In this document: positions 1 through 45,389 of the stretch, piece by piece
How the letters are laid out: each line of letters opens with the position of its first letter
Position numbering within the stretch: position 1 is the first letter of the stretch
Origin: a virus
Virus record (IMG/VR): IMGVR_UViG_3300020596_000039
Coordinates: 1 to 45,389 of that record
Length of the DNA stretch: 45,389 bases
Direction: 5' to 3' (one strand)
Made by a program: the position numbers and the translations under genes
Notes under the pieces: model-generated
What the model was told of the DNA's origin: nothing
Databases searched by the model: none
Seen by the model: the letters and a program-made list of their open reading frames with translations, nothing else

Positions 1-532
1 CACGAGCGGCGGGGCGGGTGGCACCGGAGGCACAGGCAACAATCAGAACGGGGCCGCCGGCGGTGCTGGTAGCGCCACGACTGGCTTAGCCGGCGATGGG
101 AGCGAAATCACTTCTGGCCTGCGGAATGCTGGCGGCGGCGGCGGCGGTGGGGCAGGTATCAACTCGTCCAACGCCAACTCCACTACCGGCGGCTATGGCG
201 GGGCGTCGGCGGGTGGCCGAACGTTTCGTACCGTTGGGCTTCTCGCAGCAGCAGTTACATCCAGTCTGCCGCATTATAGTGCTTCCCCAGGTAATACAGC
301 CCCCGCCTTCATGGGTGGGCTCATACCAACCGCATTCGGCGGCGGCGGCGGGGCCGGGGGCGCTAATGCGGTCAGTTACGCCACGACATTCAGCGGTTCG
401 GCCGCCGGCGCACCCGGCGGCAAATATGGCGGCGGCGGCGGGGCCGGGGCGGGTTACCTCAATGGCACGACCGTCTCCAACGACGGCTTCTTTGGCGGTG
501 ATGGCATTGCCATCATCGTAACAACTTTCTAA
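1..532 (+). CDS. Glycine-rich phage structural protein, C-terminal part (partial)
   Basis: The reading frame is open from the second base of the window to the TAA at 530-532, so the start lies upstream. The translation is dominated by Gly, Ala, Ser and Thr, with runs such as GGGGGAGG and GGGGGAGAG near the end, and it finishes with a short hydrophobic stretch (GDGIAIIVTTF). Gly-rich tails ending this way are common in phage tail fibre and other surface virion proteins, where the glycine runs form a polyglycine-II-like sandwich. Its place before the tail chaperone and tape measure genes agrees with a virion role. No enzymatic motif is visible. The exact role (fibre, tip or decoration) is inference. 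Confidence 0.6.
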   Translation, partial: TSGGAGGTGGTGNNQNGAAGGAGSATTGLAGDGSEITSGLRNAGGGGGGGAGINSSNANSTTGGYGGASAGGRTFRTVGLLAAAVTSSLPHYSASPGNTAPAFMGGLIPTAFGGGGGAGGANAVSYATTFSGSAAGAPGGKYGGGGGAGAGYLNGTTVSNDGFFGGDGIAIIVTTF

Positions 533-593
533 GCGGGCCGGGTCTAATAGACTACGCTCTCTTCTTTTCTCTCTTCAGTGGTGAAGTGTTCTA

Positions 594-1124
594 ATGAAAA
601 TTGGTGGTAAGAGTGTAACTGGGCCTCCCGAGGTCTTCGAGATTTTCGATCGCGAGGATGGCCCTCTGGTGTTTCGTGCCCGCGCGTTGCCGGACATGGA
701 AGAGTTCTACAAGCGGTGTCCCGAGCCAAAGCCGCCCGGCAAGTTGACCAAGGACGGCTATGTTCCGCTGACCAACGATCCAGGCTACTTGGAGATCATG
801 GGCAACCATGTGAAGCAGCGTGTTGGCTATATGGTCACGCGGAGCTTGGAGCCGAGCGAGATCGAATGGGACACCGTCGATCTTGAGAACCCGAAGACCT
901 GGCAGAACTGGGAGCCCGACCTGCGAAAGGCTGGCATGACCCAAGTCGAAGTCAATCGAGTCGGCAAGCTCGTCATGGAGGCGAACAGCCTTGATGAAAC
1001 GAAGCTGAACCAGGCACGCGAGTCTTTTCTACTTGGTCGGGCTCTGGCGCGAAGCGCGTCCTATTCCCCAAATACCGAACCGGTGAATACGCCGTCTGGC
1101 GAGCTTGCACCCGTCTCGGAGTAA
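594..1124 (+). CDS. Tail assembly chaperone, short (G-like) form
   Basis: This 176-residue protein lies two genes before the tape measure protein, the position where long-tailed phages keep the G/GT tail assembly chaperone that coats the tape measure during tail polymerisation. The sequence is hydrophilic and mostly helical, with no membrane segment. The assignment rests on position and on the -1 frameshift signal near the 3' end (see 1067-1073), not on a recognised domain. The 0-frame product ends at the TAA at 1122-1124. Confidence 0.6.
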   Translation: MKIGGKSVTGPPEVFEIFDREDGPLVFRARALPDMEEFYKRCPEPKPPGKLTKDGYVPLTNDPGYLEIMGNHVKQRVGYMVTRSLEPSEIEWDTVDLENPKTWQNWEPDLRKAGMTQVEVNRVGKLVMEANSLDETKLNQARESFLLGRALARSASYSPNTEPVNTPSGELAPVSE

Positions 1125-1300
1125 GGCCACCCGGTGTTAAAGATTCGTGGGACGACAACGGCGTCGAGACGCAAGCAAAGATTCTCGCGTTCGATCAGAT
1201 CGTGTCCCACGATGAAGCCGGCGGGGATTCTCTAACAGGGGCATCGAAGCCACCTGCACCCGCAACGAGGACTAACAAGCGGCGAGGACGCCGCCGTTAG
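594..1300 (+). CDS. Tail assembly chaperone, frameshifted (GT-like) long form
   Basis: A -1 shift at the CCCAAAT heptamer (1067-1073) would fuse about 159 residues of the short form to a 75-codon extension ending at the TAG at 1298-1300, about 235 residues in all. The -1 frame is open across the whole stretch and stops 29 bases before the next gene, so the otherwise empty 1125-1300 interval is used. The extension contains the helical acidic stretch ILAFDQIVSHDEAGG and a basic tail (TNKRRGRRR). In lambda-like phages the long form is made at low ratio and its T domain binds the tape measure protein. Frameshifting is inferred from sequence only. Confidence 0.55.
1067..1073 (+). other. Slippery heptamer for -1 ribosomal frameshift
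   Basis: The 0-frame codons here are TCC CCA AAT, so the heptamer reads C CCA AAT, an exact X XXY YYZ pattern. Slipping back one base re-pairs as CCC AAA and enters the open -1 frame. The site lies about 50 bases before the 0-frame stop, as in known tail chaperone genes. Confidence 0.55.
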
Positions 1301-1329
1301 TCCCGCTGGCCCGACCTTGTGAGGCACCA

Positions 1330-1836
1330 ATGAAGTTTACTGGCACCTTCGTTGCGCCTCGTGTCGATCTCGCTAAGTTCCGCGCACAGCTCCACAGCGA
1401 GCTGTTGGAACTACTAACCAGGGCTGCCTTCGAGTGGCTGGAAGAAACGGCGAAGACGATCCCGCAATGGAGCGGGGCGTCTGCCGCCACCTTCCTCCAT
1501 CTGGCTCGTCAGATCGGTTACTCCCTCCCGATCAGCAAGGCGTCGAACGCCCCTTTCAGCGGCGAGTCGATCGGCCTCGCCCAAAGCAAGGGCGAGTTCG
1601 TGTCGGACCCTCAGAGCGGCAAGTACCACTTCGAGTACAGCACGCGACTGACGCATCTGATTTACAACGAGTTCAACAACGCGAACATCACGCCCGACGA
1701 AAAACTCTTCTCCCGCCTGCTAAACCCTGGCCCGTACCGCTTCCAAGATCGCGGCCAGGCTGCCTTCCTTCGAGTTGCTTCCGGCGTGCGGTTGCCGGAG
1801 CCCATCTACAAGCTGAAGCTAATCCGAGTTAAATAA
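1330..1836 (+). CDS. Putative tail/neck protein (HK97 gp10-like?)
   Basis: A 168-residue protein between the tail chaperone and the tape measure. A GAGG Shine-Dalgarno element precedes the ATG. The middle of the protein resembles minor tail or tail-completion proteins: IPQWSGASAATF (a P..(S/T)GA... motif), then YEF-like segments HFEYSTRL and LIYNEFNNAN near residues 100-118. These recall the HK97 gp10 family, but the match is by eye only. Its TAA overlaps the next ATG (TAATG at 1834-1838). Confidence 0.4.
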   Translation: MKFTGTFVAPRVDLAKFRAQLHSELLELLTRAAFEWLEETAKTIPQWSGASAATFLHLARQIGYSLPISKASNAPFSGESIGLAQSKGEFVSDPQSGKYHFEYSTRLTHLIYNEFNNANITPDEKLFSRLLNPGPYRFQDRGQAAFLRVASGVRLPEPIYKLKLIRVK

Positions 1837-1958
1837 TGCCAGATGAAATCAAGCAGGTACTCGGCTTTGACGCCGGTCCTGCACTCCAAGCCTTGCAGCA
1901 CGATAGCCACGATGGGGAAAAATGCGGCAGGCGGCGGCCATCCGTGGCGATCGCATGA
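1836..1958 (+). pseudogene. Truncated duplicate of the tape measure N-terminus
   Basis: A 40-codon ORF opens at the TAATG overlap. Its first 21 residues (MPDEIKQVLGFDAGPALQAL..) align with the start of the tape measure protein at 2077 (MSEIIQKLGFDAGQAIQELQ..), sharing the GFDAG core and the alternating A/L pattern. After about 22 residues the similarity stops and the frame ends at the TGA at 1956-1958. It may be a decayed duplication of the tape measure gene or a small expressed paralog. Confidence 0.5.
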
Positions 1959-2062
1959 TAGGTGTTGCTACGGTTCATCGTTTCGCGGAAGACTTAACGA
2001 AGTTGTTCATCGAAGCCCTCAGCGTGAATGATACAGAACTAGACCCTAGCTTTACTAGCTAG
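1922..2062 (+). CDS. Small ORF between the tape measure relic and the tape measure gene
   Basis: A 46-codon frame from ATG 1922 to TAG 2060-2062 encodes a plausible helical stretch (ATVHRFAEDLTKLFIEAL) and fills most of the gap before the tape measure. It overlaps the end of the relic in another frame. It could be the downstream part of one ancestral gene joined to the relic by a frameshift, or a small gene in its own right. No ribosome binding site is obvious. Confidence 0.25.
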   Translation: MRQAAAIRGDRMIGVATVHRFAEDLTKLFIEALSVNDTELDPSFTS

Positions 2063-2076
2063 AAAAGGAAATACTA

Positions 2077-4668
2077 ATGTCCGAAATTATTCAGAAGCTC
2101 GGCTTCGATGCCGGGCAAGCAATTCAAGAGCTTCAACGCCTAGATGGCACGATGCAGCGATTCGAAAACCGGCTTGGCCAAAGCACCCGGGCTTTTGGTG
2201 CATTCAACAAAGCAGGCCAGGGAATAACCCAAGCCGGTGCCGCATTCAAGTCCCAAGTTCCGGCGATGGTTGCTCAGACCCAAAGGCTGACAACGTCACT
2301 GGGGCTGCTGTCGCGTATCGTCTTCACGCAAGCGATCGTTCGTGGTCTGAGTACCCTACGCAACGCCTTCAAGGCAACAGCGGGGGAGGCTGCCGACTTC
2401 CAAGCAGTCATTGCCCGCATCACCACGATTAATGACGGTGGCCAATCGTTCTCGCAGCTTGGCGATGCAGTTCGCAAGCTTTCGGATGACTTCAATATCC
2501 CCCTTTTGGAAGCCGCTGAAGGTCTGTATCAGTCGATCTCCAACCAGATCGGCGATGCTGGGGAGTCGCTTAAGTTCACCGCGACTGCCGCCAAGCTCGC
2601 CAGAGCCACGAACAGTTCGTTGACCGATTCGGTGGACCTGCTCTCCGGTGCCCTGAAGTCCTACAACCTAGACGCCAGCCAAGCTGACAGAATCTCTTCG
2701 GTATTCTTCAAGACGATTGACTTAGGCCGTGTCCAGGCCGGCGAGCTTGCCAACAGCTTCGGCCGTGTCGGCTCCATTGCGGCCGATCTAGGCTTGTCGC
2801 TCGAAGAAGTGACGGGTGCGCTCGCCGCCATCACGATTCGCGGCTCGAAGACGAGCGAGGCTCTGACGCAAGTACGGGCAATCACGTCGGCGTTGCTCAA
2901 GCCGTCGGAAGCGATGGCCAAGACTCTTCAGGGTCTTGGCTTTGCTTCCGGTGAATCGGCTATCAAGACATTGGGGCTTGCCGGTACGCTGAAGGCGCTC
3001 GCCGATTCCACGGGCGGCAGCGCGGCGCAAATGGCCGCGCTGTTCCCCAACGTCCGTGGTTTGTCCGGTGCATCTAGTTTGCTTGGTGACGATCTTCGCT
3101 CGGTCAGTTCGGCCATTGCCGAGATGACGGCCGTCGGTCGTGGCTTTGCGAATGAGAAGTTCCTACAGGCGACCGCCACGGACGCTGAGGTTGTGCGGGC
3201 CAGCATCAATCGGCTCTCCAACGCGTTTGTGGTAAACTTGGGGCAAGGGTTGTTGTCTGCAAGCAAGCAAGCGATCGACTTCACCGGCGGCACGGATACC
3301 TTGGTCACAGTTATTGAGCGGGGTACGCCGGTCATCATCGGTTTCGGTGCTGCCGTCGCCGCACTTGGCGTTCAACTTGGCACGGCAAAGCTAGCCGGCG
3401 TCGGTCTAAGCCGAGCGCTGGGCGCTCTGGCGGCTGTCCCGCTGGCGATTGGCGCGGGCGAGAGTATCGGCAACTCGCTAAATGAGCAGGTCAACGCGAA
3501 TCGCAACAAAGGGCTGAAAGCATTGGAAGCCGCTAATGCGGCAGAGCTTCAGAGCTTCGCCGAAACTCAGCAGCAGAAAACAGAAGTAGCAAACGCTGCA
3601 AACAAACGGATCATAGACAACGCCCGTCAAGCCTCACAGGCGCTCAATAAGGCGTTCTCACCAGATCAGATCGCGGCTACGCTCGACTCTGAAAGTGCCG
3701 TCACCGCACTTGAAGGAATCGTGAAGCGTGAAATCACGACGATGGATCAGCTTTCGGCCGCGATGGAATCAGTCGCGAATAAGGCCGCCGAGCTTCGCCG
3801 AGCGATTGATGCGGCGGCTGTTGCTGGTCAGCAGCTTCAAGCTGTTCGGGGTGAGGTTGATGGCGCAATTGATTCCGTGGCGGGCAAGGGCGGCGGCTTT
3901 GGCGGCGAGTTCGCCGACGGGCTGCGAGCGCAACTGGCCGCGCTTAAGATCGAATTAACGGCCCTTGCCGCTAGCTCAAACATCACGGAAGAGCAACTCA
4001 CCGAAGTTATTGCCAAACGAAACGAGTTTGGCAAGGCGGCCCTGGAGGGGGAGAACTCAGCAGTTGGCAAGCTCGGCTTCGCAGCCGATATCAACCAACT
4101 TGACGTTGCTCTGACGAAATTGCAACAGCTCAAATCGCTGCAAGCTCAAGCTGTCGTTGACCCCGGGTTGCAGGCATCATTGTTCCAGCTTCAAACGGTT
4201 CTCTCTCAGAATCCAGCGGGCCAGTTCGGCCAAGCCGCGGCGTCAATGAGCGCGGCCGTGGGGCCGGTCCAAGCGATTGCGTCCGGCTGGGAACGTGCGG
4301 CGGCGGCTGCGGAACGTGCTGCGCGGGCGGCTGCTGCGGCATCCGCTGGTAGTAGTAGTAACCAAGCCTTTGGTGGCATGATGCACCTGGCGGCTGGCGG
4401 CTCGGCTACTCGCGGGATCGACACGATCCCCGCGATGCTGAGTCCGGGGGAGTTCGTGATGAACGCACGATCGAGTCGAAAGTTCTATTCGCAGCTTCAG
4501 GCAATGAATGCTGGGCAGCAGCCCACGTACCGCGAGAACGGCGGGAGCGTCACCAACGTCGGTGATGTTCACGTCGCGGTTAATGGCGGTAGCACGGCCA
4601 CGCAAACGATCCGTGAGATCGGTCGCGGCCTTCATCGAGAGATTCGTCGCGGAACTCTCAAACTGTAA
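2077..4668 (+). CDS. Tail tape measure protein
   Basis: At 863 residues this protein scaffolds tail tube assembly and sets tail length; at roughly 1.5 angstrom per residue this predicts a tail near 130 nm. A strong AAAAGGAA site sits nine bases before the ATG. The N-terminal third is a TP901-like tape measure region with a hydrophobic patch (LGLLSRIVFTQAIVRGL, about residues 72-88). The centre is long helical, Ala/Gln-rich sequence. A second hydrophobic segment lies near residues 415-460. The C-terminus has the widespread tape measure signature RGIDTIPAMLSPGEFVMNAR (about residues 777-796), which gives strong support. Confidence 0.9.
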   Translation: MSEIIQKLGFDAGQAIQELQRLDGTMQRFENRLGQSTRAFGAFNKAGQGITQAGAAFKSQVPAMVAQTQRLTTSLGLLSRIVFTQAIVRGLSTLRNAFKATAGEAADFQAVIARITTINDGGQSFSQLGDAVRKLSDDFNIPLLEAAEGLYQSISNQIGDAGESLKFTATAAKLARATNSSLTDSVDLLSGALKSYNLDASQADRISSVFFKTIDLGRVQAGELANSFGRVGSIAADLGLSLEEVTGALAAITIRGSKTSEALTQVRAITSALLKPSEAMAKTLQGLGFASGESAIKTLGLAGTLKALADSTGGSAAQMAALFPNVRGLSGASSLLGDDLRSVSSAIAEMTAVGRGFANEKFLQATATDAEVVRASINRLSNAFVVNLGQGLLSASKQAIDFTGGTDTLVTVIERGTPVIIGFGAAVAALGVQLGTAKLAGVGLSRALGALAAVPLAIGAGESIGNSLNEQVNANRNKGLKALEAANAAELQSFAETQQQKTEVANAANKRIIDNARQASQALNKAFSPDQIAATLDSESAVTALEGIVKREITTMDQLSAAMESVANKAAELRRAIDAAAVAGQQLQAVRGEVDGAIDSVAGKGGGFGGEFADGLRAQLAALKIELTALAASSNITEEQLTEVIAKRNEFGKAALEGENSAVGKLGFAADINQLDVALTKLQQLKSLQAQAVVDPGLQASLFQLQTVLSQNPAGQFGQAAASMSAAVGPVQAIASGWERAAAAAERAARAAAAASAGSSSNQAFGGMMHLAAGGSATRGIDTIPAMLSPGEFVMNARSSRKFYSQLQAMNAGQQPTYRENGGSVTNVGDVHVAVNGGSTATQTIREIGRGLHREIRRGTLKL

Positions 4669-4681
4669 TCCCTTTCGCAAC

Positions 4682-4708
4682 GGGGACATGTTTGTCCCCT
4701 TCTTGTTT
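4682..4708 (+). terminator. Intrinsic terminator after the tape measure gene
   Basis: A perfect 7-bp stem GGGGACA/TGTCCCC (4682-4688 with 4693-4699) with a TGTT loop is followed by the T-rich tract TTCTTGTTT. It ends transcription downstream of the tape measure or trims read-through before the next virion gene. Confidence 0.65.
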
Positions 4709-4787
4709 AAGCGTGCTGGCCCCTACCCGGAGTGCCAGTCGAGTTGCTTTTCAACACGTATCCACTCCGGGCTCTATGAGGAATAAT

Positions 4788-5279
4788 ATGAAGACTAATG
4801 TAGGGCTCAAGGGCCGTTTCCAGATTGAACATCGGAACGAGGCCGGCGAGTTGGTGGGGAAGTACGACTTCCCCAACGGTATTGTGGACGTGGGCTTGAA
4901 TCACATTCTCGAAACCGAGTTCAATGGCGGTACGCCGATCACGACCTGGTATATGGCTCTGATCGACAATGGCTCGTTCTCCGCTTTGGCAAACGCTGAC
5001 ACGATGTCCAGCCATGCGGGCTGGATCGAGAACGATGACTACACCCAGGCCACCCGTCCTGAATGGACGGCCGGCACTGCGGCGACTCGCGCGATCACCA
5101 ACGCATCGACCGTCGACTTTAGCATCAATGCCACGGTCACGTTGAAGGGCATCTTCATCACCAGCGTCAGCACGAAGAATGGCACGACCGGCACGCTCTG
5201 GTCGACCGCCTCCTTCTCGGCGAACGTCTCGGCCGTTAATGGCGACACCCTCAAGGTGACGTATACTGTCTCTGGTTAA
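4788..5279 (+). CDS. Putative virion structural protein
   Basis: The start at 4788 (MKTNVGLKGRF) is chosen because GAGG lies seven bases upstream; the frame is open further upstream but crosses the terminator. The 163-residue protein is beta-rich. It contains GLNHILETEF, a W-Y-ALIDN segment and a C-terminal stretch (TTGTLWSTASFSA..NGDTLKVTYTVSG) that I recognise from uncharacterised structural proteins in many tailed-phage contigs. No enzymatic residues are apparent. It is flanked by terminators on both sides, so it may be made in larger amounts than its neighbours. A tail or decoration role is inferred. Confidence 0.55.
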   Translation: MKTNVGLKGRFQIEHRNEAGELVGKYDFPNGIVDVGLNHILETEFNGGTPITTWYMALIDNGSFSALANADTMSSHAGWIENDDYTQATRPEWTAGTAATRAITNASTVDFSINATVTLKGIFITSVSTKNGTTGTLWSTASFSANVSAVNGDTLKVTYTVSG

Positions 5280-5299
5280 TTTTCACCACCACTCGGCTG

Positions 5300-5333
5300 G
5301 GTCGGGGCTTCGGCCCCGGCCTGGCTGTTTTAG
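5300..5333 (+). terminator. Intrinsic terminator with TTCG tetraloop
   Basis: A nine-pair GC-rich stem (5300-5308 with 5313-5321, one G-T pair) is capped by the very stable TTCG tetraloop (5309-5312) and followed by TGGCTGTTTT. It separates the virion gene ending at 5279 from the next one. Confidence 0.65.
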
Positions 5334-5342
5334 GAGAGGCCA

Positions 5343-5864
5343 ATGCCTTCTAAGAATTATCTCGCGACAGAAACCTCCTTTGTCTGGGGCGAATCAGGCG
5401 GTAGCGGCGTCACCAAGCTACTTGACATGGGCGGCTTAGCGGCTTCTACCGGCATCGCCTGCGGAGCTTATCAAGACCTCGGAGTCTCGCCGCGAGCTGA
5501 CCTTTACGAAGTGGAGCTATACATCGACGGCTTTGCTTCGGGAACCCTCGTGGTCGGAACCACGGTCGATCTATTCATCGTTCAAAGCAATGCCACGACA
5601 GGGTTTGATGGGGCTCCTACAACGGACCCAACTTCAAGCGCCCAGGGCACGATTACTACTGACCAAGCTCGCAATGGCTACTACGTCGGCAGTGTGTTCT
5701 GTACTACGACCACCACCGGGCAGGTGCTTAGATCACGCTTTGTCGTTCGCTTGACAGGACGCTACGCCGCCCCTGTCGTCGCCAATCGCACAGCCGGCCC
5801 CCTCAAAACGGCCAGTGATAATCATCGGGTTACGATCACGCCGATTCCTTACGAAAGCCAGTAA
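5343..5864 (+). CDS. Hypothetical virion-associated protein
   Basis: A 173-residue, Thr/Gly/Val-rich, beta-predicted protein with no recognised domain. The AGGAGAGG site (5332-5339) sits three bases from the ATG. It lies inside the tail module between two probable structural genes, and the next gene starts three bases after its stop. Composition (many Thr and small residues, no signal peptide) fits a virion component. Function is not assigned. Confidence 0.5.
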   Translation: MPSKNYLATETSFVWGESGGSGVTKLLDMGGLAASTGIACGAYQDLGVSPRADLYEVELYIDGFASGTLVVGTTVDLFIVQSNATTGFDGAPTTDPTSSAQGTITTDQARNGYYVGSVFCTTTTTGQVLRSRFVVRLTGRYAAPVVANRTAGPLKTASDNHRVTITPIPYESQ

Positions 5865-5867
5865 GCC

Positions 5868-7889
5868 ATGTACCTCCGACCCTCACGACACGGCGGCTTC
5901 GCCCGCAATGACGCGGAGAGCGCCTACCCAGAACTCTGGGCGGGGCTCACTGGCGCGTGGGTGCCGGCGTTGGGCGCGAGCGTCTCTTCTCGTGCTGTCA
6001 ATAATGTTGGAACTGTAATTGAAGACTTGTCCGGTTTTGGCCCGGGCATGTTCGGCGACGGACCGACTGAAATTCGAGGCGAAGTCGCCGGCGGACCAAG
6101 TCTTCAGTTTGCGGCCACAACGCTTGGCTACGTCGAGATGTCGCATCCTGGCGGGCGATTGTTCCGGGCGAATGGTGCGACGATCGTCGTCCACAAGCAG
6201 AAGACTGACGGAACCAACCGCAATGCGACGATATTCGGCAACGTCGCCGGCGTAGCTGCCGCCATCTGTCGACTATACGCCCCGGATGCATCAGGTAACG
6301 CGGTCTTCGAGTTCGGCGGCAACACTGGCACGAACGAACTCTCTATCTCCGGCCTAACCTTCGGGGATGACGTGTGGGTGTGCCGGGCCGGCACCCGGGG
6401 TCTATACGTTTGGCAGAATGGCGTCCTCGTTGGTTCAAGCTCTACGCCGGTCACCTTCTCCAACAACACGACGACGTGGCGTTGGAACGGCGGCGTCAGT
6501 ACTAGCAGCGATCTGTGCCGGTCGAAGGTGATGCTCACGTTTGATCGTGAGTTGTCAGACCAGGATGCTTTGCTGTTGAGCAGAGACCCGCTTGCGCCTT
6601 TCGTCGTCAAGCACCCCCTGAAGCTAATCGCAGGGGGTGGCGGGGCCATCTTAGATAATGATATTAGCCAATCGCTGAATCTCGGCCAGGACGCAACGCC
6701 CACCATCGAGCGTCAAGTCTCGGCGTCATCGACGCTTGCCTTAGCCGGCCTGGCGGTAGCTGAAATTGGCGTGGAGAAAAATGTTGAAAGTGAACTAGGC
6801 TTCACTGACCTCGCTGAGGGCTTCGTCTTCCCCGGTGACATCCAGCATGTTTCGCATGATCTTGGCCTCACGGATTCTGCGGTTGGTGATAATGCCAGCA
6901 CCGAAGAGCCAACTAGCAGCCTGGCGTTGATTCAAAGCGTCAGTGTGGTCGGTCCTACCTACGTGGACGTTCACGTGATAATGGGCCTTGAGCATGGGGC
7001 GGGCGGGTCGATCGGCGTACCCTGGCTTCCCATCGAAGTCGAACACTCGTTAGGGTTGTCGCAATTAGCCGGGCGGGCTCGCCCACAATCAGTGACTAGC
7101 ACGCTGTCGCTCACGGGGGCGGCTTTCCGGCGGCAAGAAGTCCAGTCAACTTTGAGCCTGGTTCAGACTGTCGCAGGCGGGGAAGGCATAGACCTCTCGA
7201 CGCAAAACGTGAACCTGTCACATGTTGTTCTAGTAAACGCAGCGTTCCTACGTTCGTTTTTACACAATAACTTCTTGCAGCAATCACTCACGTACTTCAT
7301 TGACAATTCGTGTGCCCGGAAGGAATACAACCGTTATCAAGGCGAAGGGGAGGGCGACGGGATCGAAGAGAAGCCCTTGCTGTTCAACAGCGACTTTGTC
7401 CTCGAAAGCCTTAGCGGCCCAAAACTGATCGTCCGACTTCGATCGCCCGAAATGGACGACCGTGACCGAAGCGGCTTCAACCGAGTGAATCGGGAAACCC
7501 GTGGCGGCGAACTGAATGTCTTCTCTGACCCGGCTTGGCCAAACATCAACACGCTTCTCGTGACGATTACCGCGCTCAAGCAGACGAAGATCGAAGAGCT
7601 TCAGGAATTTCTGCTCACGACCTTGGGCCAGCAGATCAAGCTCCAAGATTGGAAGGGGCGATCCTGGGCAGGCGTCATCACAACCCCTGGCGACGTTGCC
7701 ACCGAAGATGAACGCAACGCATGGACGATGTCGTTTGAGTTCGAGGGCGAACCCTACGAAGGGCAGGCCATCGACGACCGAATCGCGTTCGATCAGTACG
7801 TGTTACCTGTCGGCCCCGTGGAGCGAGAAGGCGATCCGGGAGCCCTATCACTTGACCAATACGTGAGCGCCACCTTGGAGAGTCCATAA
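5868..7889 (+). CDS. Tail fibre/baseplate protein with lectin-like N-terminal domain and repeats
   Basis: A 673-residue protein in three parts. Residues about 20-250 look like a concanavalin/LamG-type jelly roll, ending with the typical FDRELSDQDALLLSRDPLAPF-like element. Residues about 265-460 hold at least six imperfect repeats of the form S.L.L....(A/V) with V-rich linkers (SLNLGQ, STLALAGLAV, HDLGLTDSAV, SSLALIQSV, HSLGLSQLAG, STLSLTGAA, STLSLVQTV). The C-terminal 200 residues form a globular domain with conserved-looking KLIVRLRSPEM and TITALKQTKIEELQEFL elements. The lectin fold suggests carbohydrate binding. The gene is coupled to the next by a TAATG overlap. Confidence 0.6.
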   Translation: MYLRPSRHGGFARNDAESAYPELWAGLTGAWVPALGASVSSRAVNNVGTVIEDLSGFGPGMFGDGPTEIRGEVAGGPSLQFAATTLGYVEMSHPGGRLFRANGATIVVHKQKTDGTNRNATIFGNVAGVAAAICRLYAPDASGNAVFEFGGNTGTNELSISGLTFGDDVWVCRAGTRGLYVWQNGVLVGSSSTPVTFSNNTTTWRWNGGVSTSSDLCRSKVMLTFDRELSDQDALLLSRDPLAPFVVKHPLKLIAGGGGAILDNDISQSLNLGQDATPTIERQVSASSTLALAGLAVAEIGVEKNVESELGFTDLAEGFVFPGDIQHVSHDLGLTDSAVGDNASTEEPTSSLALIQSVSVVGPTYVDVHVIMGLEHGAGGSIGVPWLPIEVEHSLGLSQLAGRARPQSVTSTLSLTGAAFRRQEVQSTLSLVQTVAGGEGIDLSTQNVNLSHVVLVNAAFLRSFLHNNFLQQSLTYFIDNSCARKEYNRYQGEGEGDGIEEKPLLFNSDFVLESLSGPKLIVRLRSPEMDDRDRSGFNRVNRETRGGELNVFSDPAWPNINTLLVTITALKQTKIEELQEFLLTTLGQQIKLQDWKGRSWAGVITTPGDVATEDERNAWTMSFEFEGEPYEGQAIDDRIAFDQYVLPVGPVEREGDPGALSLDQYVSATLESP

Positions 7890-8272
7890 TGTTTCGCGTT
7901 GAAGGTCCATTCCCCGGCTACCGCACGACACTGATCCTGCCGTCGCCGGACTTCGGCAATAGCCGCGCCCTCGCGTCTACCGTTCAGCCCGTGCGCACGA
8001 TGAACGGTACGCTTTACACCTACGTGAAGAACAAACGCGGGCGTAAGGCGCACGTGTGGGAGTTTACCGTGGCCAAGGAGAAGTCCTTGGAAGCCAAGGC
8101 GTTCGTTGACGCTTACATCAGCAGCGTGATTCGCATTACGGATCATGAGGATGTCATCCACCTTGGCAATCTCACGTTGAACCCGCTGGAATTAACCGGC
8201 GACGGTCGAGCCAATGGCTGGCCGGGCGGCGAGGCTTATCGTTTTGCTCTGCAACTGGAAGAGAAGGTCTAA
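7889..8272 (+). CDS. Small tail/baseplate protein
   Basis: A 127-residue protein joined by TAATG overlaps to both neighbours (7887-7891 and 8270-8274), indicating translational coupling within the tail tip genes. The sequence is beta-rich and without signal peptide. Segments such as LYTYVKNKRGRKAHVWEFTVAK and the RFALQLEEK ending resemble small distal-tail or baseplate wedge components of siphoviruses. The functional call comes from context. Confidence 0.5.
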   Translation: MFRVEGPFPGYRTTLILPSPDFGNSRALASTVQPVRTMNGTLYTYVKNKRGRKAHVWEFTVAKEKSLEAKAFVDAYISSVIRITDHEDVIHLGNLTLNPLELTGDGRANGWPGGEAYRFALQLEEKV

Positions 8273-11151
8273 TGCGTCAGTTCACGACCGCCGTTAGTGG
8301 CGAACTCAACAAGCGCTTCGGCACTGAGCCGCTCTTAATCGTGGAAGTCGACTGGGTCGACGACGGAGCCGTTGCGTACTCTGATCAGAAGATCAATGGG
8401 GCGGACTATCCGTATCCCTATCTGGTTAGCATCGGCAACTTCAACATGTCGACCATCATCACCGGCAACGGTGAGTCGCAGAACGTGAACGTCACGTTGA
8501 ACGACATAGATGGCACGTTGAAGACGTTGCTCAACTCGCACGACGTTCACAAGCGTCCCGTGCGGGTCTATCTGCTGTTCGCCGGCCTGCCGTCCACGGA
8601 GAGGGTGCTGCTGTTCAGCGGTGTGATCAACTCACCGATCGTGTGGGACGAGGGCAGCCGCACGCTCGCGTTCGACGTGTTCAGTACGCTGGAAGATCGC
8701 GAAGTCGCGTTCACGATGGAGGACGGCGACTTCCCATTCGTGCCGCCGGAAGACCGGAACGAAGTGTGGCCGCTCGTGTTTGGGCAAGTTTGCAATATGC
8801 AAACCCTCCCCCTCACGTCGCCTCGCAAAGGTTTCCTTGCTGCCGGCCAGGGCGTCAAAGACCCAACGATTGAAGAGAGACTATGCCAGGCGCAGAAGCT
8901 GAAGTGCCCAACGAAAGCAGCCGCCACAACAGCAACAGCAGCAGCCCCCGGAGGCGGCGTCACTACAAGCTCCTCGACAAACGTCCGCGCGGCCAAGCCT
9001 GACCAGCAATGTCTGAGTCGGCGGTTCAACGAGATTTGCGCAATCCTCCATGAGAAGGAGCAGCAAGAGCAATACGTTGATACCGTGATGACGGTGCGTG
9101 GCGGCGACGAGTTCCCGCAAGGCATCCTGATCGACATCAAGATCGACGATGTAAAGTTCTCTGGCGTCATGAACGGCGAGACGTTCACGATCACGCAGGT
9201 CTACCACCCGGCGTTGGCAGAGATCGACAACCCGCCGTGCAAGGACATCGCTGAGGCCTCCGCAGGCTTCCGCTATCGCGCGGGTAATAATCTGCCCTCG
9301 TCCACCCAAGACTGTGACGCCGGCGGCACCAACGCGGACCAGAACATCGTCAACGGCAGCGGTGAAAGCTGGCGGTACTACCAGACCTTCGAGAGTGCTA
9401 ACTTCATCTGGCTGCCGCCGGGGACCGACGTGTTCCTGGACGGCGAATCAGACTTGATCCACGTCGTCAGCTTGATCCCCGGAACTGTCAACCAGGTGGC
9501 GGCCTACCGCACGTTCGGTGACACGACCCTGCTCGTGGAAGTGCCGACCGCCCGCTACGCGGTCCACACGGTGGACTACGACGGGTATGATGTCGTCGAG
9601 CTACGCCTGCCCAAGGCGCTCAGCGCATTCACCGATGAAAATTGGTCAGACGACATCTACGTGTCGTTCACTTCTAGCGTGGGTCCGAACCCCGTCGACT
9701 CAATCGAGTGGTTAGTCGAGAAGTACACTGATTTAACGGTCGACGCCGCGAGCTTCGCTTCGGTGAAGGCGAGCCTCGCCGATTACCCCAGCAACTTTTA
9801 CATCAAAGAGCGGGAGACGGCTCTGACCGTCATTCGCGACATCGCGTTCCAAGCTCGATGTGCAGTGATCGTTCGTAACAACACGATCTCGCTGGTGTAT
9901 CTGTCCAAGGAACCTACGTCGCTGAAAACTCTCACCGAGAGTGACATCGTCGCTAATAGCTTCCAAGTCTCTCACACGGACACGGATGATCTTCAAACTC
10001 GGCACCAGATCAACTGGCAAGAATCGGACGCCCCAGTCATTCAGGACGACGACCCCGAGTTGGAGTTCGTGATGAAGTACAACATCCCGAAGTACGGAGT
10101 CAGTCGGGAAGAGTACAACTACTGGACGCAGAACACCTTCGACACGATTCTCAAGTCCGCGACGTTCTGGCTAATTCGCAAGTCGCATACCTGGAAGTAT
10201 GTGGAGTTCGAGACGCCGCTGAAGCATTTGAACCTGGAAGTGTTCGACTGCATCACGCTGGACATTGCACAGTTCCCAACGGTTAAGTGCGTAATCGAGG
10301 AAGCCAACTACGACGCAGATCAGAATACGATCAAGTTCAAATGTTGGACTCCGATCCTCGCAGGCACGGACGAACCGTTCTTCTGGGCCTGGCCGGCGTT
10401 GCAAGACGCAAACGCCGTCTGGCCACTCGTCGATTCAGATGAGAGTGGCGATGGGTACGGGTTCACCGTGAGCCCGCCAGTAGACCACCCCTTGCGGGCC
10501 GGCTACGACGCTGACACCCAGCAAGTTTGGACCGCCGGCGATCGCCACCCTTCCGACCTGGACGATGCCTTCGTTCAGGTGGTGTGTAAGATTGCCACGG
10601 GTGCCGAGATCGCTCCCGATCTGGAACCGGTGATTGTGGCGTTCGAGCCACTGGCCGACGAGAACTTTAACGACCGCATGAACGACGTTGAGTCGGGTGG
10701 CCTAACCTCGGATGACAAGGAAAGCAAGTCGGCGTGCGGTGATCCCGGTCCTCCGGGTGCAGGCTGTACGTATGAGGTCAAGGTCCGGTATATCACGCCT
10801 TCTGCGATCGCCCCCTTCCGGGACGATGTCGGCACGTATGCCGGCCCCTGCACCGGACAGACTGGTCGGCCTTGCTTTGGGCCGGAGTATATCATGTGTC
10901 ACACGTTTGGGGCGTACTTCGCCGCTTCGGCCTTCCGATCGCAGAAGGCTGCGGAGGCTCAGGCCCTCTTTGACAACGGTGGCTACCAGGTCGGCGTGTC
11001 TGCCATCGCTCCTGCCGGCGTAAGCGGCATCGTCGGGTTCCCCACCGATGGCTACGCCGGCGAGTGTGAAGACACCGGCAACCCCGATAACCCGCTGAAC
11101 GGGGCTGGTGAGACGATGGACCCCGGCTGCTCTTCGGGGACTTGTCCCTAG
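8272..11151 (+). CDS. Baseplate hub / tail tip protein
   Basis: This 959-residue protein closes the tail module. The N-terminal 190 residues have the architecture of siphophage tail-tip proteins: antiparallel beta segments, the phrase NVNVTLNDIDGTLKTLL and the element EVWPLVFGQV seen in hub proteins. The middle (about residues 490-690) resembles the hub core of gp27/gpD type (IRDIAFQARCAVIVRNNTIS). The C-terminal 120 residues are rich in Cys, Gly and Pro (for example CEDTG and PGCSSGTCP), unusual for a hub and perhaps a disulphide or metal-stabilised tip. The stop codon overlaps that of the convergent minus-strand gene. Confidence 0.6.
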   Translation: MRQFTTAVSGELNKRFGTEPLLIVEVDWVDDGAVAYSDQKINGADYPYPYLVSIGNFNMSTIITGNGESQNVNVTLNDIDGTLKTLLNSHDVHKRPVRVYLLFAGLPSTERVLLFSGVINSPIVWDEGSRTLAFDVFSTLEDREVAFTMEDGDFPFVPPEDRNEVWPLVFGQVCNMQTLPLTSPRKGFLAAGQGVKDPTIEERLCQAQKLKCPTKAAATTATAAAPGGGVTTSSSTNVRAAKPDQQCLSRRFNEICAILHEKEQQEQYVDTVMTVRGGDEFPQGILIDIKIDDVKFSGVMNGETFTITQVYHPALAEIDNPPCKDIAEASAGFRYRAGNNLPSSTQDCDAGGTNADQNIVNGSGESWRYYQTFESANFIWLPPGTDVFLDGESDLIHVVSLIPGTVNQVAAYRTFGDTTLLVEVPTARYAVHTVDYDGYDVVELRLPKALSAFTDENWSDDIYVSFTSSVGPNPVDSIEWLVEKYTDLTVDAASFASVKASLADYPSNFYIKERETALTVIRDIAFQARCAVIVRNNTISLVYLSKEPTSLKTLTESDIVANSFQVSHTDTDDLQTRHQINWQESDAPVIQDDDPELEFVMKYNIPKYGVSREEYNYWTQNTFDTILKSATFWLIRKSHTWKYVEFETPLKHLNLEVFDCITLDIAQFPTVKCVIEEANYDADQNTIKFKCWTPILAGTDEPFFWAWPALQDANAVWPLVDSDESGDGYGFTVSPPVDHPLRAGYDADTQQVWTAGDRHPSDLDDAFVQVVCKIATGAEIAPDLEPVIVAFEPLADENFNDRMNDVESGGLTSDDKESKSACGDPGPPGAGCTYEVKVRYITPSAIAPFRDDVGTYAGPCTGQTGRPCFGPEYIMCHTFGAYFAASAFRSQKAAEAQALFDNGGYQVGVSAIAPAGVSGIVGFPTDGYAGECEDTGNPDNPLNGAGETMDPGCSSGTCP

Positions 11152-11720
11152 AATCTACCCAGCGGACAGTGTTCAGTCGCCATCGCCAACTTGTTGTCGA
11201 GGGGTTCGGCGGACTCGCTCACGGAGCAGCCGCAGTTCTTGCAGGCGTGTGCCTCGCGATCATAGCGATCGCACACATTGCAGTGCATCTCGAAGAGTTC
11301 TTTAATCTCTTCGGGCGTGCGGTTCGGCTGGCCGGACAGAAACCAACCGCGAATCGCTCGCGAGTAGTTGCTGATCTTGTCGCCCAACGTCGCCGTATGC
11401 GTTCGCGTGCCTGCGTCACATCGGTGGCAAACCTCCGGCGTCACCGGCAACAACGTGATGTTGCAAATAAGCCTACCGTCGGAGTCTTCACGATATGGAC
11501 AATCTGGATAGCCCTCGTGCTGCTCAAGGATGGGCAGCGGGCTATCCAGTTTCTTTTCCTTACAGGGCGGATCATCTGGTTTACGCAATACCTGCACCGG
11601 GCATGCCGCGCACTGCGGCAGTACCACGAGATGGCGATACACCGTCGCTTCAGGATTGATACACCTGTATCGTACCTCCCCCTTGTAATTCTCGTTCTGT
11701 CGTTTTAGGCAATCAGACAT
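11148..11720 (-). CDS. Cysteine-rich protein, probable zinc ribbon
   Basis: I start this 190-residue protein at 11720 (MSDCLKRQNENYKG) because that ATG overlaps the stop of the upstream minus-strand gene, whereas the longer frame needs an unsupported start. About 17 cysteines occur, several in C-x2-C pairs: CAACP, CHRC, CNVC, CKNCGC, then the C-terminal phrase NKLAMATEHCPLG. The last 50 residues resemble a small Cys cluster domain found as an uncharacterised module in phages and bacteria. A structural zinc role is likely; function is unknown. It is the last gene of the minus-strand operon. Confidence 0.6.
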   Translation of the reverse strand: MSDCLKRQNENYKGEVRYRCINPEATVYRHLVVLPQCAACPVQVLRKPDDPPCKEKKLDSPLPILEQHEGYPDCPYREDSDGRLICNITLLPVTPEVCHRCDAGTRTHTATLGDKISNYSRAIRGWFLSGQPNRTPEEIKELFEMHCNVCDRYDREAHACKNCGCSVSESAEPLDNKLAMATEHCPLGRF

Positions 11721-11964
11721 TAGGGCGCTCCTGCGATCGAATCCACTCAACGGTCTTCTCATCACCAATCGTGTGATTCAGGTGGCCATTGAGTTTGAAC
11801 ATGATCGAATGGGTCCACACGCCCATACCCTTAACCTCATGAGAGACAACTTTATCCTCAATAACACGCTTGCCGTTAAGTACCTGATGGGTGACGGTCA
11901 CTATATCACCCCACTGAACGTAGATGGGGCGGCTGAACTTCACAATATGGATGTCAGTAATCAT
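11713..11964 (-). CDS. Hypothetical protein in the minus-strand replication operon
   Basis: The chosen start is ATG 11964 (MITDIHIVKFSRP), preceded by AGGG at good distance; a TTG at 11985 would add seven residues. The 83-residue product is beta-rich with a basic and Trp-containing middle (VQWGDIVTVTHQVLNGK). No family is recognised. It overlaps the next gene by eight bases and follows the exonuclease by ten bases, so it belongs to the same transcript. Confidence 0.55.
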   Translation of the reverse strand: MITDIHIVKFSRPIYVQWGDIVTVTHQVLNGKRVIEDKVVSHEVKGMGVWTHSIMFKLNGHLNHTIGDEKTVEWIRSQERPNV

Positions 11965-11974
11965 TTCATTGGCC

Positions 11975-12589
11975 CTAAATGTCAAAGTACATCATGGAGC
12001 GGTAGACTTCGGCCTCAGCAATGCAGTCGGCGAACGCATCGTGCGCGTTGTTGTTCACGATGCCAAAGTGGGAACAGAGATACCCAAGGTTGACCTTGTT
12101 GAATGGGGCCGACTCCCCTCGGAACACCGCCCGGTCGTTGATCGACAGGGCGAGCGACATGGAATCTCGGGCGAGCCCCATGAAGAGCTTTTCCTTCAGG
12201 GCCACGCCGAGCCACGCTTGCAGGAAGCTCGACTCGAACGCCCAGTTCTGGGCCAACGGCACGAGCTTCTTGTCCAGGGGCAGGTTCAGCTTCTCGAACC
12301 ATTCCACGAACATGTCGGCCACCTTGTCCGGGTGGGGCGCGTACAAGGCCAGGTGCGTCAAGTCGAGCCCGTGGACATTCCGGGCGGCTTCCTCGACGCG
12401 CTCGGGGTGGAGCGGCTGCACGGTCATGTAGAACGGCGTGACCCCTTCCAGCGGACGGATGTCCGAGTCCAGGGGCACGACCGCGATCTGCACGATCTCG
12501 TGCCAGTTAGCCCGCCGGCCGGTCGTCTCGACATCGACGGCGGCCATCAGGTTCCCGTTCAGGTGGGGCAGGGAGGAATACGTTCTCAT
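11975..12589 (-). CDS. DnaQ-like 3'-5' exonuclease
   Basis: The start at 12589 (MRTYSSLPHL) forms an ATGA overlap with the kinase gene, which decides it over an upstream GTG. The 204-residue protein has the DEDDh pattern: motif I VDVETTG near residue 18 (Asp and Glu), a middle Asp-containing segment (NWAFESSFL), and the C-terminal NNAHDAFADCIAEAE element with His and Asp. Proteins of this family remove mismatched 3' ends or degrade nucleic acid ends. The polymerase at 23797 has its own exonuclease domain, so this one may act in repair or host DNA/RNA turnover rather than replicative proofreading. Confidence 0.8.
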   Translation of the reverse strand: MRTYSSLPHLNGNLMAAVDVETTGRRANWHEIVQIAVVPLDSDIRPLEGVTPFYMTVQPLHPERVEEAARNVHGLDLTHLALYAPHPDKVADMFVEWFEKLNLPLDKKLVPLAQNWAFESSFLQAWLGVALKEKLFMGLARDSMSLALSINDRAVFRGESAPFNKVNLGYLCSHFGIVNNNAHDAFADCIAEAEVYRSMMYFDI

Positions 12590-13296
12590 ACAGCACCCAC
12601 CCTTCTGTTCGCCAGGTACTTGTCGGGGTACCACTCCGGCACGATCCAACCGGCCGGCGGCATCCACGGCCTGATCTCTTCAACTTCCAGGGCCTCAGTA
12701 CGGCGGTGATCGGGCTGATACGGCCGCCCGGTGTAGCCGGCCAGGTGATCGGCGAACCTCTCGCCCCACTCGTCGAGTTCAGACATCTGCCCGCTGGCAC
12801 CAATCACGTAATCCCAGCCGCTCCAACCAACGAGGGCGCGATCAGCGACGGTCGGCCGAGGCCCATAGCCAGGGCGAACCACCTTCGCGATGAGCCCGCC
12901 AGATTCGCGAACCGCTTCGCACTCATTGAAGAAGCGGGTGTCGGGGATGACCAGCACGTCCACGCCGTGGTCGCCTCGCAAGACGAAGTCGATCCAGGTG
13001 TCCTTGTAGACTTGATCGCGGAACGCCGGTGTACCGATGTCTACCCACAATTGGACCGGGGTCTTCCCGATCGTCGGCAACACGATGTCGCGGAACTTCT
13101 CGCCCCCGGGCGTGTCGTAGAACTCCGGTTCTCGGAGTCCGTCCCAAGCGTAGAGATCATAGGCGATCTGCTTGAGCTTCCACGCGAACGGCATCTTCGC
13201 CGCTTTCAGGCCGCGCTTCTGACAGCCCGCGACGATACGATTGGCGAGCGAATCTTTACCGGTGCGAGAGTAATGACCAAGACCGATGACTTTCAT
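12586..13296 (-). CDS. Deoxynucleoside monophosphate kinase-like P-loop protein
   Basis: The 236-residue protein opens with MKVIGLGHYSRTGKDSLANRI, a P-loop of the G.....GKDS type used by phage deoxynucleoside monophosphate kinases (T4 gene 1 type). These convert dNMPs to dNDPs for phage DNA synthesis. Further support is a Walker-B-like stretch (DVLVIPDTRFFNE, about residues 114-126) followed by a basic patch where the lid Arg residues lie. It overlaps both neighbours by ATGA, so it is co-translated with the DUF3846-like protein and the exonuclease. Other P-loop nucleotide kinases are possible. Confidence 0.7.
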   Translation of the reverse strand: MKVIGLGHYSRTGKDSLANRIVAGCQKRGLKAAKMPFAWKLKQIAYDLYAWDGLREPEFYDTPGGEKFRDIVLPTIGKTPVQLWVDIGTPAFRDQVYKDTWIDFVLRGDHGVDVLVIPDTRFFNECEAVRESGGLIAKVVRPGYGPRPTVADRALVGWSGWDYVIGASGQMSELDEWGERFADHLAGYTGRPYQPDHRRTEALEVEEIRPWMPPAGWIVPEWYPDKYLANRRVGAV

Positions 13297-13547
13297 GCAA
13301 TCTCCGGGGGTGAACAGAGTACAACGTCGCCATAGATCGGGCCGGCAGGGCCGGCAAGATCATTGGCGGTATGGTTAAGGATGGCGAACGCAGGACCGGC
13401 TTCGTTGACGACCATGATGTCGCCGCACGAAAGGTCCACGAACTGAACGAACCCGCCGACGTAGCGTTGCAACTGCGCGAGCGTGAGCGGGATTTCCGAT
13501 GGGGCGATCCGCTCCATTGGTCGATTAGCAGGGATGAAACTAGCCAT
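13293..13547 (-). CDS. DUF3846-like small protein
   Basis: Starting at ATG 13547 (MASFIPANRPMERI), the 84-residue product carries the pattern LTLAQLQRYVGGFVQFVDL, then GDIMVVNEAG, an N-H-TAN-LAG segment and GDVVLCSP. This order (LQ..VGG.i..V.L, NE.G, GDvv) is that of the DUF3846 family, whose members are small proteins common in phages and plasmids and of unknown role. It overlaps the primase-helicase by eight bases and the kinase by ATGA. Confidence 0.6.
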   Translation of the reverse strand: MASFIPANRPMERIAPSEIPLTLAQLQRYVGGFVQFVDLSCGDIMVVNEAGPAFAILNHTANDLAGPAGPIYGDVVLCSPPEIA

Positions 13548-16227
13548 TGTCCCTCGCGAGCTTTCCACCAATGACGATCCAAGGCTTCGCATTAGGGGCC
13601 GGCGATTTCTTCTCCCAGGACAGGTTGCCAATGAATCGCTGGTTGCCAGTGTACGCCCCGCTCGGGTGATCGACCGGCAAGCGGAGCGTCACCTTCTTCC
13701 GGGTCCATCCGTGAACTTCTTCAGGCGGCAACGATTCAATGAACTTCTCGTAGAACTCTTTGTAGAGAACCATTTCGCCGGTGACGTAGTGGCAGTTCTC
13801 GCGAATGAACGACTCCAAGGCCGAGCGACTGAACTCTTCCGACTGCCGCTTGTGATCGGTCGTAACGACCGGCAACGCGAGGCGGCCAAGAGCCGTCGGC
13901 GGCTCGATCTCGCCCAACGTGCGAAGGAACGCCGGAGCTTCTTCCTTCAGCCTCTCCATAAGGATGGGCTTCGGGATTTCCTTCTCAAGCGGGCGGACGT
14001 AGATCACGACGATCCGGGTGTCGCCCGGCGGCACCACGCAAGCGTCCTGGTGATTCGCCGTCTGCACCCAGTGAGTCAGATTCGGAATCTGGTAGGAGTC
14101 CGTCCGCATCTTGCGGATCGAGAGCGTGGGACTGGTGACGGCGTCCTTGATCTTCGCGCTGGCACCCGGCGATTTGCTGATGTCCTTTTCTTCAACGACG
14201 CACAGGAGCGCGCCCCCGAGTTCACCGTTGAAGTCAGACTGATTCGTCAGAGCCCTATCGGCCTTGACCACCCCGCAGGTGACGAGCAACGCAATCGCTT
14301 CCCAGAAAATACTCTTCCCACAGTTCTCGTTGCCGAAGAAGAACAGGTACGGCAGGCGGCACTCGGGGTCTTTGAAAATGCACGCCAGCCAGCATCGCAG
14401 ATAGTCGGCACCCGTGCGGATGTTGACCTTCTTCGCCCAATCCAGATCGCGGACGAACGGATCGAGTTCCCGGCCCAGGTGCGTGAAGATCATGTCCCAG
14501 TGCGGGTGCGGCGTGTCGTCGTACCGCGACAGGGGAGCATACCGAAGCTGAGGCGCGTCCCGGTTCCACTGACGATTGCCAGGCTCTTCCGGCTTGAACG
14601 GCATCTGGACCAAGGTCCACGTTTCAAGTTCGGCCGCGCCCATGAGGACTTCGGCGTCCGGCTTTGCATGCCCCTGCAATTGAAACACCGTTTTGACGCT
14701 GCCGCCGTTCGTGTACTTCCAGGTGCCGTCCTTCTCTTTGACAGCCCATCCGGCCGATTTGCCATCGGGCGTCTTGAGGCACCGGGCCACTGCATCGTAG
14801 GTCTGCGACTCGTCCTTGCTCGTGTCACCGATTTCTTGGTAGCTGGTCCAGTAGCCCTTCTTGTCGCTGTTGTTCCAGCCCTCGACCGTCTGCGCGTCGT
14901 CCTGCGTCTTCGCCACTTGGAAGGTGATGCGTCCATCCTTCGTTTGAGAGACGACCGCCTTGCGATTCTTGAAGGACTCGTCGATCTTAATCTCTTCCAC
15001 GCGACCGAGCAGCTTCGCGACATCCTTCGCCTGCTCAAGCGTCGAGAACTCATAGCCGCCACGGCACTCGGCACCGCCGAGAAAGCGAGCGGCGACTTTG
15101 AATGAAGGGTTCTTGTTGAACCAACAGTTCGTGTAGCCCTCCGCGTTCTGCTCCCAGCACGCAGCCTCGGCCACGCCCTTGCTGAACCGGTAGAGCTTCC
15201 ACGAGCCGCCAGGGCCGGGGAACGCAAAGCAGTTCGCTTCGCCAGGATGCTTGCCCGGCGCAGTCGTGCTATACACGCCGTAGATTTCAAACTTATCCAT
15301 CAACCGCTTGAAGCCCAGGGTATGAGCCTGAAGCAGGTGGCGATCGGAGTCCCAGAATGCCGCGAAGCCGCTATGCTGCATGGCGTCGATATGCTCTTTG
15401 TGCTTCTCGTCAAGCGGCGTGATGCGATGGGCAGAGGCGAGTGCATCGAATAGATCAAGCTCGGCCTCGGGCACGCCGTTGACGCGCGTTCTAGTCCGCT
15501 GGCGGGTGACGACTTCCAGGTGATCCTTCCAGTTCACCGGGATGCGAGCGGTCGGCAGCGGCTCGGCGACCTTGACCAACGTGAGGCCACGGTTCTCCGG
15601 CGTACTCTTCGTGTGCCAGAGCCACATATTCCCTCCGCAGGCGTCGATCGTGGCGGCGAAGTCGAAGCCCGTCTCGGCAGACATTAATCCGAGGATGCAC
15701 CGGCCCATCGCGGCATGCTCGGTATGGTTCGCCGTCGGGACGCCGTCGCCCTCGAAGAAAACGTACAGATGGAGGCCGCCGCCGCCCGTCGACAGGCGGA
15801 CCTGGACCCAGGGCAGGGCCTTGGCGGCTCCCCGCACCGCTTCCAGCTTCTCGTCGGTAATACCGACACCGGTGGCATGACCGACGATGGAGTCGAAGTC
15901 AAAACCGACATAACGCGAAGTGCGGGTTTTCCAGTCCCAGCCGGTAGAACCGACACCCTCGGCATAACGCTCAAGGGGCCACTTCAGGTCGTAGTCCTGC
16001 CACTCCGGCTCGGAGTCGGCCTTCTTCGGGATGCGGATGGCCCACCAGTCGTTGAGACCGTCGGTGTACGTGGATCGCTTACCCTCAATCGGCCAGCCGT
16101 CGCCGGCCGAGACGTTGACCTGCGTTTCCAGGCCGGGGTGGGCGAGGAAGAAGTCTAGAAGATCGGGACCGTTATGCGTTGCTCGCTCGGCCTGCAAGAA
16201 GGCGCGAATAGACTTGCTGACTTTCAT
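13540..16227 (-). CDS. Primase-helicase (AEP primase fused to SF3/D5-like helicase)
   Basis: An 895-residue replication initiator. Residues about 100-160 hold archaeo-eukaryotic primase motifs: VGFDFDSIVGH (metal-binding Asp pair) and STGGGGLHLYVF (the sG.G.H motif). The C-terminal third is an SF3-type helicase with Walker A FFFGNENCGKSIFW near residue 630, Walker B-like LLCVVEEKD, and a sensor region (THWVQTANHQD). The order primase then D5/SF3 helicase is typical of phage and plasmid replication proteins that open an origin. It is the first gene of the minus operon, 37 bases from the predicted +1 of the divergent promoter, with GGAGAG ten bases from the ATG. Confidence 0.85.
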   Translation of the reverse strand: MKVSKSIRAFLQAERATHNGPDLLDFFLAHPGLETQVNVSAGDGWPIEGKRSTYTDGLNDWWAIRIPKKADSEPEWQDYDLKWPLERYAEGVGSTGWDWKTRTSRYVGFDFDSIVGHATGVGITDEKLEAVRGAAKALPWVQVRLSTGGGGLHLYVFFEGDGVPTANHTEHAAMGRCILGLMSAETGFDFAATIDACGGNMWLWHTKSTPENRGLTLVKVAEPLPTARIPVNWKDHLEVVTRQRTRTRVNGVPEAELDLFDALASAHRITPLDEKHKEHIDAMQHSGFAAFWDSDRHLLQAHTLGFKRLMDKFEIYGVYSTTAPGKHPGEANCFAFPGPGGSWKLYRFSKGVAEAACWEQNAEGYTNCWFNKNPSFKVAARFLGGAECRGGYEFSTLEQAKDVAKLLGRVEEIKIDESFKNRKAVVSQTKDGRITFQVAKTQDDAQTVEGWNNSDKKGYWTSYQEIGDTSKDESQTYDAVARCLKTPDGKSAGWAVKEKDGTWKYTNGGSVKTVFQLQGHAKPDAEVLMGAAELETWTLVQMPFKPEEPGNRQWNRDAPQLRYAPLSRYDDTPHPHWDMIFTHLGRELDPFVRDLDWAKKVNIRTGADYLRCWLACIFKDPECRLPYLFFFGNENCGKSIFWEAIALLVTCGVVKADRALTNQSDFNGELGGALLCVVEEKDISKSPGASAKIKDAVTSPTLSIRKMRTDSYQIPNLTHWVQTANHQDACVVPPGDTRIVVIYVRPLEKEIPKPILMERLKEEAPAFLRTLGEIEPPTALGRLALPVVTTDHKRQSEEFSRSALESFIRENCHYVTGEMVLYKEFYEKFIESLPPEEVHGWTRKKVTLRLPVDHPSGAYTGNQRFIGNLSWEKKSPAPNAKPWIVIGGKLARDNG

Positions 16228-16250
16228 CGTGGGGTGTTCTCTCCGGGAAA

Positions 16251-16423
16251 GTTAATCAGTTACACACTGGGTGACACGGTTAACTCCCGTTTGGGGGCGG
16301 GTAAACCCGAAGAAATCTATAAATAGTTAATGAGTTAATGAGTTAAGTATCTAATATAAATAATAGATATAACATTCTTTATTCTCCTATGAGCCCTAAT
16401 GTGGAATCGCGTTAAATCGTTAA
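16251..16423. other. Candidate replication origin: AT-rich divergent region with GTTAA iterons
   Basis: This stretch lies between the primase-helicase and the ParB-like gene and is far more AT-rich than its surroundings (especially 16310-16390). GTTAA occurs seven times (16251, 16279, 16326, 16334, 16342, 16411, 16419). Three copies are spaced exactly eight bases apart (GTTAATGA twice, then GTTAAG), and another pair is also eight apart. Iterons, a melting region and an adjacent initiator-type helicase are the hallmarks of an origin. Binding by either neighbour protein is inferred. Confidence 0.45.
16269..16298 (-). promoter_or_regulatory. GTGTCACCC-type promoter for the minus-strand operon
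   Basis: Reading leftward: GCCCCCAAA, 12 bases, GTGTCACCC. The predicted +1 near 16264 leaves a 37-base leader with a GGAGAG site before the primase-helicase ATG. Confidence 0.6.
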
Positions 16424-16436
16424 TCGGGTAACTCAC

Positions 16437-16466
16437 GCCCCAATTGGGACGGGGCGTGTGTCACCC
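16437..16466 (+). promoter_or_regulatory. GTGTCACCC-type promoter, leaderless start at 16471
   Basis: GCCCCAATT, 12 bases, GTGTCACCC. The ATG of the ParB-like gene follows four bases later, in the context GGTATGCA. It faces away from the matching promoter at 16269-16298. Confidence 0.6.
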
Positions 16467-16470
16467 AGGT

Positions 16471-17403
16471 ATGCAAGAGCCCGAAGTTGCAAACCTCCCG
16501 CTGAGCCAGGTCGCCGATGCAAAGTTCTTGCTGCGGCCCGTAGATCGCACGACTGCGGTCTTCACAGAACTTCTGGACTCTATCCGGCAGAACGGCCTCG
16601 CCAACTCGATCCTCGTGAGGCCCCACCCCGACGGGACGCCCGGCCACTACCAGACGGTCGACGGGATGTACCGGAAGACGTGCTGCGAAGAACTCGGGCA
16701 CACGCACATCCCCGCGATCGTTCGCGAAATGATGGACGAAGAAGTCCTCGCGTGGCAGATCAGGGCGAATGGCATCCGACCTGAAACCAAGAAAATTGAC
16801 TATGCCCGCCAGATTAGACGCATCCAAGAGTATCGCCCCGGTGTCACCCTAGCAGCGATCTCTCAGTGGATTAACAAGGCCCCGACGTGGGTCCGTCAGC
16901 AGCTCGACTTGCTCGAACTGGACGACTCCGTCCAGCAGCTCGTGGACGATGGCGAAATCCCGCTTCAGTCCGCCTACATGCTGGCCAAGGTTCCCCGGAT
17001 TCACCGGACGAACGAACTGATCGCGCAGGCCTGCGTGCTATCGGCCGCCAAGTTCAAGGCGGTCGCTGCACAGATCATCAAGAACTTCATGGAAGACGTT
17101 CGTAACGGACGCCTATCCCACAACTACAACGACAAACCGTTCACGCCCGTCGCTTGGTATCGCGGGAACCATAAGGTTCAAGCCGAGCTTCAAAACCCGT
17201 TCTTCGGCCCCGAGATCATCGTCTCGGAGAAGCTGAAGAAACCACTCGACATCTGGCGAGCCTGCCTCAAGTGGGTTCTCAACCTAGACGCCGCGAGCGT
17301 CGAGGCCGCCCGTCGTGACTACGAGAAGAACAGACCCAAACGCAACCTCATGGACCTCTACGAAAGCGAGCCCGATGAAGTAAACCAAGACCCCGATACC
17401 TGA
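16471..17403 (+). CDS. ParB/Spo0J-like DNA-binding protein 1
   Basis: A 310-residue protein started at ATG 16471 (MQEPEVANLPLS), directly behind the promoter; an in-frame TTG at 16444 would lie inside the promoter. Residues about 15-100 form a ParB N-terminal domain (LLDSIRQNGLANSILVRP, then VDGMYRKTCCEELG in the place of the usual GERR box). Residues about 120-170 look like a helix-turn-helix (VTLAAISQWINKAPTWVRQQL). The C-terminus is basic then acidic. In phages, ParB-like proteins serve in plasmid-style partition, as transcription regulators or as nucleases. Its position beside the origin candidate favours a replication or partition role. Confidence 0.7.
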   Translation: MQEPEVANLPLSQVADAKFLLRPVDRTTAVFTELLDSIRQNGLANSILVRPHPDGTPGHYQTVDGMYRKTCCEELGHTHIPAIVREMMDEEVLAWQIRANGIRPETKKIDYARQIRRIQEYRPGVTLAAISQWINKAPTWVRQQLDLLELDDSVQQLVDDGEIPLQSAYMLAKVPRIHRTNELIAQACVLSAAKFKAVAAQIIKNFMEDVRNGRLSHNYNDKPFTPVAWYRGNHKVQAELQNPFFGPEIIVSEKLKKPLDIWRACLKWVLNLDAASVEAARRDYEKNRPKRNLMDLYESEPDEVNQDPDT

Positions 17404-17456
17404 TCCCCACCGCATTCTCTCCCGCCTATATTTCTTCTCTGCAAAGGAGTACTCAA

Positions 17457-18179
17457 TTGAGTACCGATATCGCTGTCCTTGATCTCAGTCAACTTCCTTC
17501 CACGTCGGTCGGGTCGCAAGACACGTTCGACGATCTCGCCAGGGGTGCAACCTTCCTTGGCCGCTTGCAGTTGTTCGGCTCGAACAGCAAGCAGTGTCAG
17601 AAGGGCTTGATTAAGCCCGGCCACTTCGGGATTCCCGTGTCGGACGACGAAGTCGTCGACCTGGGTGCCTCGTGTGACATTCTGCCGCTCGCTCGCCGTC
17701 CGAAGGCGATCGACATGAGCGATTCGCCCGTTGTCGCCAGCTATGACGAGAACGACCCGACGTTCCAGGAAATCGCGGAACGCTCCAAGGTCCAGAACTC
17801 GAAGTGCCAGTTCGGCCCGAGCTTCCTCGTCATCGAGCGCAACACCGGTCGCATGCTCGAATACTTCCTGGGCTCGCCGACGCATCGGCCCGAGGCCAAG
17901 AAGATTTACCCGAAGCTCCCTTTGACCCAGGCGGACATTGCCGCCCGGAAGCTGGACGAGGAACCGCACACCGCGCTCCCCGTCACGCTGAAGTCGAAGT
18001 TCATCGAGAAAGAGTTCTCGTGGTACGTCCCCGTCGCGCTCGACTGCTCGACTCCGTTCACGAAGCTGCCGCCGATGGCGCAGATCGCGGCCGAGATTCA
18101 GAAGTTCATCAACGAGAAGGGCGGCGTCGAGGCCGATGACGACGCGCCGGCCCTGAAGAAGTCTGGACGCAAGCGGTAA
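17457..18179 (+). CDS. Conserved hypothetical phage protein, possibly ssDNA-binding
   Basis: A TTG start is supported by a strong AAAGGAG seven bases upstream. The 240-residue protein begins MSTDIAVLDLSQLPSTS and contains a compact core with paired aromatic/cysteine positions (NSKQCQKGLI, FGPSFLVIERNTGRMLEYF), then a C-terminal tail mixing acidic and lysine-rich segments (GVEADDDAPALKKSGRKR). The setting in replication genes, strong translation signals and charged tail would fit a ssDNA-binding or recombination accessory protein, but I do not recognise the family. Confidence 0.55.
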   Translation: MSTDIAVLDLSQLPSTSVGSQDTFDDLARGATFLGRLQLFGSNSKQCQKGLIKPGHFGIPVSDDEVVDLGASCDILPLARRPKAIDMSDSPVVASYDENDPTFQEIAERSKVQNSKCQFGPSFLVIERNTGRMLEYFLGSPTHRPEAKKIYPKLPLTQADIAARKLDEEPHTALPVTLKSKFIEKEFSWYVPVALDCSTPFTKLPPMAQIAAEIQKFINEKGGVEADDDAPALKKSGRKR

Positions 18180-18187
18180 TTTTGTAC

Positions 18188-18217
18188 GCCGCAAACTACT
18201 AGGTGACCGTGTCACCC
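18188..18217 (+). promoter_or_regulatory. GTGTCACCC-type promoter within an imperfect palindrome
   Basis: GCCGCAAAC, 12 bases, GTGTCACCC. The promoter is embedded in a near-perfect inverted repeat, CTACTAGGTGAC (18197-18208) and GTCACCCTAGTAG (18211-18223), which could be an operator or a transcribed hairpin. The predicted +1 is near 18222. Confidence 0.55.
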
Positions 18218-18240
18218 TAGTAGCATCTGTTCTCTCTCGG

Positions 18241-18276
18241 AAGACCGGAGCGGGACATCCCGCTCCGGTCTTTTCT
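18241..18276 (+). terminator. Strong intrinsic terminator or attenuator
   Basis: Perfectly paired arms of about 14 bases (18241-18254 with 18259-18272, core GACCGGAGCGGGA) are followed by TTTTCTCTT. It sits between the promoter at 18188 and the gene at 18297. It may end the upstream transcript or attenuate the new one. Confidence 0.75.
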
Positions 18277-18296
18277 CTTCGCACCCCGTCCCGCCC

Positions 18297-18818
18297 ATGC
18301 GTTTCGACGCCATCCTTATCCAGCAGCCGAGCGTTTCCTTCGGCCCCTTCCTGTCCCTCACTCGCGAGGCGATGGGCTACAGCGTTGTGGCTAAATGCGA
18401 TGCGAGCGGCCGGCAGCTCAGCGAAACCGAGCGGTTCGTCTCGTGCCTGGAAGCCCTACGCGATCCGAACGCCATCCCGGCCCTTTGGCCGCACCTGCTG
18501 AATCACGTTTCGTTTAGCGTTGCCATGGTCGCGGATGACCGCGACATGATCGAGATTCTTGAACTCGCTTCGGGCATGCACTTCGTCCGATCCGAAACCC
18601 GCGTTCGCGGGATCGACATCGCCGTCGTTACTGGGACGCTCGCGCAGTGGCGCGAAGCCGGCAAGAACGGCACCCAGCAAGGCGGCCCCGCCCAGGTTGC
18701 ATTCTGCAAGATCATCACCCTGTTCGATCAAGCCGGCCTGAACGTCTGGAAGGGCTTCAACTGGAAGTCGGACAACTCGAACAAGGGACTCTTTTTAATT
18801 GAGGACAGACGTGCCTGA
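18297..18818 (+). CDS. Hypothetical protein upstream of the helicase
   Basis: A 173-residue soluble protein with no recognised domain. Mixed alpha/beta predicted sequence; segments FVSCLEALRDPNAIPALWPHLLNHVSFSVAMVADD (split here by eye into helices) and DIAVVTGTLAQWREA suggest a small globular fold. The C-terminal portion GLNVWKGFNWKSDNSNKG is basic. No clear Shine-Dalgarno element precedes the ATG. Its end overlaps the GTG of the helicase gene, so the two are translated together and may act together. Confidence 0.6.
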   Translation: MRFDAILIQQPSVSFGPFLSLTREAMGYSVVAKCDASGRQLSETERFVSCLEALRDPNAIPALWPHLLNHVSFSVAMVADDRDMIEILELASGMHFVRSETRVRGIDIAVVTGTLAQWREAGKNGTQQGGPAQVAFCKIITLFDQAGLNVWKGFNWKSDNSNKGLFLIEDRRA

Positions 18819-20814
18819 AACTGTCACCTGTAATTTTCTCGTCTACTCCAAGAAGGGCCGCGCTCTTCGCGAGAAGGCGGTCCTGCGCTACTCCAAGGGA
18901 CGCATTGAGTTCCTGGCCTCGCCCTTCGCGCTGAAGGACGAGATCAAGGCCATGCGTGGCTCGAAGTGGCATGGCTACATCGAGGGCGACAACCGCAAGA
19001 TTTGGTCCGTCGAGGACTGCCCCCGCAATCGACTGCAACTCGCCTACCTCCAAGGCGAGGACGTGTACGCCTGGTTCGATCGCGACATCGTCGAACACGA
19101 GTTCCCCGATCGCGGCCTGCCGCTCTACCAGCATCAGAAGGACATGGCCAACAGCGCGATGACCTACCACTTCAATATCTGGGGTGCGGAAATGGGTCTG
19201 GGCAAGACCCGGTCGGCCATCGAAGTCATGGACCTGTCGGGTGCGGCGGACTGGGTTTGGATTGGCCCGAAGAAGCCGATCAAGGCCGTCAAGCGCGAGT
19301 TCATCAAGTGGGGACTCAGCGAGAAGATCAACCTTCAGACGTTCACCTACCAGGCGTTCGTCGAGTACGTCGACAAGTGGAAGCCTGGCGACCTGATCCC
19401 TCAAGGGCTGATCTGCGACGAACACACGAACCTGAAGACCTGGGACTCGCAGCGGAGTCAAGCCGCGCAGTTCATGGCCGACAAGATTCGCGAGAAGTAC
19501 GGCTACGAAGGCTACGTGATCCTGATGTCCGGCACGCCTGCACCCAAGACGCCGGTGGACTGGTGGAGCCCGTGCGAGATCACGTTCCCCGGATTCCTCC
19601 GCGAGGGTTCGGAGCGGGCGTTCAAGCTCCGCATGGCCATCGTCGCCCTCCGCGAAAACTATGGGGCCGGCGGCCAGTTCAACGACCTGCTGGGTTGGAA
19701 GGACGACGAGAGCAAGTGCGCCACCTGTGGCTGCTATCCCGACGAACACGGGATGGAAATGGACGACTATCACCCGTGGACCAAGTCGGTCAACGAAATC
19801 GCCGAGTTCCACGAACGCACGAAGGGCCTCGTCGTCATCAAGTTCAAGAAGGACTGCGTGGACCTGCCCGACAAGGTGTACCGGGTCATCCAGTGCGAGC
19901 CCAAGCCCAGCACGCTCCGCGTGGCCCAGGCGCTTCTGGCGTCCAGCGAGCGGGCCATCACGGGGCTCACGCTGCTCCGCGAGTTGAGCGACGGCTTCCA
20001 ATACCGCGAGATTCAAGAAGGCATGATGCCTTGCAACGTCTGCTACTCGCCGGGCGAGCCTGTCCAGGACAAGGACGGTGAGGGGTTCACGTACCCGCAC
20101 GCGGGGCCGGTCGGCACGATCAAGGAATGGTTCGACCCTCGCGACGAAACCCGAACCTTCTCGTCTGTGGACATGATGCGGGACGAAGTAGTCTCCGGCC
20201 TTGAGTGCCGCGACGTGACTTGTCCGAAGTGCGATGGGGACAAGGAAATCCCTCGCATGGTCCGCATCACGAAGGAAGTCCCGTGTCCGAAGGAAGACGC
20301 GCTCATCGACCTGCTCGGCGAGAACGAGGAAGTCGGACGCATTGTGATCTTCGCCGGATTCACTGGATCAGTGGATCGCTGCGTGAACATCTGCCTACGT
20401 GAAGACTGGCACGTTGTTCGGTGCGACGGTCGTGGCTTCACGATTCTCTATCGCGATAGCGACGGCACGATCAAGTCGAACACCAAGACGGACGCCCTCG
20501 ACTACTGGGCGGACCTGAAGGGCAATGCTCGCGTTGCGTTCGTTGCCCACCCTGAGTCGGGCGGTATGGGTCTGACTCTCACCGAGGCGTGTACGGCCGT
20601 CTTCTGGTCGAACTCTTTCAAGCCTGAGTTCCGCACGCAATCGGAAGACCGCATTCACCGTCTCGGCATGGACGAGAACCGTGGCGCGATGATCGTCGAT
20701 CTCGTCCACCTGCCGACTGACGAGCGGGTGCTGGAAGTCCTCCGCAAGAACCGTGAACTCGAATTGCTGACGATGGGCGACTTCGCCAAAGACTTGCAGC
20801 TTGACGCTGCCTAA
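18811..20814 (+). CDS. SNF2-like superfamily 2 helicase
   Basis: GTG 18811 (MPETVTCNFLVY) is the best start: GAGGACA lies seven bases upstream and the previous stop overlaps it. The 667-residue protein carries Walker A GAEMGLGKTRS near residue 124, a DEHT box (ICDEHTNLK, about residue 201), SGTPAP (about 240) and the motif VI element SEDRIHRLGM (about 611), the SNF2 pattern. Several Cys clusters (CATCGCYP, CNVC, CPKC) lie between the two helicase lobes and may bind zinc. Phage proteins of this class act in recombination-dependent replication or repair by remodelling DNA. The DEHT variant replaces the common DEAH/DEGH. Confidence 0.8.
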   Translation: MPETVTCNFLVYSKKGRALREKAVLRYSKGRIEFLASPFALKDEIKAMRGSKWHGYIEGDNRKIWSVEDCPRNRLQLAYLQGEDVYAWFDRDIVEHEFPDRGLPLYQHQKDMANSAMTYHFNIWGAEMGLGKTRSAIEVMDLSGAADWVWIGPKKPIKAVKREFIKWGLSEKINLQTFTYQAFVEYVDKWKPGDLIPQGLICDEHTNLKTWDSQRSQAAQFMADKIREKYGYEGYVILMSGTPAPKTPVDWWSPCEITFPGFLREGSERAFKLRMAIVALRENYGAGGQFNDLLGWKDDESKCATCGCYPDEHGMEMDDYHPWTKSVNEIAEFHERTKGLVVIKFKKDCVDLPDKVYRVIQCEPKPSTLRVAQALLASSERAITGLTLLRELSDGFQYREIQEGMMPCNVCYSPGEPVQDKDGEGFTYPHAGPVGTIKEWFDPRDETRTFSSVDMMRDEVVSGLECRDVTCPKCDGDKEIPRMVRITKEVPCPKEDALIDLLGENEEVGRIVIFAGFTGSVDRCVNICLREDWHVVRCDGRGFTILYRDSDGTIKSNTKTDALDYWADLKGNARVAFVAHPESGGMGLTLTEACTAVFWSNSFKPEFRTQSEDRIHRLGMDENRGAMIVDLVHLPTDERVLEVLRKNRELELLTMGDFAKDLQLDAA

Positions 20815-20832
20815 CCCTTCTCTGAAAACTAA

Positions 20833-22122
20833 ATGAAGCTCAACAAGAACAAAGTCGCTGATATTAAGCAGGACATCGTGGACGGCGTTACGCAGCCGGC
20901 CATCGCGAAGAAGCATAGCGTTAGCCGCTCGATCATTTCCGACATCGCCACTGAGCGTGCGTGGAAGCACGTCGACTGGCCGGATGGCGAAGCTCCTCGC
21001 AAGCGGGGCGGCGGCCAGCGCAAGGCCAAGCCTGAATATGACCCGACTGACGAGCGGGTCAGGGAACTCGAAGGCGAGATCGCGCATCTCGTTGACGAGC
21101 GGAACCACGCCCGCAAGTCCGCCAAGGCCACGGCGAAGGAACACGGTCTGTACCGTGCCGTCGTCGCGGAAATGAACCAGCGGATCGTGCCGTTCACCCA
21201 GCTCCCGCAGACCCGCCCTGAGCGTACCACTAAAGCCCGAATCGAAGAACATCTGGTGATGCACCTTTCGGACGGTCACCACGACCAGATCGTGGTCCCG
21301 GAAGAGTGCGGCGGGATGGAGAATCACAACTTCCCCATCTCGTGTCGCCGCGCTGAGAACCTCGTTGACACGACGATCGACTGGACGCAGGACACGCTCT
21401 CGCCGAAGTTCCACTTCCGCGTGCTGCACATCCTGGCCTATGGCGATCATACTAGCGGCGAGATTCACGGGGCCGTCACGCGATCGTACTTCCGCAACCA
21501 GTTCAAGAACTGCTTTGCGATTGGCCAACTGCACGCCCTGATGTTCCGCGACCTGGCGGCCCACTTCGACGCCATCAACGTCGTCTACCTGCCGGGCAAC
21601 CACGGCCGCCGCTCGCCGAAGAAGGACTTCCATGGTGCCCACGACAACTGGGATTACCTGATCGCGGAGTGTGCCCGCAACCACTGCCGTGACCTGCCCA
21701 ACGTCTCGTTCCTGATCCCCGACGCTTACAGCGTCAACATCGACATCAACGGCATCGGCTTCAATCTCAGCCACGGCGACGACGTGCGTGGCAACGGCGG
21801 CATCCCGTTCTATGGGATGGTTCGTCGTCAGAAGGGGTTGATCGCGATGGGTGCAGTGCAGGGCGGTCCTCGCGTCCGCTACTTCTGCATGGGTCACCAT
21901 CACGTCGCGGCCTCGCTCGCGGACATGGACGGCGAAATGATCGTCAATGGTGCGTGGGTCGGCACGGACAGCTACGCCTACAACAGCTTCTCTGGTTACC
22001 GCGAACCGTCCCAATGGCTTCACGGTGTGCACCCCAAGCACGGCGTGACGTGGAGGCTGAACGTCCACCTGCGTAGCGACGACGACGTGAAAGGACCGAA
22101 GCGGTACAAGATCGCCGTGTAA
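20833..22122 (+). CDS. Metallophosphoesterase with N-terminal helix-turn-helix
   Basis: A 429-residue protein. Residues about 5-40 resemble a resolvase-type helix-turn-helix (IKQDIVDGVTQPAIAKKHSVS). A coiled-coil-like charged linker follows (about 70-105). The remainder is a calcineurin-like phosphoesterase: MHLSDGHHD, LAYGDHTSG, LPGNHGRRS, SHGDD and MGHHHV, giving the D-H, GD, GNH, H and GH.H metal ligands. Such phage enzymes can be Mre11/SbcD-type nucleases or phosphodiesterases. The DNA-binding N-terminus and the helicase next door make a nuclease working on replication or repair intermediates the best guess. Confidence 0.75.
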   Translation: MKLNKNKVADIKQDIVDGVTQPAIAKKHSVSRSIISDIATERAWKHVDWPDGEAPRKRGGGQRKAKPEYDPTDERVRELEGEIAHLVDERNHARKSAKATAKEHGLYRAVVAEMNQRIVPFTQLPQTRPERTTKARIEEHLVMHLSDGHHDQIVVPEECGGMENHNFPISCRRAENLVDTTIDWTQDTLSPKFHFRVLHILAYGDHTSGEIHGAVTRSYFRNQFKNCFAIGQLHALMFRDLAAHFDAINVVYLPGNHGRRSPKKDFHGAHDNWDYLIAECARNHCRDLPNVSFLIPDAYSVNIDINGIGFNLSHGDDVRGNGGIPFYGMVRRQKGLIAMGAVQGGPRVRYFCMGHHHVAASLADMDGEMIVNGAWVGTDSYAYNSFSGYREPSQWLHGVHPKHGVTWRLNVHLRSDDDVKGPKRYKIAV

Positions 22123-22126
22123 TCCC

Positions 22127-22435
22127 ATGATCCGCCGAAACGATACCGACCCCGCCAGTTACGATCCCCACGAAGACCTCTACAACGGGGCTCGGGAACG
22201 CAACGAAGATGAGTTCAACAGCGACCCGCCGTTCTACGTCGATCGCGTCATGTCTCATAGTGACCTTGAAGATTTAGCCGATGCTCTCGACGGTAGCGAC
22301 GAGAGCATCGAACACGGCATGCGAATCTGCAACAAGGACATTGAAGACTACGACGAGGACGAGATCAAGGAAGCTCTGGAAGATCGAATTGGGTTTGTCT
22401 TCGACGAAGACCTAAATGCCTGGACCTATGAATGA
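22127..22435 (+). CDS. Small acidic protein
   Basis: A 102-residue protein in which about a third of residues are Asp or Glu (for example NKDIEDYDEDEIKEALED), and little hydrophobic core. Such composition is seen in DNA-mimic inhibitors and in binding partners of basic proteins, but no family is recognised. The stop overlaps the start of the second ParB-like gene (ATGA), suggesting coupled expression. Confidence 0.6.
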   Translation: MIRRNDTDPASYDPHEDLYNGARERNEDEFNSDPPFYVDRVMSHSDLEDLADALDGSDESIEHGMRICNKDIEDYDEDEIKEALEDRIGFVFDEDLNAWTYE

Positions 22436-23250
22436 AACGACTCGCCCAGTTCGATACGTTCTCGATCGACGTGAACAAGGTGTTCATCGACAGTGACTTC
22501 AACTGTCGTGGGTACTTCACGCTCGAATCTATATCGGACTTGGCGGCCTCTATTCGAGAACTCGGTCTTCAAACTCCCGTCGTCGTTCAACCCTACGCCC
22601 ATGAGCAATATGACTACCGGCTAATCGCAGGCTACCGCCGCTTTGCAGCTTGCACCCGCCTGCTCGGTTATACGGAAGTCCCCGGAACGATCCGCACCGA
22701 TCTGACCGAAGAACAAGCCCGCATCCTCAATCTCACTGAGAATCTCGAACGCCGCGATCTCAACATCCTCGAAGAAGCTAAGGCAATCCGCCACACGTTC
22801 CCCAACGGTAGCGTTCGGGCCATCGCGAAGGCCCTCAACCGCCCGGGCCGCTGGGTGCATGCCCGGCAGTTGTTGCTACGGTTGCCCGAGGAAGTTCAGC
22901 AGATCGCCGCCGCCGGGTGGCTGAAGCAGTTGAGCATCGTCGCGCTTTCGCAACTGACCTCGCCCGAGGACCAGATCGAGGGTGCCAGGCAAATCCTGGC
23001 GGCGAAGCAACTCAACTCACGGAACCAGACGAACCTGCCCAAGAAGTATCGAGCCAAGTACGAGGGCAGGAAAACCAAAGAGCAGATCACGAAGATAGTC
23101 GCCCGCATGCTCGGCGAGGGCGTGTACGGCGGGATGCCCCGCGTGGCCATGTGGTGTGCGGGAAAGATAACAGACGCCGATCTCATGGCGGATATTAAGG
23201 AACGGATCAGTGAACAAGAACAACTCCAAGAAGACCCCCACGACGACTGA
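22432..23250 (+). CDS. ParB/Spo0J-like DNA-binding protein 2
   Basis: A 272-residue ParB homolog closer to the canonical family than the one at 16471. The N-terminal domain has SIRELGLQTPVVVQP, the box LIAGYRRFAACTRLLGY and LNLTENLERRDLNILEEAKAI. A helix-turn-helix follows (VRAIAKALNRPGRWVHARQL, about residues 127-146), then a Lys-rich C-terminal region. Canonical members bind parS-like DNA and CTP for segregation; phage versions may also be regulators. No parS palindrome was recognised. It is translationally coupled to the acidic protein upstream. Confidence 0.8.
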   Translation: MKRLAQFDTFSIDVNKVFIDSDFNCRGYFTLESISDLAASIRELGLQTPVVVQPYAHEQYDYRLIAGYRRFAACTRLLGYTEVPGTIRTDLTEEQARILNLTENLERRDLNILEEAKAIRHTFPNGSVRAIAKALNRPGRWVHARQLLLRLPEEVQQIAAAGWLKQLSIVALSQLTSPEDQIEGARQILAAKQLNSRNQTNLPKKYRAKYEGRKTKEQITKIVARMLGEGVYGGMPRVAMWCAGKITDADLMADIKERISEQEQLQEDPHDD

Positions 23251-23596
23251 AGACCTCATCGCTCGCGGCGGCTTCATGATATCGAAGATGCGGCCTGATA
23301 CGGTCGCACTAATCGAAACGACTGTAGGGGTTCTGTATACCCTTCGCCTCGTGGACCCCATCACTAATCTGATTCATTTCACTTCTACAGACGAAGGCAT
23401 GCGCCAAAGCGGGCCTCAGCCGTGTCACTTTAGTAGCTCTTGGACGGATCGAACTGGCCGAATCGCCATCCGCGATTGGGTGATCAAAGATTGCATGTTT
23501 CTGCTGAAGTTTAAACACGAAGGATGGCTCTCGCACCCTGTGCGGTCATGCCTGCTTGAAGCCCCCAACTGGAAGTACGAAGTCATTAGCCCCTAA
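23210..23596 (+). CDS. Hypothetical protein
   Basis: A GTG start with AAGGA nine bases upstream; the gene overlaps the ParB-like gene by 41 bases. The 128-residue product is beta-rich with no signal peptide and contains VALIETTVGVLYTLRLVDP, a Trp/Ser segment (CHFSSSWTDRTG) and a short C-terminal helix. No family was recognised. It is the last gene before the structured RNA. Confidence 0.5.
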   Translation: MNKNNSKKTPTTTEDLIARGGFMISKMRPDTVALIETTVGVLYTLRLVDPITNLIHFTSTDEGMRQSGPQPCHFSSSWTDRTGRIAIRDWVIKDCMFLLKFKHEGWLSHPVRSCLLEAPNWKYEVISP

Positions 23597-23601
23597 CGAA
23601 T

Positions 23602-23738
23602 AACCTCGTCTCGCCCGAACCCATGTAGCTCAGTGCGTGGAGACTGGGAGCGGCCGGCAGGCCGGTAATGGTAGTTGCGATTTGCAATCGCTGCCCACTG
23701 AGAACCTTGCGTTTAACGCAGGATGGCGAGACGAGGTT
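23602..23738 (+). ncRNA. Compact multibranch structured RNA (novel candidate)
   Basis: A perfect 14-bp stem (AACCTCGTCTCGCC at 23602-23615 with 23725-23738) closes a 109-base interior. Inside: stem CTCAGTG/CACTGAG (23629-23635 with 23696-23702) and hairpins at 23652-23665 (GC-rich), 23677-23691 (GCGATT, TGC loop, AATCGC) and 23706-23722 (stem around TGCGT/ACGCA, TTA loop). All are nested, as in a folded RNA. It lacks a T-arm, CCA-like end or usable anticodon loop, so it is not a tRNA. The 3' strand of the outer stem contains GACGAGG, the only Shine-Dalgarno-like element before ATG 23748, so the RNA might control translation of the leader ORF and polymerase. Confidence 0.6.
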
Positions 23739-23747
23739 TCTTTAATT

Positions 23748-23822
23748 ATGACTTACGCCTTCAGCGGCTTCATCGACAGCGAGTACGGTGATCGTTATGT
23801 GCAAAACTGCGGGAAAGTTTGA
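23748..23822 (+). CDS. Possible 24-residue leader peptide overlapping the polymerase start
   Basis: ATG 23748 opens a 24-codon frame (MTYAFSGFIDSEYGDRYVQN..) that ends at TGA 23820-23822, 25 bases into the polymerase gene in another frame. GAGG 11-14 bases upstream lies in the outer stem of the RNA. Translation through this frame could couple to polymerase initiation. It could equally be chance. Confidence 0.3.
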   Translation: MTYAFSGFIDSEYGDRYVQNCGKV

Positions 23823-26445
23823 TTTACAAAGTCTGCTTGATCAGGACTATAGTCTCCCGGTCTATCTGGACTGCGAGACTGTCGGGCTTCACAGCATGAT
23901 GGTGTTGTTGCAACTCGCCAAGGGCGAGGGCGACATCCACCTATACCATGTGTGGAAGGAGCCCGTCTGGAAGACGCTGGAGCTTCTGGAGTGGGTCGCG
24001 AAGCATCCCGTCGTGGGCTTCAACCTCGTCTTCGACTGGTTCCACGTCGTCAAGATTTACACGATCTGGCGGCTGCTTCCGCGCGACTGGATTCCTGAAG
24101 AGCATATCGACGAGATCGCCCAGATCGAACCCTTCGGCCAAGATGGCCCGTGCATCAAGCCGGCCAACGCCCTCGACCTGCTGCTGCACTCACGCAAGGG
24201 TCCGTATCAGTCACTCATGGCTCGTGAGGACGTTCGCGTCCGCCGGGTGCCGACGGCCCTGGCCTACCCGCTCGCTGAAGAGCTTGAGCGGCGCGTGCAA
24301 CTTGATGGCATCTACTTCGCCCGATCGGCGGACAAGGACGCGCCCAAGTGGCACGTCTACGACATCAAGGACCGCGACGGCGAGATCAACCAACACTTCA
24401 AAGACGTGTGCCTGCGATTCAATCCGGCGGGCGGCCTGAAGTTCCTGGCTGAACACGCCCTCGGCTATGAGCCCAAGTATCACTTCAAGGACGTGGAAGT
24501 CCCGAGAGAGTTCCGGCCGATCGAATATGGCTTCGCCCCGACTGCGCTGAAGGTCAGCACGCTTGATCGCAACTGGTCGGTCTTCAAGAAGGACGCCAAG
24601 GGTCAACCGCAACTGAAGGGCCACGCCTGGCCGGCGGTGATCCAGAAGCACATCGACCATTGGGCCACGCACCCGCAGGCGCAAGAGTACGCCACGGACG
24701 ACATCGTCTACACCCGTGCGTTGTGCCACCACTTCGGCGACCCGGAACCTGGCGACGACGACTCGATCCTGGCCTGCGCCATCCCCGCCGTGCGGTGGCG
24801 TGGCTACCGGATTGACCAGGGCGGCGTGGACGTTCTGCTCGCGAAGGCCCAGGTGATCGTCGATAGAGCGCCGGTCAACATCAACAAGCCTGAAGCCGTG
24901 CGCGCCTACATCGGCGAGTGCATGGACGAAATGGAAATGTTGATCATTGACGAGTCGACGAAGAAGGCCAAGCTGACCACCGTCTCGAACTGGAAGGTGG
25001 ACATCGAAGCCGGGGACGGCGACACGGGGGCCGAGGGCCTGCAAGGCTGGCGGATCAATCATAGCGAAGAGTGCAGCAAGTGCGATGGCACGGGGCAGCT
25101 TCCTAACAAGCAGTGTCCGCGCTGCGGGGGCCACGGTAAGCTCATGACCGGCATTCACCCTGCCTCGCGTCGTGCAGAAGAGATTCTGACGATCAAGGCG
25201 GCGGCGAAGGAAGTCGAGCTTTATACGAAGCTGAAGCTGGCTGGCAAGTTCCACGGATCATTCAATCCGATTGGTGCGTTGTCCGGCCGCATGTCCGGCG
25301 GCGACGGCCTGAACGCCCAGGGCATCAAGCACGCCAAAGAAGTCCGGCAGATGTTCCCGCTCGCGGCGTTGAAGCCCGACGTGGATGCGGTTCACGACGC
25401 GCTCTATGACATCCTGGGCGGCGAGTTCAAAGAAGTCTGGGATCGCGTCGAGGCCGACTACCTGGCTCTCGAAGATGAAGACTTGTCCGGCGGCGACTTT
25501 GACTCGTTCGAAGTGACCATCGCGGCGGCGATCTACAAAGACCCGTCGCTCGACGACATCATCACCAGCGGGCAGAAGATTCACGCCCACTTCGCGACGT
25601 GTATGTACCCCGAAGCCAGCTACGAAGACGTGCTGGCGTCCGAAGGCACCGAGTTCGATATGTACACGAAGGGCAAGTCCGGCTTCTTCGGCATCTTGTA
25701 CTTCGGCGACTGGACGACGCTCGTTAAGAACTTCGGCATTCCCCAGGACGACGCCCAGGCCGCCGAGCAGACGTTCCTCAAGCGACACCCCGGCGTCAAG
25801 CTGGCTCGCCAGCGGATCATCAACGACTTCCAGGGCATGAAGCAGCCAGACGGAATTGGCACCGCGATCACCTGGGAAGACCCGGCCGAGTACGCGGAGA
25901 CGCTGCTTGGCTTCCGCCGCTACTTCACGCTTGAGAACCAGATCGCGAAGGAACTCTTCGACCTGGCCCGCAAGCCGAAGAAGGAATGGTCGGACGCCAA
26001 GGTCAAGGTGGTCCGCCGCGACCGCGTGCAGACGGCCGCCGGGGCTGTGGCCTCGGCTCTGTATGGCGCGGCCTTCCAGATTCAGGCGGCTTGCACTCGG
26101 CAGGCTGGTAACCACGAAATGCAAGGCACCGGTGCCGGCGTCACGAAGCGGCTGCAACGCAGAATTTGGGACTTGCAGCCGATTGGCGTTCACCCGTTCC
26201 TCGTCGCCCCGATGAACATCCATGACGAAATCATGTGCCCGCTGCTGCGGCGCATGGCCGACGCCGTCGTCGAAGTCGTGCAGGAAGTCGTCGAGGGTTA
26301 TCGCTCGATCATTCCGCTGATCGGGATCACCTGGTTCAAGCGGATGATGTCGTGGGCTGGCAAGAAGGGCGGGGCGGTCACGGGCGAAGTCAAAGTCCAA
26401 TCGCCTCACATGCACAAGAAACAGCCCGAACCTGCGGTCTGCTAA
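23797..26445 (+). CDS. polA-like: Family A DNA polymerase with 3'-5' exonuclease domain
   Basis: About 882 residues from ATG 23797; a GTG at 23788 is an alternative. The N-terminal exonuclease domain has LDCETVG (exo I), VVGFNLVFDWF (exo II) and YATDDIVYTRAL (exo III). The polymerase domain shows motif A SGGDFDSFEVTIA (about residue 566), motif B MYTKGKSGFFGILYFGD (about 625) and motif C NIHDEIMCP (about 808), the two catalytic Asp included. An unusual insert near residues 426-447 has a DnaJ-like pair CSKCDGTG and CPRCGGHG, probably a zinc site. This is the replicative polymerase, separate from the primase-helicase operon but presumably its partner. Confidence 0.9.
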   Translation: MCKTAGKFDLQSLLDQDYSLPVYLDCETVGLHSMMVLLQLAKGEGDIHLYHVWKEPVWKTLELLEWVAKHPVVGFNLVFDWFHVVKIYTIWRLLPRDWIPEEHIDEIAQIEPFGQDGPCIKPANALDLLLHSRKGPYQSLMAREDVRVRRVPTALAYPLAEELERRVQLDGIYFARSADKDAPKWHVYDIKDRDGEINQHFKDVCLRFNPAGGLKFLAEHALGYEPKYHFKDVEVPREFRPIEYGFAPTALKVSTLDRNWSVFKKDAKGQPQLKGHAWPAVIQKHIDHWATHPQAQEYATDDIVYTRALCHHFGDPEPGDDDSILACAIPAVRWRGYRIDQGGVDVLLAKAQVIVDRAPVNINKPEAVRAYIGECMDEMEMLIIDESTKKAKLTTVSNWKVDIEAGDGDTGAEGLQGWRINHSEECSKCDGTGQLPNKQCPRCGGHGKLMTGIHPASRRAEEILTIKAAAKEVELYTKLKLAGKFHGSFNPIGALSGRMSGGDGLNAQGIKHAKEVRQMFPLAALKPDVDAVHDALYDILGGEFKEVWDRVEADYLALEDEDLSGGDFDSFEVTIAAAIYKDPSLDDIITSGQKIHAHFATCMYPEASYEDVLASEGTEFDMYTKGKSGFFGILYFGDWTTLVKNFGIPQDDAQAAEQTFLKRHPGVKLARQRIINDFQGMKQPDGIGTAITWEDPAEYAETLLGFRRYFTLENQIAKELFDLARKPKKEWSDAKVKVVRRDRVQTAAGAVASALYGAAFQIQAACTRQAGNHEMQGTGAGVTKRLQRRIWDLQPIGVHPFLVAPMNIHDEIMCPLLRRMADAVVEVVQEVVEGYRSIIPLIGITWFKRMMSWAGKKGGAVTGEVKVQSPHMHKKQPEPAVC

Positions 26446-26459
26446 TCGTTTTATCCTGA

Positions 26460-26488
26460 GGTCTAGCTAGCTTTTTATGCGGTATAGT
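26460..26488 (+). promoter_or_regulatory. Sigma-70-like promoter before the nuclease gene
   Basis: GGTCTA, 17 bases, then TATAGT (26483-26488). The region shares TAGCTTTT and GGTA.(A/G)GTT with the promoter at 45099. The TTG start of the next gene follows five bases after the -10. Confidence 0.4.
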
Positions 26489-26492
26489 TCAA

Positions 26493-26918
26493 TTGGGTAA
26501 CATAAAGAAACCGAAGGACCGACCTGAGTACAACCTGGTTCAGTTGCCACTCGTGAAGCTCTTAACGGCACGCGATTGGTACTGCGAAGAGACGCACGGT
26601 AATGCCTTCCAGACAGGCTTCCCCGATGTCTACACCATGCACCGCAAGTGGGGCCGGCGTTGGATCGACTGCAAGGTCGAGGGGAAATACAACTTCACCA
26701 AGGCCCAACGAATCAAGTGGCCAATTTGGGAGAAGTTTAGCACGCCGATCTGGATCATCACCGGGGCCGGCGAGGAAGACTACGCGAAGTTGTTCCAACC
26801 TGCCAACTGGCGGGAGTATTGGAAGAAGACGTGGGGCGAGTTGCCCGACATCGACAAATTACTGGACGAACTAATTAGGGAGCAAGCAGCAGATGGCACG
26901 GGTTATTTCGATTGTTGA
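26493..26918 (+). CDS. PD-(D/E)XK (VRR-NUC-like) nuclease
   Basis: The 141-residue protein has the nuclease core TGFPDVYTMHRKWGRRWIDC followed by KVEGK, giving the PD...D-K catalytic pattern near residues 44-67. Such small phage enzymes cut flaps, ssDNA or branched DNA. The TTG at 26493 is the only usable start near the 5' end; it lies right behind a -10-like TATAGT, so the mRNA may be leaderless. The gene follows the polymerase, in line with a role in replication or recombination. Confidence 0.6.
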   Translation: MGNIKKPKDRPEYNLVQLPLVKLLTARDWYCEETHGNAFQTGFPDVYTMHRKWGRRWIDCKVEGKYNFTKAQRIKWPIWEKFSTPIWIITGAGEEDYAKLFQPANWREYWKKTWGELPDIDKLLDELIREQAADGTGYFDC

Positions 26919-27015
26919 TTCAATTCTCAACGCCCCGTTCCTCACTCAGGTCTGCATTGGCATTCCCGCTGGGATGCTGGTCGGCTATCTCGCTCGCAAC
27001 CCTCGCGCCTTCTAA
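26893..27015 (+). CDS. 40-residue single-pass membrane protein
   Basis: ATG 26893 has AGGGAG nine bases upstream, a strong ribosome site. The peptide has one transmembrane segment (FLTQVCIGIPAGMLVGYLA) and a short charged tail. It overlaps the nuclease gene end and abuts the next ATG (27016). A holin-like or inhibitory role is possible but not shown. Confidence 0.55.
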   Translation: MARVISIVDSILNAPFLTQVCIGIPAGMLVGYLARNPRAF

Positions 27016-27540
27016 ATGATTCTGCAATTCCAGCCGAACCGCTGGTCATGCCTCGCGACTTCGTTCGCGATGGCTCTCGACATCCCCGTGGCACAGTTCT
27101 TTGATCTGGTTGGCCACGACGGGAGCGAGATTCTTTACCCCGAGCTACCCGAGCCCGTTTGCAGACGGGGCATCCACGTCCAGGAAGCGATCGAAGTCGC
27201 CTGGACCCTCGGCTACTCGTCTACGCCGTTCGAGCTATTCCCGCAGTCTCGCACGAGCCCCGGCGGCCCTACGCACGTCGTCAAGTTCCTGGCGGGCAAC
27301 TGGGATCGCTTTTCTTCCCAGATCGGATGCCGCAAAGGCGTCATCGAGTGTGTAACCCAGATAGGCAGCGGGCACGCCGTCGCCTTCCTCGAAAACGTCA
27401 TCTACGACCCGGCCTCCCCGATCTTGTATCCGTGGAGCCGGGACGCGATGGAGCAACGAGGGCTTATTACACGCTCTCTCTGGTGCCTCGAAGCCCGTGC
27501 CGAACAAACCCAAGAATCTCGACGATCGGCTGTGGCTTGA
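27016..27540 (+). CDS. Papain-like cysteine peptidase-type protein (putative)
   Basis: A 174-residue protein with the beginning QFQPNRWSCLATSFAMALDI, where a Cys sits at the start of a helix as in papain-like folds. A later segment, GSGHAVAFLENVIYDPASP, supplies a His and an Asp at the usual spacing from that Cys. The set C-H-D matches C39/NlpC-like or transglutaminase-like folds. Activity is unproven; the family may be pseudo-enzymatic. It starts right after the small membrane protein and overlaps the sigma-like gene by 44 bases. Confidence 0.45.
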   Translation: MILQFQPNRWSCLATSFAMALDIPVAQFFDLVGHDGSEILYPELPEPVCRRGIHVQEAIEVAWTLGYSSTPFELFPQSRTSPGGPTHVVKFLAGNWDRFSSQIGCRKGVIECVTQIGSGHAVAFLENVIYDPASPILYPWSRDAMEQRGLITRSLWCLEARAEQTQESRRSAVA

Positions 27541-28183
27541 GCCTACGACGAAGGCGTCCAACGAAGAACTATACCCGCTCGTGGCCCTCGGCTGCGAGAT
27601 CGCTCGCGAGAAGATAATTCTTGCGAATAAGGGCCTTGTCATCTTCCTCGTCGAGCGGTTCCTGATCTTCATGCCTGGCTATCGCCGGCTGCGCGACGAA
27701 CTGATTCAGGCGGGGATGGTCTCGCTTGTGGAAACCGTGGATCGGGTCGCGCGAGGGCTCGAAGAGGGTAGCACGCAGCTATTCTCGCTCCGCATCCAAC
27801 GGGCGATTGGGGAAACGATCGAGGCGGACGGTGTAGTGCCCGTGCCCGAAAGTACGTCTCGCATGAAGCGGGTGAAGGGCGAGTCGATTGGACTTAAGCG
27901 GGTCAATATGATTGACCCCGATGGCTACCCCGACAACAAGCCGTCGAGCCGTCGTCTCAAGTACTTCGCCTACGACCCCCGCGGGATGCAGGCCGTTCGC
28001 GAAATGCTTGAAGCGGCCTGTGAGGACGATACCGACCGCGAGATTATGCGACTCCGCGAAGAAGGATACGTGGACCGGGAGATCGCAAATGTACTCGGCC
28101 TCTCGCTCACGACGGTGTATGTCATGCGTCGGGCGATGTATGCCCGGTTCCTCGAACTCTCCGGCTGGAAAGGTGAAGCGTGA
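27497..28183 (+). CDS. Sigma-70 family-like transcription factor
   Basis: A 228-residue protein. Residues about 37-75 resemble sigma region 2 (helical ILANKGLVIFLVERFL, then DELIQAGMVSLVETVDR, the conserved DLiQeG.igL pattern). The C-terminal 50 residues resemble region 4 with a helix-turn-helix: DREIMRLREEGYVDREIANV followed by LGLSLTTVYVMRRAM. This arrangement fits a compact alternative sigma factor. The start is GTG 27497 with a weak ribosome site. Together with the ECF-like factor at 39473 it is a candidate for recognising the GTGTCACCC promoters. Confidence 0.7.
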   Translation: MPNKPKNLDDRLWLEPTTKASNEELYPLVALGCEIAREKIILANKGLVIFLVERFLIFMPGYRRLRDELIQAGMVSLVETVDRVARGLEEGSTQLFSLRIQRAIGETIEADGVVPVPESTSRMKRVKGESIGLKRVNMIDPDGYPDNKPSSRRLKYFAYDPRGMQAVREMLEAACEDDTDREIMRLREEGYVDREIANVLGLSLTTVYVMRRAMYARFLELSGWKGEA

Positions 28184-28773
28184 TTAAGCGTATCCTTCTC
28201 GACATCGACGACGTGATGAACGAATGCACGCAATATGCGTTGCAGTGGCTCGGCATCCCGTTCGACTACGTGAACTTCTACGATAAGTACCCCGTGAAGA
28301 ACGGGTATGACATCGTCACCACGGCCAATGACATCCTGGGCACGCCCCGCTTCACGGTGCCGTCGTTCTGGTCCATGATCCCCCGGACCTTCTGGTCCTC
28401 GGCCCCAAAGTCGGCCGAGCATGACTGGCTGCTGCCTCGGTGCGTGGAACTCGTCGGCCAGGAAGGCATCTGCCTGCTGACCGGCCCCACGAAAGACCCC
28501 GACTGCCTCGCCGGCAAGCTCGAATGGATCGTCCGCGTCCTGCCGCCGTGGCTGCACCGTCAGTACCTTGTTGGCCCGTGCAAGCAGTTCTGTGCCCACC
28601 CCGACGCCCTGCTGATCGACGACTCGGACGCCAACGTCGACAAGTTTCGGGCCTGGGGCGGCAACGCGATCCTCGTCCCCCGTCCGTGGAACACCCTCCA
28701 CGCCACCAACACCATGGCCCACCTGCAAGCGGAAATCCGCCGCTATCAGGAACTCAACCGGAGTGCAGCTTGA
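28180..28773 (+). CDS. HAD-family nucleotidase (5'(3')-deoxyribonucleotidase-like)
   Basis: The 197-residue protein begins MIKRILLDIDDVMNECTQYA, the HAD motif I DxD in the variant DIDD used by 5'(3')-deoxyribonucleotidases. Motif II is LLTGPT (Thr), a Lys-containing helix follows, and motif IV is LLIDDSDANVDKF with the acidic pair. These enzymes dephosphorylate dNMPs and tune nucleotide pools, in keeping with the dNMP kinase elsewhere in the window. GTG start, GTGA overlap with the sigma-like gene, and TTGA overlap with the next gene. Confidence 0.7.
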   Translation: MIKRILLDIDDVMNECTQYALQWLGIPFDYVNFYDKYPVKNGYDIVTTANDILGTPRFTVPSFWSMIPRTFWSSAPKSAEHDWLLPRCVELVGQEGICLLTGPTKDPDCLAGKLEWIVRVLPPWLHRQYLVGPCKQFCAHPDALLIDDSDANVDKFRAWGGNAILVPRPWNTLHATNTMAHLQAEIRRYQELNRSAA

Positions 28774-29093
28774 TCCAGAACATCCCCGTCGGCCTCATCC
28801 CCATCGGCCTCGTCCTCGTCGTTAGCTCGGCGAACGTCTATTTCGCCAACCAAGCGGTGGATAACACCGCTGTGACGCATGAGGCGCAATGCCTCGCCAA
28901 CGGCGTCGTTGGTGCGTTGAAGCACTTCCAGTTGTTGTCGGAGACGGCGATGGATATGGCGAGGGAGCGAGCCATCCGTGTCCAACAGCTTGAGCAGTTC
29001 ATTGAGGACATGGGTCTGCCCATGCCTGAGAACCTCACGTTGGAACAACCGGCCAGGCCCGCGAAGAAAACTCGCCCCGAAGAAGTGATTTAG
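28770..29093 (+). CDS. Small membrane protein with N-terminal TM and helical tail
   Basis: A TTG start overlaps the previous stop, with GGAG seven bases upstream. The 107-residue protein has one transmembrane segment (VGLIPIGLVLVVSSANVYF), then an amphipathic helical region (ETAMDMARERAIRVQQLEQF) and a Lys/Pro-rich C-terminus. The layout resembles inner-membrane spanins or other small phage membrane proteins, but no lysis genes lie nearby. Function unassigned. Confidence 0.55.
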   Translation: MIQNIPVGLIPIGLVLVVSSANVYFANQAVDNTAVTHEAQCLANGVVGALKHFQLLSETAMDMARERAIRVQQLEQFIEDMGLPMPENLTLEQPARPAKKTRPEEVI

Positions 29094-29095
29094 CG

Positions 29096-29124
29096 CCCCC
29101 GGATCGGCTGGCCATGTGTAACCC
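29096..29124 (+). promoter_or_regulatory. GTGTAACCC-type promoter (weaker) before the ligase
   Basis: GCCCCGGAT, 11 bases, GTGTAACCC. The ligase ATG at 29129 follows at the same offset (13 from the start of the box) as at 16471 and 37984. Confidence 0.45.
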
Positions 29125-29128
29125 TAGT

Positions 29129-30241
29129 ATGCCGAGAAAACAATCCAACCGCCGAGAGTTCCTTCAACTCGCCAACAAGTACCGCCCCGGCAAAGACAAA
29201 GTCGGCGGATGGTTCCTGAGCGAAAAACTAGATGGCACTCGTTGCCTCTGGGACGGCGGGATCAGTCGGGGTTGCCCGACTGACAACGTCCCCTGGGCCT
29301 CGCTCATTAACCCCAAGACGGGGAAGTACAAGGACAAGATCAAGCCCGTCGCGACGGGGCTGTGGAGCCGCTACGGGAACCCGATCATGGCTCCCGACTG
29401 GTTCTTGAACAAGCTGCCGTGCATCCCGCTGGATGGTGAGCTTTGGGCTGGCCGAGGGAAGTTCCAACTCTGCCGCTCGATCTGCGGCGGTGATGATCCC
29501 GACCCCCGGTTCGACCAGATCAAGTTTGCCGTCTATGGCATGCCGCCGGTCACGGGGCTGTTCAATGACGGCGAGATCAAGAACGCCAACTTCCACGCGA
29601 CCTTCAGCTACGCCCACTGCGTAGCCTGGGTCGAAGGTCGGCAGCGTGAGGCGGGGATCGAGCTGTTCACGCTCGCCGAGGACGCCCTGTTCTTCCATGA
29701 ACTTGCCGCCCTGCAACGCGACCTGGATGGCCTCGAAGACTTCGTCTTCATGCACCGTCAAGTGAAGCTCCCCGAGGACCACGACGAGGCCGCTGCTGCG
29801 GTCGAGATTGAACTGAACAAGATCATCGCCCTGGGCGGCGAGGGCCTCGTCCTGCGTCACCCGTCGTCGCCGTGGACTCCGAAGCGGGTCAGCTCGCTGC
29901 TGAAGTACAAGCCGTTCGATGACGACGAAGGCACGCTCGTTGGGTTCACCAGCGGTCGGGAGACGGGCAAGGGCTCGAAGCACCTGGGCAAGATTGGGGC
30001 CTTGATCCTGGACTACCAGGGCAAGCGTCTCGAACTCAGCGGCCTCACTGACGAAGAGCGTGAGTTCGCCACGCCTGCGATGTCGACGTATGCCGCCGCC
30101 AACCCCGGCGAGAACATGCCTCCCGCCACCCAAGGCAAGCACTTCAAGGTTGGCCAGAAGATCACCTTCCTGTTCCGCGAGCTTTCGGATGATGGCATCC
30201 CGAAAGAAGCTCGCTACTTCCGAAAGCGAGACGACGAATGA
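29129..30241 (+). CDS. ATP-dependent DNA ligase
   Basis: A 370-residue ligase. Motif I is SEKLDGTR near residue 33 (the AMP-accepting Lys), motif III LDGELW, motif IV GGEGLVLR, motif V LLKYKPFDDDEG. The C-terminal ~90 residues look like an OB-fold domain (KIGALILDYQGKRLEL). It seals nicks in replicated DNA. ATG 29129 (MPRKQSNRREF) is preferred because it falls at the conserved offset from the promoter; an ATG at 29114 would overlap the promoter. The stop overlaps the protease start (ATGA). Confidence 0.85.
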   Translation: MPRKQSNRREFLQLANKYRPGKDKVGGWFLSEKLDGTRCLWDGGISRGCPTDNVPWASLINPKTGKYKDKIKPVATGLWSRYGNPIMAPDWFLNKLPCIPLDGELWAGRGKFQLCRSICGGDDPDPRFDQIKFAVYGMPPVTGLFNDGEIKNANFHATFSYAHCVAWVEGRQREAGIELFTLAEDALFFHELAALQRDLDGLEDFVFMHRQVKLPEDHDEAAAAVEIELNKIIALGGEGLVLRHPSSPWTPKRVSSLLKYKPFDDDEGTLVGFTSGRETGKGSKHLGKIGALILDYQGKRLELSGLTDEEREFATPAMSTYAAANPGENMPPATQGKHFKVGQKITFLFRELSDDGIPKEARYFRKRDDE

Positions 30242-30873
30242 TTCGTGCATTGATTCTTACGCTGCTGCTCGCCACGTCTGCCTTCGCTGAAGGTCCGACG
30301 TGCCGCGTGGTGGCCGAGCATGACAAGTTCAGCGACATGGGGACCGGAGTGCTGCTCCGCGACAACCATGTCATCACCTGCCGCCACATCTTCGACGACG
30401 GAGCTGACCTGATTTGGGTCCACTTCGACATCGACGGGGAGGTCGCCAAGGCTCGCGCCACGATCGTGGCCCGCGACGACCTGCGTGACATGGTCTTGCT
30501 GAAGCTCGACCGCGACGTGCCGGTGGCTGGCGTGGGTGTTGGTCCCGTGCCGGCCGTCGGCGACACGCTGAAGCTCTGCGGCTACGGAACCTGCCCGCCG
30601 TGGCCCGGCACCTGGCGGTGCGTTAGCGGCGAGGTCACGAGTCAGTACCTCGCCGGCGACGGTTGCCATGAGTTCGAGCTTGATCTGATCGCCCGCTCGG
30701 GCGACTCCGGCGGCCCGATCTTCAATGCTGATGGTCAGCTCGCGCTGGTTGTCTGGGGCTGTAATGCGGGGCGGAAGGACCGCGTTGGTCCGCCGCGATC
30801 GTTCGGCCACCCGCCGCAGGACTTCCTGAAGAAACACATGCCCAAATACGAACTCTTCGAGGCTACCAACTAA
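30238..30873 (+). CDS. Secreted trypsin-like serine protease 1
   Basis: The 211-residue protein has a typical signal peptide (IRALILTLLLATSAFA then a cleavage-like AFA-E). The chymotrypsin-fold triad is visible: His in VITCRHIFDD (about residue 46), Asp in RDMVLLKLD, and Ser in SGDSGGPIF. A second, unrelated-looking member of the same fold is encoded at 36998. The cell target is unknown; a role at the envelope or against host exported proteins is inferred. The stop overlaps the next ATG. Confidence 0.75.
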   Translation: MIRALILTLLLATSAFAEGPTCRVVAEHDKFSDMGTGVLLRDNHVITCRHIFDDGADLIWVHFDIDGEVAKARATIVARDDLRDMVLLKLDRDVPVAGVGVGPVPAVGDTLKLCGYGTCPPWPGTWRCVSGEVTSQYLAGDGCHEFELDLIARSGDSGGPIFNADGQLALVVWGCNAGRKDRVGPPRSFGHPPQDFLKKHMPKYELFEATN

Positions 30874-31484
30874 TGAAACCATTCGGCTATCGCGGCGTGA
30901 TCAAGCGTGATGATCTGAACGCCAAACCCTACCGCGCAAATATCCGGGTTCAGCAAAAGAATCTCTTCCTCGGATACTTCGAGACTGCCGAAGACGCTGC
31001 CCGAGCCTACGACAAGGCGGCACTTCAATACTTCGGAGTGCTTGCCTACTTCAACTTCCCCGGTGAAGTCGGAGTAACTGAGCCAGAGACGGACAACAAG
31101 TTTGGCTACTCGTATATCCTCGACATGTACGAGTGTGCTGCCGGCACTTGCGACGACCTGGAATTGCACTACCGATTCCTCGAACGCCTCGTCGAGTCCC
31201 TCGGGATGGACAAGATGTCTGCCCCGCTCGTGATTCATGCTCCAACGCTCAAGGGTGAAGAACTCTACCCCGACAAGGCCGGTGTGTCGGGATGGATTCC
31301 CTTGATCCAAAGCGGGATCAGCATTCACTCGATTGAACCGACGCACTTCGCGACGCTCGACGTGTACTCCTGCAAGCCCTTCGTGCCCGAACAAGTCACC
31401 CGCGTTGCTGCGGCCACGTTCCGTTACGAGAAGTACGAGGACCATTTTATGGATCGCGGACTTCGCTACCCCAAGACGACCTAA
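30873..31484 (+). CDS. AP2 domain fused to S-adenosylmethionine decarboxylase-like domain
   Basis: A 203-residue fusion. Residues about 4-62 match the AP2 DNA-binding module found in phage HNH endonucleases (GYRGVIKRD..., LGYFETAEDAARAYDKAAL). Residues about 75-203 match the SpeD family: FGYSYILDMYEC, GVSGWIPLIQSGISIHS and LDVYSCKPF. By alignment to Thermotoga SpeD, Ser139, Ser147, His152 and Cys167 equal Ser55, Ser63, His68 and Cys83 at identical spacing, so pyruvoyl formation could still occur; the residue before the self-cleaved Ser is Gln146 instead of Glu. The usual substrate is S-adenosylmethionine, but some SpeD relatives are reported to decarboxylate amino acids. The domain pairing is odd. 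Confidence 0.7.
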   Translation: MKPFGYRGVIKRDDLNAKPYRANIRVQQKNLFLGYFETAEDAARAYDKAALQYFGVLAYFNFPGEVGVTEPETDNKFGYSYILDMYECAAGTCDDLELHYRFLERLVESLGMDKMSAPLVIHAPTLKGEELYPDKAGVSGWIPLIQSGISIHSIEPTHFATLDVYSCKPFVPEQVTRVAAATFRYEKYEDHFMDRGLRYPKTT

Positions 31485-31486
31485 CC

Positions 31487-31633
31487 ATGAAATACGACAT
31501 CACCAAACTCCGTCAAGTTACGCCCGCCGGCGGCGAAGATGGCGGCGTCCGCTTTGAGTTCACCGATGGCGTGGTCGTCATGGGTGAGATGACCATCTTC
31601 GATTTCCTCCGCGAGACTAAGGACCTTCGATGA
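31487..31633 (+). CDS. Small hypothetical protein, 48 residues
   Basis: ATG 31487 to TGA 31631-31633; the stop overlaps the following ATG (ATGA). The acidic peptide (MKYDITKLRQVTPAGGEDGG..) looks like a short beta hairpin followed by a helix. No family was recognised. The tight packing between two real genes and the coding-like third positions support it. Confidence 0.55.
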   Translation: MKYDITKLRQVTPAGGEDGGVRFEFTDGVVVMGEMTIFDFLRETKDLR

Positions 31634-32625
31634 GAAGCCCCACCCGATTTTCGTACTCGGCCTTTGCCCTGTTCGAGAAAGACCCCGAAGAATACGCGGT
31701 CAAGTATCTGACCGAGACGCGGGCTCCGCGCCAGCCGCAAGAGCGGCCGGCGTCTGTCGGCTCCTGCTTCGACGCCAAAGCCAAGAGCATGCTGCATGCC
31801 GCGCTCTTCGGCGAAGGTGCCGACGCTGAGTATTCCTTCGAGGCTCTTTTCGAGGCACAGGTCGAGCCCCACAACCGCGACTGGGTCAAGGACGAGGGTC
31901 TGTACGTCTTCGATTGCTACAAGTACTCGGGAGCGTATGACACGCTGCTGAACCAACTGAAGCGGTCGATCGTGCCGCCCCGGTTCGAGTTCACGGTGGA
32001 CTGCGACATCAACGGCGTGCCGTTCACTGGCAAGCCCGACTGCCGCTTCGTCCTCCCCGGCCCGATCCACGTCGTCCACGACTGGAAGGTGAACGGGTAT
32101 TGCTCGAACAGTGCCACGAGCCCGACCAAGGGCTACCAACTTGTGGGCGACGGGGAACTGCCGCCCAAGCCGAACAAGAAGGACAAGATCGCCCACGCGC
32201 TGTTCACGGCGTTGGACCTGGGCGAACTCACGGTCGACGCGAATTACATGGAAGACATTTCCGAGTCGTGGGCCGACCAGCTTTCGCTGTACGGCTGGTC
32301 GCTCGGCGAGAAGATTGGCGACGAGAACGTGATCCTGTCGGTTCACCAGGTCGTCGCGAAGCCTATCCCGAACCGTCGGCCGTTCCTCCGCTTCGCTGAG
32401 TACCGCCGACGGGTCCGCAAGCCTTACCAGGACTTGCTGGTCAAGCGGTTCACGACGGCGTGGCAGCGGATCACCAGCGGTCACCCGCTGCACTTCCTCA
32501 CGAAGGAAGAGAACGACCAGCGTCTCTTGGCGTTGGAAGACGAGTCGGTTGGCCTGCAAACCGACGGAAGCTCGCGCGAGAACTTTTTTGCGGAGTGTGT
32601 CCGTCCTGCGTTCCGAGGGAAGTAA
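31630..32625 (+). CDS. PD-(D/E)XK nuclease (RecB/Cas4-like)
   Basis: A 331-residue protein starting MRSPTRFSYSAFALFEKDPE, the typical entry of the PDDEXK_1 group. The catalytic core is GKPDCRFVLPG followed by VHDWKVNGY (Asp, then Asp-x-Lys), near residues 137-157. A QxxxY helix (ADQLSLYGWSLGE, about residues 215-227) follows. Phage enzymes of this family act as 5' exonucleases in recombination or DNA repair. It lacks the Fe-S cysteine cluster of Cas4. It sits between a small ORF and a GNAT gene, with no spacer to either. Confidence 0.65.
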   Translation: MRSPTRFSYSAFALFEKDPEEYAVKYLTETRAPRQPQERPASVGSCFDAKAKSMLHAALFGEGADAEYSFEALFEAQVEPHNRDWVKDEGLYVFDCYKYSGAYDTLLNQLKRSIVPPRFEFTVDCDINGVPFTGKPDCRFVLPGPIHVVHDWKVNGYCSNSATSPTKGYQLVGDGELPPKPNKKDKIAHALFTALDLGELTVDANYMEDISESWADQLSLYGWSLGEKIGDENVILSVHQVVAKPIPNRRPFLRFAEYRRRVRKPYQDLLVKRFTTAWQRITSGHPLHFLTKEENDQRLLALEDESVGLQTDGSSRENFFAECVRPAFRGK

Positions 32626-33066
32626 ATGGTCTTTGAAGTTCGACCCGCGACCGCCGAGGACTTCACGTATGTCACTGACATCGACGTGAAGTGCTTCGAC
32701 TACCCGTGGGATGAAGAGAAGTGGCAAACGCCGTCCTATAGCATCGGCGTGGCCACGCTCCGCAAGACGCCGATCGGCATGGTCGTCTTTGAGATCGTGG
32801 GCGGAATGGTCGTGCTGCACAAGCTCGGCGTGCGTCCTACGTTCCGCAAGCGCGGCGTCTCCCGCCAACTGCTTGACGAAGTTGTGACGGCGTCGATGTA
32901 CGCCGGTGCAACTTATATCGAAACCATCATCCCCGAATCGCTCGGCCTCGAAATGGCTGGTTGGCTGGCGAAGCTCGGCTTCCGAGGAATGGGCATCAAG
33001 CCCAACCAGTTCCTCAACTTCGGCCAACCCGAGGACGGCTACATCTTTAGGAAGGACATCAAATGA
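32626..33066 (+). CDS. GNAT-family N-acetyltransferase
   Basis: A 146-residue GNAT protein. Motif A is VLHKLGVRPTFRKRGVSRQL near residue 63-82, the acetyl-CoA pyrophosphate loop in an R-K-R-G-V-S version of (R/Q)xxGx(G/A). The N-terminal VRPATAEDFTYVTDIDVKCF and C-terminal LAKLGFRGMG (motif B region) fit a RimI-like fold. Phage GNATs can modify host proteins or small molecules; the substrate is not evident. The ATG follows the nuclease stop directly and the next start overlaps by ATGA. Confidence 0.7.
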   Translation: MVFEVRPATAEDFTYVTDIDVKCFDYPWDEEKWQTPSYSIGVATLRKTPIGMVVFEIVGGMVVLHKLGVRPTFRKRGVSRQLLDEVVTASMYAGATYIETIIPESLGLEMAGWLAKLGFRGMGIKPNQFLNFGQPEDGYIFRKDIK

Positions 33067-33383
33067 GTATTCGTCAGACCCGAGTTGATTACATGGACTC
33101 GATCACGCTGCCCCAGCGACGGATGACGCGAGAGCAGTTCGCGAAACTGTGGACCCGTCGCATGAAGAAGGCGCTCCTCGCGAAGGGCCTTGTCAAGTAC
33201 ACCCCGAAGAAGCGGTGGCTCTGGGACATTCCGGGCAACGTGTTGATCGGCGGCGTGGTTGAGGCACACACCCGGAGCGAGGCCCGCGCTCAAATCAAGG
33301 CGAACCTGGGCATCAACAAGGGCCGCCTGCCTATCGGAATCACGATCTATGAAGTTATGCCCGAGCGCGATGGGGCGGCTTAA
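33063..33383 (+). CDS. Hypothetical basic protein
   Basis: A 106-residue protein that is strongly basic in its first half (MTREQFAKLWTRRMKKALLA), then beta-like (WDIPGNVLIGGVVEAH, IGITIYEVMP). It has no signal peptide. No family recognised. It overlaps the GNAT gene and the following ORF. Confidence 0.5.
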   Translation: MSIRQTRVDYMDSITLPQRRMTREQFAKLWTRRMKKALLAKGLVKYTPKKRWLWDIPGNVLIGGVVEAHTRSEARAQIKANLGINKGRLPIGITIYEVMPERDGAA

Positions 33384-33606
33384 AGCTGCCCCTCTCTCTG
33401 GTCCCAGCCTGGCGAACATCTTTGAAGAACTCTTCAGGATGGCCAGTGTGGCCGGCGACGGCGTGGTGAGCGTCAGTCTGGACTACCAGACCGACGAAGC
33501 CACTGACGACGACCTTATCCCTGTTATCACATTATCTCTTCGACCGGCGGTGTTAGATGTTCGATCAAGTGTGGACGTTCCTTCAGGACCAGTTGCAGAA
33601 CAATAA
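33370..33606 (+). CDS. Hypothetical protein overlapping the BCS1-like gene
   Basis: ATG 33370 opens a 78-codon frame that fills the otherwise empty 33384-33556 interval. Codon third positions look coding in the middle (GDGVVSVSLDYQTDEATDDD). It overlaps its neighbours by 14 and 50 bases. The last third may be non-functional, since it lies inside the next gene. Confidence 0.45.
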   Translation: MGRLKAAPLSGPSLANIFEELFRMASVAGDGVVSVSLDYQTDEATDDDLIPVITLSLRPAVLDVRSSVDVPSGPVAEQ

Positions 33607-34798
33607 CGTCTTCAGCGGCGTTGCGTTGGTCGGTGCAATGGGCGGCATCATCGCGGGTCTGCGATCCTATCCGGCCCGCATTTACAACTGGTCCGTCCAA
33701 CGGTTGTTCATGGAGTTCGAGATCACGATCAAGGATCGTGCCTTCGAGTGGGTCGAAGAGTGGCTGGCTGCACAGCCGTACACCCGCAATCGAGCCCGCT
33801 GGTTGACCGTGCGGACGGAACGGAAAGGCCGCAATGATCGCCCGCACATCATCCTGTCGCCCGCCCCTGGCGTCCACTGGCTGTTCTGGAAGGGCTACTT
33901 CCTGATCGTGAATCGTGACCGCAAGGAAACGACGACCACGGGGGGTCAGACGCAGACGCCGGTTGAACGCGAGACGTTCATCATCAAGATTCTCACCCGT
34001 AACCGCGATTCCGTCATCCATCTGCTTCACGAGGCTCGCGATGTCGCGACCCCGCCGGACGAAGAACGGGTGGAAGTGATGACGCCCGAGTATGGCGCTT
34101 GGGATGACGCGGTTCGCCGCCGTCCTCGTCCGCTCGAATCCGTGATTCTGGCGGACGGAGTGGCTGAGAACCTGATCGGCGACGTTGCGAAGTTCCGCGA
34201 GTCGCATAAGTGGTACACGGATCGAGGGATTCCCTACCGCCGTGGCTACCTGCTGCATGGTCCGCCGGGATCGGGCAAGTCGTCGATCGTGTTCGCGATC
34301 GCGTCCCATCTGGGCCTGGACATCTGCATGCTCAGCTTGAGCGACCCGAATCTGAATGACAAGGAACTGCGGAAGCTGCTGTCGAACGTCCCTCAGAACT
34401 CGCTCGTGCTGATCGAGGACGTGGACTGTGACTTCCATCAACGCGAGGCCACCGAGGACAAGGAAAACAAGCTCACGTTCTCGGGCCTGCTCAACGCTCT
34501 GGACGGCGTGGCCGCGAGCGAGGGCACCATTCTGTTCATGACCAGCAACTTCCCGGAACGGCTTGACCCAGCCCTGGTCCGTCCGGGTCGTTGTGACATG
34601 AAGGTGTTCATCGGGTACCCGGAGTTGACGCAGAAGGAACGCATGTTCCTGCGGTTCTACCCGGATCATGCGTTCCTCGCCAAGGGATTCGCCGACGTGG
34701 TGACCGGCGACGTGAGCATGGCCGCCATTCAGGGTCACTTCCTCAAATACCGAGACTGCCCGCACGAGGCGCTGTCCCATTACCAGGAAATCCAATGA
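33557..34798 (+). CDS. BCS1-like AAA ATPase
   Basis: A 413-residue protein with an N-terminal transmembrane stretch (FSGVALVGAMGGIIAGL), a BCS1-type N domain (segments WLTVRTERKGRN, PGVHWLFWKGYFLIV, KILTRNRDSVIHLL) and a C-terminal AAA domain. Walker A is LLHGPPGSGKSS (about residue 233), Walker B LVLIEDVDCD (about 284), then GLLNALDGVAASEG, a sensor Asn in FMTSNFPERLDP and the Arg finger region LVRPGRCDMK. This order is that of BCS1, the mitochondrial translocase for folded Rieske protein. Phage and bacterial relatives exist with unknown substrates. The overlap with the next gene is ATGA. Confidence 0.75.
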   Translation: MFDQVWTFLQDQLQNNNVFSGVALVGAMGGIIAGLRSYPARIYNWSVQRLFMEFEITIKDRAFEWVEEWLAAQPYTRNRARWLTVRTERKGRNDRPHIILSPAPGVHWLFWKGYFLIVNRDRKETTTTGGQTQTPVERETFIIKILTRNRDSVIHLLHEARDVATPPDEERVEVMTPEYGAWDDAVRRRPRPLESVILADGVAENLIGDVAKFRESHKWYTDRGIPYRRGYLLHGPPGSGKSSIVFAIASHLGLDICMLSLSDPNLNDKELRKLLSNVPQNSLVLIEDVDCDFHQREATEDKENKLTFSGLLNALDGVAASEGTILFMTSNFPERLDPALVRPGRCDMKVFIGYPELTQKERMFLRFYPDHAFLAKGFADVVTGDVSMAAIQGHFLKYRDCPHEALSHYQEIQ

Positions 34799-35112
34799 AC
34801 GAAATTGAAAAGCAAATCTTCGACATCCTGATGGACACGCCTAACTATCACGTTGCGGCGATCAAGATTGCCGCCGTTATTGCACAAACTTCCGCCGCCC
34901 TTCAGGGTGAAACCTTGAAGCTCGCGTTGTTGCAAAAGCACTACAACCGCTTCTACGCCTATGAGGGTAGGGTCGCGGGCGTCTGCCTCGCGATTGAGTT
35001 GATCGACCGTGGCGGCCGGCGACAAGACATCCGGGACGCGATGGCTGTACAGGCGGGATCGTACCACAGTGAAATGCAACGCTCCCAAAACAAGATCAGG
35101 GCGTCGAAATGA
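34795..35112 (+). CDS. Hypothetical helical protein
   Basis: A 105-residue, mostly helical protein without signal peptide or cysteine motif (MNEIEKQIFDILMDTPNYHV..., AAIKIAAVIAQTSAAL). No family recognised. It overlaps both the BCS1-like gene and the methyltransferase gene by ATGA, implying coupled expression and perhaps a functional link to one of them. Confidence 0.55.
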   Translation: MNEIEKQIFDILMDTPNYHVAAIKIAAVIAQTSAALQGETLKLALLQKHYNRFYAYEGRVAGVCLAIELIDRGGRRQDIRDAMAVQAGSYHSEMQRSQNKIRASK

Positions 35113-35846
35113 CCATGAATCGTCTAATCAATGGCAGCCACTTCGACGTATTGCCCGCCCTCGGTCGCTTCAAGTGTTTGGTCGCGGACCCGCCAGACAA
35201 CATCGGCCTGGGCTATGACACCTTCAAAGACCGCATGAGCGACGATAGTTATCGTCGATTTCTCTTCACCAGTCTTCGTTTGTTCGTGGAACACGCCGAC
35301 ATCGCGTGGGTCAGCTACAACGCGAAGTGGACCTTCATGATGGGGTCGCTCGTGGGGGACTTGCTGCTCGACTTCCCGGATTATGAAGCGAAGCCCTTCA
35401 TCCAGAGCTTCACCTTTGGCCAGAACAACAAGCGGGACTGCGGCAACGGTCATCGCCCCATCGTCCGCCTGAAGCACAAGACCGCGAAGCTGTACCCCGA
35501 CGCCATCAAGGTGCCGTCCTGGCGTGAACTAAACGGCGACAAGCGAGCGAAGCCTGGCGGGCGCGTGCCGCTGGACGTGTGGACCGAGTTCCCCCGGATC
35601 ACCGGGAACTGCAAGGAACGCCGCGCCTGGCACCCTACGCAACTCCGGGAGGACATGATCCGCCGGATGGTCAACTTCTCGACTTTGCCCAGCGAGCCTG
35701 TGGCGGACATCTTCTCCGGCACTGGTACGGTCCTGCGGGCTGTAACGGATAGGCCGATTACATCGGTCGAACTCGACTCCGGTTATTGCGCCCAGATCGC
35801 CAAAGAACATGACTTGAAAGTAGAGCGGTTTTCTTGGGCGGCGTGA
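35109..35846 (+). CDS. DNA methyltransferase (amino-type, beta-like)
   Basis: A 245-residue protein. Near residue 27 the catalytic motif IV is CLVADPPDNIGLGYD, the DPPY box in a DPPD form. Near the C-terminus are WHPTQLREDMIRRMVNF and motif I ADIFSGTGTVLRAV with the SAM-binding Gly, then SVELDSGYC. The order IV before I is that of beta-class N6-adenine or N4-cytosine DNA methyltransferases. A matching restriction enzyme is not seen, so it likely protects phage DNA or regulates transcription. The DPPD variant may alter activity. Confidence 0.75.
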   Translation: MTMNRLINGSHFDVLPALGRFKCLVADPPDNIGLGYDTFKDRMSDDSYRRFLFTSLRLFVEHADIAWVSYNAKWTFMMGSLVGDLLLDFPDYEAKPFIQSFTFGQNNKRDCGNGHRPIVRLKHKTAKLYPDAIKVPSWRELNGDKRAKPGGRVPLDVWTEFPRITGNCKERRAWHPTQLREDMIRRMVNFSTLPSEPVADIFSGTGTVLRAVTDRPITSVELDSGYCAQIAKEHDLKVERFSWAA

Positions 35847-35847
35847 C

Positions 35848-35877
35848 GCCCCAAAAACCATTTGCAGCGTGTCACCC
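35848..35877 (+). promoter_or_regulatory. GTGTCACCC-type promoter
   Basis: GCCCCAAAA, 12 bases, GTGTCACCC. Predicted +1 near 35882 gives a 25-base leader with an AGAGAG site before ATG 35907. Confidence 0.6.
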
Positions 35878-35906
35878 TAGTGTAGCTAATCCCTTAGAGA
35901 GTAATC

Positions 35907-36110
35907 ATGGACCCTATTACCGACTTCATCGGCACTGAGATCAAGGCCGCCTCCCAACTCGTTTACCCCGTCCGACGTGGGTCGCAGATGTGGCTGACCA
36001 AGATCACGGTCACGGCGGTCAGCGCTGACGAGATCAAGGGCTACAACGCCATTGGCCGTCGCATCACGGTCAAGAACATCAAGAACACCATCGTTGTTGC
36101 GAGCAAGTAA
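35907..36110 (+). CDS. Hypothetical small protein
   Basis: A 67-residue beta-rich, basic protein (MDPITDFIGTEIKAASQLVY..., RRITVKNIKNTIVVASK). No family recognised. It is the first gene behind a GTGTCACCC promoter and is coupled to the zinc-ribbon gene by a TAATG overlap. Confidence 0.6.
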   Translation: MDPITDFIGTEIKAASQLVYPVRRGSQMWLTKITVTAVSADEIKGYNAIGRRITVKNIKNTIVVASK

Positions 36111-36301
36111 TGGCCTTGTACGACATGAAATGCGAGGGCTGCGGCCACGCCTACGAGGCCGAAGCTCCGATGGCGGATGGCCCGCCGAAGAAGTGCCCGG
36201 CCTGCAAGAAGAACAAGTTGCAGCAGGTCTACAAACCGACTCCCTTCCACAACCACTACTCCCCGATGCACCCCCGCGCGAAGCGGGGACGAGGTCACTA
36301 A
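36110..36301 (+). CDS. FmdB-like zinc-ribbon protein
   Basis: A 63-residue protein with MALYDMKCEGCGHAYEAEAP and then CPACKKNKLQQVYKPTPFHN, i.e. two C-x2-C pairs in the arrangement of FmdB/CxxC_CxxC_SSSS zinc ribbons. The C-terminus is basic (RAKRGRGH). These tiny proteins are frequent in phages and are thought to regulate or assist nucleic acid processes, but the function is not settled. Confidence 0.75.
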   Translation: MALYDMKCEGCGHAYEAEAPMADGPPKKCPACKKNKLQQVYKPTPFHNHYSPMHPRAKRGRGH

Positions 36302-36378
36302 TGTCGGTCGTCGCTGCTGGTCTTGCTGGTCTTGTAGTTGGCTTTGTTCTCCAACGGTGCAGACGATATGGAATTTAA
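36301..36378 (+). CDS. 25-residue single-TM peptide
   Basis: ATG 36301 overlaps the previous stop (TAATG). The peptide MSVVAAGLAGLVVGFVLQ.. is one transmembrane helix ending in RCRRYGI, an inside-positive topology. Its stop overlaps the next gene start. Very small; supported by overlap architecture and hydrophobic pattern. Confidence 0.4.
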   Translation: MSVVAAGLAGLVVGFVLQRCRRYGI

Positions 36379-36922
36379 GAAGCAACGCGGATCGTGGCGC
36401 GATGTCGAGAACCTCGGCTATCGCATCACCAAGACGAAGACTCGCGGTATTCCACGCCGCTTCTACGCCTGCGTTCGCACCGTCGACAAGCGATGGGAGT
36501 TCGCCTGGCACCGTCGCGGCTACAAGACCCTCGCGAAGGCGGTCGAGGCCTGTGAGTTTAATCGCAAGATTTGGGCGGCGTTCATCGCCCTTGGCGAGGC
36601 GTCTGGCAACCGCAAGTCGCGGCTGGATACCCTTGACCGTCGTGGGCGACGTGGCCTCGGCAACGTGTTGCTCTACCTGCCGCTGTGGGCTCGCCCGCAA
36701 GCAGACCCGAAGCTCCTGCGAATGATCTCGCCCTACTCAAAGGTGGCGAGCCGCGAGGAAGAAGACGAATGTACAAGCGACCAAAACGACCCCGACAAAA
36801 CTTCGCCGAGTACCCAGACTACGAAGGCCGCCCGGACTACATCGAAGCGGACCACCGGCAAATCTACCATCAAGCGACCCAAGCCTACCAAGCGAAAGCC
36901 AAAGAGTACGCCCCAAGCCTGA
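36368..36922 (+). CDS. Basic protein with histone H1-like C-terminal tail
   Basis: ATG 36368 (MEFKKQRGSWRDVEN) is preferred over a TTG 30 bases upstream. The 184-residue protein has a globular basic first part (about 135 residues, WRDVENLGYRITKTKTRG) and a low-complexity tail of Lys, Thr, Pro and Ser (TTKAARTTSKRTTGKSTIKR) like bacterial H1-type tails. DNA or RNA binding is likely. The final part is overlapped in another frame by a candidate ORF at 36769. Confidence 0.55.
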   Translation: MEFKKQRGSWRDVENLGYRITKTKTRGIPRRFYACVRTVDKRWEFAWHRRGYKTLAKAVEACEFNRKIWAAFIALGEASGNRKSRLDTLDRRGRRGLGNVLLYLPLWARPQADPKLLRMISPYSKVASREEEDECTSDQNDPDKTSPSTQTTKAARTTSKRTTGKSTIKRPKPTKRKPKSTPQA

Positions 36923-37041
36923 AGCACCTCCGCTCGGCCCGGCAAGTTCGGTATTTATTTCAAACCATAGTTCCCTCTTTTCACCTCGGAGTTACATATG
37001 CGAAGTTTCTTGTTGGCCATCGCTTTGATGGTCGCCACTAA
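36769..37041 (+). CDS. Alternative-frame ORF overlapping the basic tail
   Basis: ATG 36769 has GAGGAAG seven bases upstream, a strong ribosome site. The 90-codon frame encodes a Tyr/Gln-rich peptide (NFAEYPDYEGRPDYIEADHR). It overlaps the tail of the previous gene for 154 bases and runs 44 bases into the protease gene. The last third crosses a region that otherwise looks like non-coding leader. Either an overprinted gene or a chance frame. Confidence 0.35.
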   Translation: MYKRPKRPRQNFAEYPDYEGRPDYIEADHRQIYHQATQAYQAKAKEYAPSLKHLRSARQVRYLFQTIVPSFHLGVTYAKFLVGHRFDGRH

Positions 37042-37870
37042 TGTTCAAGCTGCGGACCCGCTCGTCCAACAACTACAAGATGTCAGCGTGACGATCAAGG
37101 CCGGCAGCGGGCAAGGTTCGGGAGTTCTGTTCAAGCGTGGCGACACGTCCTACGTCTGGACTGCCGGGCACGTCGTCGACGGTTTGCGGAAGACCCGCAC
37201 GGTTATCATCAACGGCTCGCCGAAGGTCGTCGTCGAGTTCTCTGACGCTCAAATCGTGCAGGAGTTCCGTGAAGACGGACGCCGCATCGGTGAACAGAAG
37301 ATGGAAGCGCGTGTCTTGCGCTACAGTGACGCCGATCAGGGGAACGACCTCGCGTTGTTGGAAGTCCGCAAGAAGAACTTCAGCCCCGCCACGGTCAAGT
37401 TCTACACGGGCGAGATTCCTGAGATCGGAACGGAGCTTTACCACGTCGGTAGTTTGCTCGGCCAGTTCGGTGCCAATAGTCTCACGACGGGCGTCGTCTC
37501 GCAGGTGGGCCGCGTGCTGGACCTCGGTGCCAACGGAATCGTGTTCGATCAGACCACGGTGACGGCGTTCCCTGGAAGTTCTGGCGGCGGTGTGTTCCTC
37601 AAGGCCGACGGTCAATACATGGGGATGTTGGTCCGTGGGGCCGGCGACACCTTTAACTTCATTGTGCCTGTCCGGCGGCTGCGGACGTGGGCTCAAGAAG
37701 CCAAGGTCGAATGGGCTATGGATGAAAGCATCCCGGTCCCCTCGGCTGAAGAGTTGGCCAAGCTGCCGATTGAAGACGCCGGAGTTGAGTTTGCCGGCGG
37801 CCCGAACGCGACTAACGCCAAGAAGTACCCCTTCTTGATGCTTCGTGACGAGCCGACGCCCATCAAATAG
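36998..37870 (+). CDS. Secreted trypsin-like serine protease 2
   Basis: A 290-residue exported protease with signal peptide (MRSFLLAIALMVATNVQAAD). Triad elements: YVWTAGHVVDG (His, about residue 56), QGNDLALLEV (Asp), TAFPGSSGGGVFL (Ser). The C-terminal 50 residues are Pro/Glu-rich and may be a linker or propeptide. A GGAG site lies upstream of the ATG. It has the same fold but little other likeness to the protease at 30238. It ends its transcription unit, followed by a strong terminator. Confidence 0.75.
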   Translation: MRSFLLAIALMVATNVQAADPLVQQLQDVSVTIKAGSGQGSGVLFKRGDTSYVWTAGHVVDGLRKTRTVIINGSPKVVVEFSDAQIVQEFREDGRRIGEQKMEARVLRYSDADQGNDLALLEVRKKNFSPATVKFYTGEIPEIGTELYHVGSLLGQFGANSLTTGVVSQVGRVLDLGANGIVFDQTTVTAFPGSSGGGVFLKADGQYMGMLVRGAGDTFNFIVPVRRLRTWAQEAKVEWAMDESIPVPSAEELAKLPIEDAGVEFAGGPNATNAKKYPFLMLRDEPTPIK

Positions 37871-37901
37871 GCATCAACGAAACAACACTCCCAAACCCAA
37901 C

Positions 37902-37945
37902 AAGCGGCGGCATGGTTCATCCCATGCCGCCGCTTTTCTTTTTAT
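37902..37945 (+). terminator. Strong intrinsic terminator
   Basis: A perfect 14-bp stem (AAGCGGCGGCATGG with CCATGCCGCCGCTT, 37902-37915 and 37922-37935), a six-base loop and the tract TTCTTTTTATT. Confidence 0.85.
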
Positions 37946-37949
37946 TGGT

Positions 37950-37979
37950 GCCTCAATCGGCCTTGCCGTCGTGTCACCC
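37950..37979 (+). promoter_or_regulatory. GTGTCACCC-type promoter, leaderless start at 37984
   Basis: GCCTCAATC, 12 bases, GTGTCACCC. The ATG of the next small ORF follows four bases after the box, directly behind the terminator. Confidence 0.6.
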
Positions 37980-37983
37980 AGGT

Positions 37984-38082
37984 ATGCACAACACCTACGA
38001 GTTTACCGAACACGCGCAGCCACCAGGTTACGACCACGTCATCGTGCGGGCCAATGGCGAGTTCATTGGATGCAAGCTATGA
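37984..38082 (+). CDS. 32-residue protein from a leaderless start
   Basis: ATG 37984 sits at the conserved offset from the promoter box. The peptide (MHNTYEFTEHAQPPGYDHVI..) is aromatic and His-rich with a C-terminal VIVRANGEFIGCKL strand pair. No Shine-Dalgarno element is possible. A seven-codon frame (38079-38099) overlaps its stop. Function unknown. Confidence 0.5.
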   Translation: MHNTYEFTEHAQPPGYDHVIVRANGEFIGCKL

Positions 38083-38104
38083 AATACTTTTATGAGTAAC
38101 TTTC

Positions 38105-38275
38105 ATGATCGAGATTCCCCTTTGGCAATTCGAGGCTGCCGTCGTCACTATCGCCTGCGTGGTGATGGTGCCGCTCGGTTACTGGGTGGGCTACCGCGAC
38201 CGCTCTCGTCGGGCGTTCATGGACGGCTACCACACGGGCCGCAAAACGAAAGTCGTGAGCCCGTTCGATGACTGA
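38105..38275 (+). CDS. 56-residue single-TM protein
   Basis: ATG 38105 to TGA 38273-38275. The transmembrane helix covers about residues 11-30 (AAVVTIACVVMVPLGYWVGY), followed by an Arg/Lys-rich cytoplasmic tail. The stop region overlaps ATG 38268 of the next gene by eight bases. Function unknown. Confidence 0.55.
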   Translation: MIEIPLWQFEAAVVTIACVVMVPLGYWVGYRDRSRRAFMDGYHTGRKTKVVSPFDD

Positions 38276-38522
38276 CATTGTTCGATTGCAACGCAAGAAG
38301 AAGCTCCCGCCTGAGTTCATCAGGCTGACTGCGGAGTTTCGCGCCGCCGGGTTCAGCACGGGCTTCTCGATCGGCGTCAATGGCGTGATTGAGCCAGCAA
38401 GAGCGGCGAAGCTGGCAGGGCCGACCCACAAGCGAGTCATCAAGCGGAATGGCACGATGGCGAAGTGGCTGAAGGCGATCAACAAGCGATACGGAGCGTG
38501 GTCGAGGACTTACCGAGCATGA
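38268..38522 (+). CDS. Hypothetical basic protein
   Basis: An 84-residue protein with a Lys/Arg-rich start (MTDIVRLQRKKKLPPEFIRL) and a basic C-terminus (HKRVIKRNGTMAKWLKAINK). Possibly nucleic acid binding. The stop overlaps the phosphoesterase start (ATGA). Confidence 0.5.
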   Translation: MTDIVRLQRKKKLPPEFIRLTAEFRAAGFSTGFSIGVNGVIEPARAAKLAGPTHKRVIKRNGTMAKWLKAINKRYGAWSRTYRA

Positions 38523-39130
38523 GCGAAACCTACGTCATGGCCGATCCGCACATGGACCGCGATGGTGGTAACACCGTCGGGCGGCCGTTCGCGGACACTG
38601 CGGAAATGTCCCGCGAGATCGTGGCGCAGGTCAACTCGCGCGTGAAGCGAGTCGATCGGCTGATCATCGTCGGCGACTTCAGCTTCCGCGACCCGGTCTA
38701 TTGGCGTGGCCGACTGCGATGCAACGCGATCCTGTGCGTAGGGAACCACGACAACTGGCCTAAGAGTGAGCGAGCGTTCGGTAAGTTCCGCCAGAATCTC
38801 TATCAGTATTACGACGGGAAGCTGAACGGGCACCGCTGCTTCTTCAGTCACTACCCCACGCTGTACTGGCCCGCGAGTCACTACGGAGCGATGCACTGCT
38901 TCGGCCACGTCCACGATCAACGCACTGAGACGATCGAGGCGATGCTACCCGACGCTCGCATGATGGATGTTGGCGTTGACGCCGCCTTCCGTCTGCTCGG
39001 TAAGTACACCTGTTTCCACGAGAAGGAAATTTACGACATCCTTATCCAACGCCCCGGCCACGACCCTGTCGAGTGGTACGAAGCGCGGCGTGGCAAATAC
39101 AAGGAGGACCACGATGATCAATCTACATGA
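38519..39130 (+). CDS. Calcineurin-like metallophosphoesterase
   Basis: The start at 38519 (MSETYVMADPHMDRDGG) is set by the ATGA overlap. The 203-residue protein has the full set of metal ligands: MADPHMD (D-x-H), IVGDFSF, VGNHDNWP, FFSHYPT and GHVHDQR. It is small, like the yfcE/T4-type phosphodiesterases that cut cyclic or linear nucleotide diesters. It could act on host signalling nucleotides, but the substrate is unknown. It differs from the larger HTH-linked phosphoesterase at 20833. Confidence 0.75.
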   Translation: MSETYVMADPHMDRDGGNTVGRPFADTAEMSREIVAQVNSRVKRVDRLIIVGDFSFRDPVYWRGRLRCNAILCVGNHDNWPKSERAFGKFRQNLYQYYDGKLNGHRCFFSHYPTLYWPASHYGAMHCFGHVHDQRTETIEAMLPDARMMDVGVDAAFRLLGKYTCFHEKEIYDILIQRPGHDPVEWYEARRGKYKEDHDDQST

Positions 39131-39212
39131 GAAGACGCTGGTTGTGCATAGTTCGTGCACCCTCACAACCGTTACAACCGTTACAACCGTTATAACCGCC
39201 CCACCCGTGTAA
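39114..39212 (+). CDS. Short Thr/Val-repeat peptide (leader-like)
   Basis: ATG 39114 is preceded by a perfect AAGGAGG at ideal spacing. The 32-residue peptide ends SCTLTTVTTVTTVITAPPV; nine of its residues are Thr and six Val. The repeat comes from a 9-bp tandem DNA repeat (ACAACCGTT, about 39173-39199). It sits upstream of the regulatory region of the sigma factor gene and resembles amino-acid leader peptides, though no attenuator hairpin was recognised. Confidence 0.5.
   Translation: MINLHEKTLVVHSSCTLTTVTTVTTVITAPPV
39173..39199 (+). repeat. 9-bp tandem repeat (ACAACCGTT)
   Basis: Three consecutive near-identical 9-bp units, with a fourth degenerate copy (ATAACCGCC) after them, inside the Thr/Val leader peptide. 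The unit encodes Thr-Thr-Val. Such repeats vary in copy number by slippage. Confidence 0.6.
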
Positions 39213-39222
39213 TCCCACCCAG

Positions 39223-39400
39223 TGGTCGAAAATCGCTGAAATTAAATATGACTCTATGCACCACAACGCTCCCGCACCGTGTAACCCTCTGTGTGCAAGG
39301 TATGGTCGAGTTGTGTGATTTGATTCTGGTCAAAAATCGACCATAATTAGTACAAAAATCGACCAGCGTGGCTTGATTCTGACCAAAAGCATATTATTGT
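39223..39400 (+). promoter_or_regulatory. Regulatory region of the ECF-like sigma gene
   Basis: This gap without a gene holds two tandem sigma-70-like promoters: TTGATT (39320) with 17 bases to ATAATT (39343), and TTGATT (39373) with 16 bases to TATTGT (39395). Repeats around them: TGGTC or its complement GACCA occurs six times (39223, 39303, 39327, 39339, 39361, 39381). The direct repeat CAAAAATCGACCA occurs at 39331-39343 and 39353-39365, 22 bp apart. One pair forms the inverted repeat TGGTC/GACCA. This suits a repressor or activator operator. Confidence 0.5.
39258..39287 (+). promoter_or_regulatory. Weak GTGTAACCC-type element upstream of the sigma gene
   Basis: GCACCACAA, 12 bases, GTGTAACCC. 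The first box is a poor match, the second is exact apart from one base. If real it could let the sigma factor autoregulate. Confidence 0.3.
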
Positions 39401-39472
39401 TAAGTTAGGTAATGAATCTAACGAGCCTTGCAACTTATCTCTTTCTAATCTGACTTACCATGGCGGTACCCG

Positions 39473-40192
39473 ATGGTTTCTTCGCTTGACGACAATGCGC
39501 TTTATACCCTCTATCGGGATTGTCCCCAAGGGGAGGGCCGCGAAGCGTTTGACGAACTGGCCCGCCGGCACCAGCAACGGTTGAAGAACCGCATGTGTAG
39601 GGCGCTGTATAAGATGACGACCGCTGCCGAGGACATCGTCCAAAACGTCTTCATGTCGCTGATGCAGCAGGCCCATAAGTTTGACCCCGCCCGGCACGAC
39701 GTTGTAGGATGGATGAACTGGCTCGCCGATAACCGCGCCCGCAATGAGAAGCGTGACCGCTTCCGTCGGCCCGCCACCGAAACGGACTTCTTTTGCCCTG
39801 GACAAACCGCCACCAATAGCCACCCAATGCGTACTGATGAAATGGGGATTGAGGGTGGCAACCACGGTGATAGCCTGGAAGTAACGCTTCTGACTCGCGA
39901 GCAGAGCCCCGAATTTGGTGCCAACCGCGAAGAGTTGATTGATGCGTTCTGGACCTATGTCGACACCTTGGAGCCCAAGTTCCGCGATACCCTGGTTCTA
40001 TTGCTCGTCGATGGGCTGTCGCCGAGGGAACTGGTCAAAGCACTCGGAATCGACCGTAGCACGGTGCTTCGACGGCTGAAGATGCTGCTCCCGAAGCTCC
40101 GGGCCGCCGTCGGCGACGAGGTCATCGACGCGCGGCGACGCCTGGAACGCCGTGCCACGAAGCGGGCGGTGCGTATCCCCTACTGTGCCTAG
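39473..40192 (+). CDS. ECF-like RNA polymerase sigma factor
   Basis: A 239-residue protein with sigma region 2 near residues 20-100 (AAEDIVQNVFMSLMQQAHKF, GWMNWLADNRARNEKRDRFR) and region 4 near 180-225 (FRDTLVLLLVDGLSPRELVK, ALGIDRSTVLRRLKMLLPKL), joined by a flexible linker with no region 3, which is the ECF layout. The C-terminal ~25 residues are highly basic. It probably directs host RNA polymerase to phage promoters, perhaps the GTGTCACCC family. It is preceded by 260 bases of repeat-rich control DNA. No anti-sigma gene is recognised next to it. Confidence 0.75.
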   Translation: MVSSLDDNALYTLYRDCPQGEGREAFDELARRHQQRLKNRMCRALYKMTTAAEDIVQNVFMSLMQQAHKFDPARHDVVGWMNWLADNRARNEKRDRFRRPATETDFFCPGQTATNSHPMRTDEMGIEGGNHGDSLEVTLLTREQSPEFGANREELIDAFWTYVDTLEPKFRDTLVLLLVDGLSPRELVKALGIDRSTVLRRLKMLLPKLRAAVGDEVIDARRRLERRATKRAVRIPYCA

Positions 40193-40218
40193 TAATCCCA
40201 CAACTCTGAGAACTCCAC

Positions 40219-40500
40219 ATGCGTAAAACTCTCCTCATCACCCTCGCCTTGTTCGTCTCTTCTCCGGCCCTCGCCGCCGTCACCCCCATGAGGCAAGTCG
40301 CCCCGCGACCGAACTGCTTCCGTGGCTCGCAGGCGGTGATCTTCTACGGCGGGTCGAGATATCGCCAACGGGACATCGTCTACTACCAGCCGTCCTACTC
40401 CCCGCCTCGCTACTACGGCAACGGCAATTCGGGCAACAACTCGGCCTACAACCCGAACCCCGAACAGCCCGTCGAGATCATCAACCCGTTCGTGAAGTAA
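40219..40500 (+). CDS. Small secreted Tyr/Pro-rich protein
   Basis: The 93-residue protein has a signal peptide (MRKTLLITLALFVSSPALAA) and a mature part rich in Tyr, Pro, Asn and Arg (YGGSRYRQRDIVYYQPSY). No catalytic motif. It follows the ECF sigma gene by 26 bases and is the third exported protein of the window. A surface or periplasmic role is inferred. It ends before a terminator. Confidence 0.55.
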   Translation: MRKTLLITLALFVSSPALAAVTPMRQVAPRPNCFRGSQAVIFYGGSRYRQRDIVYYQPSYSPPRYYGNGNSGNNSAYNPNPEQPVEIINPFVK

Positions 40501-40532
40501 CGGGCCACTCTCCACCACCATAATTGGACCTC

Positions 40533-40566
40533 AAGACCCAAGGATTTCCTTGGGGTCTTTTCTTTT
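40533..40566 (+). terminator. Intrinsic terminator
   Basis: Stem AAGACCCAAGGA/TCCTTGGGGTCTT (40533-40544 with 40547-40559, one bulged G) followed by TTCTTTTG. Confidence 0.75.
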
Positions 40567-40570
40567 GTGT

Positions 40571-40600
40571 GCCGCAAACACGATCGTCGTCGTGTCACCC
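40571..40600 (+). promoter_or_regulatory. GTGTCACCC-type promoter before the amber ORF and ClpP-like gene
   Basis: GCCGCAAAC, 12 bases, GTGTCACCC. The first box is identical to the copy at 18188. The predicted +1 is the A of ATG 40605. Confidence 0.6.
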
Positions 40601-40604
40601 TAGT

Positions 40605-40727
40605 ATGCAATAGAAACCTACCAAACCGGCCCCGCTTACTCTCGCCGAGCAGAAGGCGTTCTTCCACGGGACTTTGTCCCGGAAGAATCAACCGGAGTTC
40701 CGAGGCTTCACCTTCGAGAGCAAGTAA
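40605..40727 (+). pseudogene. Leaderless small ORF interrupted by an amber codon at position 3
   Basis: ATG CAA TAG, then 37 sense codons (starting KPTKPAPLTLAEQKAFFHGT) to TAA 40725-40727. The frame after the TAG reads like real protein, ends in a TAATG overlap with the ClpP-like gene, and the ATG is at the conserved leaderless offset from the promoter. So a single base change (TAG in place of GAG, CAG or AAG), amber read-through, or a sequencing error would give a 40-residue protein. Confidence 0.5.
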
Positions 40728-41299
40728 TGCCGTTCGACAAAGAACATCTTGATTCGTACTTCGATCGCGGTATTGACCTTCAGAATCGGCGTCTCTTCGT
40801 TGGGGACATCGACGACACCACGGTGACGAACATCGTGAAGGGTCTGTACCTGATGGAAACGGACAATCCGAAGTCGCCCTGCGAAATGTTCATTTCGTCG
40901 AACGGCGGCGAAGTCTGCGAAGCGATCGCGCTCTACGACATCATCCAGACGGTGAAGTGCCCTGTCCACACGTTCGCGTATGGGAAGTGCATATCCGCCG
41001 CCCCGCTGCTTCTCGCTGCTGGCCAGAAGGGCGAACGCTGGGTGAGCCCGCACGCTATCTTCATGTACCACGAGGCCTCCACTGGAGTCGAGGGGGGTAA
41101 GCTGCGTGACGCCGTTGTCGCCCTAAAGCACGAACAGAACATGGATGACCTTTGGATCACGCTTATGGCCGATCATACGACGAAGCCTGTGAGCTTCTGG
41201 AAGCGACTCAACGCGAAGCCCGACTATTACTTCACCGCTGATGACGCGATCGAGTGGGGCATCGCCGACTCGATCTGGGTGGAGAAGGACCACGGCTAA
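40727..41299 (+). CDS. ClpP-like serine protease
   Basis: A 190-residue ClpP-fold protein. Conserved parts: FISSNGGEVCEAIALYDII (the oxyanion G-G region), YGKCISAAPLLLAAG with Ser90 as the likely nucleophile, and IFMYHEASTGVEGG with His115. The Ser-to-His spacing of 25 equals that of E. coli ClpP (Ser97/His122). No ClpX/ClpA partner is in the window, so it may work alone, as phage prohead-type ClpP proteins do, or with a host ATPase. It is coupled to its neighbours by TAATG overlaps on both sides. Confidence 0.8.
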   Translation: MPFDKEHLDSYFDRGIDLQNRRLFVGDIDDTTVTNIVKGLYLMETDNPKSPCEMFISSNGGEVCEAIALYDIIQTVKCPVHTFAYGKCISAAPLLLAAGQKGERWVSPHAIFMYHEASTGVEGGKLRDAVVALKHEQNMDDLWITLMADHTTKPVSFWKRLNAKPDYYFTADDAIEWGIADSIWVEKDHG

Positions 41300-41499
41300 T
41301 GAGCATTGCAAGAAACACCGGCCCTGTGAAACGGGTCAAGGTCCGAGCCGAAGTCGAGTTGTCGGAGCACAGCGAGACGATCTGGCTGCATGTCAAAACG
41401 GCGAGTGGTAGCCGCGCCGCGATCAACCTGGGCGCGAGCCCGATCCGCCACAAGTTCCTCACGGAATGGGCGGAAGAACAACTGAAGAATGCACAATGA
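41299..41499 (+). CDS. Small hypothetical protein
   Basis: ATG 41299 (MSIARNTGPVKRVKV) overlaps the ClpP-like stop (TAATG). The 66-residue product is basic and beta-like. Its stop overlaps the DsbD-like start (ATGA), so the three genes are probably co-translated. No family recognised. Confidence 0.55.
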   Translation: MSIARNTGPVKRVKVRAEVELSEHSETIWLHVKTASGSRAAINLGASPIRHKFLTEWAEEQLKNAQ

Positions 41500-42479
41500 A
41501 TCTACTTCTCGCTTACCTCGGCGGCCTACTGCTGAACCTGATGCCCTGTATTCTCCCGACGCTCGCCCTCAAGGCGATGTCGAAGGACCGGGACTGGTTC
41601 GCCGCCGGCATGCTGACCGTCTTCGCCGCCCTCGGCGGGCTCGCTGCGATCCTCGGCCTCGGCTGGGGCCAGCACATGCAGTCGCAGCCGTTCATCGTCG
41701 GGCTCACTGCCGTGACGTTCATCTGCGGGCTCGCGTACCTGGGAGCCTGGGAAGTCCCGGCCCTGGGATTCCGCCATCGTTCGAGCGCCTTCAGCCAGGG
41801 CGTCCTGGCGACCCTCGTTGGCACGGGCTGCTCCGGCCCATTCCTCGCCCCGGTGTTCGCCTCGACCCTCACGCAGTCCCCCTGGTCGACGTTCGCGATC
41901 TTTATGTCCGTGGGCCTGGGGATGACGACGCCCTACCTGCTGCCGATCCCGCTCCCCAAGCCGGGCGCGTGGATGGACACCGTGAAGCGAGTCGCCGGCT
42001 TCGGCATGATCGCGACCGCGCTCTGGCTGCTGACCGGCGTCTCGAACGCCTGGCTCTTCCCCACGCTGATCCTTCTGCTGCTGCTCGCCTTCGCGTGCTG
42101 CTTCCCGCGTGTGTGGTGGGTGGCGATCCTCGCTATCGCCCCCTTCTTCATGGAGCCGTCGGCCACGAAGTGGCAGGACTATGACCCCGCCGTCTTGCAG
42201 TCGGGCCAGGTGGTGTTGGTGCAGTTCAGCGCCCCGCTGTGCCTCACCTGCGACATGAACAAAGCGATCCTCAACACGCTGGACCTTACCGGCGTGACCC
42301 CCGTGTACGCCGACGTGGCGAACAACCCGGCCGCTGCCGAACTTCTGACGAAGCTTGGCTACGACTCGGTCCCCGTTCTGGCGATCTTCGCTCCCGGCCG
42401 GGAGCCCGTCGTTATGCCTGATCTGATTACGGCGACCGCTGTGGTCGCCGCCCTCCAAAACCTGGGAGTATCCCAATGA
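41496..42479 (+). CDS. DsbD-like membrane thiol-disulphide transporter with thioredoxin domain
   Basis: A 327-residue protein started at ATG 41496 (MNLLLAYLGG). The N-terminal two thirds have about eight transmembrane helices with the DsbD signature LGGLLLNLMPCILPTLALK (Cys near residue 18) and the second conserved site TGCSGPFLAP; these two cysteines carry electrons across the membrane. The C-terminal ~85 residues are thioredoxin-like, VQFSAPLCLTCDMN (C-x2-C near residue 249). The periplasmic alpha domain of full DsbD is absent. It would feed reductant to the periplasm, perhaps keeping thiols of phage or host exported proteins reduced. A phage copy is unusual. Confidence 0.8.
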   Translation: MNLLLAYLGGLLLNLMPCILPTLALKAMSKDRDWFAAGMLTVFAALGGLAAILGLGWGQHMQSQPFIVGLTAVTFICGLAYLGAWEVPALGFRHRSSAFSQGVLATLVGTGCSGPFLAPVFASTLTQSPWSTFAIFMSVGLGMTTPYLLPIPLPKPGAWMDTVKRVAGFGMIATALWLLTGVSNAWLFPTLILLLLLAFACCFPRVWWVAILAIAPFFMEPSATKWQDYDPAVLQSGQVVLVQFSAPLCLTCDMNKAILNTLDLTGVTPVYADVANNPAAAELLTKLGYDSVPVLAIFAPGREPVVMPDLITATAVVAALQNLGVSQ

Positions 42480-43204
42480 GTGTTTACACCGATCTGGTGG
42501 CCAGCGTCGTCACGATTGACGCCGTTCCGCCTGCCGTTGGTTTCCAACGTGCAGTGGCTAAAGACTTGGAGGCGGCTCGTAGCCGCCTCAGCATCGACTA
42601 CCCCTCCGGCTATACCGCCCGCGACGAAGTCGTCTCGATTGCCGAGAACGCGCTGATCGACGGCGGCGACTTCGCGATTACGGTCGTGATGCCGAACGGC
42701 GAGACGTTTGAGACGGCGGGTATCGCCTTCAACGGTAACGCTGCGGCTATCCAAAGCGCGATTGATACGGCGGGCGACGGTGTCGTCACCGGCTATACGG
42801 CTGGTGACATTGTTGCGAGCGGCGGGCCGATTAATGCGGCCGCTGTGGTGTTGACGTTCAGCGGTGATAGCGTTGCATCGAAGAACGTGGCCGTGACCGT
42901 CACGGATGAAGCCCTCACCGATGGGGGTGTGGGTGTAGCGACTCCGGTTGTGACGGTTACGACGGATGGGCAGTCGGCCCGCACGGCCTTGGCCGCGCTG
43001 ACCGTCCTTGGCGTCATCAGCGGTTTGCCTGTGCAAGGTACGTCTACGGGGATTACGGCGGGCTCGACCCCGGCCACGAACCCGTATTACCCGACGCAGG
43101 AACTCATTCGTCGCTTGGCGAACGAGGCGGCCATCACCGAGGGCGTCTCGACGCTTGAGGCGGCCATCCTTACGGCCGCGCGGCTCAGCCTCAACGGCCG
43201 CTAA
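42476..43204 (+). CDS. Probable virion protein with beta-sandwich domain
   Basis: A 242-residue protein. Residues about 55-170 match the pattern of a beta-sandwich repeat known from phage structural and decoration proteins: ETAGIAFNGNAAAIQSAIDT, then VVTGYTAGDIVASGGPINAA and VVLTFSGDSVASKNVAV, VTVTTDGQSAR. The flanks are helical. No enzymatic residues. It overlaps the DsbD-like gene by four bases, an odd place for a virion gene. A terminator follows. Confidence 0.5.
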   Translation: MSVYTDLVASVVTIDAVPPAVGFQRAVAKDLEAARSRLSIDYPSGYTARDEVVSIAENALIDGGDFAITVVMPNGETFETAGIAFNGNAAAIQSAIDTAGDGVVTGYTAGDIVASGGPINAAAVVLTFSGDSVASKNVAVTVTDEALTDGGVGVATPVVTVTTDGQSARTALAALTVLGVISGLPVQGTSTGITAGSTPATNPYYPTQELIRRLANEAAITEGVSTLEAAILTAARLSLNGR

Positions 43205-43212
43205 CCCTAACG

Positions 43213-43243
43213 AACCCGGCCGTAGGCAACTGCGGCCGGGTTT
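43213..43243 (+). terminator. Intrinsic terminator
   Basis: A perfect 10-bp stem AACCCGGCCG/CGGCCGGGTT (43213-43222 with 43233-43242), ten-base loop, short T tail (TTT, the first two paired). Confidence 0.6.
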
Positions 43244-43249
43244 AAGCGG

Positions 43250-43612
43250 GTGCGTCAGCCAAGCATCGAGAAGATCGACAACGAACTAATCGCTGGAAAC
43301 GCTTTAATCGTTCAAACCCTGAAGCACAAACGAGACGGTGGGCATGCTTATCTGATTATTGGACGCACCAAACACTATCTGACGTGTGTAAACCTGTTTA
43401 GGGAGGAAACGGTCAACCGCGTCACCCCTCTTCAGCTTGGCAAGAACCCATCTTTTATCCACCGAAGGCCGCATGAAGTCCTCAATCACCGTAATGGGTC
43501 CGCTACCAAAGCAGGCCGAGATCATCAAGAAGAAGTGCCAGACGAAGAACGTCCGGTTGAAGTTCGCCAAGCAGGGAGTTCCATGCTCCGGCGACATCAT
43601 CATCTGGACTGA
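43250..43612 (+). CDS. Hypothetical protein (GTG start)
   Basis: A 120-codon frame opening at GTG. The first ~75 residues (ELIAGNALIVQTLKHKRDG, HAYLIIGRTKHYLTCVNL) look protein-like; the last 45 overlap the next gene in another frame and are His/Arg/Glu-rich, so the true end may be earlier in a related phage. No family recognised. Confidence 0.4.
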   Translation: MRQPSIEKIDNELIAGNALIVQTLKHKRDGGHAYLIIGRTKHYLTCVNLFREETVNRVTPLQLGKNPSFIHRRPHEVLNHRNGSATKAGRDHQEEVPDEERPVEVRQAGSSMLRRHHHLD

Positions 43613-43730
43613 CTTCGTCAGTCACTCGATCCAGCAGATCGCCGTCAAGACGGTCGGCAGGGATCATGTGCGACCCTACCACGGTGGCCTCGGCGGCCTA
43701 ATCACCTTGATTCAAGGCATGGCAGCGTGA
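43473..43730 (+). CDS. Hypothetical protein
   Basis: The 85-residue product begins MKSSITVMGPLPKQAEIIKK and contains a beta-like core with a Cys (KQGVPCSGDIIIWTDF) and a Gly/His loop (RPYHGGLGGLITL). Coding-like composition. No family recognised. Its stop overlaps a 13-codon frame (43727-43768) that in turn overlaps the next ATG. Confidence 0.55.
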   Translation: MKSSITVMGPLPKQAEIIKKKCQTKNVRLKFAKQGVPCSGDIIIWTDFVSHSIQQIAVKTVGRDHVRPYHGGLGGLITLIQGMAA

Positions 43731-43767
43731 ACCACGAACAGTACTGGTATCACTTTAGGGATTACTG

Positions 43768-43950
43768 ATGAAGAAGTCTTGTGTTGTTACAAAGAAGGTG
43801 CTGGACCGTCCGCTGTACTGGACGGGGACCGAGTGGCACCCCGACAAAGAACGAGCCAAGAAGTACGAAGGCGAGATTGAAGCCTGGCTCGCGTTGACTG
43901 ATCTACTTTTTAGCGAAGGCTACAACACGGAGCGATATGAAAACAACTGA
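43768..43950 (+). CDS. Hypothetical small protein
   Basis: A 60-residue, charged, helical protein (MKKSCVVTKKVLDRPLYWTG, YEGEIEAWLALTDLLFSEGY). No family recognised. Both ends overlap neighbouring frames, as expected of a dense phage operon. Confidence 0.5.
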   Translation: MKKSCVVTKKVLDRPLYWTGTEWHPDKERAKKYEGEIEAWLALTDLLFSEGYNTERYENN

Positions 43951-44062
43951 GTTCTGGATCGGCCTCGTCAGCGGTGTCTGCATTGGCACCGGCCTCACCG
44001 CTGTTGGCATGTTCTTCGTGTTCAACACCTTCCTCCATACCTTCCTCACGTTGCTCGGATGA
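43937..44062 (+). CDS. 41-residue membrane peptide
   Basis: ATG 43937 to TGA 44060-44062. Residues 6-41 are hydrophobic (FWIGLVSGVCIGTGLTAVGM, then FFVFNTFLHTFL), one or two transmembrane helices. The stop overlaps ATG 44059 (ATGA). Function unknown; a small holin-like or modulator peptide is possible. Confidence 0.5.
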   Translation: MKTTEFWIGLVSGVCIGTGLTAVGMFFVFNTFLHTFLTLLG

Positions 44063-44394
44063 TCGCTGGGCTGACTACTCGCGAGCTGTTTATGACCCCT
44101 TTACTCTCGGACTCGCCTGAAACGCTGCGTGCGATTGACAGCGAGATCGAATACATCAACACGCTCGACCACCAACCGCTCAGCGTGCCGGGCCAGCTCG
44201 TCACTCTGCGTGCCTTGCTGCAAGAAGCCGAGCAGGCGTGGTACGTCAACGCCGGCGACCACCACACCCTCGGCATCATGCGGAAGCTCGCGGCGACGGC
44301 GTCGGCCGCGATGATCCAGTTCGGCTCCCCTCGGCGGCACGTCGCGCCTGCGCCGCTGAAGATTTACCATGCCAGCCCTACCCTAACGAACTAA
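44059..44394 (+). CDS. Helical hypothetical protein, paralog A
   Basis: A 111-residue protein, clearly related to the next gene: PLLSDSPETLRAIDSEIEYI aligns with ALLSESPSIVAALDYELAYL, and later AEQAWYVNAGDHHTLGIMRK aligns with ASAAWYGTADSTEALDIIRK. All-helical prediction. Function unknown; the pair arose by tandem duplication. Confidence 0.6.
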   Translation: MIAGLTTRELFMTPLLSDSPETLRAIDSEIEYINTLDHQPLSVPGQLVTLRALLQEAEQAWYVNAGDHHTLGIMRKLAATASAAMIQFGSPRRHVAPAPLKIYHASPTLTN

Positions 44395-44401
44395 AAGAAC
44401 C

Positions 44402-44866
44402 ATGACTGCTCTCCTCTCTGAATCGCCTTCCATCGTCGCCGCCCTCGATTATGAGTTGGCGTACCTCGACGCCCTCCCCCGCCGCATGGAGCCCGACACT
44501 ATCGCCGGCCAATTCATGTCGGTCCATGCGTTGTTGGTGCAGGCTTCGGCGGCTTGGTACGGAACTGCCGACAGCACTGAGGCCCTGGACATCATCCGTA
44601 AGATCGCGGGCACGGCCCTGCGTGCGTTGATCATCCACGGTTGCCCTGAACGGCAGGTGCCGCTGACGGCTGCTGAGTTGATCCTGATTATACGGGATCG
44701 CCTCGGCACCGCCGAGGAACAAGAGAAGACGACGGCTGACCTCAAGGACTACCGCGAGCAGCGGGCATTGGACGATGCTCTGCAAGCCATGCAGATCGCC
44801 GGCCTCGCCGTGGATCGCGGGGCACTTTCGAAGCTCGTGGGCATTAATACGAAGGAGATCAAATGA
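44402..44866 (+). CDS. Helical hypothetical protein, paralog B
   Basis: A 154-residue protein sharing the first ~85 residues with paralog A, with an extra C-terminal helical extension (TAEEQEKTTADLKDYREQRA) that looks coiled-coil. It follows paralog A by seven bases and overlaps the next gene. Function unknown. Confidence 0.6.
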   Translation: MTALLSESPSIVAALDYELAYLDALPRRMEPDTIAGQFMSVHALLVQASAAWYGTADSTEALDIIRKIAGTALRALIIHGCPERQVPLTAAELILIIRDRLGTAEEQEKTTADLKDYREQRALDDALQAMQIAGLAVDRGALSKLVGINTKEIK

Positions 44867-45093
44867 TGAAACAGTACGCGATTCTCTATAAACGAGCCGG
44901 TTCCGAGAAGTGGGCTCGCCTCACCCCGAACGTGGACATGAACCTCTATGACAAGCCCGAAGTGACGGCGGCCGTTGACCACCTGCGTCAGAACCCCGCG
45001 AGCGAGGGCGTGTCGGTGCGAATCGGCAACGAGCAGTTCAACGTCATGGCGTTTGACCAAGAAGCTGAGGCCCCTCGCGCTTTTATTTTATAG
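44863..45093 (+). CDS. Hypothetical small protein
   Basis: A 76-residue protein (MMKQYAILYKRAGSEKWARL..., VRIGNEQFNVMAFDQEA) with an alternating beta-helix pattern. The AAGGAG site lies in the end of paralog B and the start overlaps its stop. No family recognised. Confidence 0.55.
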   Translation: MMKQYAILYKRAGSEKWARLTPNVDMNLYDKPEVTAAVDHLRQNPASEGVSVRIGNEQFNVMAFDQEAEAPRAFIL

Positions 45094-45098
45094 GTGAC

Positions 45099-45127
45099 TT
45101 GACTACCTAGCTTTTGTGTGGTAAGGT
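45099..45127 (+). promoter_or_regulatory. Sigma-70-type promoter with leaderless start
   Basis: TTGACT (45099), 17 bases, TAAGGT (45122-45127). The ATG at 45134 follows six bases later, the position expected for +1. It shares TAGCTTTT and GGTA..GTT with the promoter at 26460. Confidence 0.6.
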
Positions 45128-45133
45128 TTAAGT

Positions 45134-45389
45134 ATGAACAAGATCATCTCTCACAACAAATCCTTTTTAGAGACTCATCGTATGTTACCCCCTTCGGTTG
45201 ATGTTGCTCGCAAAGTGCTTGAAGTCGTTGATGTTGGGCTCTGTAGCGGCCTAGGCCGACCGGAGCCTGGGCATATGTGCGTGGAGGCGGCAGTTTGCTA
45301 CGCACTCGGCGAGCCCCACGGGGCCGAACCAACGTGCGTCGGCTCTGCTGTCCGCGCTTTCGAAATCTCTTTGAACGACGCCCCCTGGC
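45134..45389 (+). CDS. Conserved hypothetical protein (partial, runs off the window)
   Basis: ATG 45134 opens a frame that continues to the window end (85 codons, no stop). The segment GLGRPEPGHMCVEAAVCYAL, then PHGAEPTCVGSAVRAF and LNDAPW, is a pattern I recall from an uncharacterised family in bacteria and phages, including planctomycetes. No ribosome site is seen; the ATG sits right behind a promoter -10, so leaderless expression is likely. Function unknown. Confidence 0.6.
   Translation, partial: MNKIISHNKSFLETHRMLPPSVDVARKVLEVVDVGLCSGLGRPEPGHMCVEAAVCYALGEPHGAEPTCVGSAVRAFEISLNDAPW

Follow-up and report, generated by a model that had tools for sequence, protein, structure and literature searches.

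A real, repeated motif of two short boxes is present in the window (the whole 45,389-nucleotide stretch of viral DNA analyzed here), and its copies are well supported in silico as promoters of a non-sigma-70 type. At least six related phages each have a repeated bipartite element of their own at equivalent operon heads. As judged from sequence, the most likely reader of the sites is a phage-encoded sigma factor, because the profile and fold of the 27497 product are those of a sigma factor, and its gene is syntenic in at least 34 relatives.

A repeated bipartite element in the phage genome

The six strong copies proposed in a sequence-only reading of this DNA are all present, with a spacing of exactly 9-12-9. 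A matrix built from them adds six weaker sites, for a total of 12. The sites and their associated features, with the evidence for each site in brackets, are as follows.

16262..16298, minus strand: strong site (matrix, pattern); box 1 GCCCCCAAA at 16298-16290, box 2 GTGTCACCC at 16277-16269; predicted +1 at 16264; putative driver of the primase gene, 16227-13540
16437..16473, plus strand: strong site (matrix, gene caller, pattern), divergent partner of the preceding site; predicted +1 is the A of the ATG at 16471, ParB-like gene; predicted leaderless
16820..16856, plus strand: weak match in the ParB-like gene, possibly due to chance (matrix)
18188..18224, plus strand: strong site (matrix, pattern); predicted +1 at 18222; upstream of gene 18297 and the helicase operon
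18241..18272, plus strand: strong hairpin with a 14-bp stem plus UUUUCUCUU, terminator- or attenuator-like (z -4.1), ~19 nt past the +1 predicted for the 18188 site
23401..23437, plus strand: weaker site GCGCCAAAG-N12-GTGTCACTT (matrix) between 22432 and the DNA polymerase gene, at a syntenic class-M place
27329..27365, plus strand: weaker site GCCGCAAAG-N12-GTGTAACCC (matrix, pattern) inside ORF 27016-27540; sigma gene 27497 is 134 nt downstream
27497..28183, plus strand: proposed reader, a phage sigma factor that has regions 2 and 4 and is syntenic in relatives
29095..29131, plus strand: variant site GCCCCCGGA-N12-GTGTAACCC (matrix, pattern) at a syntenic class-M place; predicted +1 is the A of the ATG at 29129, DNA ligase, whose start is bounded by orthologs; predicted leaderless
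35848..35884, plus strand: strong site (matrix, pattern) in the gap between methylase 35109 and gene 35907, matching a syntenic class-M place in relatives; predicted +1 at 35882
37902..37935, plus strand: 14-bp terminator directly upstream of the 37950 site
37950..37986, plus strand: strong site (matrix, gene caller, pattern); predicted +1 is the A of the ATG at 37984, short ORF; predicted leaderless
39258..39294, plus strand: weak site GCACCACAA-N12-GTGTAACCC (matrix, pattern) with a score in the shuffle range; the extracytoplasmic-function (ECF) sigma gene 39473 is 181 nt downstream
39473..40192, plus strand: second sigma factor, ECF-type, not found in the relatives; alternative reader
40537..40554, plus strand: terminator-like stem directly upstream of the 40571 site
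40571..40607, plus strand: strong site with the best matrix score (matrix, pattern); predicted +1 at 40605; the ClpP-like protease gene 40727 is 122 nt downstream
43365..43401, plus strand: weaker site GCACCAAAC-N12-GTGTAAACC (matrix, pattern); gene 43494 is 95 nt downstream

The matrix scores its own six sites at 33-47, and the maximum across 30 shuffled windows is 14.2. Scores above this maximum were also obtained at 27350+, 29116+, 16841+, 23422+, and 43386+, and the score at 39279+ (11.6) is slightly below it. A loose two-box pattern gave 11 matches in the window versus a mean of 0.015 (maximum of 1) in 200 second-order shuffles. The sequence GTGTCACCC occurs seven times in the window, and the seventh occurrence (16841) also qualifies as a full site, although a weak one. 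We accept the divergent pair (16298-/16437+) because of the matrix evidence, since an ungapped self-comparison of the pair alone gave 21/34, which is not above shuffles.

All 12 sites have the orientation of the next gene. No matrix score exceeds those of shuffled sequence between positions 1 and 13,500, which agrees with the prior claim that the tail module has no copies. An exclusively intergenic location had also been claimed. This holds for the six strong sites and for 29116, 39279, and 43386, but not for 16841 in the ParB-like gene, 27350 in a conserved ORF, or 23422 in the weakly conserved ORF 23210-23596. The copy originally placed at 29096 exists as a weaker site, but its reported 11-nt gap becomes the normal 12 nt when box 1 is taken from 29095. 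Strong terminators were said to accompany three sites; terminator stems lie directly 5' of the 37950 and 40571 sites, and a strong hairpin lies directly 3' of the 18188 site.

Predicted start points and leaderless mRNAs

The consensus with its probable start point is GCCCCAAA-N13-GTGTCACCC-TAGT-A(+1)TG, with the 3' continuation (T/A)(A/G)GTATG. No match to the TTGACA-17-TATAAT consensus coincides with any site; the sequence-only reading had noted that neither box looks like a sigma-70 consensus. At three sites, the start codon assigned by an independent gene caller is exactly 13 nt away from the second box and has no Shine-Dalgarno sequence. Two of these three agree with ortholog N-termini, and the start at 16471 is backed by the N-terminus MQDKAAD of the ortholog in L061. 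Because the predicted +1 is the A of the start codon and a Shine-Dalgarno sequence is lacking, these data suggest that mRNAs beginning at 16471, 29129, and 37984 are leaderless. The promoter reading draws on the geometry, the co-direction with genes, the coincidence of +1 with the start codon at three sites, and the equivalent elements in relatives.

The published hallmark of ECF promoters is AAC at -35 and CGT at -10 (PMC8103513). The window counterparts are CAAA(C) and CGTGTC. At the -35 box, CAAAC is present at three of the six strong sites, and the others have CAAAA, CAATT, and CAATC. At the -10 box, CGTGTCA is present at five of six, with TGTGTCA at 16458. The elements resemble ECF promoters in their -35/-10 spacing, A-rich -35 (CAAA, often CAAAC), and CGT-like -10. 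They differ in that the -35 is CC-rich (GCCCCAAA) with a variable AAC, and the -10 is long (GTGTCACCC).

Equivalent positions and different sequences of the putative promoters in relatives

Searches were extended to 41 relatives, whose DNA polymerases are 38-58% identical in the best segments. Scanning them with the window-motif matrix gave nothing clearly above shuffle level. The relatives' own elements, identified by a codon-model gene caller and pairwise comparison of upstream regions, occupy four operon heads shared with the window, one downstream of the 18297 gene and the others upstream of the genes for DNA polymerase, ligase, and 35907. In shuffled genomes, no matches to these elements occur. 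Examples from the robust set, from which the weak motifs of G016 and G007 were left out, are as follows.

G022: CTCCAAA-N12-CGGCAGTCTATC, 5 copies
G014: GCNCACAA-N8-CGTTTTACGACTCTCTATGTG, 6 copies
G002 and G009: CTCCAGA-N15-CGATCTCCCAG, 4 copies each
G021: CTCGGAATT-N8-GTGTCCGACGTAC, 5 copies

A -35 theme of (R)CTCCARA and a CG opening the -10 recur among these elements, as in ECF promoters. In the relatives, the primase/ParB promoter motif differs from the ligase/polymerase motif, whereas the window uses one motif for both. For some of the genomes, a naive gene caller combined with plain EM gave nothing beyond Shine-Dalgarno contexts, or no motif at all. An exact 15-base pattern searched against all viral contigs gave 55 single matches, none repeated within a contig, which we estimate to be about the number expected by chance.

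One tentative explanation, which we regard as possible but somewhat doubtful, is that the promoter map of this phage family is fixed while the code of every copy is replaced between one phage and another. This replacement would run in parallel in two classes, one comprising primase/ParB/protein X and the other the replication genes. It might be caused by changes in a few residues that re-specify sigma, by differences among the hosts to which the phages adapt, or by selection that keeps co-infecting relatives from interfering with one another.

Candidate readers of the promoters

A profile of the 27497 family has a sigma factor as its best PDB match (1.2e-21), and the family fold matches known sigma factors. 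Tested as a single sequence, 27497 falls under the curated cut-offs of Pfam and NCBIfam models; against the ECF model TIGR02937 it scores 23.9 versus a cut-off of 42.9 bits, and is thus too divergent for ECF assignment by this measure. The earlier suggestion that the sites are served by a phage sigma factor stands insofar as such genes are encoded and 27497 is a sigma factor by profile, fold, and synteny. The interpretation as a whole is upheld for the alternative promoters, but either 27497 or 39473 may be their reader, and a test for sigma-promoter correlation was negative. In this Mantel test of sigma versus promoter similarity among 12 relatives, r was ∼0, with approximate motif registers and low power, so the test gave no support for co-evolution of sigma and promoter. 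For G000/G022, the sigma recognition helix and the -35 looked by eye as if they had evolved together, but this impression did not survive the same test.

We consider it reasonably probable that host RNA polymerase carrying phage sigma 27497 reads these elements as ECF-like -35/-10 promoters. Region 4 of the sigma factor would contact box 1 (GCCCCAAA, -34 to -26 from the predicted +1) as the -35, and region 2 would contact box 2 ((C)GTGTCACCC, -13 to -5) as the -10. Initiation would occur at the purine of TAGT-A/G, which at 16471, 29129, and 37984 would be the start codon itself. The genes switched on would include those for primase, the ParB-like protein, the helicase operon, DNA polymerase, ligase, 35907, and the ClpP-like protein, among others. 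We infer the start point, the polymerase and sigma assignment, and the timing from sequence. Points that count against a role for 27497 are the Mantel result, the sub-cut-off model scores, the presence of a second sigma factor in the window only, and the two motifs of relatives versus one here.

That second phage sigma factor, 39473, perhaps acquired by this phage, could read the same promoters, although we judge this unlikely. Its score is above the ECF superfamily cut-off (74.5 versus 42.9 bits, TIGR02937), and both the gene and the exact motif are in the window and were not found in the relatives. The single motif of the window, compared with two in relatives, is what a newcomer that took over both promoter classes might produce. 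A weak site (39279) is upstream of its gene, but this site scores in the shuffle range. Searches of viral contigs and genome contigs with 39473 found no relative, and a DNA polymerase search of the genome contigs likewise found none. Because relatives that lack 39473 have the same promoter map and similar -35 boxes and retain the 27497 sigma, parsimony favors the shared factor.

Reading by a host alternative sigma factor, with each relative suited to its own host, is less probable still. Different hosts could explain the genome-specific motifs without co-evolution, and the negative Mantel test fits this view. However, a suitable sigma factor would be needed from every host at infection, and nearly all relatives have a phage sigma factor at this position.

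In heteroimmune phages, operator sets comprise genome-specific sites at fixed positions. The elements recall such sets, and they might be operators of a phage repressor or activator that overlap promoters and diversify like immunity specificities; ParB-like DNA-binding proteins are encoded, and the 18188 copy is partly palindromic. We find this very unlikely given two short boxes, a random spacer of 12-13 nt, gene-fixed orientation, and +1 on ATG, all of them traits of promoters. In the proteins scanned, neither an integrase nor a repressor was seen.

A further reading, that the sites serve a single-subunit (T7-type) RNA polymerase whose gene lies in the part of the record that is missing, was examined because the G014 element matches the T7 promoter at 18/23 positions, and can be set aside as extremely improbable: tblastn with T7 RNA polymerase found nothing in 13 genomes (several of 60-90 kb; the window record is incomplete), the window motif matches the T7 consensus at 11/23 positions, equal to shuffles, and box 1 at -34 falls outside T7 promoters. 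A PF00940 family scan was empty, and its control likewise gave no signal.

Comparison with known phage sigma systems

T4 gp55 and SPO1 gp28 are phage sigma factors that redirect host core polymerase to private promoters, and T4 late promoters have no -35 element. Sigma redirection as proposed here is similar, and the promoter sequences are unrelated. The closest precedent is the pair phiEco32 and 7-11. Late promoters of 7-11 are bipartite (GTAAtg-(16)-aCTA) and use a phage-encoded sigma factor, and phiEco32 has middle/late promoters; the sigma factors of the pair are gp47 and gp36 (PMC8948821). Promoters of the two phages have similar genome positions but dissimilar sequences, and their sigma factors are only 15% identical (PMC8948821). 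The window and its relatives likewise have a repeated motif with -35/-10 spacing heading phage operons, phage-encoded sigma factors (the 27497 family and 39473), and promoters at equivalent positions at four operon heads. The phages, sigma factor, and motif differ, and transcripts were mapped in that pair. In addition, at least six genomes show turnover here, in two classes of promoter, and leaderless starts are possible. Joint divergence of promoter and sigma factor, expected for this type of system but not strictly defining it, was not seen in the low-power comparison of 12 genomes.

Implications for regulon evolution

Change in a regulator should be difficult when it recognizes many sites, since every one of these must change too. 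These phages form a natural series in which promoters at four or more shared operon heads, with a syntenic sigma gene adjoining, have sequences that are almost wholly replaced. Coordinated regulon rewiring thereby becomes testable with a dozen sigma/promoter pairs, and these pairs might prove orthogonal to one another. Leaderless initiation is a precise prediction, open to 5'-end mapping. This phage family could therefore be used to study how an entire control network comes to have a new code.

A repeated bipartite element in the window

All six clean copies of a bipartite element with 9-12-9 spacing that the sequence-only reading had described are present in the window. Aligned on box 2, the box 1 sequences are GCCCCCAAA, GCCCCAATT, GCCGCAAAC, GCCCCAAAA, GCCTCAATC and again GCCGCAAAC, each followed by 12 nt and then by box 2, GTGTCACCC. 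The alignment also conserves (T/A)(A/G)GT(A/G)TG downstream of box 2. The weight matrix proposed in that reading was built from these six sites, which score 33–47 compared with a shuffled-window maximum of 14.2. Scanning the window with this matrix adds sites with box 2 at 27350, 29116, 16841, 23422 and 43386, as well as a marginal site at 39279. A loose two-box pattern is matched 11 times in the window (0.015 expected). All 12 sites are co-directional with the next gene, including the sole minus-strand site, which faces the minus-strand primase. The sites, their statistics and their orientation are established. Sequence features and the comparison with relatives give good support to the earlier interpretation of the element as a promoter; its assignment to a sigma factor is probable but unproven.

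An A+T-rich segment with overlapping inverted repeats (16337–16400) lies between the two divergent putative promoters and is a possible origin or regulatory region.

Predicted transcription start points

Three start codons (16471, 29129 and 37984, assigned by an independent codon-model gene caller) fall exactly 13 nt 3′ of the first G of box 2, in the context GTGT(C/A)ACCC-NNGT-ATG. A Shine-Dalgarno sequence is absent at all three starts. The start of the ParB-like gene (16471) fits the N-terminus of an ortholog (MQEPEV versus MQDKAAD), and for the DNA ligase (29129) no later start is possible ahead of the conserved RREFLQLA. If the element is a promoter, then +1 must be at or very near these start codons. 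Box 2 would therefore occupy −13 to −5 and box 1 −34 to −26, which is sigma geometry and predicts leaderless mRNAs. At 40605, the equivalent ATG opens a two-codon ORF (ATGCAATAG).

Within 18222–18272, a strong terminator-like hairpin lies 19 nt 3′ of the point where transcription from the 18188 promoter is predicted to start, ahead of gene 18297. This hairpin is a possible attenuator or short-RNA source.

Different elements at the same places in relatives

The window, 45,389 bases long, spans a whole IMG/VR record and encodes tail and replication genes. It is probably a partial genome, because the window proteins scanned include no recognised terminase, portal or capsid family, while the genomes of relatives reach 60–90 kb. 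Two further window proteins were noted:

30873–31484, an AP2-like N-terminal stretch (by eye) fused to an adenosylmethionine decarboxylase-like domain (NCBIfam TIGR03330, under cut-off)
33557–34798, an AAA ATPase (phrog_7485) that weakly matches the NCBIfam entry for the anti-phage ATPase IteA

A DNA polymerase search identified 41 relatives (best-segment identity 38%–58%) that are extensively syntenic with the window. None of these 41 carries the window motif. The better-assembled relatives instead yielded genome-specific elements of two classes. In each complete region examined, two divergent class-E copies (for example, TGGGAAACTGCGAGCTTTTGGCAGTCTTGTATAGGTGTC in genome G002) lie between the primase and the ParB-like gene, with copy-to-copy identities of 26–30/34 versus shuffle maxima of 21–25. 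A third copy, upstream of a CRVHGG-motif protein of ∼182 aa (L116-L120, L121-L125, L108-L111, L145-L149), occurs in 4 of 13 genomes, exactly those in which this protein was found. In these sequences, class E appears to control exactly the primase, the ParB-like gene and the CRVHGG protein.

Class-M elements are separate, and head gene blocks after the 18297 ortholog and before the DNA polymerase, the ligase and the 35907 ortholog. Robust examples, with 0 matches in shuffled genomes, occur in G022, G002, G009, G006, G021 and G014. Window sites 23422, 29116 and 35869 occupy three of these places, whereas site 18209 lies just before gene 18297 and its class-M counterpart just after. In the window, a single motif covers both class-E and class-M places. 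That equivalent elements occupy syntenic places is established. G021 (L145-L149) has an additional repeated sigma-70-like sequence, TTGACTTTCGCCTCTTCTGACGTATGCTTGAATAG, upstream of a separate gene block (record 77683-, 79434-, 83903-, 87047-).

Once the elements are aligned on box 1, the −35 box of most class-M examples is close to (A/G)CTCC(A/G)(A/G)A (ACTCCAGA, ACTCCAAA, ACTCGGAA, GCTCTCGA, GCTCTAAA; window, GCCCCAAA). CG opens nearly all −10 boxes, whose remainder differs. ECF sigma factors likewise combine a common −35 theme with a variable −10; their published promoter hallmark pairs AAC in the −35 with CGT in the −10, and −10 specificity changes when a region-2 loop is swapped (PMC8103513).

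Candidate readers of the element

A single-subunit polymerase was searched for as the reader and was not found. The class-M element of G014 (L134-L137), GCNCACAA-N8-CGTTTTACGACTCTCTATGTG(GAGA), has six sites (e.g., record 13268-, 46441-) and shares 18 of 23 positions with the T7 promoter, a score reached by 0 of 2000 shuffles. Despite this likeness, no T7-type polymerase was found in the 69.5-kb G014 record.

The sigma factor 27497, the candidate reader, is encoded between genes 27016 and 28180, and at least 34 relatives have orthologs at that place. These are 15–31% identical to the window protein; neighbouring core genes are mostly 40–70% identical to those of the window (tblastn). Family matches of single members are weak. 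The alignment profile matches sigma factors in the PDB (best 1.2e-21), its match to RpoD spanning both region 2 and region 4, and individual members match Sigma70_r2, Sigma70_r4 and Sigma70_ECF. In the AlphaFold model (mean pLDDT 82.6, pTM 0.55), a loose linker connects two confident domains, and the model matches chains of sigma-32, SigA, sigma-S and sigma-E. That 27497 has a sigma fold is established. For the other sigma, 39473, an ordinary ECF-type protein, no counterpart was found in the relatives, save for one marginal 60-residue match in G005.

Against expectation, promoter similarity did not track sigma similarity over 12 non-redundant relatives, be it for regions 2 and 4 or for the recognition helix. 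This is the main weakness. The sigma may be re-specified by small changes; otherwise another factor reads the element, either a host sigma or, in the window, 39473. Which sigma acts, and when, is inferred, as are the start points and leaderless translation.

The closest system to the window family is the pair of phages 7-11 and phiEco32, whose sigma factors are 15% identical and whose phage-sigma promoters have similar genome positions and dissimilar sequences (PMC8948821). The window family works like this pair but belongs to another family, and it displays the effect across many genomes.
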